Below, one piece after another: positions 1-64,000 of a stretch of DNA of 64,000 nt (the stretch's first letter is position 1; the number at the start of each line of letters is the position of its first letter). The stretch is from contig OX387610.1 of NCBI GenBank assembly GCA_947568835.1, positions 16,849,050 to 16,913,049 on the forward strand, written 5' to 3'. The notes beneath the pieces are model-generated. The model did not search any database, was not told the origin of the DNA, and saw nothing but the letters and a program-made list of their open reading frames with translations. Position numbers and translations under genes: made by a program. This DNA is from Protonemura montana (taxonomy: Eukaryota > Arthropoda > Insecta > Plecoptera > Nemouridae).

Positions 1-1650
1 ACGCTAGCTAGACGCTCCAGACACTCTGCCTTGCTACCCAGAATCTCCAGACACTCTGCCTCGCTAGCCAGGCGCTCCAGACACTCTGCCTCGCTACCCA
101 GACGCTTCAGACTATCTGCCACGCTAGCCAGTGGCTCCAGACACTCTGCCACGCTAGCTAGACACTCCAGGCACTCTGCCTCGCTACTTAGACGCTCCAG
201 AAACTCTGCCTCGCTAGCCAGGCACTCCAGACACTCTGGCTCGCTACCCAGACGCTCCAGACACTCTGCCTCCCTAGCCAGCCGATCCAGACACTCTGCC
301 ATGCTAGCCAGAGATTTCAGACACTCTGCTACGCTAGCTAGACTCTCCAGACACTCTGCCACGCTAGCTAGACGATCCAGACACTCTGCCTTGCTACCCA
401 GACCCTCCAGACACTCTGCCTCGCTAAACAGGCGCTCCAGTCACTCTGCCATGCTAGCCAGACGCTCCAGACTTTCTGCCACGCTAGCCAGACGCTCAAG
501 ACACTATGCCACGCAAGCTTGACGCTCCAGACACTCTGCCTTGCTACCCAGACCCTCCAGACACTCTGCCTCGCTAGCCAGGCGCTCCAGACACTCTGCC
601 TCGCTACCCAGACGCTCCAGACACTCTGCCTCGCTAGCCAGGCGCTCCAGACACTCTGCCTCGCTTCCTAGACGCTTCAGACTATCTGCCACGCTAGCCA
701 ATGGCTCCAGACACTTTGCCACGCTAGCTAGACGCTCCAGGTACTCTGCCTCGCTACTTAGACGCTCCAGACACTTTTCCTCACTAACAAAGCATTCCAG
801 ACACTCTGGTTCGCTACTCAGACGCTCCAGACACTCTGCCTCGCTAGCTAGCCGCTTTAGACACTCTGCCACGCTAGCTAGACGCTCCAGACACTCTGCA
901 ACGCTAGCCAGACGCTCCAGACACTTTAATTCGCTACCCAGACGTTCCAGACACTTTGCCTCGCTCCCCAGACGCTCCAGACACTCTGCCTCGCTAGCCA
1001 GGTGCTTCAGAAGCTCTGCCTCGCTAGCCAGGCGCTCCAGACACTCTGCCATGCTAGCCAGACGCTCCAGACTATCTGCTACGCTAGCCAGAGGCTCCAG
1101 ACACTCTGCCACGCTAGCTAGACGCTCCAGACACTCTGCCTTGCTACTTAGACGCTCCAGAAACTCTGCTGCGCTAGCCAGGCACTCCAGACACTCTGGC
1201 TCTCTACCCAGACGCTCCAGACACTCTGCCTCCCTAGCCAGCCGCTCCAGACACTCAGCCATGCTAGCCAGAGATTTCAGACACTCTGCTACGCTAGCTA
1301 GACGCTCCAGACACTCTGCCACGCTAGCTAGACGCTCCAGACACTCTGCCTCGCTACCCAGACGCTCCAGACTATCTGCCACGCTAGCCAGTGGCTCCAG
1401 ACACTCTGCCACGATAGCTAGACGCTCCAGATACTCTGCATCGCTAGCCAGGCGCTCCAGACAATCTGCCTCGCTACCCAGACTCTCCAGACACTCTGCC
1501 ACGCTAGCTAGACGATCCAGAAACTCTGCCTTGCTACCCAGACCCTCCAGACACTCTGCCTCGCTAAACAGGCGCTCCAGTCACTCTGCCATGCTAGCCA
1601 GACGCTCCAGACTTTCTGCCACGCTAGCCAGACGCTCAAGACACTATGCC
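1..1650. repeat. Partial left flank of the HOR arrays
   Basis: Positions 1-150 resemble 14251-14400, and 151-510 resemble 16321-16680, so this edge looks like the end of a 4,200-type unit. It closes with the AAGCTT-bearing monomer at 511-540. The next 1,140 bp (511-1650) are a longer relative of the 1,020-bp part of the 3,750-bp unit (compare 2581-3600), with about four extra monomers, including the GCCGCTTTAG type at 849-858. No gene is present. Confidence 0.8.
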
Positions 1651-4600
1651 ACGCAAGCTTGACGCTCCAGACACTCTGCCTTGCTACCCAGACCCTCCAG
1701 ACACTCTGCCTCGCTAGCCAGGCGCTCCAGACACTCTGCCTCGCTACCCAGACGCTCCAGACACTCTGCCTCGCTAGCCAGGTGCTCCAGACACTCTGCC
1801 TCGCTACCTAGACGCTTCAGACTATCTGCCACGCTAGCCAATGGCTCCAGACACTCTGCCTCGCTATCCAGACGCTCCAGACACTCTGCCTCGCTAGCCA
1901 GCCTCTCCAGACACTCTGCAATGCTAGCCAGACGCTCCAGACTTTCTGCCACGCTAGCCAGAGGTTGAAGACACTCTGCTACGCTAGCTAGACGCTTCAG
2001 ACACTCTGCGTCGCTAGCTTGACGCTCCAGACACTCTGCCTCACTACCCAGACGCTCCAGACTATCTGCCACGCTAGCCAGTGGCTCCAGGTACTCTGCC
2101 ACGATAGCTAGACGCTCCAGACTCTCTGCCTCGCTAGCCAGGCGCTCCAGACAATCTGCCTCGCTACCCAGACGCTCTAGACACTCTGCCTCGCTAGCCA
2201 GCCGCTCCAGACACTCTGCCATGCTAGCCAGACTCTCCAGACTTTCCGCCACGCTAGCCAGACGCTCAAGACACTATGCCACGCTAGCTTGACGCTCCAG
2301 ACACTCTGCCTTGCTACCCAGACCCTCCAGACACTCTGCCTCGCTAGCCAGCCGATCCAGACACTCTGCCATGCTAGCCAGAGATTTCAGACAGTCTGCT
2401 ACGCTAGCTAGACTTTCCAGACACTCTGCCACGCTAGCTAGACGATCCAGACACTCTGCCTTGCTACCCAGACCCTCCAGACACTCTGCCTCGCTAAACA
2501 GGCGCTCCAGTCACTCTGCCATGCTAGCCAGACGCTCCAGACTTTCTGCCACGCTAGCCAGACGCTCAAGACACTATGCCACGCAAGCTTAACGCTCCAG
2601 ACACTCTGCCTTGCTACCCAGACCCTCCAGACACTCTGCCTCGCTAGCCAGGCGCTCCAGACACTCTGCCTCGCTACCCAGACGCTCCAGACACTCTGCC
2701 TCGCTAGCCAGGCGCTCCAGACACTCTGCCTCGCTACCTAGACGCTTCAGACTATCTGCCACGCTAGCCAATGGCTCCAGACACTCTGCCACGCTAGCTA
2801 GACGCTCCAGGTACTCTGCCTCGCTACTTAGACGCTCCAGACACTCTTCCTCACTAACAAAGCATTCCAGACACTCTGGTTCGCTACTCAGACGCTCCAG
2901 ACACTCTGCCTCGCTAGCTAGACGCTCCAGACACTCTGCCACGCTAGCCAGACGCTCCAGACACTCTGATTCGCTACCCAGACGTTCCAGACACTTTGCC
3001 TCGCTCCCCAGACGCTCCAGACACTCTGCCTCGCTAGCCAGGTGCTTCAGAAGCTCTGCCTCGCTAGCCAGGCGCTCCAGACACTCTGCCATGCTAGCCA
3101 GACGCTCCAGACTATCTGCTACGCTAGCCAGAGGCTCCAGACACTCTGCCACGCTAGCTAGACGCTCCAGACACTCTGCCTTGCTACTTAGACGCTCCAG
3201 AAACTCTGCTGCGCTAGCCAGGCACTCCAGACACTCTGGCTCTCTACCCAGACGCTCCAGACACTCTGCCTCCCTAGCCAGCCGCTCCAGACACTCAGCC
3301 ATGCTAGCCAGAGATTTCAGACACTCTGCTACGCTAGCTAGACGCTCCAGACACTCTGCCACGCTAGCTAGACGCTCCAGACACTCTGCCTCGCTACCCA
3401 GACGCTCCAGACTATCTGCCACGCTAGCCAGTGGCTCCAGACACTCTGCCACGCTAGCTAGACGATCCAGACACTCTGCCTTGCTACCCAGACCCTCCAG
3501 ACACTCTGCCTCGCTAAACAGGCGCTCCATTCACTCTGCCATGCTAGCCAGACGCTCCAGACTTTCTGCCACGCTAGCCAGACGCTCAAGACACTATGCC
3601 ACGCAAGCTTGACGCTCCAGACACTCTGCCTTGCTACCCAGACCCTCCAGACACTCTGCCTCGCTAGCCAGGCGCTCCAGACACTCTGCCTCGCTACCCA
3701 GACGCTCCAGACACTCTGCCTCGCTAGCCAGGTGCTCCAGACACTCTGCCTCGCTACCTAGACGCTTCAGACTATCTGCCACGCTAGCCAATGGCTCCAG
3801 ACACTCTGCCACGCTAGCTAGACGCTCCAGGTACTCTGCCTCGCTACTTAGACGCTCCAGACACTCTTCCTCACTAACAAAGCATTCCAGACACTCTGGT
3901 TCGCTACTCACACGCTCCAGACACTCTGCCTCGCTAGCTTGCCGCTTTAGACACTCTGCCACGCTAGCTAGACGCTCCAGACACTCTGCAACGCTAGCCA
4001 GACGCTCCAGACACTTTGATTCGCTACCCAGACGTTCCAGACACTTTGCCTCGCTCCCCAGACGCTCCAGACACTCTGCCTCGCTAGCCAGGCGCTTTAG
4101 AAGCTCTGCCTCGCTAGCCAGGCGCTCCAGACACTCTGCCATGCTAGCCAGACGCTCCAGACTATCTGCTACGCTAGCCAGAGGCTCCAGACACTCTGCC
4201 ACGCTAGCCAGGCGCTCCAGACACTCTGCCTCGCTACCCAGACGCTTCAGACTATCTGCCACGCTAGCCAGTGGCTCCAGACACTCTGCCACGCTAGCTA
4301 GACGCTCCAGGCACTCTGGCTCGCTACTTAGACGCTCCAGAATTTCTGCCTCGCTAGCCAGGCACTTCAGACACTCTGGCTCGCTACCCAGACGCTCCAG
4401 ACACTCTGCCTCCCTAGCCAGCCGCTCCAGACACTCTGCTATGCTAGCCAGAGATTTCAGACACTCTGCTACGCTAGCTAGACGCTCCAGACACTCTGCC
4501 ACGCTAGCTAGACGCTCCAGGCACTCTGCCTTGCTACTTTGACCCTCCAGACACTCTGCCTCACTAGCCAGGCGCTCCAGACACTCTGCCTTGCTACCCA

Positions 4601-5400
4601 GACGCTCAAGACTATCTGCCACGCTAGCCAGTGGCTCCAGAATATTTGCCACGATAGCCAGAGGCTCCAGACACTCTGCCACGCTAGCTAGACGCTCCAG
4701 ACACTCTGCATCGCTAGCCAGGCGCTCCAGACACTCTGCCTCGCTATCCAGACGCTCCAGACACTCTGCCTCGCTAGCCAGCCTCTCCAGACACTCTGCA
4801 ATGCTAGCCAGACGCTCCAGACTTTCTGCCACGCTAGCTAGAGGTTGAAGACACTCTGCTACGCTAGCTAGACGCTCCAGACACTCTGCGTCGCTAGCTT
4901 GACGCTCCAGACACTCTGCCTCACTACCCAGACGCTCCAGACTATCTGCCACGCTAGCCAGTGGCTCCAGGTACTCTGCCACGATAGCTAGACGCTCCAG
5001 ACACTCTGCCTCGCTAGCCAGGCGCTCCAGACACTCTGCCATGCTAGCCAGACTCTCCAGACTTTCTGCCACGCTAGCCAGACGCTCAAGACACTATGCC
5101 ACGCTAGCTTGACGCTCCAGACACTCTGCCTTGCTACCCAGACCCTCCAGACACTCTGCCTCGCTAGCCAGCCGATCCAGACACTCTGCCATGCTAGCCA
5201 GAGATTTCAGACACTCTGCTACGCTAGCTAGACTTTCCAGACACTCTGCCACGCAAGCTAGACGATCCAGACACTCTGCCTTGCTACCCAGACCCTCCAG
5301 ACACTCTGCCTCGCTAAACAGGCGCTCCAGTCACTCTGCCATGCTAGCCAGACGCTCCAGACTTTCTGCCACGCTAGCCAGACGCTCAAGACACTATGCC
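1651..5400. repeat. 3,750-bp higher-order repeat, copy 1
   Basis: This is a block of 125 monomers repeated in tandem as 5401-9150 and 9151-12900. It splits into parts of 930 bp (1651-2580), 1,020 bp (2581-3600) and 1,800 bp (3601-5400). Each part opens at the AAGCTT-bearing monomer, and each is followed by the same leader monomers (TTGCTACCCAGACCCTCC, then TCGCTAGCCAGGCGCTCC). The three parts are themselves related, so the unit grew by older internal duplication. Against copy 2 I found about six substitutions and no indel. Confidence 0.95.
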
Positions 5401-8400
5401 ACGCAAGCTTGACGCTCCAGACACTCTGCCTTGCTACCCAGACCCTCCAGACACTCTGCCTCGCTAGCCAGGCGCTCCAGACACTCTGCCTCGCTACCCA
5501 GACGCTCCAGACACTCTGCCTCGCTAGCCAGGTGCTCCAGACACTCTGCCTCGCTACCTAGACGCTTCAGACTATCTGCCACGCTAGCCAATGGCTCCAG
5601 ACACTCTGCCTCGCTATCCAGACGCTCCAGACACTCTGCCTCGCTAGCCAGCCTCTCCAGACACTCTGCAATGCTAGCCAGACGCTCCAGACTTTCTGCC
5701 ACGCTAGCCAGAGGTTGAAGACACTCTGCTACGCTAGCTAGACGCTTCAGACACTCTGCGTCGCTAGCTTGACGCTCCAGACACTCTGCCTCACTACCCA
5801 GACGCTCCAGACTATCTGCCACGCTAGCCAGTGGCTCCAGGTACTCTGCCACGATAGCTAGACGCTCCAGACACTCTGCCTCGCTAGCCAGGCGCTCCAG
5901 ACAATCTGCCTCGCTACCCAGACGCTCTAGACACTCTGCCTCGCTAGCCAGCCGCTCCAGACACTCTGCCATGCTAGCCAGACTCTCCAGACTTTCCGCC
6001 ACGCTAGCCAGACGCTCAAGACACTATGCCACGCTAGCTTGACGCTCCAGACACTCTGCCTTGCTACCCAGACCCTCCAGACACTCTGCCTCGCTAGCCA
6101 GCCGATCCAGACACTCTGCCATGCTAGCCAGAGATTTCAGACAGTCTGCTACGCTAGCTAGACTTTCCAGACACTCTGCCACGCTAGCTAGACGATCCAG
6201 ACACTCTGCCTTGCTACCCAGACCCTCCAGACACTCTGCCTCGCTAAACAGGCGCTCCAGTCACTCTGCCATGCTAGCCAGACGCTCCAGACTTTCTGCC
6301 ACGCTAGCCAGACGCTCAAGACACTATGCCACGCAAGCTTAACGCTCCAGACACTCTGCCTTGCTACCCAGACCCTCCAGACACTCTGCCTCGCTAGCCA
6401 GGCGCTCCAGACACTCTGCCTCGCTACCCAGACGCTCCAGACACTCTGCCTCGCTAGCCAGGCGCTCCAGACACTCTGCCTCGCTACCTAGACGCTTCAG
6501 ACTATCTGCCACGCTAGCCAATGGCTCCAGACACTCTGCCACGCTAGCTAGACGCTCCAGGTACTCTGCCTCGCTACTTAGACGCTCCAGACACTCTTCC
6601 TCACTAACAAAGCATTCCAGACACTCTGGTTCGCTACTCAGACGCTCCAGACACTCTGCCTCGCTAGCTAGACGCTCCAGACACTCTGCCACGCTAGCCA
6701 GACGCTCCAGACACTCTGATTCGCTACCCAGACGTTCCAGACACTTTGCCTCGCTCCCCAGACGCTCCAGACACTCTGCCTCGCTAGCCAGGTGCTTCAG
6801 AAGCTCTGCCTCGCTAGCCAGGCGCTCCAGACACTCTGCCATGCTAGCCAGACGCTCCAGACTATCTGCTACGCTAGCCAGAGGCTCCAGACACTCTGCC
6901 ACGCTAGCTAGACGCTCCAGACACTCTGCCTTGCTACTTAGACGCTCCAGAAACTCTGCTGCGCTAGCCAGGCACTCCAGACACTCTGGCTCTCTACCCA
7001 GACGCTCCAGACACTCTGCCTCCCTAGCCAGCCGCTCCAGACACTCAGCCATGCTAGCCAGAGATTTCAGACATTTTGCTACGCTAGCTAGACGCTCCAG
7101 ACACTCTGCCACGCTAGCTAGACGCTCCAGACACTCTGCCTCGCTACCCAGACGCTCCAGACTATCTGCCACGCTAGCCAGTGGCTCCAGACACTCTGCC
7201 ACGCTAGCTAGACGATCCAGACACTCTGCCTTGCTACCCAGACCCTCCAGACACTCTGCCTCGCTAAACAGGCGCTCCATTCACTCTGCCATGCTAGCCA
7301 GACGCTCCAGACTTTCTGCCACGCTAGCTAGACGCTCAAGACACTATGCCACGCAAGCTTGACGCTCCAGACACTCTGCCTTGCTACCCAGACCCTCCAG
7401 ACACTCTGCCTCGCTAGCCAGGCGCTCCAGACACTCTGCCTCGCTACCCAGACGCTCCAGACACTCTGCCTCGCTAGCCAGGTGCTCCAGACACTCTGCC
7501 TCGCTACCTAGACGCTTCAGACTATCTGCCACGCTAGCCAATGGCTCCAGACACTCTGCCACGCTAGCTAGACGCTCCAGGTACTCTGCCTCGCTACTTA
7601 GACGCTCCAGACACTCTTCCTCACTAACAAAGCATTCCAGACACTCTGGTTCGCTACTCACACGCTCCAGACACTCTGCCTCGCTAGCTTGCCGCTTTAG
7701 ACACTCTGCCACGCTAGCTAGACGCTCCAGACACTCTGCAACGCTAGCCAGACGCTCCAGACACTTTGATTCGCTACCCAGACGTTCCAGACACTTTGCC
7801 TCGCTCCCCAGACGCTCCAGACACTCTGCCTCGCTAGCCAGGCGCTTTAGAAGCTCTGCCTCGCTAGCCAGGCGCTCCAGACACTCTGCCATGCTAGCCA
7901 GACGCTCCAGACTATCTGCTACACTAGCCAGAGGCTCCAGACACTCTGCCACGCTAGCCAGGCGCTCCAGACACTCTGCCTCGCTACCCAGACGCTTCAG
8001 ACTATCTGCCACGCTAGCCAGTGGCTCCAGACACTCTGCCACGCTAGCTAGACGCTCCAGGCACTCTGGCTCGCTACTTAGACGCTCCAGAATTTCTGCC
8101 TCGCTAGCCAGGCACTTCAGACACTCTGGCTCGCTACCCAGACGCTCCAGACACTCTGCCTCCCTAGCCAGCCGCTCCAGACACTCTGCTATGCTAGCCA
8201 GAGATTTCAGACACTCTGCTACGCTAGCTAGACGCTCCAGACACTCTGCCACGCTAGCTAGACGCTCCAGGCACTCTGCCTTGCTACTTTGACCCTCCAG
8301 ACACTCTGCCTCACTAGCCAGGCGCTCCAGACACTCTGCCTTGCTACCCAGACGCTCAAGACTATCTGCCACGCTAGCCAGTGGCTCCAGAATATTTGCC

Positions 8401-9150
8401 ACGATAGCCAGAGGCTCCAGACACTCTGCCACGCTAGCTAGACGCTCCAGACACTCTGCATCGCTAGCCAGGCGCTCCAGACACTCTGCCTCGCTATCCA
8501 GACGCTCCAGACACTCTGCCTCGCTAGCCAGCCTCTCCAGACACTCTGCAATGCTAGCCAGACGCTCCAGACTTTCTGCCACGCTAGCTAGAGGTTGAAG
8601 ACACTCTGCTACGCTAGCTAGACGCTCCAGACACTCTGCGTCGCTAGCTTGACGCTCCAGACACTCTGCCTCACTACCCAGACGCTCCAGACTATCTGCC
8701 ACGCTAGCCAGTGGCTCCAGGTACTCTGCCACGATAGCTAGACGCTCCAGACACTCTGCCTCGCTAGCCAGGCTCTCCAGACACTCTGCCATGCTAGCCA
8801 GACTCTCCAGACTTTCTGCCACGCTAGCCAGACGCTCAAGACACTATGCCACGCTAGCTTGACGCTCCAGACACTCTGCCTTGCTACCCAGACCCTCCAG
8901 ACACTCTGCCTCGCTAGCCAGCCGATCCAGACACTCTGCCATGCTAGCCAGAGATTTCAGACACTCTGCTACGCTAGCTAGACTTTCCAGACACTCTGCC
9001 ACGCAAGCTAGACGATCCAGACACTCTGCCTTGCTACCCAGACCCTCCAGACACTCTGCCTCGCTAAACAGGCGCTCCAGTCACTCTGCCATGCTAGCCA
9101 GACGCTCCAGACTTTCTGCCACGCTAGCCAGACGCTCAAGACACTATGCC
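5401..9150. repeat. 3,750-bp higher-order repeat, copy 2
   Basis: This copy matches 1651-5400 monomer for monomer. Differences I spotted include the monomer end at 7071-7080 (ACATTTTGCT for ACACTCTGCT), one base near 7330, ACACTAGCCA at 7921 and GGCTCTCC near 8771. At about 99.8% identity over 3.75 kb, the duplication or homogenisation is recent. Confidence 0.95.
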
Positions 9151-12100
9151 ACGCAAGCTTGACGCTCCAGACACTCTGCCTTGCTACCCAGACCCTCCAG
9201 ACACTCTGCCTCGCTAGCCAGGCGCTCCAGACACTCTGCCTCGCTACCCAGACGCTCCAGACACTCTGCCTCGCTAGCCAGGTGCTCCAGACACTCTGCC
9301 TCGCTACCTAGACGCTTCAGACTATCTGCCACGCTAGCCAATGGCTCCAGACACTCTGCCTCGCTATCCAGACGCTCCAGACACTCTGCCTCGCTAGCCA
9401 GCCTCTCCAGACACTCTGCAATGCTAGCCAGACGCTCCAGACTTTCTGCCACGCTAGCCAGAGGTTGAAGACACTCTGCTACGCTAGCTAGACGCTTCAG
9501 ACACTCTGCGTCGCTAGCTTGACGCTCCAGACACTCTGCCTCACTACCCAGACGCTCCAGACTATCTGCCACGCTAGCCAGTGGCTCCAGGTACTCTGCC
9601 ACGATAGCTAGACGCTCCAGACACTCTGCCTCGCTAGCCAGGCGCTCCAGACAATCTGCCTCGCTACCCAGACGCTCTAGACACTCTGCCTCGCTAGCCA
9701 GCCGCTCCAGACACTCTGCCATGCTAGCCAGACTCTCCAGACTTTCCGCCACGCTAGCCAGACGCTCAAGACACTATGCCACGCTAGCTTGACGCTCCAG
9801 ACACTCTGCCTTGCTACCCAGACCCTCCAGACACTCTGCCTCGCTAGCCAGCCGATCCAGACACTCTGCCATGCTAGCCAGAGATTTCAGACAGTCTGCT
9901 ACGCTAGCTAGACTTTCCAGACACTCTGCCACGCTAGCTAGACGATCCAGACACTCTGCCTTGCTACCCAGACCCTCCAGACACTCTGCCTCGCTAAACA
10001 GGCGCTCCAGTCACTCTGCCATGCTAGCCAGACGCTCCAGACTTTCTGCCACGCTAGCCAGACGCTCAAGACACTATGCCACGCAAGCTTAACGCTCCAG
10101 ACACTCTGCCTTGCTACCCAGACCCTCCAGACACTCTGCCTCGCTAGCCAGGCGCTCCAGACACTCTGCCTCGCTACCCAGACGCTCCAGACACTCTGCC
10201 TCGCTAGCCAGGCGCTCCAGACACTCTGCCTCGCTACCTAGACGCTTCAGACTATCTGCCACGCTAGCCAATGGCTCCAGACACTCTGCCACGCTAGCTA
10301 GACGCTCCAGGTACTCTGCCTCGCTACTTAGACGCTCCAGACACTCTTCCTCACTAACAAAGCATTCCAGACACTCTGGTTCGCTACTCAGACGCTCCAG
10401 ACACTCTGCCTCGCTAGCTAGACGCTCCAGACACTCTGCCACGCTAGCCAGACGCTCCAGACACTCTGATTCGCTACCCAGACGTTCCAGACACTTTGCC
10501 TCGCTCCCCAGACGCTCCAGACACTCTGCCTCGCTAGCCAGGTGCTTCAGAAGCTCTGCCTCGCTAGCCAGGCGCTCCAGACACTCTGCCATGCTAGCCA
10601 GACGCTCCAGACTATCTGCTACGCTAGCCAGAGGCTCCAGACACTCTGCCACGCTAGCTAGACGCTCCAGACACTCTGCCTTGCTACTTAGACGCTCCAG
10701 AAACTCTGCTGCGCTAGCCAGGCACTCCAGACACTCTGGCTCTCTACCCAGACGCTCCAGACACTCTGCCTCGCTAGCCAGCCGCTCCAGACACTCTGCC
10801 ATGCTAGCCAGACTCTCCAGACTTTCCGCCACGCTAGCTAGACGCTCCAGACACTCTGCCACGCTAGCTAGACGCTCCAGACACTCTGCCTCGCTACCCA
10901 GACGCTCCAGACTATCTGCCACGCTAGCCAGTGGCTCCAGACACTCTGCCACGCTAGCTAGACGATCCAGACACTCTGCCTTGCTACCCAGACCCTCCAG
11001 ACACTCTGCCTCGCTAAACAGGCGCTCCATTCACTCTGCCATGCTAGCCAGACGCTCCAGACTTTCTGCCACGCTAGCCAGACGCTCAAGACACTATGCC
11101 ACGCAAGCTTGACGCTCCAGACACTCTGCCTTGCTACCCAGACCCTCCAGACACTCTGCCTCGCTAGCCAGGCGCTCCAGACACTCTGCCTCGCTACCCA
11201 GACGCTCCAGACACTCTGCCTCGCTAGCCAGGTGCTCCAGACACTCTGCCTCGCTACCTAGACGCTTCAGACTATCTGCCACGCTAGCCAATGGCTCCAG
11301 ACACTCTGCCACGCTAGCTAGACGCTCCAGGTACTCTGCCTCGCTACTTAGACGCTCCAGACACTCTTCCTCACTAACAAAGCATTCCAGACACTCTGGT
11401 TCGCTACTCACACGCTCCAGACACTCTGCCTCGCTAGCTTGCCGCTTTAGACACTCTGCCACGCTAGCTAGACGCTCCAGACACTCTGCAACGCTAGCCA
11501 GACGCTCCAGACACTTTGATTCGCTACCCAGACGTTCCAGACACTTTGCCTCGCTCCCCAGACGCTCCAGACACTCTGCCTCGCTAGCCAGGCGCTTTAG
11601 AAGCTCTGCCTCGCTAGCCAGGCGCTCCAGACACTCTGCCATGCTAGCCAGACGCTCCAGACTATCTGCTACGCTAGCCAGAGGCTCCAGACACTCTGCC
11701 ACGCTAGCCAGGCGCTCCAGACACTCTGCCTCGCTACCCAGACGCTTCAGACTATCTGCCACGCTAGCCAGTGGCTCCAGACACTCTGCCACGCTAGCTA
11801 GACGCTCCAGGCACTCTGGCTCGCTACTTAGACGCTCCAGAATTTCTGCCTCGCTAGCCAGGCACTTCAGACACTCTGGCTCGCTACCCAGACGCTCCAG
11901 ACACTCTGCCTCCCTAGCCAGCCGCTCCAGACACTCTGCTATGCTAGCCAGAGATTTCAGACACTCTGCTACGCTAGCTAGACGCTCCAGACACTCTGCC
12001 ACGCTAGCTAGACGCTCCAGGCACTCTGCCTTGCTACTTTGACCCTCCAGACACTCTGCCTCACTAGCCAGGCGCTCCAGACACTCTGCCTTGCTACCCA

Positions 12101-12900
12101 GACGCTCAAGACTATCTGCCACGCTAGCCAGTGGCTCCAGAATATTTGCCACGATAGCCAGAGGCTCCAGACACTCTGCCACGCTAGCTAGACGCTCCAG
12201 ACACTCTGCATCGCTAGCCAGGCGCTCCAGACACTCTGCCTCGCTATCCAGACGCTCCAGACACTCTGCCTCGCTAGCCAGCCTCTCCAGACACTCTGCA
12301 ATGCTAGCCAGACGCTCCAGACTTTCTGCCACGCTAGCTAGAGGATGAAGACACTCTGCTACGCTAGCTAGACGCTCCAGAATCTCTGCGTCGCTAGCTT
12401 GACGCTCCAGACACTCTGCCTCACTACCCAGACGCTCCAGACTATCTGCCACGCTAGCCAGTGGCTCCAGGTACTCTGCCACGATAGCTAGACGCTCCAG
12501 ACACTCTGCCTCGCTAGCCAGGCGCTCCAGACACTCTGCCATGCTAGCCAGACTCTCCAGACTTTCTGCCACGCTAGCCAGACGCTCAAGACACTATGCC
12601 ACGCTAGCTTGACGCTCCAGACACTCTGCCTTGCTACCCAGACCCTCCAGACACTCTGCCTCGCTAGCCAGCCGATCCAGACACTCTGCCATGCTAGCCA
12701 GAGATTTCAGACACTCTGCTACGCTAGCTAGACTTTCCAGACACTCTGCCACGCAAGCTAGACGATCCAGACACTCTGCCTTGCTACCCAGACCCTCCAG
12801 ACACTCTGCCTCGCTAAACAGGCGCTCCAGTCACTCTGCCATGCTAGCCAGACGCTCCAGACTTTCTGCCACGCTAGCCAGACGCTCAAGACACTATGCC
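9151..12900. repeat. 3,750-bp higher-order repeat, copy 3
   Basis: This is the third complete copy. It differs from copies 1 and 2 mainly by a cluster at 10771-10830, where about ten substitutions turn the local monomers into the type found at 9691-9750. It also carries a few isolated changes (near 12345 and 12381). Instead of another full unit, it is followed at 12901 by sequence matching the 1,020-bp part (10081 onward), so the 930-bp part is skipped. Confidence 0.94.
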
Positions 12901-13740
12901 ACGCAAGCTTAACGCTCCAGACACTCTGCCTTGCTACCCAGACCCTCCAGACACTCTGCCTCGCTAGCCAGGCGCTCCAGACACTCTGCCTCGCTACCCA
13001 GACGCTCCAGACACTCTGCCTCGCTAGCCAGGCGCTCCAGACACTCTGCCTCGCTACCTAGACGCTTCAGACTATCTGCCACGCTAGCCAATGGCTCCAG
13101 ACACTCTGCCACGCTAGCTAGACGCTCCAGGTACTCTGCCTCGCTACTTAGACGCTCCAGACACTCTTCCTCACTAACAAAGCATTCCAGACACTCTGGT
13201 TCGCTACTCAGACGCTCCAGACACTCTGCCTCGCTAGCTAGCCGCTTTAGACACTCTGCTTCGCTAGCTAGACGCTCCAGACACTCTGCCACGCTAGCCA
13301 GACGCTCCAGACACTCTGATTCGCTACCCAGACGTTCCAGACACTTTGCCTCGCTCCCCAGACGCTCCAGACACTCTGCCTCGCTAGCCAGGTGCTTCAG
13401 AAGCTCTGCCTCGCTAGCCAGGCGCTCCAGACACTCTGCCATGCTAGCCAGACGCTCCAGACTATCTGCTACGCTAGCCAGAGGCTCCAGACACTCTGCC
13501 ACGCAAGCTAGACGCTCCAGACACTCTGCCTTGCTACTTAGACGCTCCAGAAACTCTGCTGCGCTAGCCAGGCACTCCAGACACTCTGGCGCTCTACCCA
13601 GACGCTCCAGACACTCTGCCTCCCTAGCCAGCCGCTCCAGACACTCAGCCATGCTAGCCAGAGATTTCAGACACTCTGCTACGCTAGCTAGACGCTCCAG
13701 ACACTCTGCCACGCTAGCTAGACGCTCCAGACACTCTGCC
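12901..13740. repeat. Partial 3,750-type unit at the junction to the 4,200-bp array
   Basis: This stretch follows 10081-10920 closely (offset 2,820) but has an extra monomer around 13261-13290, which brings in the GCCGCTTTAG variant just before it. From 13741 the sequence follows the 4,200-bp unit (compare 17941). It is the transition between two HOR families. Confidence 0.85.
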
Positions 13741-14850
13741 TCGCTAGCCAGGCATTCCAGACACTCTGGTTCGCTACTCAGACGCTCCAGACACTCTGCC
13801 TCGCTAGCTAGCCGCTTTAGACACTCTGCTTCGCTAGCTAGACGCTCCAGACACTCTGCCACGCTAGTCAGACGCTCCAGACACTCTGCCTTGCTACCCA
13901 GACCCTCCAGACACTCTGCCTCGCTAGCCAGGCGCTCTAGACACTCTGCCTCGCTACCCAGATGCTCCAGACACTCTGCCACGCTAGCCAGTGGCTCCAG
14001 ACACTCTGCCACGCTAGCTAGACGCTCCAGGCACTCTGCCTCGCTACTTAGACGCTCCAGACACTCTGCCTCGCTAGCCAGGCATTCCAGACACTCTGGT
14101 TCGCTACTCAGACGCTCCAGACACTCTGCCTCGCTAGCTAGCCGCTTTAGACACTCTGCTTCACTAGCTAGACGCTCCAGACACTCTGCCATGCTAGCCA
14201 GACGCTCCAGACTATCTGCTACGCTAGCCAGAGGCTCCAGACACTCTGCCACGCTAGCTAGACGCTCCAGACACTCTGCCTTGCTACCCAGAATCTCCAG
14301 ACACTCTGCCTCGCTAGCCAGGCGCTCCAGACACTCTGCCTCGCTACCCAGACGCTTCAGACTATCTGCCACGCTAGCCAGTGGCTCCAGACACTCTGCC
14401 ACGCTAGCTAGACGCTCCAGGCACTCTGCCTCGCTAGCTTGACGCTCCAGACACTCTGCCTCACTACCCAGACGCTCCAGACTATCTGCCACGCTAGCCA
14501 GTGGCTCCAGGTACTCTGCCACGATAGCTAGACGCTCAAGAAACTCTGCCTCGCTAGCCAGGCACTCCAGACACTCTGGCTCGCTACCCAGACGCTCCAG
14601 ACACTCTGCCTCCCTAGCCAGCCGATCCAGACACTCTGCCATGCTAGCCAGAGATTTCAGACACTCTGCTACGCTAGCTAGACTCTCCAGACACTCTGCC
14701 ACGCTAGCTAGACGATCCAGACACTCTGCCTTGCTACCCAGACCCTCCAGACACTCTGCCTCGCTAAACAGGCGCTCCAGTCACTCTGCCATGCTAGCCA
14801 GACGCTCCAAACTTTCTGCCATGCTAGCCAGACGCTCAAGACACTATGCC
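13741..14850. repeat. 4,200-bp higher-order repeat, leading partial copy
   Basis: This matches 17941-19050 and 22141-23250 at exact 4,200-bp offsets. It is the terminal 1,110 bp of the unit. One difference I noticed is ACACTCTGCC here against ACACTCTCCC at 18201. It ends just before the AAGCTT-bearing monomer at 14851. Confidence 0.9.
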
Positions 14851-17800
14851 ACGCAAGCTTGACGCTCCAGACACTCTGCCTTGCTACCCAGACCCTCCAG
14901 ACACTCTGCCTCGCTAGCCAGGCGCTCCAGACACTCTGCCTCGCTACCCAGACGCTCCAGACACTCTGCCTCGCTAGCCAGGCGCTCCAGACACTCTGCC
15001 TCGCTACCTAGACGCTTCAGACTATCTGCCACGCTAGCCAATGGCTCCAGACACTCTGCCACGCTAGCTAGACGCTCCAGGTACTCTGCCTCGCTACTTA
15101 GACGCTCCAGACACTCTGCCTCGCTAGCTAGCCGCTTTAGACACTCTGCCACGCTAGCTAGACGCTCCAGACACTCTGCAACGCTAGCCAGACGCTCCAG
15201 ACACTCTGATTCGCTACCCAGACGTTCCAGACACTTTGCCTCGCTCCCCAGACGCTCCAGACACTCTGCCTCGCTAGCCAGGCGCTTCAGAAGCTCTGCC
15301 TCGCTAGCCAGGCGCTCCAGACACTCTGCCATGCTAGCCAGACGCTTCAGACTATCTGCTACGCTAGCCAGAGGCTCCAGACACTCTGCCACGCTAGCCA
15401 GGCGCTCCAGACACTCTGCCTCGCTACCCAGACGCTTCAAACTATCTGCCACGCTAGCCAGTGGCTCCAGACACTCTGCCACGCTAGCTAGACGCTCCAG
15501 GCACTCTGGCTCGCTACTTAGACGCTCCAGAATTTCTGCCTCGCTAGCCAGGCACTCCAGACACTCTGGCTCGCTACCCAGACGCTCCAGACACTCTGCC
15601 TCCCTAGCCAGCCGCTCCAGACACTCTGCTATGCTAGCCAGAGATTTCAGACACTCTGCTACGCTAGCTAGACGCTCTAGACACTCTGCCTCGCTACCCA
15701 GATGCTCCAGACACTCTGCCACGCTAGCCAGTGGCTCCAGACACTCTGCCACGCTAGCTAGACGCTCCAGGCACTCTGCCTCGCTACTTAGACGCTCCAG
15801 ACACTCTGCCTCGCTAGCCAGGCATTCCAGACACTCTGGTTCGCTACTCAGACGCTCCAGACACTCTGCCTCGCTAGCTAGCCGCTTTAGACACTCTGCT
15901 TCGCTAGCTAGACGCTCCAGACACTCTGCCACGCTAGCCAGACGCTCCAGACACTCTGCCTTGCTACCCAGAACCTCCAGACACTCTGCCTCGCTAGCCA
16001 GGCGCTCTAGACACTCTGCCTTGCTACCCAGATGCTCCAGACACTCTGCCACGCTAGCCAGTGGCTCCAGACACTCTGCCACGCTAGCTAGACGCTCCAG
16101 GCACTCTGCCTCGCTACTTAGACGCTCCAAACACTCTGCCTCGCTAGCCAGGCATTCCAGACACTCTGGTTCGCTACTCAGACGCTCCAGACACTCTGCC
16201 TCGCTAGCTAGCCGCTTTAGACACTCTGCTTCACTAGCTAGACGCTCCAGACACTCTGCCATGCTAGCCGGACGCTCCAGACTATCTGCTACGCTAGCCA
16301 GAGGCTCCAGACACTCTGCCACGCTAGCTAGACGCTCCAGGCACTCTGCCTCGCTACTTAGACGCTCCAGAAACTCTGCCTCGCTAGCCAGGCACTCCAG
16401 ACACTCTGGCTCGCTACCCAGACGCTCCAGACACTCTGCCTCCCTAGCCAGCCGATCCAGACACTCTGCCATGCTAGCCAGAGATTTCAGACACTCTGCT
16501 ACGCTAGCTAGACTCTCCAGACACTCTGCCACGCTAGCTAGACGATCCAGACACTCTGCCTTGCTACCCAGACCCTCCAGACACTCTGCCTCGCTAAACA
16601 GGCGCTCCAGTCACTCTGCCATGCTAGCCAGACGCTCCAGACTTTCTGCCATGCTAGCCAGACGCTCAAGACACTATGCCACGCAAGCTTGACGCTCCAG
16701 ACACTCTGCCTTGCTACCCAGACCCTCCAGACACTCTGCCTCGCTAGCCAGGCGCTCCAGACACTCTGCCTCGCTACCCAGACGCTCCAGACACTCTGCC
16801 TCGCTAGCCAGGCGCTCCAGACACTCTGCCTCGCTACCTAGACGCTTTAGACTATCTGCCACGCTAGCCAATGGCTCCAGACACTCTGCCACGCTAGCTA
16901 GACGCTCCAGGTACTCTGCCTCGCTACTTAGACGCTCCAGACACTCTGCCTCGCTAGCTAGCCGCTTTAGACACTCTGCCACGCTAGCTAGACGCTCCAG
17001 ACACTCTGCAACGCTAGCCAGACGCTCCAGACACTCTGATTCGCTACCCAGACGTTCCAGACACTTTGCCTCGCTCCCCAGACGCTCCAGACACTCTGCC
17101 TCGCTAGCCAGGCGCTTCAGAAGCTCTGCCTCGCTAGCCAGGCGCTCCAGACACTCTGCCATGCTAGCCAGACGCTTCAGACTATCTGCTACGCTAGCCA
17201 GAGGCTCCAGACACTCTGCCACGCTAGCCAGGCGCTCCAGACACTCTGCCTCGCTACCCAGACGCTTCAAACTATCTGCCACGCTAGCCAGTGGCTCCAG
17301 ACACTCTGCCACGCTAGCTAGACGCTCCAGGCACTCTGGCTCGCTACTTAGACGCTCCAGAATTTCTGCCTCGCTAGCCAGGCACTCCAGACACTCTGGC
17401 TCGCTACCCAGACGCTCCAGACACTCTGCCTCCCTAGCCAGCCGCTCCAGACACTCTGCTATGCTAGCCAGAGATTTCAGACACTCTGCTACGCTAGCTA
17501 GACGCTCCAGACACTTTGCCACGCTAGCTAGACGCTCCAGGCACTCTGCCTTGCTACTTTGACCCTCCAGACACTCTGCCTCGCTAGCCAGGCGCTCCAG
17601 ACACTCTGCCTTCCTAGCCGGGTGCTCCAGACACTCAGCCTCGCTACCTAGACCCTCTAGACTATCTGCCACGCTAGCCAGACGCTCCAGACTATCCGCC
17701 ACGCTAGCCATAGGCTCCAGACACTCAGCCACGCTCGCCAGACGTTCCAGACACTCTGCCTCGCTATTCAGATGCTCCAGTTACTCTACCATGCTAGCTA

Positions 17801-19050
17801 GACGCTCCAGACACACTGCCTCGCTAGCCAGGCGCTCCAGACACTCTGCCTCGCTACCCAGGCGCTCCAGACACTCTGCCTCGCTACCCAGACGCTCCAG
17901 GCACTCTGCCTCGCTACTTAGACGCTCCAGACACTCTGCCTCGCTAGCCAGGCATTCCAGACACTCTGGTTCGCTACTCAGACGCTCCAGACACTCTGCC
18001 TCGCTAGCTAGCCGCTTTAGACACTCTGCTTCGCTAGCTAGACGCTCCAGACACTCTGCCACGCTAGTCAGACGCTCCAGACACTCTGCCTTGCTACCCA
18101 GACCCTCCAGACACTCTGCCTCGCTAGCCAGGCGCTCTAGACACTCTGCCTCGCTACCCAGATGCTCCAGACACTCTGCCACGCTAGCCAGTGGCTCCAG
18201 ACACTCTCCCACGCTAGCTAGACGCTCCAGGCACTCTGCCTCGCTACTTAGACGCTCCAGACACTCTGCCTCGCTAGCCAGGCATTCCAGACACTCTGGT
18301 TCGCTACTCAGACGCTCCAGACACTCTGCCTCGCTAGCTAGCCGCTTTAGACACTCTGCTTCACTAGCTAGACGCTCCAGACACTCTGCCATGCTAGCCA
18401 GACGCTCCAGACTATCTGCTACGCTAGCCAGAGGCTCCAGACACTCTGCCACGCTAGCTAGACGCTCCAGACACTCTGCCTTGCTACCCAGAATCTCCAG
18501 ACACTCTGCCTCGCTAGCCAGGCGCTCCAGACACTCTGCCTCGCTACCCAGACGCTTCAGACTATCTGCCACGCTAGCCAGTGGCTCCAGACACTCTGCC
18601 ACGCTAGCTAGACGCTCCAGGCACTCTGCCTCGCTAGCTTGACGCTCCAGACACTCTGCCTCACTACCCAGACGCTCCAGACTATCTGCCACGCTAGCCA
18701 GTGGCTCCAGGTACTCTGCCACGATAGCTAGACGCTCAAGAAACTCTGCCTCGCTAGCCAGGCACTCCAGACACTCTGGCTCGCTACCCAGACGCTCCAG
18801 ACACTCTGCCTCCCTAGCCAGCCGATCCAGACACTCTGCCATGCTAGCCAGAGATTTCAGACACTCTGCTACGCTAGCTAGACTCTCCAGACACTCTGCC
18901 ACGCTAGCTAGACGATCCAGACACTCTGCCTTGCTACCCAGACCCTCCAGACACTCTGCCTCGCTAAACAGGCGCTCCAGTCACTCTGCCATGCTAGCCA
19001 GACGCTCCAAACTTTCTGCCATGCTAGCCAGACGCTCAAGACACTATGCC
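14851..19050. repeat. 4,200-bp higher-order repeat, copy 1
   Basis: This is a 140-monomer unit, repeated at 19051-23250, with parts of 1,830 bp (14851-16680) and 2,370 bp (16681-19050) that both begin at the AAGCTT-bearing monomer. It shares leader and terminal monomers with the 3,750-bp unit, so the two HORs are related. Against copy 2 I found only four substitutions (near 16270, 17653, 18333 and 18513), about 99.9% identity. Confidence 0.95.
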
Positions 19051-22000
19051 ACGCAAGCTTGACGCTCCAGACACTCTGCCTTGCTACCCAGACCCTCCAG
19101 ACACTCTGCCTCGCTAGCCAGGCGCTCCAGACACTCTGCCTCGCTACCCAGACGCTCCAGACACTCTGCCTCGCTAGCCAGGCGCTCCAGACACTCTGCC
19201 TCGCTACCTAGACGCTTCAGACTATCTGCCACGCTAGCCAATGGCTCCAGACACTCTGCCACGCTAGCTAGACGCTCCAGGTACTCTGCCTCGCTACTTA
19301 GACGCTCCAGACACTCTGCCTCGCTAGCTAGCCGCTTTAGACACTCTGCCACGCTAGCTAGACGCTCCAGACACTCTGCAACGCTAGCCAGACGCTCCAG
19401 ACACTCTGATTCGCTACCCAGACGTTCCAGACACTTTGCCTCGCTCCCCAGACGCTCCAGACACTCTGCCTCGCTAGCCAGGCGCTTCAGAAGCTCTGCC
19501 TCGCTAGCCAGGCGCTCCAGACACTCTGCCATGCTAGCCAGACGCTTCAGACTATCTGCTACGCTAGCCAGAGGCTCCAGACACTCTGCCACGCTAGCCA
19601 GGCGCTCCAGACACTCTGCCTCGCTACCCAGACGCTTCAAACTATCTGCCACGCTAGCCAGTGGCTCCAGACACTCTGCCACGCTAGCTAGACGCTCCAG
19701 GCACTCTGGCTCGCTACTTAGACGCTCCAGAATTTCTGCCTCGCTAGCCAGGCACTCCAGACACTCTGGCTCGCTACCCAGACGCTCCAGACACTCTGCC
19801 TCCCTAGCCAGCCGCTCCAGACACTCTGCTATGCTAGCCAGAGATTTCAGACACTCTGCTACGCTAGCTAGACGCTCTAGACACTCTGCCTCGCTACCCA
19901 GATGCTCCAGACACTCTGCCACGCTAGCCAGTGGCTCCAGACACTCTGCCACGCTAGCTAGACGCTCCAGGCACTCTGCCTCGCTACTTAGACGCTCCAG
20001 ACACTCTGCCTCGCTAGCCAGGCATTCCAGACACTCTGGTTCGCTACTCAGACGCTCCAGACACTCTGCCTCGCTAGCTAGCCGCTTTAGACACTCTGCT
20101 TCGCTAGCTAGACGCTCCAGACACTCTGCCACGCTAGCCAGACGCTCCAGACACTCTGCCTTGCTACCCAGAACCTCCAGACACTCTGCCTCGCTAGCCA
20201 GGCGCTCTAGACACTCTGCCTTGCTACCCAGATGCTCCAGACACTCTGCCACGCTAGCCAGTGGCTCCAGACACTCTGCCACGCTAGCTAGACGCTCCAG
20301 GCACTCTGCCTCGCTACTTAGACGCTCCAAACACTCTGCCTCGCTAGCCAGGCATTCCAGACACTCTGGTTCGCTACTCAGACGCTCCAGACACTCTGCC
20401 TCGCTAGCTAGCCGCTTTAGACACTCTGCTTCACTAGCTAGACGCTCCAGACACTCTGCCATGCTAGCCAGACGCTCCAGACTATCTGCTACGCTAGCCA
20501 GAGGCTCCAGACACTCTGCCACGCTAGCTAGACGCTCCAGGCACTCTGCCTCGCTACTTAGACGCTCCAGAAACTCTGCCTCGCTAGCCAGGCACTCCAG
20601 ACACTCTGGCTCGCTACCCAGACGCTCCAGACACTCTGCCTCCCTAGCCAGCCGATCCAGACACTCTGCCATGCTAGCCAGAGATTTCAGACACTCTGCT
20701 ACGCTAGCTAGACTCTCCAGACACTCTGCCACGCTAGCTAGACGATCCAGACACTCTGCCTTGCTACCCAGACCCTCCAGACACTCTGCCTCGCTAAACA
20801 GGCGCTCCAGTCACTCTGCCATGCTAGCCAGACGCTCCAGACTTTCTGCCATGCTAGCCAGACGCTCAAGACACTATGCCACGCAAGCTTGACGCTCCAG
20901 ACACTCTGCCTTGCTACCCAGACCCTCCAGACACTCTGCCTCGCTAGCCAGGCGCTCCAGACACTCTGCCTCGCTACCCAGACGCTCCAGACACTCTGCC
21001 TCGCTAGCCAGGCGCTCCAGACACTCTGCCTCGCTACCTAGACGCTTTAGACTATCTGCCACGCTAGCCAATGGCTCCAGACACTCTGCCACGCTAGCTA
21101 GACGCTCCAGGTACTCTGCCTCGCTACTTAGACGCTCCAGACACTCTGCCTCGCTAGCTAGCCGCTTTAGACACTCTGCCACGCTAGCTAGACGCTCCAG
21201 ACACTCTGCAACGCTAGCCAGACGCTCCAGACACTCTGATTCGCTACCCAGACGTTCCAGACACTTTGCCTCGCTCCCCAGACGCTCCAGACACTCTGCC
21301 TCGCTAGCCAGGCGCTTCAGAAGCTCTGCCTCGCTAGCCAGGCGCTCCAGACACTCTGCCATGCTAGCCAGACGCTTCAGACTATCTGCTACGCTAGCCA
21401 GAGGCTCCAGACACTCTGCCACGCTAGCCAGGCGCTCCAGACACTCTGCCTCGCTACCCAGACGCTTCAAACTATCTGCCACGCTAGCCAGTGGCTCCAG
21501 ACACTCTGCCACGCTAGCTAGACGCTCCAGGCACTCTGGCTCGCTACTTAGACGCTCCAGAATTTCTGCCTCGCTAGCCAGGCACTCCAGACACTCTGGC
21601 TCGCTACCCAGACGCTCCAGACACTCTGCCTCCCTAGCCAGCCGCTCCAGACACTCTGCTATGCTAGCCAGAGATTTCAGACACTCTGCTACGCTAGCTA
21701 GACGCTCCAGACACTTTGCCACGCTAGCTAGACGCTCCAGGCACTCTGCCTTGCTACTTTGACCCTCCAGACACTCTGCCTCGCTAGCCAGGCGCTCCAG
21801 ACACTCTGCCTTCCTAGCCGGGTGCTCCAGACACTCAGCCTCGCTACCTAGACGCTCTAGACTATCTGCCACGCTAGCCAGACGCTCCAGACTATCCGCC
21901 ACGCTAGCCATAGGCTCCAGACACTCAGCCACGCTCGCCAGACGTTCCAGACACTCTGCCTCGCTATTCAGATGCTCCAGTTACTCTACCATGCTAGCTA

Positions 22001-23250
22001 GACGCTCCAGACACACTGCCTCGCTAGCCAGGCGCTCCAGACACTCTGCCTCGCTACCCAGGCGCTCCAGACACTCTGCCTCGCTACCCAGACGCTCCAG
22101 GCACTCTGCCTCGCTACTTAGACGCTCCAGACACTCTGCCTCGCTAGCCAGGCATTCCAGACACTCTGGTTCGCTACTCAGACGCTCCAGACACTCTGCC
22201 TCGCTAGCTAGCCGCTTTAGACACTCTGCTTCGCTAGCTAGACGCTCCAGACACTCTGCCACGCTAGTCAGACGCTCCAGACACTCTGCCTTGCTACCCA
22301 GACCCTCCAGACACTCTGCCTCGCTAGCCAGGCGCTCTAGACACTCTGCCTCGCTACCCAGATGCTCCAGACACTCTGCCACGCTAGCCAGTGGCTCCAG
22401 ACACTCTCCCACGCTAGCTAGACGCTCCAGGCACTCTGCCTCGCTACTTAGACGCTCCAGACACTCTGCCTCGCTAGCCAGGCATTCCAGACACTCTGGT
22501 TCGCTACTCAGACGCTCCAGACACTCTGCCTCACTAGCTAGCCGCTTTAGACACTCTGCTTCACTAGCTAGACGCTCCAGACACTCTGCCATGCTAGCCA
22601 GACGCTCCAGACTATCTGCTACGCTAGCCAGAGGCTCCAGACACTCTGCCACGCTAGCTAGACGCTCCAGACACTCTGCCTTGCTACCCAGAATCTCCAG
22701 ACACTCTGCCTCGCTAGCCAGGTGCTCCAGACACTCTGCCTCGCTACCCAGACGCTTCAGACTATCTGCCACGCTAGCCAGTGGCTCCAGACACTCTGCC
22801 ACGCTAGCTAGACGCTCCAGGCACTCTGCCTCGCTAGCTTGACGCTCCAGACACTCTGCCTCACTACCCAGACGCTCCAGACTATCTGCCACGCTAGCCA
22901 GTGGCTCCAGGTACTCTGCCACGATAGCTAGACGCTCAAGAAACTCTGCCTCGCTAGCCAGGCACTCCAGACACTCTGGCTCGCTACCCAGACGCTCCAG
23001 ACACTCTGCCTCCCTAGCCAGCCGATCCAGACACTCTGCCATGCTAGCCAGAGATTTCAGACACTCTGCTACGCTAGCTAGACTCTCCAGACACTCTGCC
23101 ACGCTAGCTAGACGATCCAGACACTCTGCCTTGCTACCCAGACCCTCCAGACACTCTGCCTCGCTAAACAGGCGCTCCAGTCACTCTGCCATGCTAGCCA
23201 GACGCTCCAAACTTTCTGCCATGCTAGCCAGACGCTCAAGACACTATGCC
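19051..23250. repeat. 4,200-bp higher-order repeat, copy 2
   Basis: This copy matches 14851-19050 without any length change. Diagnostic substitutions are TCACTAGCTA at 22531 and GGTGCTCC near 22711. The near-perfect match over 4.2 kb indicates very recent unequal exchange or amplification, or an assembly duplication. Confidence 0.95.
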
Positions 23251-26200
23251 ACGCAAGCTTGACGCTCCAGACACTCTGCCTTGCTACCCAGACCCTCCAG
23301 ACACTCTGCCTCGCTAGCCAGGCGCTCCAGACACTCTGCCTCGCTACCCAGACGCTCCAGACACTCTGCCTCGCTAGCCAGGCGCTCCAGACACTCTGCC
23401 TCGCTACCTAGACGCTTCAGACTATCTGCCACGCTAGCCAATGGCTCCAGACACTCTGCCACGCTAGCTAGACGCTCCAGGTACTCTGCCTCGCTACTTA
23501 GACGCTCCAGACACTCTGCCTCGCTAGCTAGCCGCTTTAGACACTCTGCCACGCTAGCTAGACGCTCCAGACACTCTGCAACGCTAGCCAGACGCTCCAG
23601 ACACTCTGATTCGCTACCCAGACGTTCCAGACACTTTGCCTCGCTCCCCAGACGCTCCAGACACTCTGCCTCGCTAGCCAGGCGCTTCAGAAGCTCTGCC
23701 TCGCTAGCCAGGCGCTCCAGACACTCTGCCATGCTAGCCAGACGCTTCAGACTATCTGCTACGCTAGCCAGAGGCTCCAGACACTCTGCCACGCTAGCCA
23801 GGCGCTCCAGACACTCTGCCTCGCTACCCAGACGCTTCAAACTATCTGCCACGCTAGCCAGTGGCTCCAGACACTCTGCCACGCTAGCTAGACGCTCCAG
23901 GCACTCTGGCTCGCTACTTAGACGCTCCAGAATTTCTGCCTCGCTAGCCAGGCACTCCAGACACTCTGGCTCGCTACCCAGACGCTCCAGACACTCTGCC
24001 TCCCTAGCCAGCCGCTCCAGACACTCTGCTATGCTAGCCAGAGATTTCAGACACTCTGCTACGCTAGCTAGACGCTCTAGACACTCTGCCTCGCTACCCA
24101 GATGCTCCAGACACTCTGCCACGCTAGCCAGTGGCTCCAGACACTCTGCCACGCTAGCTAGACGCTCCAGGCACTCTGCCTCGCTACTTAGACGCTCCAG
24201 ACACTCTGCCTCGCTAGCCAGGCATTCCAGACACTCTGGTTCGCTACTCAGACGCTCCAGACACTCTGCCTCGCTAGCTAGCCGCTTTAGACACTCTGCT
24301 TCGCTAGCTAGACGCTCCAGACACTCTGCCACGCTAGTCAGACGCTCCAGACACTCTGCCTTGCTACCCAGACCCTCCAGACACTCTGCCTCGCTAGCCA
24401 GGCGCTCTAGACACTCTGCCTCGCTACCCAGATGCTCCAGACACTCTGCCACGCTAGCCAGTGGCTCCAGACACTCTGCCACGCTAGCTAGACGCTCCAG
24501 GCACTCTGCCTCGCTACTTAGACGCTCCAGACACTCTGCCTCGCTAGCCAGGCATTCCAGACACTCTGGTTCGCTACTCAGACGCTCCAGACACTCTGCC
24601 TCGCTAGCTAGCCGCTTTAGACACTCTGCTTCACTAGCTAGACGCTCCAGACACTCTGCCATGCTAGCCAGACGCTCCAGACTATCTGCTACGCTAGCCA
24701 GAGGCTCCAGACACTCTGCCATGCTAGCTAGACGCTCCAGACACTCTGCCTTGCTACCCAGAATCTCCAGACACTCTGCCTCGCTAGCCAGGCGCTCCAG
24801 ACACTCTGCCTCGCTACCCAGACGCTTCAGACTATCTGCCACGCTAGCCAGTGGCTCCAGACACTCTGCCACGCTAGCTAGACGCTCCAGGCACTCTGCC
24901 TCGCTAGCTTGACGCTCCAGACACTCTGCCTCACTACCCAGACGCTCCAGACTATCTGCCACGCTAGCCAGTGGCTCCAGGTACTCTGCCACGATAGCTA
25001 GACGCTCAAGAAACTCTGCCTCGCTAGCCAGGCACTCCAGACACTCTGGCTCGCTACCCAGACGCTCCAGACACTCTGCCTCCCTAGCCAGCCGATCCAG
25101 ACACTCTGCCATGCTAGCCAGAGATTTCAGACACTCTGCTACGCTAGCTAGACTCTCCAGACACTCTGCCACGCTAGCTAGACGATCCAGACACTCTGCC
25201 TTGCTACCCAGACCCTCCAGACACTCTGCCTCGCTAAACAGGCGCTCCAGTCACTCTGCCATGCTAGCCAGACGCTCCAAACTTTCTGCCATGCTAGCCA
25301 GACGCTCAAGACACTATGCCACGCAAGCTTGACGCTCCAGACACTCTGCCTTGCTACCCAGACCCTCCAGACACTCTGCCTCGCTAGCCAGGCGCTCCAG
25401 ACACTCTGCCTCGCTACCCAGACGCTCCAGACACTCTGCCTCGCTAGCCAGGCGCTCCAGACACTCTGCCTCGCTACCTAGACGCTTCAGACTATCTGCC
25501 ACGCTAGCCAATGGCTCCAGACACTCTGCCACGCTAGCTAGACGCTCCAGGTACTCTGCCTCGCTACTTAGACGCTCCAGACACTCTGCCTCGCTAGCTA
25601 GCCGCTTTAGACACTCTGCCACGCTAGCTAGACGCTCCAGACACTCTGCAACGCTAGCCAGACGCTCCAGACACTCTGATTCGCTACCCAGACGTTCCAG
25701 ACACTTTGCCTCGCTCCCCAGACGCTCCAGACACTCTGCCTCGCTAGCCAGGCGCTTCAGAAGCTCTGCCTCGCTAGCCAGGCGCTCCAGACACTCTGCC
25801 ATGCTAGCCAGACGCTTCAGACTATCTGCTACGCTAGCCAGAGGCTCCAGACACTCTGCCACGCTAGCCAGGCGCTCCAGACACTCTGCCTCGCTACCCA
25901 GACGCTTCAAACTATCTGCCACGCTAGCCAGTGGCTCCAGACACTCTGCCACGCTAGCTAGACGCTCCAGGCACTCTGGCTCGCTACTTAGACGCTCCAG
26001 AATTTCTGCCTCGCTAGCCAGGCACTCCAGACACTCTGGCTCGCTACCCAGACGCTCCAGACACTCTGCCTCCCTAGCCAGCCGCTCCAGACACTCTGCT
26101 ATGCTAGCCAGAGATTTCAGACACTCTGCTACGCTAGCTAGACGCTCCAGACACTCTGCCACGCTAGCTAGACGCTCCAGGCACTCTGCCTTGCTACTTT

Positions 26201-26550
26201 GACCCTCCAGACACTCTGCCTCGCTAGCCAGGCGCTCCAGACACTCTGCCTTCCTAGCCGGGTGCTCCAGACACTCAGCCTCGCTACCTAGACGCTCTAG
26301 ACTATCTGCCACGCTAGCCAGACGCTCCAGACTATCCGCCACGCTAGCCATAGGCTCCAGACACTCAGCCACGCTCGCCAGACGTTCCAGACACTCTGCC
26401 TCGCTATTCAGATGCTCCAGTTACTCTACCATGCTAGCTAGACGCTCCAGACACACTGCCTCGCTAGCCAGGCGCTCCAGACACTCTGCCTCGCTACCCA
26501 GGCGCTCCAGACACTCTGCCTCGCTACCCAGACGCTCCAGGCACTCTGCC
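23251..26550. repeat. 4,200-type unit, rearranged third copy
   Basis: Positions 23251-24330 follow 19051-20130. From 24331 (the ACGCTAGTCA monomer) to 25320 the sequence follows 22261-23250 instead, giving a 2,070-bp part rather than 1,830 bp. Positions 25321-26550 then follow 20881-22110. At 26551 the array switches to a different monomer set. The jump is in the 30-bp register, as expected from unequal recombination between related monomers. Confidence 0.88.
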
Positions 26551-27570
26551 TCGCCAGCAAGGCACTTCAGACACTCTTTTTCGCTAGCTAGACGGTCCAG
26601 ACACTCAGCCATGCTAGCCAGACGCTCCAGGTACTCTGCCTTGCTACCCAGACGCTCCAGACACTCTGCTATTCTAGTCAGACGCTCCAGACTTTCCGCC
26701 ACGCTAGCCAGACGCTCTAAACTTTCTGCCTCGCTAGCAAGACGCTCCTGACACTCTGCCTCGCTACCCAGACGCTCCAGACACTTTGCCTCGCTACCCA
26801 GACGCTCCAGACACTCTGCCTCGCTAGCTAGACGCTCGAGACACTCTGCCATGATAACCAGATGCTCCAGACTATCCGCCACGCTAGCCATAGGCTCCAG
26901 ACATTCGGCCACGCTAGCAAGACGCTCCAGACACTCAGCCACGCTCGCCAGACGTTCCAGACACTCTGCCTCGCTATTCAGACGCTCCAGTTACTCTACC
27001 ATGCTAGCTAGACGCTCCAGACACACTGCCTCGCTAGCCAGGCGCTCCAGACACTCTGCCTCGCTACCCAGACGCTCCAGACACTCTGCCTCGCTATCCA
27101 GACGCTCCAGACACTCTGCCTCGCTACCCAGACGCTCCAGACACTCTGCCTCGCTAGCCAGGCGCTCCAGACACTCTGCCTCGCTACCCAGACGCTCCAG
27201 GCACTCTGCCTCGCCAGCAAGTTACTTTAGACACTCTGTTTCGCTAGCTAGACGGTCCAGACACTCAGCCATGCTAGCCAGACGCTCCAGGTACTCTGCC
27301 TTGCTACCCAGACGCTCCAGACACACTGCCTCGCTTGCCATGCGCTCAAAACACTCTGTCACGCTAGCAAGACGCTCCAGACACTCTGCCTCGCTAGCCA
27401 GGCGCTTCAGACTCTCTGCCTCGCTAGCTAGACGCTCCAGACACTCTGCCATGCTAGCCAGACGCTATAGACTATATGCCACGCTAGCCATAGGCTTCAG
27501 ACACTCTGCCTCGCTACCCAGACGATCCAGACTATCTGCCACGCTAGCCAGTGGCTCCAGACTATCTGCC
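26551..27570. repeat. Start of the second monomer repertoire
   Basis: New monomer types appear here: TCGCCAGCAAGGCACTTC (26551), ATTCTAGTCAGACGC (26671) and ATGATAACCAGATGC (26851). The segment is repeated at a 6,630-bp offset (26551 pairs with 33181). A run at 27031-27210 is close to the consensus and alternates the AGCCAGGCG and ACCCAGACG types. No gene is present. Confidence 0.88.
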
Positions 27571-30180
27571 ACGCTAGCCAGAGGCTCCAGACACTCTGCC
27601 ATGCTAGCCAGACGCTTCAGACTTTCTGCCACGCTAGCCAAACGCTCCAGACACTCTGCCACGCTAGCCAGACGCTCCAGACACTCTGATTCGCTACCTA
27701 GACGTTCCAGACACTTTGCCTTGCTACTGAGAAGCTCCAGACACTCTGCCTCGCTAGCTAGGCGCTTTAGAAGCTCTGCCTCGCTAGCCAGAGGTTTCAG
27801 ACACTCTGCCACGCTAGCTAGACGCTCCAGACACACTGCCTCGCTACTTAGACGCTCCAGAAACTCTGCCTCGCTAGCCAGGAGCTCCAGACACTCTGCG
27901 TTGCTACTTAGACACTCTAGACACTCTGCCTCGCTAGCCAGCCGCTTTATACACTCTGCCTTGCTAGCCAGACGCTCCAGACACTCTGCCACGCTAGCCA
28001 GACGCTCCAGACACTCTTAGTCGCTACCTAGACGTTCCAGAAACTTTGCCTTGCTACCCAAACGCTCCAGACACTCTGCCATGCTAGCCAGACGCTATAG
28101 ACTATATGCCACGCTAGCCATAGGCTCCAGACACTCTGCTTCGCTAGCTAGATGCTCCAGACACTCTGCCTTGCTACCCAGACGCTCCAGACACTCTGCC
28201 ATTCTAGTCAGACGCTCTAGACTATCTGCCACGCTAGCCAGACGCTCCAGACACTCTGCCACGCTAGCCAGACTCTCTAGACACTTTGCCCCGCTACCCA
28301 GACGCTCCAGACAATCTGCTTCGCTAGCTAGATGGTCCAGGCACTCTGCCATGCTAGTCAGACGCTTCAGACTTTCTGCCTTACTAGCAAGACGCTCAAG
28401 ACACTCTGCCATTCTAGTCAGACGCTCCGGACTACCTGCTACGCTAGCCAGAGGCTCCAGACACTCTGCTTTGCTAGCCAGACGCTCCAGGTACTCTGCC
28501 TTGCTACCCAGACAATCCAGACTCTCTGCCATTCTAGTCAGACGCTCCAGACACTCTGCCTCGCTAGCCAGGCGCTCCAGACACTCTACCTCGCCACCCA
28601 GACGCTCCAGGCACTCTGCCTCGCCAGCAAGGCACTTCAGACACTCTGTTTTGCTAGCTAGACGGTCCAGACACTCAGCCATGCTAGCCAGACGCTCCAG
28701 GTACTCTGCCTTGCTACCCAGACGCTCCAGACACTCTGCCATTCTAGTCAGACGCTTCAGACTATCTGTTACGCTAGCCAGAGGCTCCAGACACTCTTCC
28801 ACGCTAGCCATACGCTGCAGACACTCAGCTATGCTAGCCACACGCTCCAGACTTTCTGCCACGCTAGCCAGACGCTTGAGACACTCTGCCACGCTAGCCA
28901 GACGCTCCAGACACTCTGATTCGCTACCCAGACGCTCCAGACACTTTGCCTCGCTACCCAGACACACCAGACACTCTGCCTTGCTACCCAGACCCTCCAG
29001 ACACTCTGCCTTGCTAGCCAGGTGCTCCAGACACTCTGCCTCTCTACCCAGACGCTCCAGACTATCTGCCACGCAAGCCAGTGGCTCCAGACACTCTGAC
29101 ACGCTAGCTAGACGCTCCAGACACTCTGCCATTCTAGTCAGACGCTCCAGACTATCTGCCACGCTAGCCAGAGGCTCCAGACACTCTGCCACGCTAGCCA
29201 TACGCTGCAGACACTCAGCTATGCTAGCCACACGCTCCAGACTTTCTGCCACGCTAGCCAGACGCTCGAGACACTCTGCCACGCTAGCCATAGGCTCCAG
29301 ACACTCTGCTTCGCTAGCTAGACGCTCCAGACACTCTGCCTTGCTACCCAGACGCTCCAGTCACTCTGCCATTCTAGTCAGACGCTCTAGACTATCTGCC
29401 ACGCTAGCCAGACGCTCCAGACACTCTGCCACGCTAGCCAGACTCTCTAGACACTTTGCCCCGCTACCCAGACGCTCCAGACAATCTGCTTCGCTAGCTA
29501 GATGGTCCAGGCACTCTGCCATGCTAGTCAGACGCTTCAGACTTTCTGCCTTACTAGCAAGACGCTCAAGACACTCTGCCATTCTAGTCAGACGCTCCGG
29601 ACTACCTGCTACGCTAGCCAGAGGCTCCAGACACTCTGCTTTGCTAGCCAGACGCTCCAGGTACTCTGCCTTGCTACCCAGACAATCCAGACTCTCTGCC
29701 ATTCTAGTCAGACGCTCCAGACACTCTGCCTCGCTAGCCAGGCGCTCCAGACACTCTACCTCGCCACCCAGACGCTCCAGGCACTCTGCCTCGCCAGCAA
29801 GGCACTTCAGACACTCTGTTTTGCTAGCTAGACGGTCCAGACACTCAGCCATGCTAGCCAGACGCTCCAGGTACTCTGCCTTGCTACCCAGACGCTCCAG
29901 ACACTCTGCCATTCTAGTCAGACGCTCCAGACTATCTGTTACGCTAGCCAGAGGCTCCAGACACTCTCCCACGCTAGCCATACGCTGCAGACACTCAGCT
30001 ATGCTAGCCACACGCTCCAGACTTTCTGCCACGCTAGCCAGACGCTTGAGACACTCTGCCACGCTAGCCAGACGCTCCAGACACTCTGATTCGCTACCCA
30101 GACGCTCCAGACACTTTGCCTCGCTACCCAGACACACCAGACACTCTGCCTTGCTACCCAGACCCTCCAGACACTCTGCC
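27571..30180. repeat. 2,610-bp higher-order repeat, copy 1
   Basis: This is an 87-monomer unit repeated directly at 30181-32790. Inside it, 28111-29010 is repeated at 29281-30180 (offset 1,170 bp, about 900 bp shared). A smaller 390-bp-spaced similarity (28741 and 29131) is nested within that. The monomer end ACTCTTAG at 28013-28020 marks the unit and recurs at 30623 and 34643. Confidence 0.92.
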
Positions 30181-32790
30181 ACGCTAGCCAGAGGCTCCAG
30201 ACACTCTGCCATGCTAGCCAGACGCTTCAGACTTTCTGCCACGCTAGCCAAACGCTCCAGACACTCTGCCACGCTAGCCAGACGCTCCAGACACTCTGAT
30301 TCGCTACCTAGACGTTCCAGACACTTTGCCTTGCTACTGAGAAGCTCCAGACACTCTGCCTCGCTAGCTAGGCGCTTTAGAAGCTCTGCCTCGCTAGCCA
30401 GAGGTTTCAGACACTCTGCCACGCTAGCTAGACGCTCCAGACACACTGCCTCGCTACTTAGACGCTCCAGAAACTCTGCCTCGCTAGCCAGGAGCTCCAG
30501 ACACTCTGCGTTGCTACTTAGACACTCTAGACACTCTGCCTCGCTAGCCAGCCGCTTTATACACTCTGCCTTGCTAGCCAGACGCTCCAGACACTCTGCC
30601 ACGCTAGCCAGACGCTCCAGACACTCTTAGTCGCTACCTAGACGTTCCAGAAACTTTGCCTTGCTACCCAAACGCTCCAGACACTCTGCCATGCTAGCCA
30701 GACGCTATAGACTATATGCCACGCTAGCCATAGGCTCCAGACACTCTGCTTCGCTAGCTAGATGCTCCAGACACTCTGCCTTGCTACCCAGACGCTCCAG
30801 ACACTCTGCCATTCTAGTCAGACGCTCTAGACTATCTGCCACGCTAGCCAGACGCTCCAGACACTCTGCCACGCTAGCCAGACTCTCTAGACACTTTGCC
30901 CCGCTACCCAGACGCTCCAGACAATCTGCTTCGCTAGCTAGATGGTCCAGGCACTCTGCCATGCTAGTCAGACGCTTCAGACTTTCTGCCTTACTAGCAA
31001 GACGCTCAAGACACTCTGCCATTCTAGTCAGACGCTCCGGACTACCTGCTACGCTAGCCAGAGGCTCCAGACACTCTGCTTTGCTAGCCAGACGCTCCAG
31101 GTACTCTGCCTTGCTACCCAGACAATCCAGACTCTCTGCCATTCTAGTCAGACGCTCCAGACACTCTGCCTCGCTAGCCAGGCGCTCCAGACACTCTACC
31201 TCGCCACCCAGACGCTCCAGGCACTCTGCCTCGCCAGCAAGGCACTTCAGACACTCTGTTTTGCTAGCTAGACGGTCCAGACACTCAGCCATGCTAGCCA
31301 GACGCTCCAGGTACTCTGCCTTGCTACCCAGACGCTCCAGACACTCTGCCATTCTAGTCAGACGCTTCAGACTATCTGTTACGCTAGCCAGAGGCTCCAG
31401 ACACTCTTCCACGCTAGCCATACGCTGCAGACACTCAGCTATGCTAGCCACACGCTCCAGACTTTCTGCCACGCTAGCCAGACGCTTGAGACACTCTGCC
31501 ACGCTAGCCAGACGCTCCAGACACTCTGATTCGCTACCCAGACGCTCCAGACACTTTGCCTCGCTACCCAGACACACCAGACACTCTGCCTTGCTACCCA
31601 GACCCTCCAGACACTCTGCCTTGCTAGCCAGGTGCTCCAGACACTCTGCCTCTCTACCCAGACGCTCCAGACTATCTGCCACGCAAGCCAGTGGCTCCAG
31701 ACACTCTGACACGCTAGCTAGACGCTCCAGACACTCTGCCATTCTAGTCAGACGCTCCAGACTATCTGCCACGCTAGCCAGAGGCTCCAGACACTCTGCC
31801 ACGCTAGCCATACGCTGCAGACACTCAGCTATGCTAGCCACACGCTCCAGACTTTCTGCCACGCTAGCCAGACGCTCGAGACACTCTGCCACGCTAGCCA
31901 TAGGCTCCAGACACTCTGCTTCGCTAGCTAGACGCTCCAGACACTCTGCCTTGCTACCCAGACGCTCCAGTCACTCTGCCATTCTAGTCAGACGCTCTAG
32001 ACTATCTGCCACGCTAGCCAGACGCTCCAGACACTCTGCCACGCTAGCCAGACTCTCTAGACACTTTGCCCCGCTACCCAGACGCTCCAGACAATCTGCT
32101 TCGCTAGCTAGATGGTCCAGGCACTCTGCCATGCTAGTCAGACGCTTCAGACTTTCTGCCTTACTAGCAAGACGCTCAAGACACTCTGCCATTCTAGTCA
32201 GACGCTCCGGACTACCTGCTACGCTAGCCAGAGGCTCCAGACACTCTGCTTTGCTAGCCAGACGCTCCAGGTACTCTGCCTTGCTACCCAGACAATCCAG
32301 ACTCTCTGCCATTCTAGTCAGACGCTCCAGACACTCTGCCTCGCTAGCCAGGCGCTCCAGACACTCTACCTCGCCACCCAGACGCTCCAGGCACTCTGCC
32401 TCGCCAGCAAGGCACTTCAGACACTCTGTTTTGCTAGCTAGACGGTCCAGACACTCAGCCATGCTAGCCAGACGCTCCAGGTACTCTGCCTTGCTACCCA
32501 GACGCTCCAGACACTCTGCCATTCTAGTCAGACGCTCCAGACTATCTGTTACGCTAGCCAGAGGCTCCAGACACTCTGCCACGCTAGCCATACGCTGCAG
32601 ACACTCAGCTATGCTAGCCACACGCTCCAGACTTTCTGCCACGCTAGCCAGACGCTTGAGACACTCTGCCACGCTAGCCAGACGCTCCAGACACTCTGAT
32701 TCGCTACCCAGACGCTCCAGACACTTTGCCTCGCTACCCAGACACACCAGACACTCTGCCTTGCTACCCAGACCCTCCAGACACTCTGCC
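30181..32790. repeat. 2,610-bp higher-order repeat, copy 2
   Basis: This copy matches 27571-30180 in register. One difference is ACACTCTGCC at 32571 for ACACTCTCCC at 29961. The nested 1,170-bp-spaced duplication is conserved (30721-31620 and 31891-32790), so it predates the 2,610-bp duplication. Confidence 0.92.
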
Positions 32791-35700
32791 TTGCTAGCCA
32801 GGTGCTCCAGACACTCTGCCTCGCTACCCAGACGCTCCAGACTATCTGCCACGCTAGCCAGTGGCTCCAGACACTCTGCCTCGCTACCCAGACGCTCCAG
32901 ACACTCTGCCTCGCTATCCAGACGCTCCAGACACTCTGCCTCGCTACCCAGACGCTCCAGACACTCTGCCTCGCTAGCCAGGCGCTCCAGACACTCTGCC
33001 TCGCTACCCAGACGCTCCAGGCACTCTGCCTCGCCAGCAAGTTACTTTAGACACTCTGTTTCGCTAGCTAGACGGTCCAGACACTCAGCCATGCTAGCCA
33101 GACGCTCCAGGTACTCTGCCTTGCTACCCAGGCGCTCCAGACACTCTGCCTCGCTACCCAGACGCTCCAGGCACTCTGCCTCGCCAGCAAGGCACTTCAG
33201 ACACTCTTTTTCGCTAGCTAGACGGTCCAGACACTCAGCCATGCTAGCCAGACGCTCCAGGTACTCTGCCTTGCTACCCAGACGCTCCAGACACTCTGCT
33301 ATTCTAGTCAGACGCTCCAGACTTTCCGCCACGCTAGCCAGACGCTCTAAACTTTCTGCCTCGCTAGCAAGACGCTCCTGACACTCTGCCTCGCTACCCA
33401 GACGCTCCAGACACTTTGCCTCGCTACCCAGACGCTCCAGACACTCTGCCTCGCTTGCTAGACGCTCTAGACACTCTGCCATGATAACCAGATGCTCCAG
33501 ACTATCCGCCACGCTAGCCATAGGCTCCAGACATTCGGCCACGCTAGCAAGACGCTCCAGACACTCAGCCACGCTCGCCAGACGTTCCAGACACTCTGCC
33601 TCGCTATTCAGACGCTCCAGTTACTCTACCATGCTAGCTAGACGCTCCAGACACACTGCCTCGCTAGCCAGGCGCTCCAGACACTCTGCCTCGCTACCCA
33701 GACGCTCCAGACACTCTGCCTCGCTATCCAGACGCTCCAGACACTCTGCCTCGCTACCCAGACGCTCCAGACACTCTGCCTCGCTAGCCAGGCGCTCCAG
33801 ACACTCTGCCTCGCTACCCAGACGCTCCAGGCACTCTGCCTCGCCAGCAAGTTACTTTAGACACTCTGTTTCGCTAGCTAGACGGTCCAGACACTCAGCC
33901 ATGCTAGCCAGACGCTCCAGGTACTCTGCCTTGCTACCCAGACGCTCCAGACACACTGCCTCGCTTGCCATGCGCTCAAAACACTCTGTCACGCTAGCAA
34001 GACGCTCCAGACACTCTGCCTCGCTAGCCAGGCGCTTCAGACTCTCTGCCTCGCTAGCTAGACGCTCCAGACACTCTGCCATGCTAGCCAGACGCTATAG
34101 ACTATATGCCACGCTAGCCATAGGCTTCAGACACTCTGCCTCGCTACCCAGACGATCCAGACTATCTGCCACGCTAGCCAGTGGCTCCAGACTATCTGCC
34201 ACGCTAGCCAGAGGCTCCAGACACTCTGCCATGCTAGCCAGACGCTTCAGACTTTCTGCCACGCTAGCCAAACGCTCCAGACACTCTGCCACGCTAGCCA
34301 GACGCTCCAGACACTCTGATTCGCTACCTAGACGTTCCAGACACTTTGCCTTGCTACTGAGAAGCTCCAGACACTCTGCCTCGCTAGCTAGGCGCTTTAG
34401 AAGCTCTGCCTCGCTAGCCAGAGGTTTCAGACACTCTGCCACGCTAGCTAGACGCTCCAGACACACTGCCTCGCTACTTAGACGCTCCAGAAACTCTGCC
34501 TCGCTAGCCAGGAGCTCCAGACACTCTGCGTTGCTACTTAGACACTCTAGACACTCTGCCTCGCTAGCCAGCCGCTTTATACACTCTGCCTTGCTAGCCA
34601 GACGCTCCAGACACTCTGCCACGCTAGCCAGACGCTCCAGACACTCTTAGTCGCTACCTAGACGTTCCAGAAACTTTGCCTTGCTACCCAAACGCTCCAG
34701 ACACTCTGCCATGCTAGCCAGACGCTATAGACTATATGCCACGCTAGCCATAGGCTCCAGACACTCTGCTTCGCTAGCTAGACGCTCCAGACACTCTGCC
34801 TTGCTACCCAGACGCTCCAGACACTCTGCCATTCTAGTCAGACGCTCTAGACTATCTGCCACGCTAGCCAGACGCTCCAGACACTCTGCCACGCTAGCCA
34901 GACTCTCTAGACACTTTGCCCCGCTACCCAGACGCTCCAGACAATCTGCTTCGCTAGCTAGATGGTCCAGGCACTCTGCCATGCTAGTCAGACGCTTCAG
35001 ACTTTCTGCCTTACTAGCAAGACGCTCAAGACACTCTGCCATTCTAGTCAGACGCTCCGGACTACCTGCTACGCTAGCCAGAGGCTCCAGACACTCTGCT
35101 TTGCTAGCCAGACGCTCCAGGTACTCTGCCTTGCTACCCAGACAATCCAGACTCTCTGCCATTCTAGTCAGACGCTCCAGACACTCTGCCTCGCTAGCCA
35201 GGCGCTCCAGACACTCTACCTCGCCACCCAGACGCTCCAGGCACTCTGCCTCGCCAGCAAGGCACTTCAGACACTCTGTTTTGCTAGCTAGACGGTCCAG
35301 ACACTCAGCCATGCTAGCCAGACGCTCCAGGTACTCTGCCTTGCTACCCAGACGCTCCAGACACTCTGCCATTCTAGTCAGACGCTTCAGACTATCTGTT
35401 ACGCTAGCCAGAGGCTCCAGACACTCTTCCACGCTAGCCATACGCTGCAGACACTCAGCTATGCTAGCCACACGCTCCAGACTTTCTGCCACGCTAGCCA
35501 GACGCTTGAGACACTCTGCCACGCTAGCCAGACGCTCCAGACACTCTGATTCGCTACCCAGACGCTCCAGACACTTTGCCTCGCTACCCAGACACACCAG
35601 ACACTCTGCCTTGCTACCCAGACCCTCCAGACACTCTGCCTTGCTAGCCAGGTGCTCCAGACACTCTGCCTCGCTACCCAGACGCTCCAGACTATCTGCC

Positions 35701-37800
35701 ACGCAAGCCAGTGGCTCCAGACACTCTGACACGCTAGCTAGACGCTCCAGACACTCTGCCATTCTAGTCAGACGCTCCAGACTATCTGCCACGCTAGCCA
35801 GAGGCTCCAGACACTCTGCCACGCTAGCCATACGCTGCAGACACTCAGCTATGCTAGCCACACGCTCCAGACTTTCTGCCACGCTAGCCAGACGCTCGAG
35901 ACACTCTGCCACGCTAGCCATAGGCTCCAGACACTCTGCTTCGCTAGCTAGACGCTCCAGACACTCTGCCTTGCTACCCAGACGCTCCAGTCACTCTGCC
36001 ATTCTAGTCAGACGCTCTAGACTATCTGCCACGCTAGCCAGACGCTCCAGACACTCTGCCACGCTAGCCAGACTCTCTAGACACTTTGCCCCGCTACCCA
36101 GACGCTCCAGACAATCTGCTTCGCTAGCTAGATGGTCCAGGCACTCTGCCATGCTAGTCAGACGCTTCAGACTTTCTGCCTTACTAGCAAGACGCTCAAG
36201 ACACTCTGCCATTCTAGTCAGACGCTCCGGACTACCTGCTACGCTAGCCAGAGGCTCCAGACACTCTGCTTTGCTAGCCAGACGCTCCAGGTACTCTGCC
36301 TTGCTACCCAGACAATCCAGACTCTCTGCCATTCTAGTCAGACGCTCCAGACACTCTGCCTCGCTAGCCAGGCGCTCCAGACACTCTACCTCGCCACCCA
36401 GACGCTCCAGGCACTCTGCCTCGCCAGCAAGGCACTTCAGACACTCTGTTTTGCTAGCTAGACGGTCCAGACACTCAGCCATGCTAGCCAGACGCTCCAG
36501 GTACTCTGCCTTGCTACCCAGACGCTCCAGACACTCTGCCATTCTAGTCAGACGCTCCAGACTATCTGTTACGCTAGCCAGAGGCTCCAGACACTCTGCC
36601 ACGCTAGCCATACGCTGCAGACACTCAGCTATGCTAGCCACACGCTCCAGACTTTCTGCCACGCTAGCCAGACGCTTGAGACACTCTGCCACGCTAGCCA
36701 GACGCTCCAGACACTCTGATTCGCTACCCAGACGCTCCAGACACTTTGCCTCGCTACCCAGACACACCAGACACTCTGCCTTGCTACCCAGACCCTCCAG
36801 ACACTCTGCCTTGCTAGCCAGGTGCTCCAGACACTCTGCCTCGCTACCCAGACGCTCCAGACTATCTGCCACGCTAGCCAGTGGCTCCAGACACTCTGCC
36901 TCGCTACCCAGACGCTCCAGACACTCTGCCTCGCTATCCAGACGCTCCAGACACTCTGCCTCGCTACCCAGACGCTCCAGACACTCTGCCTCGCTAGCCA
37001 GGCGCTCCAGACACTCTGCCTCGCTACCCAGACGCTCCAGGCACTCTGCCTCGCCAGCAAGTTACTTTAGACACTCTGTTTCGCTAGCTAGACGGTCCAG
37101 ACACTCAGCCATGCTAGCCAGACGCTCCAGGTACTCTGCCTTGCTACCCAGACGCTCCAGACACACTGCCTCGCTTGCCAGGCGCTCAAAACACTCTGTC
37201 ACGCTAGCAAGACGCTCCAGACACTCTGCCTCGCTAGCCAGGCGCTTCAGACTCTCTGCCTCGCTAGCTAGACGCTCCAGACACTCTGCCATGCTAGCCA
37301 GACGCTATAGACTATATGCCACGCTAGCTATAGGCTTCAGACACTCTGCCTCGCTACCCAGACGATCCAGACTATCTGCCACGCTAGCCAGTGGCTCCAG
37401 ACTATCTGCCACGCTAGCCAGAGGCTCCAGACACTCTGCCATGCTAGCCAGACGCTTCAGACTTTCTGCCACGCTAGCCAAACGCTCCAGACACTCTGCC
37501 ACGCTAGCCAGACGCTCCAGACACTCTGATTCGCTACCTAGACGTTCCAGACACTTTGCCTTGCTACTGAGAAGCTCCAGACACTCTGCCTCGCTAGCCA
37601 GGCGCTTTAGAAGCTCTGCCTCGCTAGCCAGAGGTTTCAGACACTCTGCCACGCTAGCTAGACGCTCCAGACACACTGCCTCGCTACTTAGACGCTCCAG
37701 ACACTCTGCCTCGCTAGCCAGGAGCTCCAGACACTCTGCCTTGCTACTTAGACGCTCTAGACACTCTGCCTCGCTAGCCAGCCGCTTTATACACTCTGCC
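32791..37800. repeat. 6,630-bp-spaced copy of the 26.5-30.2 kb segment
   Basis: From about 33130 to 36810 the sequence repeats about 26500-30180 at an offset of 6,630 bp. That carries along the ATGATAACCAG monomer (33481), the ACTCTTAG marker (34643) and the 1,170-bp-spaced duplication (34741 and 35911). Positions 32791-33130 and 36811-37140 pair with each other at 4,020 bp. Positions 37141-37800 return to the 27301-27960 type with some changes. The longest open frame in the window (34681-38862) crosses this segment and is not a gene. Confidence 0.88.
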
Positions 37801-40800
37801 TCGCTAGCCAGGCGCTTCAGACACTCTGCCATGCTAGCCAGACGCTATAGACTATATGCCACGCTAGCCATAGGCTCCAGACACTCTGCTTCGCTAGCTA
37901 GACGCTCCAGACACTCTGCCTTGCTACCCAGACGCTCCAGACACTCTGCCATTCTAGTCAGACGCTCTAGACTATCTGCCACGCTAGCCAGACGCTCCAG
38001 ACACTCTGCCACGCTAGCCAGACTCTCTAGACACTTTGCCCCGCTACCCAGACGCTCCAGACAATCTGCTTCGCTAGCCAGACGCTTCAGACACTCTGCC
38101 TTGCTACCCAGACCCTCCAGACACTCTGCCTCGCTAGCCAGGCGCTCTAGACACTCTGCCTCGCTACCCAGATGCTCCAGTTACTCTACCATGCTAGCTA
38201 GACGCTCCAGACACTCTGCCTCGCTACCCAGGCATTCCAGACACTCTGGTTCGCTACTCAGACGCTCCAGACACTCTGCCTCGCTAGCTAGCCGCTTTAG
38301 ACACTCTGCTTCACTAGCTAGACGCTCCAGACACTCTGCCATGCTAGCCAGACGCTCCAGACTATCTGCTACGCTAGCCAGAGGCTCCAGACACTCTGCC
38401 ACGCTAGCTAGACGCTCCAGACACTCTGCCTTGCTACCCAGACGCTTCAGACTATCTGCCACGCTAGCCAGTGGCTCCAGACACTCTGCCACGCTAGCTA
38501 GACGCTCCAGGCACTCTGCCTCGCTACTTAGACGCTCCAGAAACTCTGCCTCGCTAGCCAGGCACTCCAGACACTCTGGCTCGCTACCCAGACGCTCCAG
38601 ACACTCTGCCTCCCTAGCCAGCCGATCCAGACACTCTGCCATGCTAGCCAGAGATTTCAGACACTCTGCTACGCTAGCTAGACTCTCCAGACACTCTGCC
38701 ACGCTAGCTAGACGATCCAGACACTCTGCCTTGCTACCCAGACCCTCCAGACACTCTGCCTCGCTAAACAGGCGCTCCAGTCTCTCTGCCATGCTAGCCA
38801 GACGCTCCAGACTTTCTGCCACGCTAGCCAGACGCTCAAGACACTATGCCACGCAAGCTTGACGCTCCAGACACTCTGCCTTGCTACCCAGACCCTCCAG
38901 ACACTCTGCCTCGCTAGCCAGGCGCTCCAGACACTCTGCCTCGCTACCCAGACGCTCCAGACACTCTGCCTCGCTAGCCAGGCGCTCCAGACACTCTGCC
39001 TCGCTACCTAGACGCTTCAGACTATCTGCCACGCTAGCCAATGGCTCCAGACACTCTGCCACGCTAGCTAGACGCTCCAGGTACTCTGCCTCGCTACTTA
39101 GACGCTCCAGACACTCTTCCTCACTAACAAAGCATTTTAGACACTCTGGTTCGCTACTCAGACGCTCCAGACACTCTGCCTCGCTAGCTAGCCGCTTTAG
39201 ACACTCTGCCACGCTAGCTAGACGCTCCAGACACTCTGCAACGCTAGCCAGACGCTCCAGACACTCTGATTCGCTACCCAGACGTTCCAGACACTTTGCC
39301 TCGCTCCCCAGACGCTCCAGACACTCTGCCTCGCTAGCCAGGCGCTTCAGAAGCTCTGCCTCGCTAGCCAGGCGCTCCAGACACTCTGCCATGCTAGCCA
39401 GACGCTCCAGACTATCTGCTACGCTAGCCAGAGGCTCCAGACACTCTGCCACGCTAGCCAGGCGCTCCAGACACTCTGCCTCGCTACCCAGACGCTTCAA
39501 ACTATCTGCCACGCTAGCCAGTGTTTCCAGACACTCTGCCACGCTAGCTAGACGCTCCAGGCACTCTGGCTCGCTACTTAGACGCTCCAGAATTTCTGCC
39601 TCGCTAGCCAGGCACTCCAGACACTCTGGCTCGCTACCCAGACGCTCCAGACACTCTGCCTCCCTAGCCAGCCGCTCCAGACACTCTGCTATGCTAGCCA
39701 GAGATTTCAGACACTCTGCTACGCTAGCTAGACGCTCCAGACACTCTGCCACGCTAGCTAGACGCTCCAGGCACTCTGCCTTGCTACTTTGACCCTCCAG
39801 ACACTCTGCCTCGCTAGCCAGGCGCTCCAGACACTCTGCCTTACTACCCAGACGCTCCAGACTATCTGCCACGCTAGCCAGAGGCTCCAGACACTCTGCC
39901 ACGTTAGCCATACGCTGCAGACACTCTGCCTCGCTACCCAGACGCTCCAGACACTCTGCTACGCTAGCTAGACGCTCCAGACACTCTGTCTTGCTACCCA
40001 GACGCTCCAGACTCTCTGTCTTGCTACCCAGACGCTCCAGACACTTTGCCTCGCTACTTAGAACCACCAGACACTCTGCTACGCTAGCTAGACGCTCCAG
40101 ACACTCTGCCTTGCTACCCAGACCCTCCAGACACTCTGCCTTCCTAGCCGGGTGCTCCAGACACTCAGCCTCGCTACCTAGACGCTCTAGACTATCTGCC
40201 ACGCTAGCCAGACGCTCCAGACTATCCGCCACGCTAGCCATAGGCTCCAGACACTCAGCCACGCTCGCCAGACGTTCCAGACACTCTGCCTCGCTATTCA
40301 GATGCTCCAGTTACTCTACCATGCTAGCTAGACGCTCCAGACACACTGCCTCGCTAGCCAGGCGCTCCAGACACTCTGCCTCGCTACCCAGGCGCTTCAG
40401 ACTTTCTGCCTCGCTACCCAGACGCTCCAGGCACTCTGCCTCGCCAGCAAGGCACTTCAGACACTCTTTTTCGCTAGCTAGACGGTCCAGACACTCAGCC
40501 ATGCTAGCCAGACGCTCCAGGTACTCTGCCTTGCTACCCAGACGCTCCAGACACTCTGCTATTCTAGTCAGACGCTCCAGACTTTCCGCCACGCTAGCCA
40601 GACGCTCTTAACTTTCTGCCTCGCTAGCAAGACGCTCCTGACACTCTGCCTCGCTACCCAGACGCTCCAGACACTTTGCCTCGCTACCCAGACGCTCCAG
40701 ACACTCTGCCTCGCTAGCTAGACGCTCTAGACACTCTGCCATGATAACCAGATGCTCCAGACTATCCGCCACGCTAGCCATAGGCTCCAGACATTCGGTC

Positions 40801-40960
40801 ACGCTAGCAAGACGCTCCAGACACTCAGCCACGCTCGCCAGACGTTCCAGACACTCTGCCTCGCTATTCAGACGCTCCAGTTACTCTACCATGCTAGCTA
40901 GACGCTCCAGACACACTGCCTCGCTAGCCAGGCGCTCCAGACACTCTGCCTCGCTACCCA
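37801..40960. repeat. Mosaic segment duplicated 15.9 kb away, copy 1
   Basis: This segment joins second-repertoire monomers (37801-38070) to sequence like the 3,750 and 4,200 units (about 38071-39790, with AAGCTT at 38855), then back again. It recurs at 53746-56905 at an offset of 15,945 bp. That offset is 30 x 532 minus the 15 bases lost in three small deletions between the copies. I found about four or five substitutions in 3.16 kb, for example near 39136, 39510 and 40395. Confidence 0.92.
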
Positions 40961-42720
40961 GACGCTCCAGACACTCTGCCTCGCTATCCAGACGCTCCAG
41001 ACACTCTGCCTCGCTACCCAGACGCTCCAGACACTCTGCCTCGCTAGCCAGGCGCTCCAGACACTCTGCCTCGCTACCCAGACGCTCCAGGCACTCTGCC
41101 TCGCCAGCAAGTTACTTTAGACACTCTGTTTCGCTAGCTAGACGGTCCAGACACTCAGCCATGCTAGCCAGACGCTCCAGGTACTCTGCCTTGCTACCCA
41201 GACGCTCCAGACACACTGCCTCGCTTGCCAGGCGCTCAAAACACTCTGTCACGCTAGCAAGAAGCTCCAGACACTCTGCCTCGCTAGCCAGGCGCTTCAG
41301 ACTCTCTGCCTCGCTAGCTAGACGCTCCAGACACTCTGCCATGCTAGCCAGACGCTATAGACTATATGCCACGCTAGCCATAGGCTTCAGACACTCTGCC
41401 TCGCTACCCAGACGCTCCAGACACTCTGATTCGCTACCTAGACGTTCCAGACACTTTGCCTTGCTACTGAGAAGCTCCAGACACTCTGCCTCGCTAGCCA
41501 GGCGCTTTAGAAGCTCTGCCTCGCTAGCCAGAGGTTTCAGACACTCTGCCACGCTAGCTAGACGCTCCAGACACACTGCCTCGCTACTTAGACGCTCCAG
41601 ACACTCTGCCTCGCTAGCCAGGAGCTCCAGACACTCTGCCTTGCTACTTAGACGCTCTAGACACTCTGCCTCGCTAGCCAGCCGCTTTATACACTCTGCC
41701 TTGCTAGCCAGACGCTCCAGACACTCTGCCACGCTAGCCAGACGCTCCAGACACTCTTAGTCGCTACCCAGACGTTCCAGACACTTTGCCTTGCTACCCA
41801 AACGCTCCAGACACTCTGCCTCGCTAGCCAGGCGCTTCAGAAGCTCTGCCTCGCTAGCGAGGCGCTCCAGACACTCTGCCATACTAGCCAGACGCTCCAG
41901 AGACTCTGCCTCGCTAGCCAGGCGCTTCAGACACTCTGCCATGCTAGCCAGACGCTATAGACTATATGCCACGCTAGCCATAGGCTCCAGACACTCTGCT
42001 ACGCTAGCTAGACGCTCCAGACACTCTGCCTTGCTACCCAGACGCTCCAGACACTCTGCCATTCTAGTCAGACGCTCTAGACTATCTGCCACGCTAGCCA
42101 GACGCTCCAGACACTCTGCCGAGCTAGCCAGACTCTCTAGACACTTTGCCCCGCTACCCAGACGCTCCAGACAATCTGCTTCGCTAGCTTGATGGTCCAG
42201 GCACTCTGCCATGCTAGTCAGACGCTTCAGACTTTCTGCCTTACTAGCAAGACGCTCAAGACACTCTGCCATTCTAGTCAGACGCTCCAGACTACCTGCT
42301 ACGCTAGCCAGAGGCTCCAGACACTCTGCTTTGCTAGCCAGACGCTCCAGGTACTCTGCCTTGCTACCCAGACAATCCAGACTCTCTGACATTCTAGTCA
42401 GACGCTCCAGACACTCTGCCTCGCTAGCCAGGCGCTCCAGACACTCTACCTCGCCACCCAGACGCTCCAGGCACTCTGCCTCGCCAGCAAGGCACTTCAG
42501 ACACTCTGTTTTGCTAGCTAGACGGTCTCGACACTCAGCCATGCTAGCCAGACGCTCCAGGTACTCTGCCTTGCTACCCAGACGCTCCAGACACTCTGCC
42601 ATTCTAGTCAGACGCTCCAGACTATCTGCCACGCTAGCCAGAGGCTCCAGACACTCTGCCACGCTAGCCATACGCTGCAGACACTCAGCTATGCTAGCCA
42701 CACGCTCCAGACTTTCTGCC
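40961..42720. repeat. Second-repertoire monomers before the first register slip
   Basis: About 40581-41400 follows 33341-34140. 41401-41760 is a shortened version of the 2,610-bp unit ending in ACTCTTAG (41753). 41761-42720 follows the 28.1-29.2 kb type, with GAGCTAGCCA at 42121 and GCTTGATGG at 42187 as local variants. This is the last stretch in the original 30-bp register. Confidence 0.85.
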
Positions 42721-42738
42721 ACGCTAGCCAGCTCTGCT
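42721..42738. repeat. Truncated 18-bp monomer
   Basis: The monomer beginning ACGCTAGCCAG runs straight into CTCTGCT, so 12 bp of the usual middle (the CGCTCCAGACA region) are missing. The register shifts from position 1 to position 19 modulo 30. This is the only clearly incomplete monomer in the window. Confidence 0.93.
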
Positions 42739-43758
42739 TCGCTAGCTTGACACTCCAGTCACTCTGCCATTCTATTCAGACGCTCCAGACTATCTGCCAC
42801 GCTTGCCAGACGCTCCAGAAACTCTGCCACGCTAGCCAGACGATCCAGACACTTTGCCTCGCTACCCAGACGCTCCAGACACTCTGCCTCAATAGCCAGT
42901 CGCTTCAGACACTCTGCCTCGCTAGCTAGACGCTTCATACACTCTACCATGCTAGTCAGACGATCTAGACTTTCTGCCTCGCTAGAAAGACGCTCCTGAC
43001 ACTCTGCCTCGCTACCCAGACGCTCCAGACACTATTCCTCGCTACCCAGACGCTCCAGAGTTTCTGCCTCGCTAGCCAGACGCTCAAGACACTCTGCCCC
43101 GCTAGCTAGACGCTCTAGACACTCTGCCATGCTAACCAGACGCTCCAGACTATCCGCCACGCTAGCCATAGGCTCCAGACACTCTGCCACGCTAGCAAGA
43201 CGCTCCAGACACTCAGCCACGCTCGCCAGACGCTCCAGACACTCTGCCTCGCTATTCAGACGCTCCAGTTACTCTACCATGCTAGCTAGACGCTCCAGAC
43301 ACTCTGACTCGCTAGCCAGGCGCTCCAGACACTCTGCCTCGCTACCCAGACGCTCCAGACACTCTGCTACGCTAGCTAGACGCTCCAGACACTCTGTCTT
43401 GCTACCCAGACGCTCCAGACTCTCTGTCTTGCTACCCAGGCGCTCCAGACACTCTGCCTCGCTACCCAGACGCTCCAGACACTCTGCTACGCTAGCTAGA
43501 CGCTCCAGACGCTCTGATTCGCTACCCAGACGCTCCAGACACTTTGCCTCGCTACTTAGACACACCAGACACTCTGCTTCGCTAGCTAGACGCTCCAGAC
43601 ACTCTGCCTTGCTACCCAGACCCTCCAGACACTCTGCCTTCCTAGCCGGGTGCTCCAGACACTCAGCCTCGCTACCCATAGGCTCAAGACACTCAGCCAC
43701 GCTCGCCAGACGTTCCAGACACTCAGCCACGCTCGCCAGACGTTCCAGACACTCTGCC
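42739..43758. repeat. Dispersed ~830-bp block, copy 1, with spacer
   Basis: The block opens with GCTAGCTTGACACTCCAGTC followed by an ATTCTATTCAG monomer. Related starts lie at 43759, 45169, 48317, 59236 and 61245. Similarity to the next copy (offset 1,020 bp) holds to about 43570. The remaining ~190 bp is spacer of other monomer types, including the CTCAAGACACTCAGCC variant. Confidence 0.9.
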
Positions 43759-45168
43759 TCGCTAGCTTGACACTCCAGTCACTCTGCCATTCTATTCAGA
43801 CGCTCCAGACTATCTGCCACGCTTGCCAGACGCTCCAGAAACTCTGCCACGCTAGCCAGACGATCCAGACACTTTGCCTCGCTACCCAGACGCTCCAGAC
43901 ACTCTGCCTCAATAGCCAGTCGCTTCAGACACTCTGCCTCGATAGCTAGACGCTTCATACACTCTACCATGCTAGTCAGACGATCTAGACTTTCTGCCTC
44001 GCTAGAAAGACGCTCCTGACACTCTGCCTCGCTACCGAGACGCTCCAGACACTATTCCTCGCTACCCAGACGCTCCAGAGACTCTGCCTCGCTAGCAAGA
44101 CGCTCAAGACACTCTGCCCCGCTAGCTAGACGCTCTAGACACTCTGCCATGCTAACCAGACGCTCCAGACTATCCGCCACGCTAGCCATAGGCTCCAGAC
44201 ACTCTGCCACGCTAGCAAGACGCTCCAGACACTCAGCCACGCTCGCCAGACGCTCCAGACACTCTGCCTCGCTATTCAGACGCTCCAGTTACTCTACCAT
44301 GCTAGCTAGACGCTCCAGACACTCTTCCTCGCTAGCCAGGCGCTCCAGACACTCTGCCTCGCTACCCAGACGCTCCAGACACTCTGCTACGCTATTTAGA
44401 CGCTCCAGACACTCTGTCTTGCTACCCAGACGCTCCAGACTCTCTGTCTTGCTACCCAGGCGCTCCAGACACTCTGCCTCGCTACCCAGACGCTCCAAAC
44501 ACTCTTCTTCGCTAGCTAGACGCTCCAGACACTCTGATTCGCTACCCAGACGCTCCAGACACTTTGCCTCGCTACCCAGACACACCAGACACTCTGCCTT
44601 GCTACCCAGACCCTCCAGACACTCTGCCTTGCTAGCCAGGTGCTCCAGACACTCTGCCTCGCTACCCAGACGCTCCAGACTATCTGCCACGCTAGCCAGA
44701 GGCTGCAGACACTCTGCCACGCTAGCTAGACGCTCCAGACACTCTGCCATGCTAGCCAGACGCTCCAGACACTCTGATTCGCTACTTCGACGTTCCAGAC
44801 ACTTTGCCTTGCTACTGAGACGCTCCAGACACTCTGCCTCGCTAGCCAGGCGCTTCAGATGCTCTGCCCCGCTAGTCAGGCTCTCCAGACACTCGGCCAT
44901 GCCAGCCAGACGCTTCAGTTTATCTGCCACGCTAGCCAGAGGTTCCAGACACTCTGCCACGCTAGCTAGACGCTCCAGACACTCTGCTATTCTAGTCAGA
45001 TGCTCCAGACTATCTGCCACGCTAGCCAGAGACTCCAGACACTCTGCCACGCTAGCAAGACACTCCAGACACTCTGTCTTGCTAGCCAGGCGCTCCAGAC
45101 ACTCTGCCACGCTAGCTAGACGCTCCAGACACTCTGCCTTGCTACCCAGACGCTCCAGACACTCTGCT
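43759..45168. repeat. Dispersed ~830-bp block, copy 2, with spacer
   Basis: The block covers about 43759-44590. The 580-bp spacer holds monomers with CTTCGACG (44785), CCCGCTAGTCAGGC (44868) and TTCAGTTTATCTGCC (44913). A similar spacer recurs at 48.0-48.3, 52.1-52.4, 58.8-59.2 and 60.8-61.2 kb. The start-to-start distance to the next block is 1,410 bp. Confidence 0.88.
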
Positions 45169-48100
45169 TCGCTAGCTTGACACTCCAGTCACTCTGCCAT
45201 TCTATTCAGACGCTCCAGACTATCTGCCACGCTTGCCAGACGCTCCAGAAACTCTGCCACGCTAGCCAGACGATCCAGACACTTTGCCTCGCTACCCAGA
45301 CGCTCCAGACACTCTGCCTCAATAGCCAGTCGCTTCAGACACTCTGCCTCGATAGCTAGACGCTTCATACACTCTACCATGCTAGTCAGACGATCTAGAC
45401 TTTCTGCCTCGCTAGAAAGACGCTCCTGACACTCTGCCTCGCTACCCAGACGCTCCAGACACTATTCCTCGCTACCCAGACGCTCCAGAGACTCTGCCTC
45501 GCTAGCCAGACGCTCAAGACACTCTGCCCCGCTAGCTAGACGCTCTAGACACTCTGCCATGCTAACCAGACGCTCCAGACTATCCGCCACGCTAGCCATA
45601 GGCTCCAGACACTCTGCCACGCTAGCAAGACGCTCCAGACACTCAGCCACGCTCGCCAGACGCTCCAGACACTCTGCCTCGCTATTCAGACGCTCCAGTT
45701 ACTCTACCATGCTAGCTAGACGCTCCAGACACTCTTCCTCGCTAGCCAGGCGCTCCAGACACTCTGCCTCGCTACCCAGACGCTCCAGACACTCTGCTAC
45801 GCTATTTAGACGCTCCAGACACTCTGTCTTGCTACCCAGACGCTCCAGACTCTCTGTCTTGCTACCCAGGCGCTCCAGACACTCTGCCTCGCTACCCAGA
45901 CGCTCCAGACACTCTTCTTCGCTAGCTAGACGCTCCAGACACTCTGATTCGCTACCCAGACGCTCCAGACACTTTGCCTCGCTACTTAGACACACCAGAC
46001 ACTCTGCTTCGCTAGCTAGACGCTCCAGACACTCTGCCTTGCTACCCAGACCCTCCAGACACTCTGCCTTCCTAGCCGGGTGCTCAACACTCAGCCTCGC
46101 TACCCATAGGCTCAAGACACTCAGCCACGCTCGCCATACGTTCCAGACACTCAGCCACGCTCGCCAGACGTTCCAGACACTCTGCCTCGCTATTCAGATG
46201 CTCCAGTTACTCTACCATGCTAGCTAGACGCTCCAGACACACTGCCTCGCTAGCCAGGCGCTCCAGACACTCTGCCTCGCTACCCAGGCGCTCCAGACAC
46301 TCTGCCTCGCTACCCAGACGCTCCAGGCACTCTGCCTCGCCAGCAAGGCACTTCAGACACTCTTTTTCGCTAGCTAGACGGTCCAGACACTCAGGCATGC
46401 TAGCCAGACGCTCCAGGTACTCTGCCTTGCTACCCAGACGCTCCAGACACTCTGCTATTCTAGTCAGACGCTCCAGACTATCTGCCACCCTAGCCAGAGG
46501 CTCCAGACACTCTGCCACGCTAGCCATACGCTCTAGACACTCTGCCTCGCTACCCAGACGCTCCAGACACTCTGCCTCGCTAGCTAGACGCTCTAGACAC
46601 TCTGCCATGATAACCAGATGCTCCAGACTATCCGCCACGCTAGCCATAGGCTCCAAACACTCGGCCACGCTAGCAAGACGCTCTAGACACTCAGCCACGC
46701 TCGCCAGACGTTCCAGACACTCTGCCTCGCTATTCAGACGCTCCAGTTACTCTACCATGCTAGCTAGACGCTCCAGACACACTGCCTCGCTACCCAGACG
46801 CTCCAGACACTCTGCCTCGCTAGCCAGGCGCTCCAGACACTCTGCCTCGCTACCCAGACGCTCCAGGCACTCTGCCTCGCCAGCAAGTTACTTTAGACAC
46901 TCTGTTTCGCTAGCTAGACGGTCCAGACACTCAGCCATGCTAGCCAGACGCTCCAGGTACTCTGCCTTGCTACCCAGACGCTCCAGACACACTGCCTCGA
47001 TTGCCAGGCCCTCAAAACACTCTGCCACGCTAGCAAGACGCTCCAGACACTCTGCCACGCTAGCCAGACACTCCAGACACTCTGCCACGCTAGCAAGACG
47101 CTCCAGACACTCTGCCTCGCTACCCAGACGCTCAAGACACTCTGCCATTCTAGTCAGACGCTCCAGACTACCTGCTACGCTAGCCAAAGGCTCCAGACAC
47201 TCTGCTTTGCTAGCCAGACGCTCCAGGTACTCTGCCTTGCTACCCAGACAATCCAGACTCTCTGCCATTCTAGTCAGACGCTCCAGACACTCTGCCTCGC
47301 TAGCCAGGCGCTCCAGACACTCTACCTCGCCACCCAGACGCTCCAGGCACTCTGCCTCGCCAGCAAGAAACTTCAGACACTCTGTTTTGCTAGCTTGACG
47401 GTCCAGACACTCAGCCATGCTAGCCAGACGCTCCAGGTACTCTGCCTTGCTACCCAGACTCTCCAGACACTCTGCCATTCTAGTCAGACGCTCCAGACTA
47501 TCTGCCACGCTAGCCAGAGGCTCCAGACACTCTGCCACGCTAGCCATACGCTGCAGACACTCAGCTATGCTAGCCACACGCTCCAGACTTTCTGCCACGC
47601 TAGCCAGACGCTCGAGACACTCTGCCACGCTAGCCAGACGCTCCAGACACTCTGATTCGCTACCCAGACGCTCCAGACACTTTGCCTCGCTACCCAGACA
47701 CACCAGACACTCTGCCTCGCTAGCTAGACGCTCCAGACACTCTGCCTTGCTACCCAGACCCTCCAGACACTCTGCCTTGCTAGCCAGGTGCTCCAGACAC
47801 TCTGCCTCGCTACCCAGACGCTCCAGACCATCTGCCACGCTAGCCAGTGGCTCCAGACTATCTGCCACGCTAGCCAGAGGCTGCAGACACTCTGCCACGC
47901 TAGCTAGACGCTCCAGACACTCTGCCATGCTAGCCAGATGCTCCAGACACTCTGATTCGCTACTTCGACGTTCCAGACACTTTGCCTTGCTACTGAGACG
48001 CTCCAGACACTCTGCCTCGCTAGCCAGGCGCTTCAGAAGCTCTGCCCCGCTAGTTAGGCTCTCCAGACACTCTGCCATGCCAGCCAGACGCTTCAGTTTA

Positions 48101-48316
48101 TCTGCCACGCTAGCCAGAGGTTCCAGACACTCTGCCACGCTAGCTAGACGCTCCAGACACTCTGCTATTCTAGTCAGATGCTCCAGACACTCTGCCACGC
48201 TAGCCAGACACTCCAGACACTCTGTCTTGCTAGCCAGGCGCTCCAGACACTCTGCCACGCTAGCTAGACGCTCCAGACACTCTGCCTTGCTACCCAGACG
48301 CTCCAGACACTCTGCT
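45169..48316. repeat. Dispersed ~830-bp block, copy 3, and following mixed monomers
   Basis: The block runs to about 46000 and is very close to copy 2. At 46081-46094 two bases are missing (TGCTCAACACTCAG for TGCTCCAGACACTCAG), shifting the register. 46150-47400 then resembles 26.4-27.4 and 33.2-34.0 kb, and 47400-48316 resembles 51.6-52.4 kb. No gene is present. Confidence 0.86.
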
Positions 48317-48600
48317 TCGCTAGCTTGACACTCCAGTCACTCTGCCATTCTATTCAGACGCTCCAGACTATCTGCCACGCTTGCCAGACGCTCCAGAAAC
48401 TCTGCCACGCTAGCCAGACGATCCAGACACTTTGCCTCGCTACCCAGACGCTCCAGACACTCTGCCTCAATAGCAAGTCGCTTCAGACACTCTGCCTCGC
48501 TAGCTAGACGCTTCATACACTCTACCATGCTAGTCAGACGCTCTAGACTTTCTGCCTCGCTAGAAAGACGCTCCTGACACACTGCCTCGCTACCCAGACG
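48317..48600. repeat. Dispersed block, copy 4, first part
   Basis: This begins with the same GCTTGACACTCCAGTC marker. The rest of this block copy continues into the 1,230-bp tandem duplication that starts at about 48601, so the block's 3' part is present twice (48.6 and 49.8 kb). Confidence 0.85.
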
Positions 48601-49830
48601 CTCCAGACACTATGCCTCGCTACCCAGACGCTCCAGAGACTCTGCCTCGCTAGCCAGACGCTCAAGACACTCTGCCTCGCTAGCTAGACGCTCTAGACAC
48701 TCTGCCATGCTAACCAGACGCTCCAGACTATCCGCCACGCTAGCCATAGGCTCCAGACACTCTGCCACGCTAGCAAGACGCTCCAGACACTCAGCCACGC
48801 TCGCCAGACGCTCCAGACACTCTGCCTCGCTATTCAGACGCTCTAGTTACTCTACCATGCTAGCTAGACGCTCCAGACACTCTGCCTCGCTAGCCAGGCG
48901 CTCCAGACACTCTGCATCGCTACCCAGACGCTCCAGACACTCTGCTACGCTAGCTAGACGCTCCAGACACTCTGTCTTGCTACCCAGACGCTCCAGACTC
49001 TCTGTCTTGCTACCCAGGCGCTCCAGACACTCTGCCTCGCTACCCAGACGCTCCAGACACTCTGCTTCGCTAACTAGACGCTCCAGACACTCTGCCTTGC
49101 TACCCAGACAATCCAGACTCTCTGCCATTCTAGTCAGACGCTCCAGACACTCTTCCTCGCTAGCCAGGCGCTCCAGACACTCTACCTCGCCACCCAGACG
49201 CTCCAGGCACTCTGCCTCGCCAGCAAGGCACTTCAGACACTCTGTTTTGCTAGCTAGACGGTCCAGACACTCTGCCATTCTAGTCAGACGCTCCAGACTA
49301 TCTGCCACGCTAGCCAGAGGCTCCAGACACTCTGCCTCGCTAGGTAGACGCTCCAGACACTCTGCCTTGCTACCCAGACCCTCCAGACACTCTGCCTTGC
49401 TACCCAGACCCTCCAGACATTCTGCCTCGCTAGCCAGGTGCTCCAGACACTCTGCCTCGCTACCCAGACGCTCCAGACTATCTGCCACGCTAGCCAGTGG
49501 CTCCAGACTATCTGCCACGCTAGCCAGAGGCTGCAGACACTCTGCCACGCTAGCTAGACGCTCCAGACACTCTGCCATGCTAGCCAGACGCTCCAGACAC
49601 TCTTATTCGCTACCCAGACGTTCCAGACACTTTGCCTTGCTACCCAAACGCTCCAGACACTCTGCCTCGCTAGCCAGGCGCTTCAGAAGCTCTGCCTCGC
49701 TAGCAAGGCGCTCCAGACACTCTGCCATACTAGCCAGACGCTCCAGAGACTCTGCCTCGCTAGCCAGGCGCTTCAGACACTCTGCCATGCTAGCCAGACG
49801 CTATAGACTATATGCCACGCTAGCCATAGG
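48601..49830. repeat. 1,230-bp tandem duplication, copy 1
   Basis: This is 41 monomers, repeated at 49831-51060. It combines the 3' half of the dispersed block with 2,610-type monomers and an ACTCTTATTCGC variant near 49591. About nine substitutions separate it from copy 2, roughly 99.3% identity, with no indel. Confidence 0.92.
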
Positions 49831-51060
49831 CTCCAGACACTATGCCTCGCTACCCAGACGCTCCAGAGACTCTGCCTCGCTAGCCAGACGCTCAAGACAC
49901 TCTGCCTCGCTAGCTAGACGCTCTAGACACTCTGCCATGCTAACCAGACGCTCCAGACTATCCGCCACGCTAGCCATAGGCTCCAGACACTCTGCCACGC
50001 TAGCAAGACGCTCCAGACACTCAGCCACGCTTGCCAGACGCTCCAGACACTCTGCCTCGCTATTCAGACGCTCTAGTTACTCTACCATGCTAGCTAGACG
50101 CTCCAGACACTCTGCCTCGCTAGCCAGGCGCTCCAGACACTCTGCATCGCTACCCAGACGCTCCAGACACTCTGCTACGCTAGCTAGACGCTCCAGACAC
50201 TCTGTCTTGCTACCCAGACGCTCCAGACTCTCTGTCTTGCTACCCAGGCGCTCAAGACACTCTGCCTCGCTACCCAGACGCTCCAGACACTCTGCTTCGC
50301 TAGCTAGACGCTCCAGACACTCTGCCTTGCTACCCAGACAATCCAGACTCTCTGCCATTCTAGTCAGACGCTCCAGACACTCTTCCTCGCTAGCCAGGCG
50401 CTCCAGACACTCTACCTCGCCACCCAGACGCTCCAGGCACTCTGCCTCGCCAGCAAGGCACTTCAGACACTCTGTTTTGCTAGCTAGACGGTCCAGACAC
50501 TCTGCCATTCTAGTCAGACGCTCCAGACTATCTGCCACGCTAGCCAGAGGCTCCAGACACTCTGCCTCGCTAGGTAGACGCTCCAGACACTCTGCCTTGC
50601 TACCCAGACCCTCCAGAGACTCTGCCTTGCTACCCAGACCCTCCAGACATTCTGCCTCGCTAGCCAGGTGCTCCAGACACTCTGCCTCGCTACCCAGACG
50701 CTCCAGACTATCTGCCACGCTAGCCAGTGGCTCCAGACTATCTGCCACGCTAGCCAGAGGCTGCAGACACTCTGCTACGCTAGCTAGACGCTCCAGACAC
50801 TCTGCCATGCTAGCCAGACGCTCCAGACACTCTTAGTCGCTACCCAGACGTTCCAGACACATTGCCTTGCTACCCAAACGCTCCAGACACTCTGCCTCGC
50901 TAGCCAGGCGCTTCAGAAGCTCTGCCTCGCTAGCAAGGCGCTCCAGACACTCTGCCATACTAGCCAGACGCTCCAGAGACTCTGCCTCGTTAGCCAGGCG
51001 CTTCAGACACTCTGCCATGCTAGCCAGACGCTATAGACTATATGCCACGCTAGCCATAGG
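49831..51060. repeat. 1,230-bp tandem duplication, copy 2
   Basis: This matches 48601-49830 at offset 1,230. It carries ACTCTTAGTCGC near 50821 where copy 1 has ACTCTTATTCGC, plus changes near 50031, 50254, 50617, 50776, 50861 and 50989. Confidence 0.92.
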
Positions 51061-53745
51061 CTCCAGACACTCTGCTACGCTAGCTAGACGCTCCAGACAC
51101 TCTGCCTTGCTACCCAGACGCTCCAGACACTCTGCCATTCTAGTCAGACGCTCTAGACTATCTGCCACGCTAGCCAGACGCTCCAGACACTTTGCCCCGC
51201 TACCCAGACGCTCCAGACAATCTGCTTCGCTAGCTAGATGGTCCAGGCACTCTGCCATGCTAGTCAGACGCTTCAGACTTTCTGCCTTACTAGCAAGACG
51301 CTCAAGACACTCTGCCATTCTAGTCAGACGCTCCAGACTACCTGCTACGCTAGCCAGAGGCTCCAGACACTCTGCTTTGCTAGCCAGACGCTCCAGGTAC
51401 TCTGCCTTGCTACCCAGACAATCCAGACTCTCTGCCATTCTAGTCAGACGCTCCAGACACTCTGCCTCGCTAGCCAGGCGCTCCAGACACTCTACCTCGC
51501 CACCCAGACGCTCCAGGCACTCTGCCTCGCCAGCAAGGCACTTCAGACACTCTGTTTTGCTAGCTAGACGGTCCAGACACTCAGCCATGCTAGCTAGACG
51601 CTCCAGGTACTCTGCCTTGCTACCCAGACGCTCCAGACACTCTGCCATTCTAGTCAGACGCTCCAGACTATCTGCCACGCTAGCCAGAGGCTCCAGACAC
51701 TCTGCCACGCTAGCCATACGCTGCAGACACTCAGCTATGCTAGCCACACGCTCCAGACTTTCTGCCACGCTAGCCAGACGCTCAAAACACTCGGCCACGC
51801 TAGCCAGACGCTCCAGACACTCTGATTCGCTACCCAGACGCTCCAGACACTTTGCCTCGCTACCCAGACACACCAGACACTCTGCCTCGCTAGCTAGACG
51901 CTCTAGACACTCTGCCTTGCTACCCAGACCCTCCAGACACTCTGCCTTGCTAGCCAGGTGCTCCAGACACTCTGCCTCGCTACCCAGACGCTCCAGACCA
52001 TCTGCCACGCTAGCCAGTGGCTCCAGACTATCTGCCACGCTAGCCAGAGGCTGCAGACACTCTGCCACGCTAGCTAGACGCTCCAGACACTCTGCCATGC
52101 TAGCCAGACGCTCCAGACACTCTGATTCGCTACTTCGACGTTCCAGACACTTTGCCTTGCTACTGAGACGCTCCAGACACTCTGCCTCGCTAGCCAGGCG
52201 CTTCAGAAGCTCTGCCCCGCTAGTTAGGCTCTCCAGACACTCTGCCATGCCAGCCAGACGCTTCAGTTTATCTGCCACGCTAGCCAGAGGTTCCAGACAC
52301 TCTGCCACGCTAGCTAGACGCTCCAGACACTCTGCTATTCTAGTCAGATGCTCGAGACTATCTGCCACGCTAGCCAGAGGCACCAGACACTCTGCCACGC
52401 TAGCAAGACACTCCAGACACTCTGTCTTGCTAGCCAGGCGCTCCAGACACTCTGCCACGCTAGCCAGAGGTTCCAGACACTCTGCCACGCTAGCTAGACG
52501 CTCCAGACACTCTGCTATTCTAGTCAGATGCTCGAGACTATCTGCCACGCTAGCCAGAGGCACCAGACACTCTGCCACGCTAGCAAGACACTCCAGACAC
52601 TCTGTCTTGCTAGCCAGGCGCTCCAGACACTCTGCCATGCTAGCCAGACGCTATAGACTATATGCCACGCTAGCCATAGGCTCCAGACACTCTGCTACGC
52701 TAGCTAGACGCTCCAGACACTCTGCCTTGCTACCCAGACGCTCCAGACACTCTGCCATTCTAGTCAGACGCTCTAGACTATCTGCCACGCTATCCAGACG
52801 CTCCAGACACTCTGCCACGCTAGCCAGACTCTCTAGACACTTTGCCCCGCTACCCAGACGCTCCAGACAATCTGCTTCGCTAGCTAGATGGTCCAGGCAC
52901 TCTGCCATGCTAGTCAGACGCTTCAGACTTTCTGCCTTACTAGCAAGACGCTCAAGACACTCTGCCATTCTAGTCAGACGCTCCAGACTACCTGCTACGC
53001 TAGCCAGAGGCTCCAGACACTCTGCTTTGCTAGCCAGACGCTCCAGGTACTCTGCCTTGCTACCCAGACAATCCAGACTCTCTGCCATTCTAGTCAGACG
53101 CTCCAGACACTCTGCCTCGCTAGCCAGGCGCTCCAGACACTCTACCTTGCCACCGAGACGCTCCAGGCACTCTGCCTCGCCAGCAAGGCACTTCAGACAC
53201 TCTGTTTTGCTAGCTAGACGGTCCAGACACTCAGCCATGCTAGCCAGACGCTCCAGGTACTCTGCCTTGCTACCCAGACGCTCCAGACACTCTGCCATTC
53301 TAGTCAGACGCTCCAGACTATCTGCCACGCTAGCCAGAGGCTCCAGACACTCTGCCACGCTAGCCATACGCTGCAGACACTCAGCTATGCTAGCCACACG
53401 CTCCAGACTTTCTGCCACGCTAGCCAGACGCTCGAGACACTCTGCCACGCTAGCCAGACGCTCCAGACACTCTGATTCGCTACCCAGACGCTCCAGACAC
53501 TTTGCCTCGCTAGCCAGCCGCTTTATACACTCTGCCTTGCTAGCCAGACGCTCCAGACACTCTGCCCACTAGCCAGACGCTCCAGACACTCTTAGTCGCT
53601 ACCCAGACGTTCCAGACACTTTGCCTTGCTACCCAAACGCTCCAGACACTCTGCCTCGCTAGCCAGGCGCTTCAGAAGCTCTGCCTCGCTAGCGAGGCGC
53701 TCCAGACACTCTGCCATACTAGCCAGACGCTCCAGAGACTCTGCC
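51061..53745. repeat. Paired second-repertoire segments with nested duplication
   Basis: 51017 and 52637 both begin the monomer with CGCTATAGACTATATGCC and start two related segments. The second has one monomer more (near 52817), so the distance becomes 1,650 bp further along (51238 pairs with 52888). An exact 180-bp duplication lies between them. At about 53566 one base is missing (CTGCCCACTAGCC), shifting the register. Confidence 0.87.
52277..52636. repeat. Exact 180-bp tandem duplication
   Basis: Six monomers (52277-52456) are repeated immediately (52457-52636) with no difference that I can see. Rare monomers such as the one with GAGGCACCAGACAC and the one with GATGCTCGAGAC appear in both copies. 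Elsewhere this monomer run occurs only once per locus, so this is a very young event. Confidence 0.95.
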
Positions 53746-56700
53746 TCGCTAGCCAGGCGCTTCAGACACTCTGCCATGCTAGCCAGACGCTATAGACTAT
53801 ATGCCACGCTAGCCATAGGCTCCAGACACTCTGCTTCGCTAGCTAGACGCTCCAGACACTCTGCCTTGCTACCCAGACGCTCCAGACACTCTGCCATTCT
53901 AGTCAGACGCTCTAGACTATCTGCCACGCTAGCCAGACGCTCCAGACACTCTGCCACGCTAGCCAGACTCTCTAGACACTTTGCCCCGCTACCCAGACGC
54001 TCCAGACAATCTGCTTCGCTAGCCAGACGCTTCAGACACTCTGCCTTGCTACCCAGACCCTCCAGACACTCTGCCTCGCTAGCCAGGCGCTCTAGACACT
54101 CTGCCTCGCTACCCAGATGCTCCAGTTACTCTACCATGCTAGCTAGACGCTCCAGACACTCTGCCTCGCTACCCAGGCATTCCAGACACTCTGGTTCGCT
54201 ACTCAGACGCTCCAGACACTCTGCCTCGCTAGCTAGCCGCTTTAGACACTCTGCTTCACTAGCTAGACGCTCCAGACACTCTGCCATGCTAGCCAGACGC
54301 TCCAGACTATCTGCTACGCTAGCCAGAGGCTCCAGACACTCTGCCACGCTAGCTAGACGCTCCAGACACTCTGCCTTGCTACCCAGACGCTTCAGACTAT
54401 CTGCCACGCTAGCCAGTGGCTCCAGACACTCTGCCACGCTAGCTAGACGCTCCAGGCACTCTGCCTCGCTACTTAGACGCTCCAGAAACTCTGCCTCGCT
54501 AGCCAGGCACTCCAGACACTCTGGCTCGCTACCCAGACGCTCCAGACACTCTGCCTCCCTAGCCAGCCGATCCAGACACTCTCCCATGCTAGCCAGAGAT
54601 TTCAGACACTCTGCTACGCTAGCTAGACTCTCCAGACACTCTGCCACGCTAGCTAGACGATCCAGACACTCTGCCTTGCTACCCAGACCCTCCAGACACT
54701 CTGCCTCGCTAAACAGGCGCTCCAGTCTCTCTGCCATGCTAGCCAGACGCTCCAGACTTTCTGCCACGCTAGCCAGACGCTCAAGACACTATGCCACGCA
54801 AGCTTGACGCTCCAGACACTCTGCCTTGCTACCCAGACCCTCCAGACACTCTGCCTCGCTAGCCAGGCGCTCCAGACACTCTGCCTCGCTACCCAGACGC
54901 TCCAGACACTCTGCCTCGCTAGCCAGGCGCTCCAGACACTCTGCCTCGCTACCTAGACGCTTCAGACTATCTGCCACGCTAGCCAATGGCTCCAGACACT
55001 CTGCCACGCTAGCTAGACGCTCCAGGTACTCTGCCTCGCTACTTAGACGCTCCAGACACTCTTCCTCACTAACAAAGCATTCCAGACACTCTGGTTCGCT
55101 ACTCAGACGCTCCAGACACTCTGCCTCGCTAGCTAGCCGCTTTAGACACTCTGCCACGCTAGCTAGACGCTCCAGACACTCTGCAACGCTAGCCAGACGC
55201 TCCAGACACTCTGATTCGCTACCCAGACGTTCCAGACACTTTGCCTCGCTCCCCAGACGCTCCAGACACTCTGCCTCGCTAGCCAGGCGCTTCAGAAGCT
55301 CTGCCTCGCTAGCCAGGCGCTCCAGACACTCTGCCATGCTAGCCAGACGCTCCAGACTATCTGCTACGCTAGCCAGAGGCTCCAGACACTCTGCCACGCT
55401 AGCCAGGCGCTCCAGACACTCTGCCTCGCTACCCAGACGCTTCAAACTATCTGTCACGCTAGCCAGTGTTTCCAGACACTCTGCCACGCTAGCTAGACGC
55501 TCCAGGCACTCTGGCTCGCTACTTAGACGCTCCAGAATTTCTGCCTCGCTAGCCAGGCACTCCAGACACTCTGGCTCGCTACCCAGACGCTCCAGACACT
55601 CTGCCTCCCTAGCCAGCCGCTCCAGACACTCTGCTATGCTAGCCAGAGATTTCAGACACTCTGCTACGCTAGCTAGACGCTCCAGACACTCTGCCACGCT
55701 AGCTAGACGCTCCAGGCACTCTGCCTTGCTACTTTGACCCTCCAGACACTCTGCCTCGCTAGCCAGGCGCTCCAGACACTCTGCCTTACTACCCAGACGC
55801 TCCAGACTATCTGCCACGCTAGCCAGAGGCTCCAGACACTCTGCCACGTTAGCCATACGCTGCAGACACTCTGCCTCGCTACCCAGACGCTCCAGACACT
55901 CTGCTACGCTAGCTAGACGCTCCAGACACTCTGTCTTGCTACCCAGACGCTCCAGACTCTCTGTCTTGCTACCCAGACGCTCCAGACACTTTGCCTCGCT
56001 ACTTAGAACCACCAGACACTCTGCTACGCTAGCTAGACGCTCCAGACACTCTGCCTTGCTACCCAGACCCTCCAGACACTCTGCCTTCCTAGCCGGGTGC
56101 TCCAGACACTCAGCCTCGCTACCTAGACGCTCTAGACTATCTGCCACGCTAGCCAGACGCTCCAGACTATCCGCCACGCTAGCCATAGGCTCCAGACACT
56201 CAGCCACGCTCGCCAGACGTTCCAGACACTCTGCCTCGCTATTCAGATGCTCCAGTTACTCTACCATGCTAGCTAGACGCTCCAGACACACTGCCTCGCT
56301 AGCCAGGCGCTCCAGACACTCTGCCTCGCTACCCAGGCGCTCCAGACTTTCTGCCTCGCTACCCAGACGCTCCAGGCACTCTGCCTCGCCAGCAAGGCAC
56401 TTCAGACACTCTTTTTCGCTAGCTAGACGGTCCAGACACTCAGCCATGCTAGCCAGACGCTCCAGGTACTCTGCCTTGCTACCCAGACGCTCCAGACACT
56501 CTGCTATTCTAGTCAGACGCTCCAGACTTTCCGCCACGCTAGCCAGACGCTCTTAACTTTCTGCCTCGCTAGCAAGACGCTCCTGACACTCTGCCTCGCT
56601 ACCCAGACGCTCCAGACACTTTGCCTCGCTACCCAGACGCTCCAGACACTCTGCCTCGCTAGCTAGACGCTCTAGACACTCTGCCATGATAACCAGATGC

Positions 56701-56905
56701 TCCAGACTATCCGCCACGCTAGCCATAGGCTCCAGACATTCGGTCACGCTAGCAAGACGCTCCAGACACTCAGCCACGCTCGCCAGACGTTCCAGACACT
56801 CTGCCTCGCTATTCAGACGCTCCAGTTACTCTACCATGCTAGCTAGACGCTCCAGACACACTGCCTCGCTAGCCAGGCGCTCCAGACACTCTGCCTCGCT
56901 ACCCA
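53746..56905. repeat. Mosaic segment duplicated 15.9 kb away, copy 2
   Basis: This repeats 37801-40960, including the AAGCTT-bearing monomer (54796) and the ATGATAACCAG monomer (56686). Identity is lost on both sides: before 53746 the flank is of the 41.8 kb type, and after 56905 it changes to ACCCAGACACACCAG monomers. The flanks of the two copies differ, so this was an insertion or conversion of a long tract, not a plain tandem step. Confidence 0.92.
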
Positions 56906-59235
56906 GACACACCAGACACTCTGCCTCGCTAGCTAGACGCTCCAGACACTCTGCCTTGCTACCCAGACCCTCCAGACACTCTGCCTTGCTACCCAGACCC
57001 TCCAGACATTCTGCCTCGCTAGCCAGGTGCTCCAGACACTCTGCCTCGCTACCCAGACGCTCCAGACTATCTGCCACGCTAGCCAGTGGCTCCAGACTAT
57101 CTGCCACGCTAGCCAGAGGCTGCAGACACTCTGCCACGCTAGCTAGACGCTCCAGACACTCTGCCATGCTAGCTAGACGCTCCAGACACTCTTAGTCGCT
57201 ACCCAGACGTTCCAGACACTTTGCCTTGCTACCCAAACGCTCCAGACACTCTGCCTCGCTAGCCAGGCGCTTCAGAAGCTCTGCCTCGCTAGCGAGGCGC
57301 TCCAGACACTCTGCCATACTAGCCAGACGCTCCAGAGACTCTGCCTCGCTAGCCAGGCGCTTCAGACACTCTGCCATGCTAGCCAGACGCTATAGACTAT
57401 ATGCCACGCTAGCCATAGGCTCCAGACACTCTGCTACGCTAGCTAGACGCTCCAGACACTCTGCCTTGCTACCCAGACGCTCCAGACACTCTGCCATTCT
57501 AGTCAGACGCTCTAGACTATCTGCCACGCTAGCCAGACGCTCCAGACACTCTGCCACGCTAGCCAGACTCTCTAGACACTTTGCCCCGCTACCCAGACGC
57601 TCCAGACAATCTGCTTCGCTAGCTAGATGGTCCAGGCACTCTGCCATGCTAGTCAGACGCTTCAGACTTTCTGCCTTACTAGCAAGACGCTCAAGACACT
57701 CTGCCATTCTAGTCAGACGCTCCAGACTACCTGCTACGCTAGCCAGAGGCTCCAGACACTCTGCTTTGCTAGCCAGACGCTCCAGGTACTCTGCCTTGCT
57801 ACCCAGACAATCCAGACTCTCTGCCATTCTAGTCAGACGCTCCAGACACTCTGCCTCGCTAGCCAGGCGCTCCAGACACTCTACCTCGCCACCCAGACGC
57901 TCCAGGCACTCTGCCTCGCCAGCAAGGCACTTCAGACACTCTGTTTTGCTAGCTAGACGGTCCAGACACTCAGCCATGCTAGCTAGACGCTCCAGGTACT
58001 CTGCCTTGCTACCCAGACGCTCCAGACACTCTGCCATTCTAGTCAGACGCTCCAGACTATCTGCCACGCTAGCCAGAGGCTCCAGACACTCTGCCACGCT
58101 AGCCATACGCTGCAGACACTCAGCTATGCTAGCCACACGCTCCAGACTTTCTGCCACGCTAGCCAGACGCTCGAGACACTCTGCCACGCTAGCCAGACGC
58201 TCCAGACACTCTGATTCGCTACCCAGACGCTCCAGACACTTTGCCTCGCTACCCAGACACACCAGACACTCTGCCTTGCTACCCAGACCCTCCAGACACT
58301 CTGCCTTGCTAGCCAGGTGCTCCAGACACTCTGCCTCGCTACCCAGACGCTCCAGACTATCTGCCACGCTAGCCAGTGGCTCCAGACTTTCTGACACGCT
58401 AGCTAGACGCTCCAGACACTCTGCCATTCTAGTCAGACGCTCCAGACTATCTGCCACGCTAGCCAGAGGCTCCAGACACTCTGCCACGCTAGCCATACGC
58501 TGCAGACACTCAGCTATGCTAGCCACACGCTCCAGACTTTCTGCCACGCTAGCCAGACGCTCGAGACACTCTGCCACGCTAGCCAGACGCTCCAGACACT
58601 CTGATTCGCTACCCAGACGCTTCAGACACTTTGCCTCGCTACCCAGACACACCAGACACTCTGCCTTGCTACCCAGACCCTCCAGACACTCTGCCTTGCT
58701 AGCCAGGTGCTCCAGACACTCTGCCTCGCTACCCAGACGCTCCAGACTATCTGCCACGCTAGCCAGAGGCTGCAGACACTCTGCCACGCTAGCTAGACGC
58801 TCCAGACACTCTGCCATGCTAGCCAGACGCTCCAGACACTCTGATTCGCTACTTCGACGTTCCAGACACTTTGCCTTGCTACTGAGACGCTCCAGACACT
58901 CTGCCTCGCTAGCCAGGCGCTTCAGAAGCTCTGCCCCGCTAGTAAGGCTCTCCAGACACTCGGCCATGCCAGCCAGACGCTTCAGTTTATCTGCCACGCT
59001 AGCAAGAGGTTCCAGACACTCTGCCACGCTAGCTAGACGCTCCAGACACTCTGCTATTCTAGTCAGATGCTCCAGACTATCTGCCACGCTAGCCAGAGGC
59101 TCCAGACACTCTGCCACGCTAGCAAGACACTCCAGACACTCTGTCTTGCTAGCCAGGCGCTCCAGACACTCTGCCACGCTAGCTAGACGCTCCAGACACT
59201 CTGCCTTGCTACCCAGACGCTCCAGACACTCTGCT
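56906..59235. repeat. 2,610-type relative with 390-bp tandem duplication
   Basis: Positions 57181-58700 recur at 62639-64000, where the window ends (offset 5,458 bp). 58036-58425 is repeated from 58426 to about 58770 (13 monomers, offset 390). The spacer type with CTTCGACG and TTCAGTTTATCTGCC follows at 58.85-59.2 kb. Confidence 0.87.
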
Positions 59236-61244
59236 TCGCTAGTTTGACACTCCAGTCACTCTGCCATTCTATTCAGACGCTCCAGACTATCTGCCACGCT
59301 TGCCAGACGCTCCAGAAACTCTGCCACGCTAGCCAGACGATCCAGACACTTTGCCTCGCTACCCAGACGCTCCAGACACTCTGCCTCAATAGCCAGTCGC
59401 TTCAGACACTCTGCCTCGCTAGCTAGACGCTTCATACACTCTACCATGCTAGTCAGACGCTCTAGACTTTCTGCCTCGCTAGAAAGACGCTCCTGACACA
59501 CTGCCTCGCTACCCAGACGCTCCAGACACTATGCCTCGCTACCCAGACGCTCCAGAGACTCTGCCTCGCTAGCCAGACGCTCAAGACACTCTGCCTCGCT
59601 AGCTAGACGCTCTAGACACTCTGCCATGCTAACCAGACGCTCCAGACTATCCGCCACGCTAGCCATAGGCTCCAGACACTCTGCCACGCTAGCAAGACGC
59701 TCCAGACACTCAGCCACGCTCGCCAGACGCTCCAGACACTCTGCCTCGCTATTCAGACGCTCCAGTTACTCTACCATGCTAGCTTGACGCTCCAGACACT
59801 CTGCCTCGCTAGCCAGGCGCTCCAGACACTCTGCATCGCTACCCAGACGCTCCAGACACTCTGCTACGCTAGCTAGACGCTCCAGACACTCTGTCTTGCT
59901 ACCCAGACGCTCCAGACTCTCTGTCTTGCTACCCAGGCGCTCCAGACACTCTGCCTCGCTACCCAGACGCTCCAGACACTCTGCTACGATAGCTAGACGC
60001 TCCAGACACTCTGATTTGCTACCCAGACGCTCCAGACACTTTGCCTCGCTACCTAGACACACCAGACACTCTGCTTCGCTAGCTAGACGCTCCAGACACT
60101 CCGCCTTGCTACCCAGACAATCCAGACTCTCTGCCATTCTAGTCAGACGCTCCAGACACTCTGCCTCGCTAGCCAGGCGCTCCAGACACTCTACCTAGCC
60201 ACCCAGACGCTCCAGGCACTCTGCCTCGCCAGCAAGGCACTTCAGACACTCTGTTTTGCTAGCTAGACGGTCCAGACACTCAGCTATGCTAGCCAGACGC
60301 TCCAGGTACTCTGCCTTGCTACCCAGACGCTCCAGACACTCTGCCATTCTAGTCAGACGCTCCAGACTATCTGCCACGCTAGCCAGAGGCTCCAGACACT
60401 CTGCCACGCTAGCCATACGCTGCAGACACTCAGCTATGCTAGCCACACGCTTCAGACTTTCTGCCATGCTAGCCAGACGCTCGAGACACCCTGCCACGCT
60501 AGCCAGACGCTCAGACACTCTGATTCGCTACCCAGACGCTCCAGAAAATTTGCCTCGCTACCCAGACACACCAGACACTCTGCCTCGCTAGCTAGACGCT
60601 CCAGACACTCTGCCTTGCTACCCAGACCCTCCAGACACTCTGCCTTGCTACCCAGACCCTCCAGACATTCTGCCTCGCTAGCCAGGTGCTCCAGACACTC
60701 TGCCTCGCTACCCAGACGCTCCAGACTATCTGCCACGCTAGCCAGTGGCTCCAGACTATCTGCCACGCTAGCCAGAGGCTGCAGACACTCTGCCACGCTA
60801 GCTAGACGCTCCAGACACTCTGCCATGCTAGCCAGACGCTCCAGACACTCTGATTCGCTACTTCGACGTTCCAGACACTTTGCCTTGCTACTGAGACACT
60901 CCAGACACTCTGCCTCGCTAGCCAGGCGCTTAAGAAGCTCTGCCCCGCTAGTTAGGCTCTCCAGACACTCTGCCATGCCAGCCAGACGCTTCAGTTTATC
61001 TGCCACGCTAGCCAGAGGTTCCAGACACTCTGCCACGCTAGCTAGACGCTCCAGACACTCTGCTATTCTAGTCAGATGCTCCAGACTATCTGCCACGCTA
61101 GCCAGAGGCTCCAGACACTCTGCCACGCTAGCAAGACACTCCAGACACTCTGTCTTGCTAGCCAGGCGCTCCAGACACTCTGCCACGCTAGCTAGACGCT
61201 CCAGACACTCTGCCTTGCTACCCAGACGCTCCAGACACTCTGCT
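59236..61244. repeat. Dispersed ~830-bp block, copy 5, with spacer
   Basis: The block covers about 59236-60060, opening with GCTAGTTTGACACTCC (one base changed from the other copies). The following 1.2 kb includes a monomer short by one base at about 60511 (GACGCTCAGACAC). This same deletion is seen again 1,799 bp later. The next block begins 2,009 bp downstream. Confidence 0.88.
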
Positions 61245-62638
61245 TCGCTAGCTTGACACTCCAGTCACTCTGCCATTCTATTCAGACGCTCCAGACTATC
61301 TGCCACGCTTGCCAGACGCTCCAGAAACTCTGCCACGCTAGCCAGACGATCCAGACACTTTGCCTCGCTACCCAGACGCTCCAGACACTCTGCCTCAATA
61401 GCCAGTCGCTTCAGACACTCTGCCTCGCTAGCTAGACGCTTCATACACTCTACCATGCTAGTCAGACGCTCTAGACTTTCTGCCTCGCTAGAAAGACGCT
61501 CCTGACACTCTGCCTCGCTACCCAGACGCTCCAGACACTATGCCTCGCTACCCAGACGCTCCAGAGACTCTGCCTCGCTAGCCAGACGCTCAAGACACTC
61601 TGCCTCGCTAGCTAGACGCTCTAGACACTCTGCCATGCTAACCAGACGCTCCAGACTATCCGCCACGCTAGCCATAGGCTCCAGACACTCTGCCACGCTA
61701 GCAAGACGCTCCAGACACTCAGCCAAGCTCGCCAGACGCTCCAGACACTCTGCCTCGCTATTCAGACGCTCCAGTTACTCTACCATGCTAGCTAGACGCT
61801 CCAGACACTCTGCCTCGCTAGCCAGGCGCTCCAGACACTCTGCATCGCTACCCAGACGCTCCAGACACTCTGCTACGCTAGCTAGACGCTCCAGACACTC
61901 TGTCTTGCTACCCAGACGCTCCAGACTCTCTGTCTTGCTACCCAGGCGCTCCAGACACTCTGCCTCGCTACCCAGACGCTCCAGACACTCTGCTACGCTA
62001 GCTACACGCTCCAGACACTCTGATTCGCTACCCAGACGCTCCAGACACTTTGCCTCGCTACTTAGACACACCAGGCACTCTGCCTCGCCAGCAAGGCACT
62101 TCAGACACTCTGTTTGGCTAGCTAGACGGTCCAGACACTCTGCCATTCTAGTCAGACGCTCCAGACTATCTGCCACGCTAGCCAGAGGCTCCAGACACTC
62201 TGCCACGCTAGCCATACGCTGCAGACACTCAGCTATGCTAGCCACACGCTCCAGACTTTCTGCCACGCTAGCCAGACGCTCGAGACACCCTGCCACGCTA
62301 GCCAGACGCTCAGACACTCTGATTCGCTACCCAGACTCTCCAGACAATTTGCCTCGCTACCCAGACACACCAGACACTCTGCCTCGCTAGCTAGACGCTC
62401 CAGACACTCTGCCTTGCTACCCAGACCCTCCAGACACTCTGCCTTGCTACCCAGACCCTCCAGACATTCTGCCTCGCTAGCCAGGTGCTCCAGACACTCT
62501 GCCTCGCTACCCAGACGCTCCAGACTATCTGCCACGCTAGCCAGTGGCTCCAGACTATCTGCCACGCTAGCCAGAGGCTGCAGACACTCTGCCACGCTAG
62601 CTAGACGCTCCAGACACTCTGCCATGCTAGCTAGACGC
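61245..62638. repeat. Dispersed ~830-bp block, copy 6, with spacer
   Basis: The block covers about 61245-62070. The part at 62135-62638 matches 60336-60839 and shares its one-base deletion (near 62310) and its GAGACACCCTGCC variant, so both come from one ancestral segment. Confidence 0.88.
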
Positions 62639-64000
62639 TCCAGACACTCTTAGTCGCTACCCAGACGTTCCAGACACTTTGCCTTGCTACCCAAACGCTC
62701 CAGACACTCTGCCTCGCTAGCCAGGCGCTTCAGAAGCTCTGCCTCGCTAGCGAGGCGCTCCAGACACTCTGCCATACTAGCCAGACGCTCCAGAGACTCT
62801 GCCTCGCTAGCCAGGCGCTTCAGACACTCTGCCATGCTAGCCAGACGCTATAGACTATATGCCACGCTAGCCATAGGCTCCAGACACTCTGCTACGCTAG
62901 CTAGACGCTCCAGACACTCTGCCTTGCTACCCAGACGCTCCAGACACTCTGCCATTCTAGTCAGACGCTCTAGACTATCTGCCACGCTAGCCAGACGCTC
63001 CAGACACTCTGCCACGCTAGCCAGACTCTCTAGACACTTTGCCCCGCTACCCAGACGCTCCAGACAATCTGCTTCGCTAGCTAGATGGTCCAGGCACTCT
63101 GCCATGCTAGTCAGACGCTTCAGACTTTCTGCCTTACTAGCAAGACGCTCAAGACACTCTGCCATTCTAGTCAGACGCTCCAGACTACCTGCTACGCTAG
63201 CCAGAGGCTCCAGACACTCTGCTTTGCTAGCCAGACGCTCCAGGTACTCTGCCTTGCTACCCAGACAATCCAGACTCTCTGCCATTCTAGTCAGACGCTC
63301 CAGACACTCTGCCTCGCTAGCCAGGCGCTCCAGACACTCTACCTCGCCACCCAGACGCTCCAGGCACTCTGCCTCGCCAGCAAGGCACTTCAGACACTCT
63401 GTTTTGCTAGCTAGACGGTCCAGACACTCAGCCATGCTAGCCAGACGCTCCAGGTACTCTGCCTTGCTACCCAGACGCTCCAGACACTCTGCCATTCTAG
63501 TCAGACGCTCCAGACTATCTGCCACGCTAGCCAGAGGCTCCAGACACTCTGCCACGCTAGCCATACGCTGCAGACACTCAGCTATGCTAGCCACACGCTC
63601 CAGACTTTCTGCCACGCTAGCCAGACGCTCGAGACACTCTGCCACGCTAGCCAGACGCTCCAGACACTCTGATTCGCTACCCAGACGCTCCAGACACTTT
63701 GCCTCGCTACCCAGACACACCAGACACTCTGCCTTGCTACCCAGACCCTCCAGACACTCTGCCTTGCTAGCCAGGTGCTCCAGACACTCTGCCTCGCTAC
63801 CCAGACGCTCCAGACTATCTGCCACGCTAGCCAGTGGCTCCAGACTTTCTGACACGCTAGCTAGACGCTCCAGACACTCTGCCATTCTAGTCAGACGCTC
63901 CAGACTATCTGCCACGCTAGCCAGAGGCTCCAGACACTCTGCCACGCTAGCCATACGCTGCAGACACTCAGCTATGCTAGCCACACGCTCCAGACTTTCT
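62639..64000. repeat. Truncated copy of the 57.2 kb segment at the window edge
   Basis: This follows 57181-58542 at an offset of 5,458 bp, including the ACTCTTAG marker and the ATTCTAGTCAG monomers. It is cut by the end of the window, so the satellite continues beyond it. Confidence 0.92.

Follow-up and report, generated by a model that had tools for sequence, protein, structure and literature searches.

How a stretch of 64,000 bases came to consist of a single 30-bp unit from end to end, and what kind of element it represents, are the questions raised by bases 16,849,050–16,913,049 of contig C13 (17,828,049 bases in total), which belongs to a genome assembly of 258.5 Mb in 34 contigs. This whole stretch is called the window here. 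COX1 and the order of the mitochondrial genes, named from their translations, point to an arthropod, probably an insect, as the source. The reading that we favor, with a probability of about 0.8, is that of a non-coding satellite located near one end of several chromosomes, presumably heterochromatic, which has grown by the copying of blocks in register, with transfer between chromosomes.

The first element of this reading is the monomer itself. TRF, a check of the kind that a preliminary description of this DNA had proposed, returns a single array at positions 2–63995, with a period of 30, 2,132.7 copies, 80% matches, and 0% indels. Cyclic profile alignment resolves the window into 2,133 monomers with only five length changes in 64,000 bases (−12 at 42732, −2 at 46088, and −1 at each of 53567, 60512, and 62311), none of which falls in the first 42.7 kb. 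The two methods bear out the earlier claim that every line of the sequence repeats one 30-bp unit. The 2,133 monomers comprise 346 distinct sequences, and adjacent monomers (offset 30) are ~80% identical. The exact column-by-column consensus has no copy within the window, because the common monomer types each bear marks of their own. A 90-base piece folded no better than shuffled sequence on either strand, with 162 of 200 and 136 of 200 shuffles folding at least as well.

The rate of length change in the window is 0.078 per kb, compared with a range of 0–2.5 per kb across 15 further stretches of satellite that were sampled. Selection against indels was considered as the cause and dropped in view of this range. 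Given the values in the other stretches, the low rate looks more like a matter of ancestry, within a single young domain, than like a general rule.

A period that is a multiple of 3 also raises the idea of a giant protein-coding repeat with a 10-residue unit, and several features are in line with it: open frames reach 1,403 codons (34651–38859, + strand), length changes number merely five, and the ratio of non-synonymous to synonymous changes, per possible change, is 0.74 in one of the two consensus-open frames (0.97 in the other). However, the longest frame lies inside the range obtained from 50 shuffles of the monomers (845–2,286 codons, mean 1,265), and stop codons are not depleted in the consensus-open frames (115 observed vs. 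108 expected, and 79 vs. 67; 2,128 of the 2,133 monomers used). In addition, four of the five length changes disrupt the frame, and a Pfam search of two long open frames gave no match. The ratio of 0.74 is a slight lean toward constraint, to which we give no weight against the stop counts. A coding repeat keeps its frame and avoids stops, and the window does neither; a coding origin was rejected on the stop counts, the shuffles, the frame breaks, and the Pfam result for the two frames, and is now extremely unlikely. The idea goes back to the array edge on the small contig C6, where an open 10-residue pattern is seen. A search of the window against Rfam gave no match at gathering score. Together with the stop counts, the lengths of open frames in shuffles, and the Pfam search of two frames, this agrees with the view of the window as free of genes and with the non-coding nature of satellite DNA.

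The second element is the larger-scale order of the monomers. The 30-bp register is nearly unbroken, and blocks of 6 to ~140 monomers are copied in register (Table 1).

Table 1. Repeat features of the window, in window coordinates.
Feature	Position	Strand	Evidence
30-bp satellite array, consensus CGCTAGCCAGACGCTCCAGACACTCTGCCT	1..64000	+	TRF and profile alignment; 2,133 monomers in a single orientation
3,750-bp higher-order unit (125 monomers), ~3.1 copies	1453..13167	+	Runs at offsets 3750 and 7500
~2.7 copies of a 4,200-bp higher-order unit (140 monomers), ending at 24833, followed on the right by a 2,070-bp re-copy	13663..26201	+	Runs at offsets 4200, 8400, 2070, 6270, and 10470
Nested 2,610/4,020/6,630-bp copies	26430..37213	+	Runs at offsets 2610, 4020, and 6630
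3.3-kb block with second copy 15,945 bp downstream at 53693–57026	37748..41081	+	Offset 15945, 99.1% over run
1,230-bp higher-order unit, ~2.1 copies	48566..51137	+	Offset 1230, 97.8% over run; interior 5/742 differences
180-bp tandem doublet	52271..52630	+	Perfect 180-bp match at offset 180
Block 56849–58542 with copy at 62307–64000 (offset 5458; copy cut by window end)	within 56849..64000	+	Offset run
Block 58703–60103 with copy at 60712–62112 (offset 2009)	within 56849..64000	+	Offset run
390-bp doublet near 58015	within 56849..64000	+	Perfect over 180 bp; segments of 360 bp at >=95% cover 515 bases

Head-to-tail copies occur at offsets of 3750, 4200, 2610, 1230, 180, and 390, and distant copies at 6630, 15945, 4020, and 5458. 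The offsets of 1,230, 2,610, 3,750, 4,200, 6,630, and 15,945 bp, all named in the preliminary description, were recovered as runs of 1.3 to 8 kb with 97.8–99.5% identity. The tandem units of 180 and 390 bp that it also named are present, but solely as short local doublets, near 52,271 and 58,015; at offset 180, no 360-bp segment exceeds 89.7% identity. Further offsets, beyond those listed earlier, include 1170, 1020, 930, 330, 4020, 2070, 5458, 2009, and 14067. The principal offsets are divisible by 30, and the exceptions examined (15945, 5458, 14067, 2009, and 16076) are accounted for by the sum of the length changes between the respective copies. For example, 15945 equals 15 modulo 30 because the −12, −2, and −1 changes fall between the two copies.

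The run ends are frayed, and once this had been noticed, 300 bp were trimmed at either end of 10 selected runs. The interiors that remain are 99.3–99.95% identical in nine of the 10 pairs and 98.7% identical in the tenth, vs. ~80% between neighboring monomers, as in higher-order repeats; several pairs overlap one another and do not count as independent comparisons. The offset 3750 run (1453–9417 against +3750, 99.4% identity) has 22 differences in 7,365 bp of interior, 10 of them within a patch at 7023–7080, and the offset 4200 run (13663–20633, 99.5%) has nine in 6,371 bp. Differences in the interiors amount to 1/2,146 at offset 2610, 2/2,459 at offset 4020, 5/3,241 at offset 6630 (run 26430–30270), and 5/2,734 at offset 15945, and to 4/1,539, 1/1,094, and 13/1,011 in three further runs. 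At offsets below 20 kb that are multiples of 30, 113,050 segments of 300 bp match at >=96% in the real sequence, vs. none in any of five shuffles of monomer order. These runs and this control support nested higher-order repeats on a 30-bp monomer, as first described. Nearly all of the window takes part: 62,032 of its 64,000 bases lie within a 300-bp stretch that has another ungapped copy at >=99% in the window.

Gene conversion patches were also considered as a general feature and rejected, since the clustering of differences across eight block pairs was mostly due to the frayed run ends. After trimming, the 10 pairs retain 15 gaps of <=30 bp between differences, vs. 7.3 expected, and nine of the 15 come from the patch at 7023–7080, which is kept as the sole candidate conversion event.

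As for mechanism, the blocks may have arisen by repeated in-register unequal exchange, between sister chromatids misaligned in their 30-bp registers, or alternatively by break-induced replication guided by the 30-bp homology. Recent transfer between chromosomes could have occurred through ectopic exchange of chromosome ends that carry the array in like orientation. We infer these processes from the pattern of copies only, and rolling-circle insertion of extrachromosomal circles would be expected to leave a very similar one. Unequal crossover, break-induced replication, and rolling-circle reinsertion are all described for satellites in general in excerpts of a published account (PMC8122249). 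Because the register is disturbed only five times over 64 kb, the past copying of blocks can be followed nearly base by base, and the window offers an unusually clear example of how a satellite grows and is shared between chromosomes.

The array extends well beyond the window. On C13, none of five sampled places at 16.50–16.76 Mb lies in it, its left edge falls within 16,770,001–16,770,500, and all places sampled between 16.770 Mb and 17.828 Mb, where the contig ends, are satellite (~1.06 Mb, by samples); the long, unbroken head-to-tail array expected of satellite DNA is thus found over the whole window and, by sampling, over this distance. Read by eye, the left edge adjoins another tandem repeat, with a period of ~60 bp. 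Extents on other contigs come from samples of 300–10,000 bases together with exact-match patterns. Arrays were located in this way at ~29.157 Mb to the contig end at 29.805 Mb on C2, from ~19.43 to at least 20.73 Mb on C5, and, in reverse orientation, at ~0.135–0.40 Mb on C15. Past the C5 array lies ~200 kb that was non-satellite at all three places sampled. Among the small contigs, C6 (1.10 Mb) is wholly satellite in three of five sampled stretches and partly so in the other two, and related arrays occupy the start of C8 and ~0.04–0.11 Mb of C9. All related arrays together are estimated from samples, not from a count, at ~4 Mb.

The exact consensus unit has 1,962 copies in the genome outside the window (1,567 on the + and 395 on the − strand; the reversed control has none), and the first 100 of these, the matches listed, are all on C2. 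A 50-base pattern has 94 exact matches, of which 33 are on C2, 52 on C5, one on C6, seven on C15, and a single one on C18. Eight of them are on the reverse strand, namely the seven on C15 and one on C2. The placed arrays are in + orientation near the right ends of C2, C5, and C13 and in − orientation near the left end of C15. Polarity relative to the chromosome end is therefore uniform, except for one inverted match of 33 on C2.

Near-identical blocks are found on C5, another chromosome-sized contig. Two C5 loci (L002 and L003) are 99.8% identical to window positions 1–2100, vs. 91% for a third (L005) over the same length. Positions 1–600 and 18001–18600 were each searched against the genome, with ~40 of ~1,600 candidates scored in both cases. 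Among the matches listed, those at >=98% fall only at 16.83–16.87 Mb of C13 and 19.82–19.93 Mb of C5. Listed matches of ~90% to 18001–18600 include C13 at 17.34–17.36 Mb, C5 at 20.36–20.40 Mb, C6 at 0.72 Mb, and others nearer by, and listed matches of 94–95% to 1–600 lie mainly at 17.77–17.80 Mb of C13, 20.50–20.71 Mb of C5, 1.05–1.09 Mb of C6, and 0.05–0.09 Mb of C9. Among these listed matches, C13 and C5 carry the three groups in the same order, and C6 shows this order for the last two. The blocks shared by C5 and C13 make exchange between non-homologous chromosome ends datable.

Copy numbers and the sharing between C5 and C13 could partly reflect assembly error. That part of the structure is artefactual, with copies over-expanded or mis-joined and shared blocks misplaced, is suggested by identities of >=99.7% in eight of the 10 block interiors, by the end of the C13, C2, and C6 assemblies inside the array, and by the same satellite on small contigs. 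However, the copies bear private differences and occur with many offsets and lengths, and the sampled satellite stretches contain no N bases, which together make this improbable.

The stop of the C13 and C2 assemblies within the array is also what would be seen if the array formed the very end of the chromosome and, as a long tandem repeat, stood in for telomerase repeats. Yet among the 24 ends examined on 12 large contigs, five carry TTAGG- or TTTGG-type repeats (three of the 24 read N), and the C5 array is followed by non-satellite DNA at all three places sampled. A terminal role is very improbable.

A third possibility is that the satellite would be the functional, CENH3-binding centromere DNA of acrocentric chromosomes, with the higher-order repeats forming an active core comparable to that of alpha satellite. 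The presence of large arrays toward one end of C2, C5, C13, and C15, their nearly uniform polarity, a telomere-type repeat at the opposite end of C13, and the status of the window as a young homogenised domain with few length changes are all consistent with this. On the other hand, the 50-base pattern has no match on C1, C3, C4, C11, C12, C14, or C16 (C13, which certainly carries the array, is missed as well), other tandem repeats occupy some other contig ends, and the C5 array gives way to DNA that was non-satellite at the three places sampled. The unmatched contigs and the other end repeats make a single universal centromere satellite look unlikely, and we regard the centromeric reading, judged from sequence features, as possible but unlikely. 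In human acrocentric short arms, long tracts are exchanged between non-homologous ends on an ongoing basis. A more specific and more doubtful proposal is that the arrays near non-homologous chromosome ends might share their domain order because those ends still exchange long tracts, and that the window domain might be the active core of the C13 centromere; if this is true, a minisatellite-sized unit suffices for an alpha-satellite-like centromere. For the non-coding, block-copied satellite that we favor, the heterochromatic state is assumed, and a biological role, if any, would be structural, in heterochromatin that is pericentromeric or lies at chromosome ends, and a role at the kinetochore would be possible.

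It remains to place this satellite among known systems. The statement that the family is not recognised stands: full-text searches with 12–14-base pieces of the unit returned only papers unrelated by title, and among 20 of 55 papers on insect higher-order satellites, judged by title and the opening of the abstract, none matches this family. Like the higher-order repeats of primate alpha satellite, as excerpted (PMC8122249), the window combines diverged monomers with near-identical blocks. However, alpha satellite has a ~171-bp monomer, CENP-B boxes in part, and a centromere role, whereas the present array has a 30-bp period and only a possible centromere role. According to excerpts on Tribolium madens (PMC13081366), TmSat1 and TmSat2 are likewise insect satellites that arose from a shorter progenitor through higher-order repetition, but this progenitor is ~110 bp long with strong inverted symmetry, while the window monomers all point in one direction.

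The closest parallel in unit size is satellite I of bovids and cervids. As excerpted, the Neotropical deer satellite I has a monomer of 910–913 bp in two species, made of 18–21 copies of a 31-bp subrepeat, and subrepeats at equivalent positions in different species resemble each other more than do those inside one monomer (PMC7835801); a title cited in the same source indicates 31-bp subrepeats in bovine satellite 1 as well. The view that such depth of structure on a minisatellite-sized unit is unfamiliar is weakened by these accounts. Compared by structure as described there, both systems have a minisatellite-sized subunit, position-specific variants, and a larger unit built from them. Since higher-order structure on 31-bp subrepeats is already known, the window satellite belongs to a known kind and is no new kind of element. 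It is a well-formed member of that kind, from a family that is probably undescribed, and unlike bovid and cervid satellite I, described with a single monomer of ~0.9 kb, it carries units from 180 bp to several kb that coexist and nest.

Within the satellite array, higher-order copies of 3,750 bp are near-identical to one another outside a 58-bp patch, in which ten differences between them are found. The version carried by the other 3,750-bp copy occurs four times in the window and that of the patch itself only once, and this stretch is a candidate conversion patch. At a smaller scale, the 30-bp consensus of the window contains a 9-bp direct doublet (CCAGACGCT / CCAGACACT; 8/9 positions equal, by eye), which hints that the unit may derive from a still shorter ancestor.

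The same genome harbors a second satellite, with a 12-bp, CATGTCCTGCCC-like unit, which occupies the sampled pieces of contigs C17, C21, C24, and C25 and was also sampled on C18. Near the start of the small contig C6, the 30-bp satellite is followed by a reverse-strand frame, which we take from its appearance on three-frame reading to be transposase-like. Elsewhere, a stretch of C4 differs at only seven of 4,338 bases from the mitochondrial contig (C34, locus L024), and a second COX1-like piece was found on C4; this is either a very recent mitochondrial insertion or else a mis-join.

Features identified in the window and on other contigs
Feature	Location	Remark
Candidate conversion patch	window:7023-7080	
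9-bp doublet	30-bp consensus, columns 7-24	
Mitochondrial stretch	C4:5759425-5763762 (L023)	
COX1-like piece	C4:5776811-5777755	
30-bp satellite, then reverse-strand frame	C6:5001-15000 (L041)	right part
12-bp satellite	C18, about 3.0-3.1 Mb	samples
(TTTGG)n end	C13 left (L009), C1 right (L044), C11 right (L088)	first group, three ends
(TTAGG)n end	C12 right (L089), C16 left (L056)	second group, two ends

Two kinds of telomere-type repeats were detected when the last 300 bases were sampled at 24 ends of 12 large contigs (3/24 read N): (TTTGG)n at 3/24 ends and (TTAGG)n at 2/24. Among the papers listed by a literature search, and in passages from telomere papers, no insect TTTGG telomere was found. 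At the left end of C16, both motifs are present, with TTAGG outermost and a few TTTGG copies internal to it.
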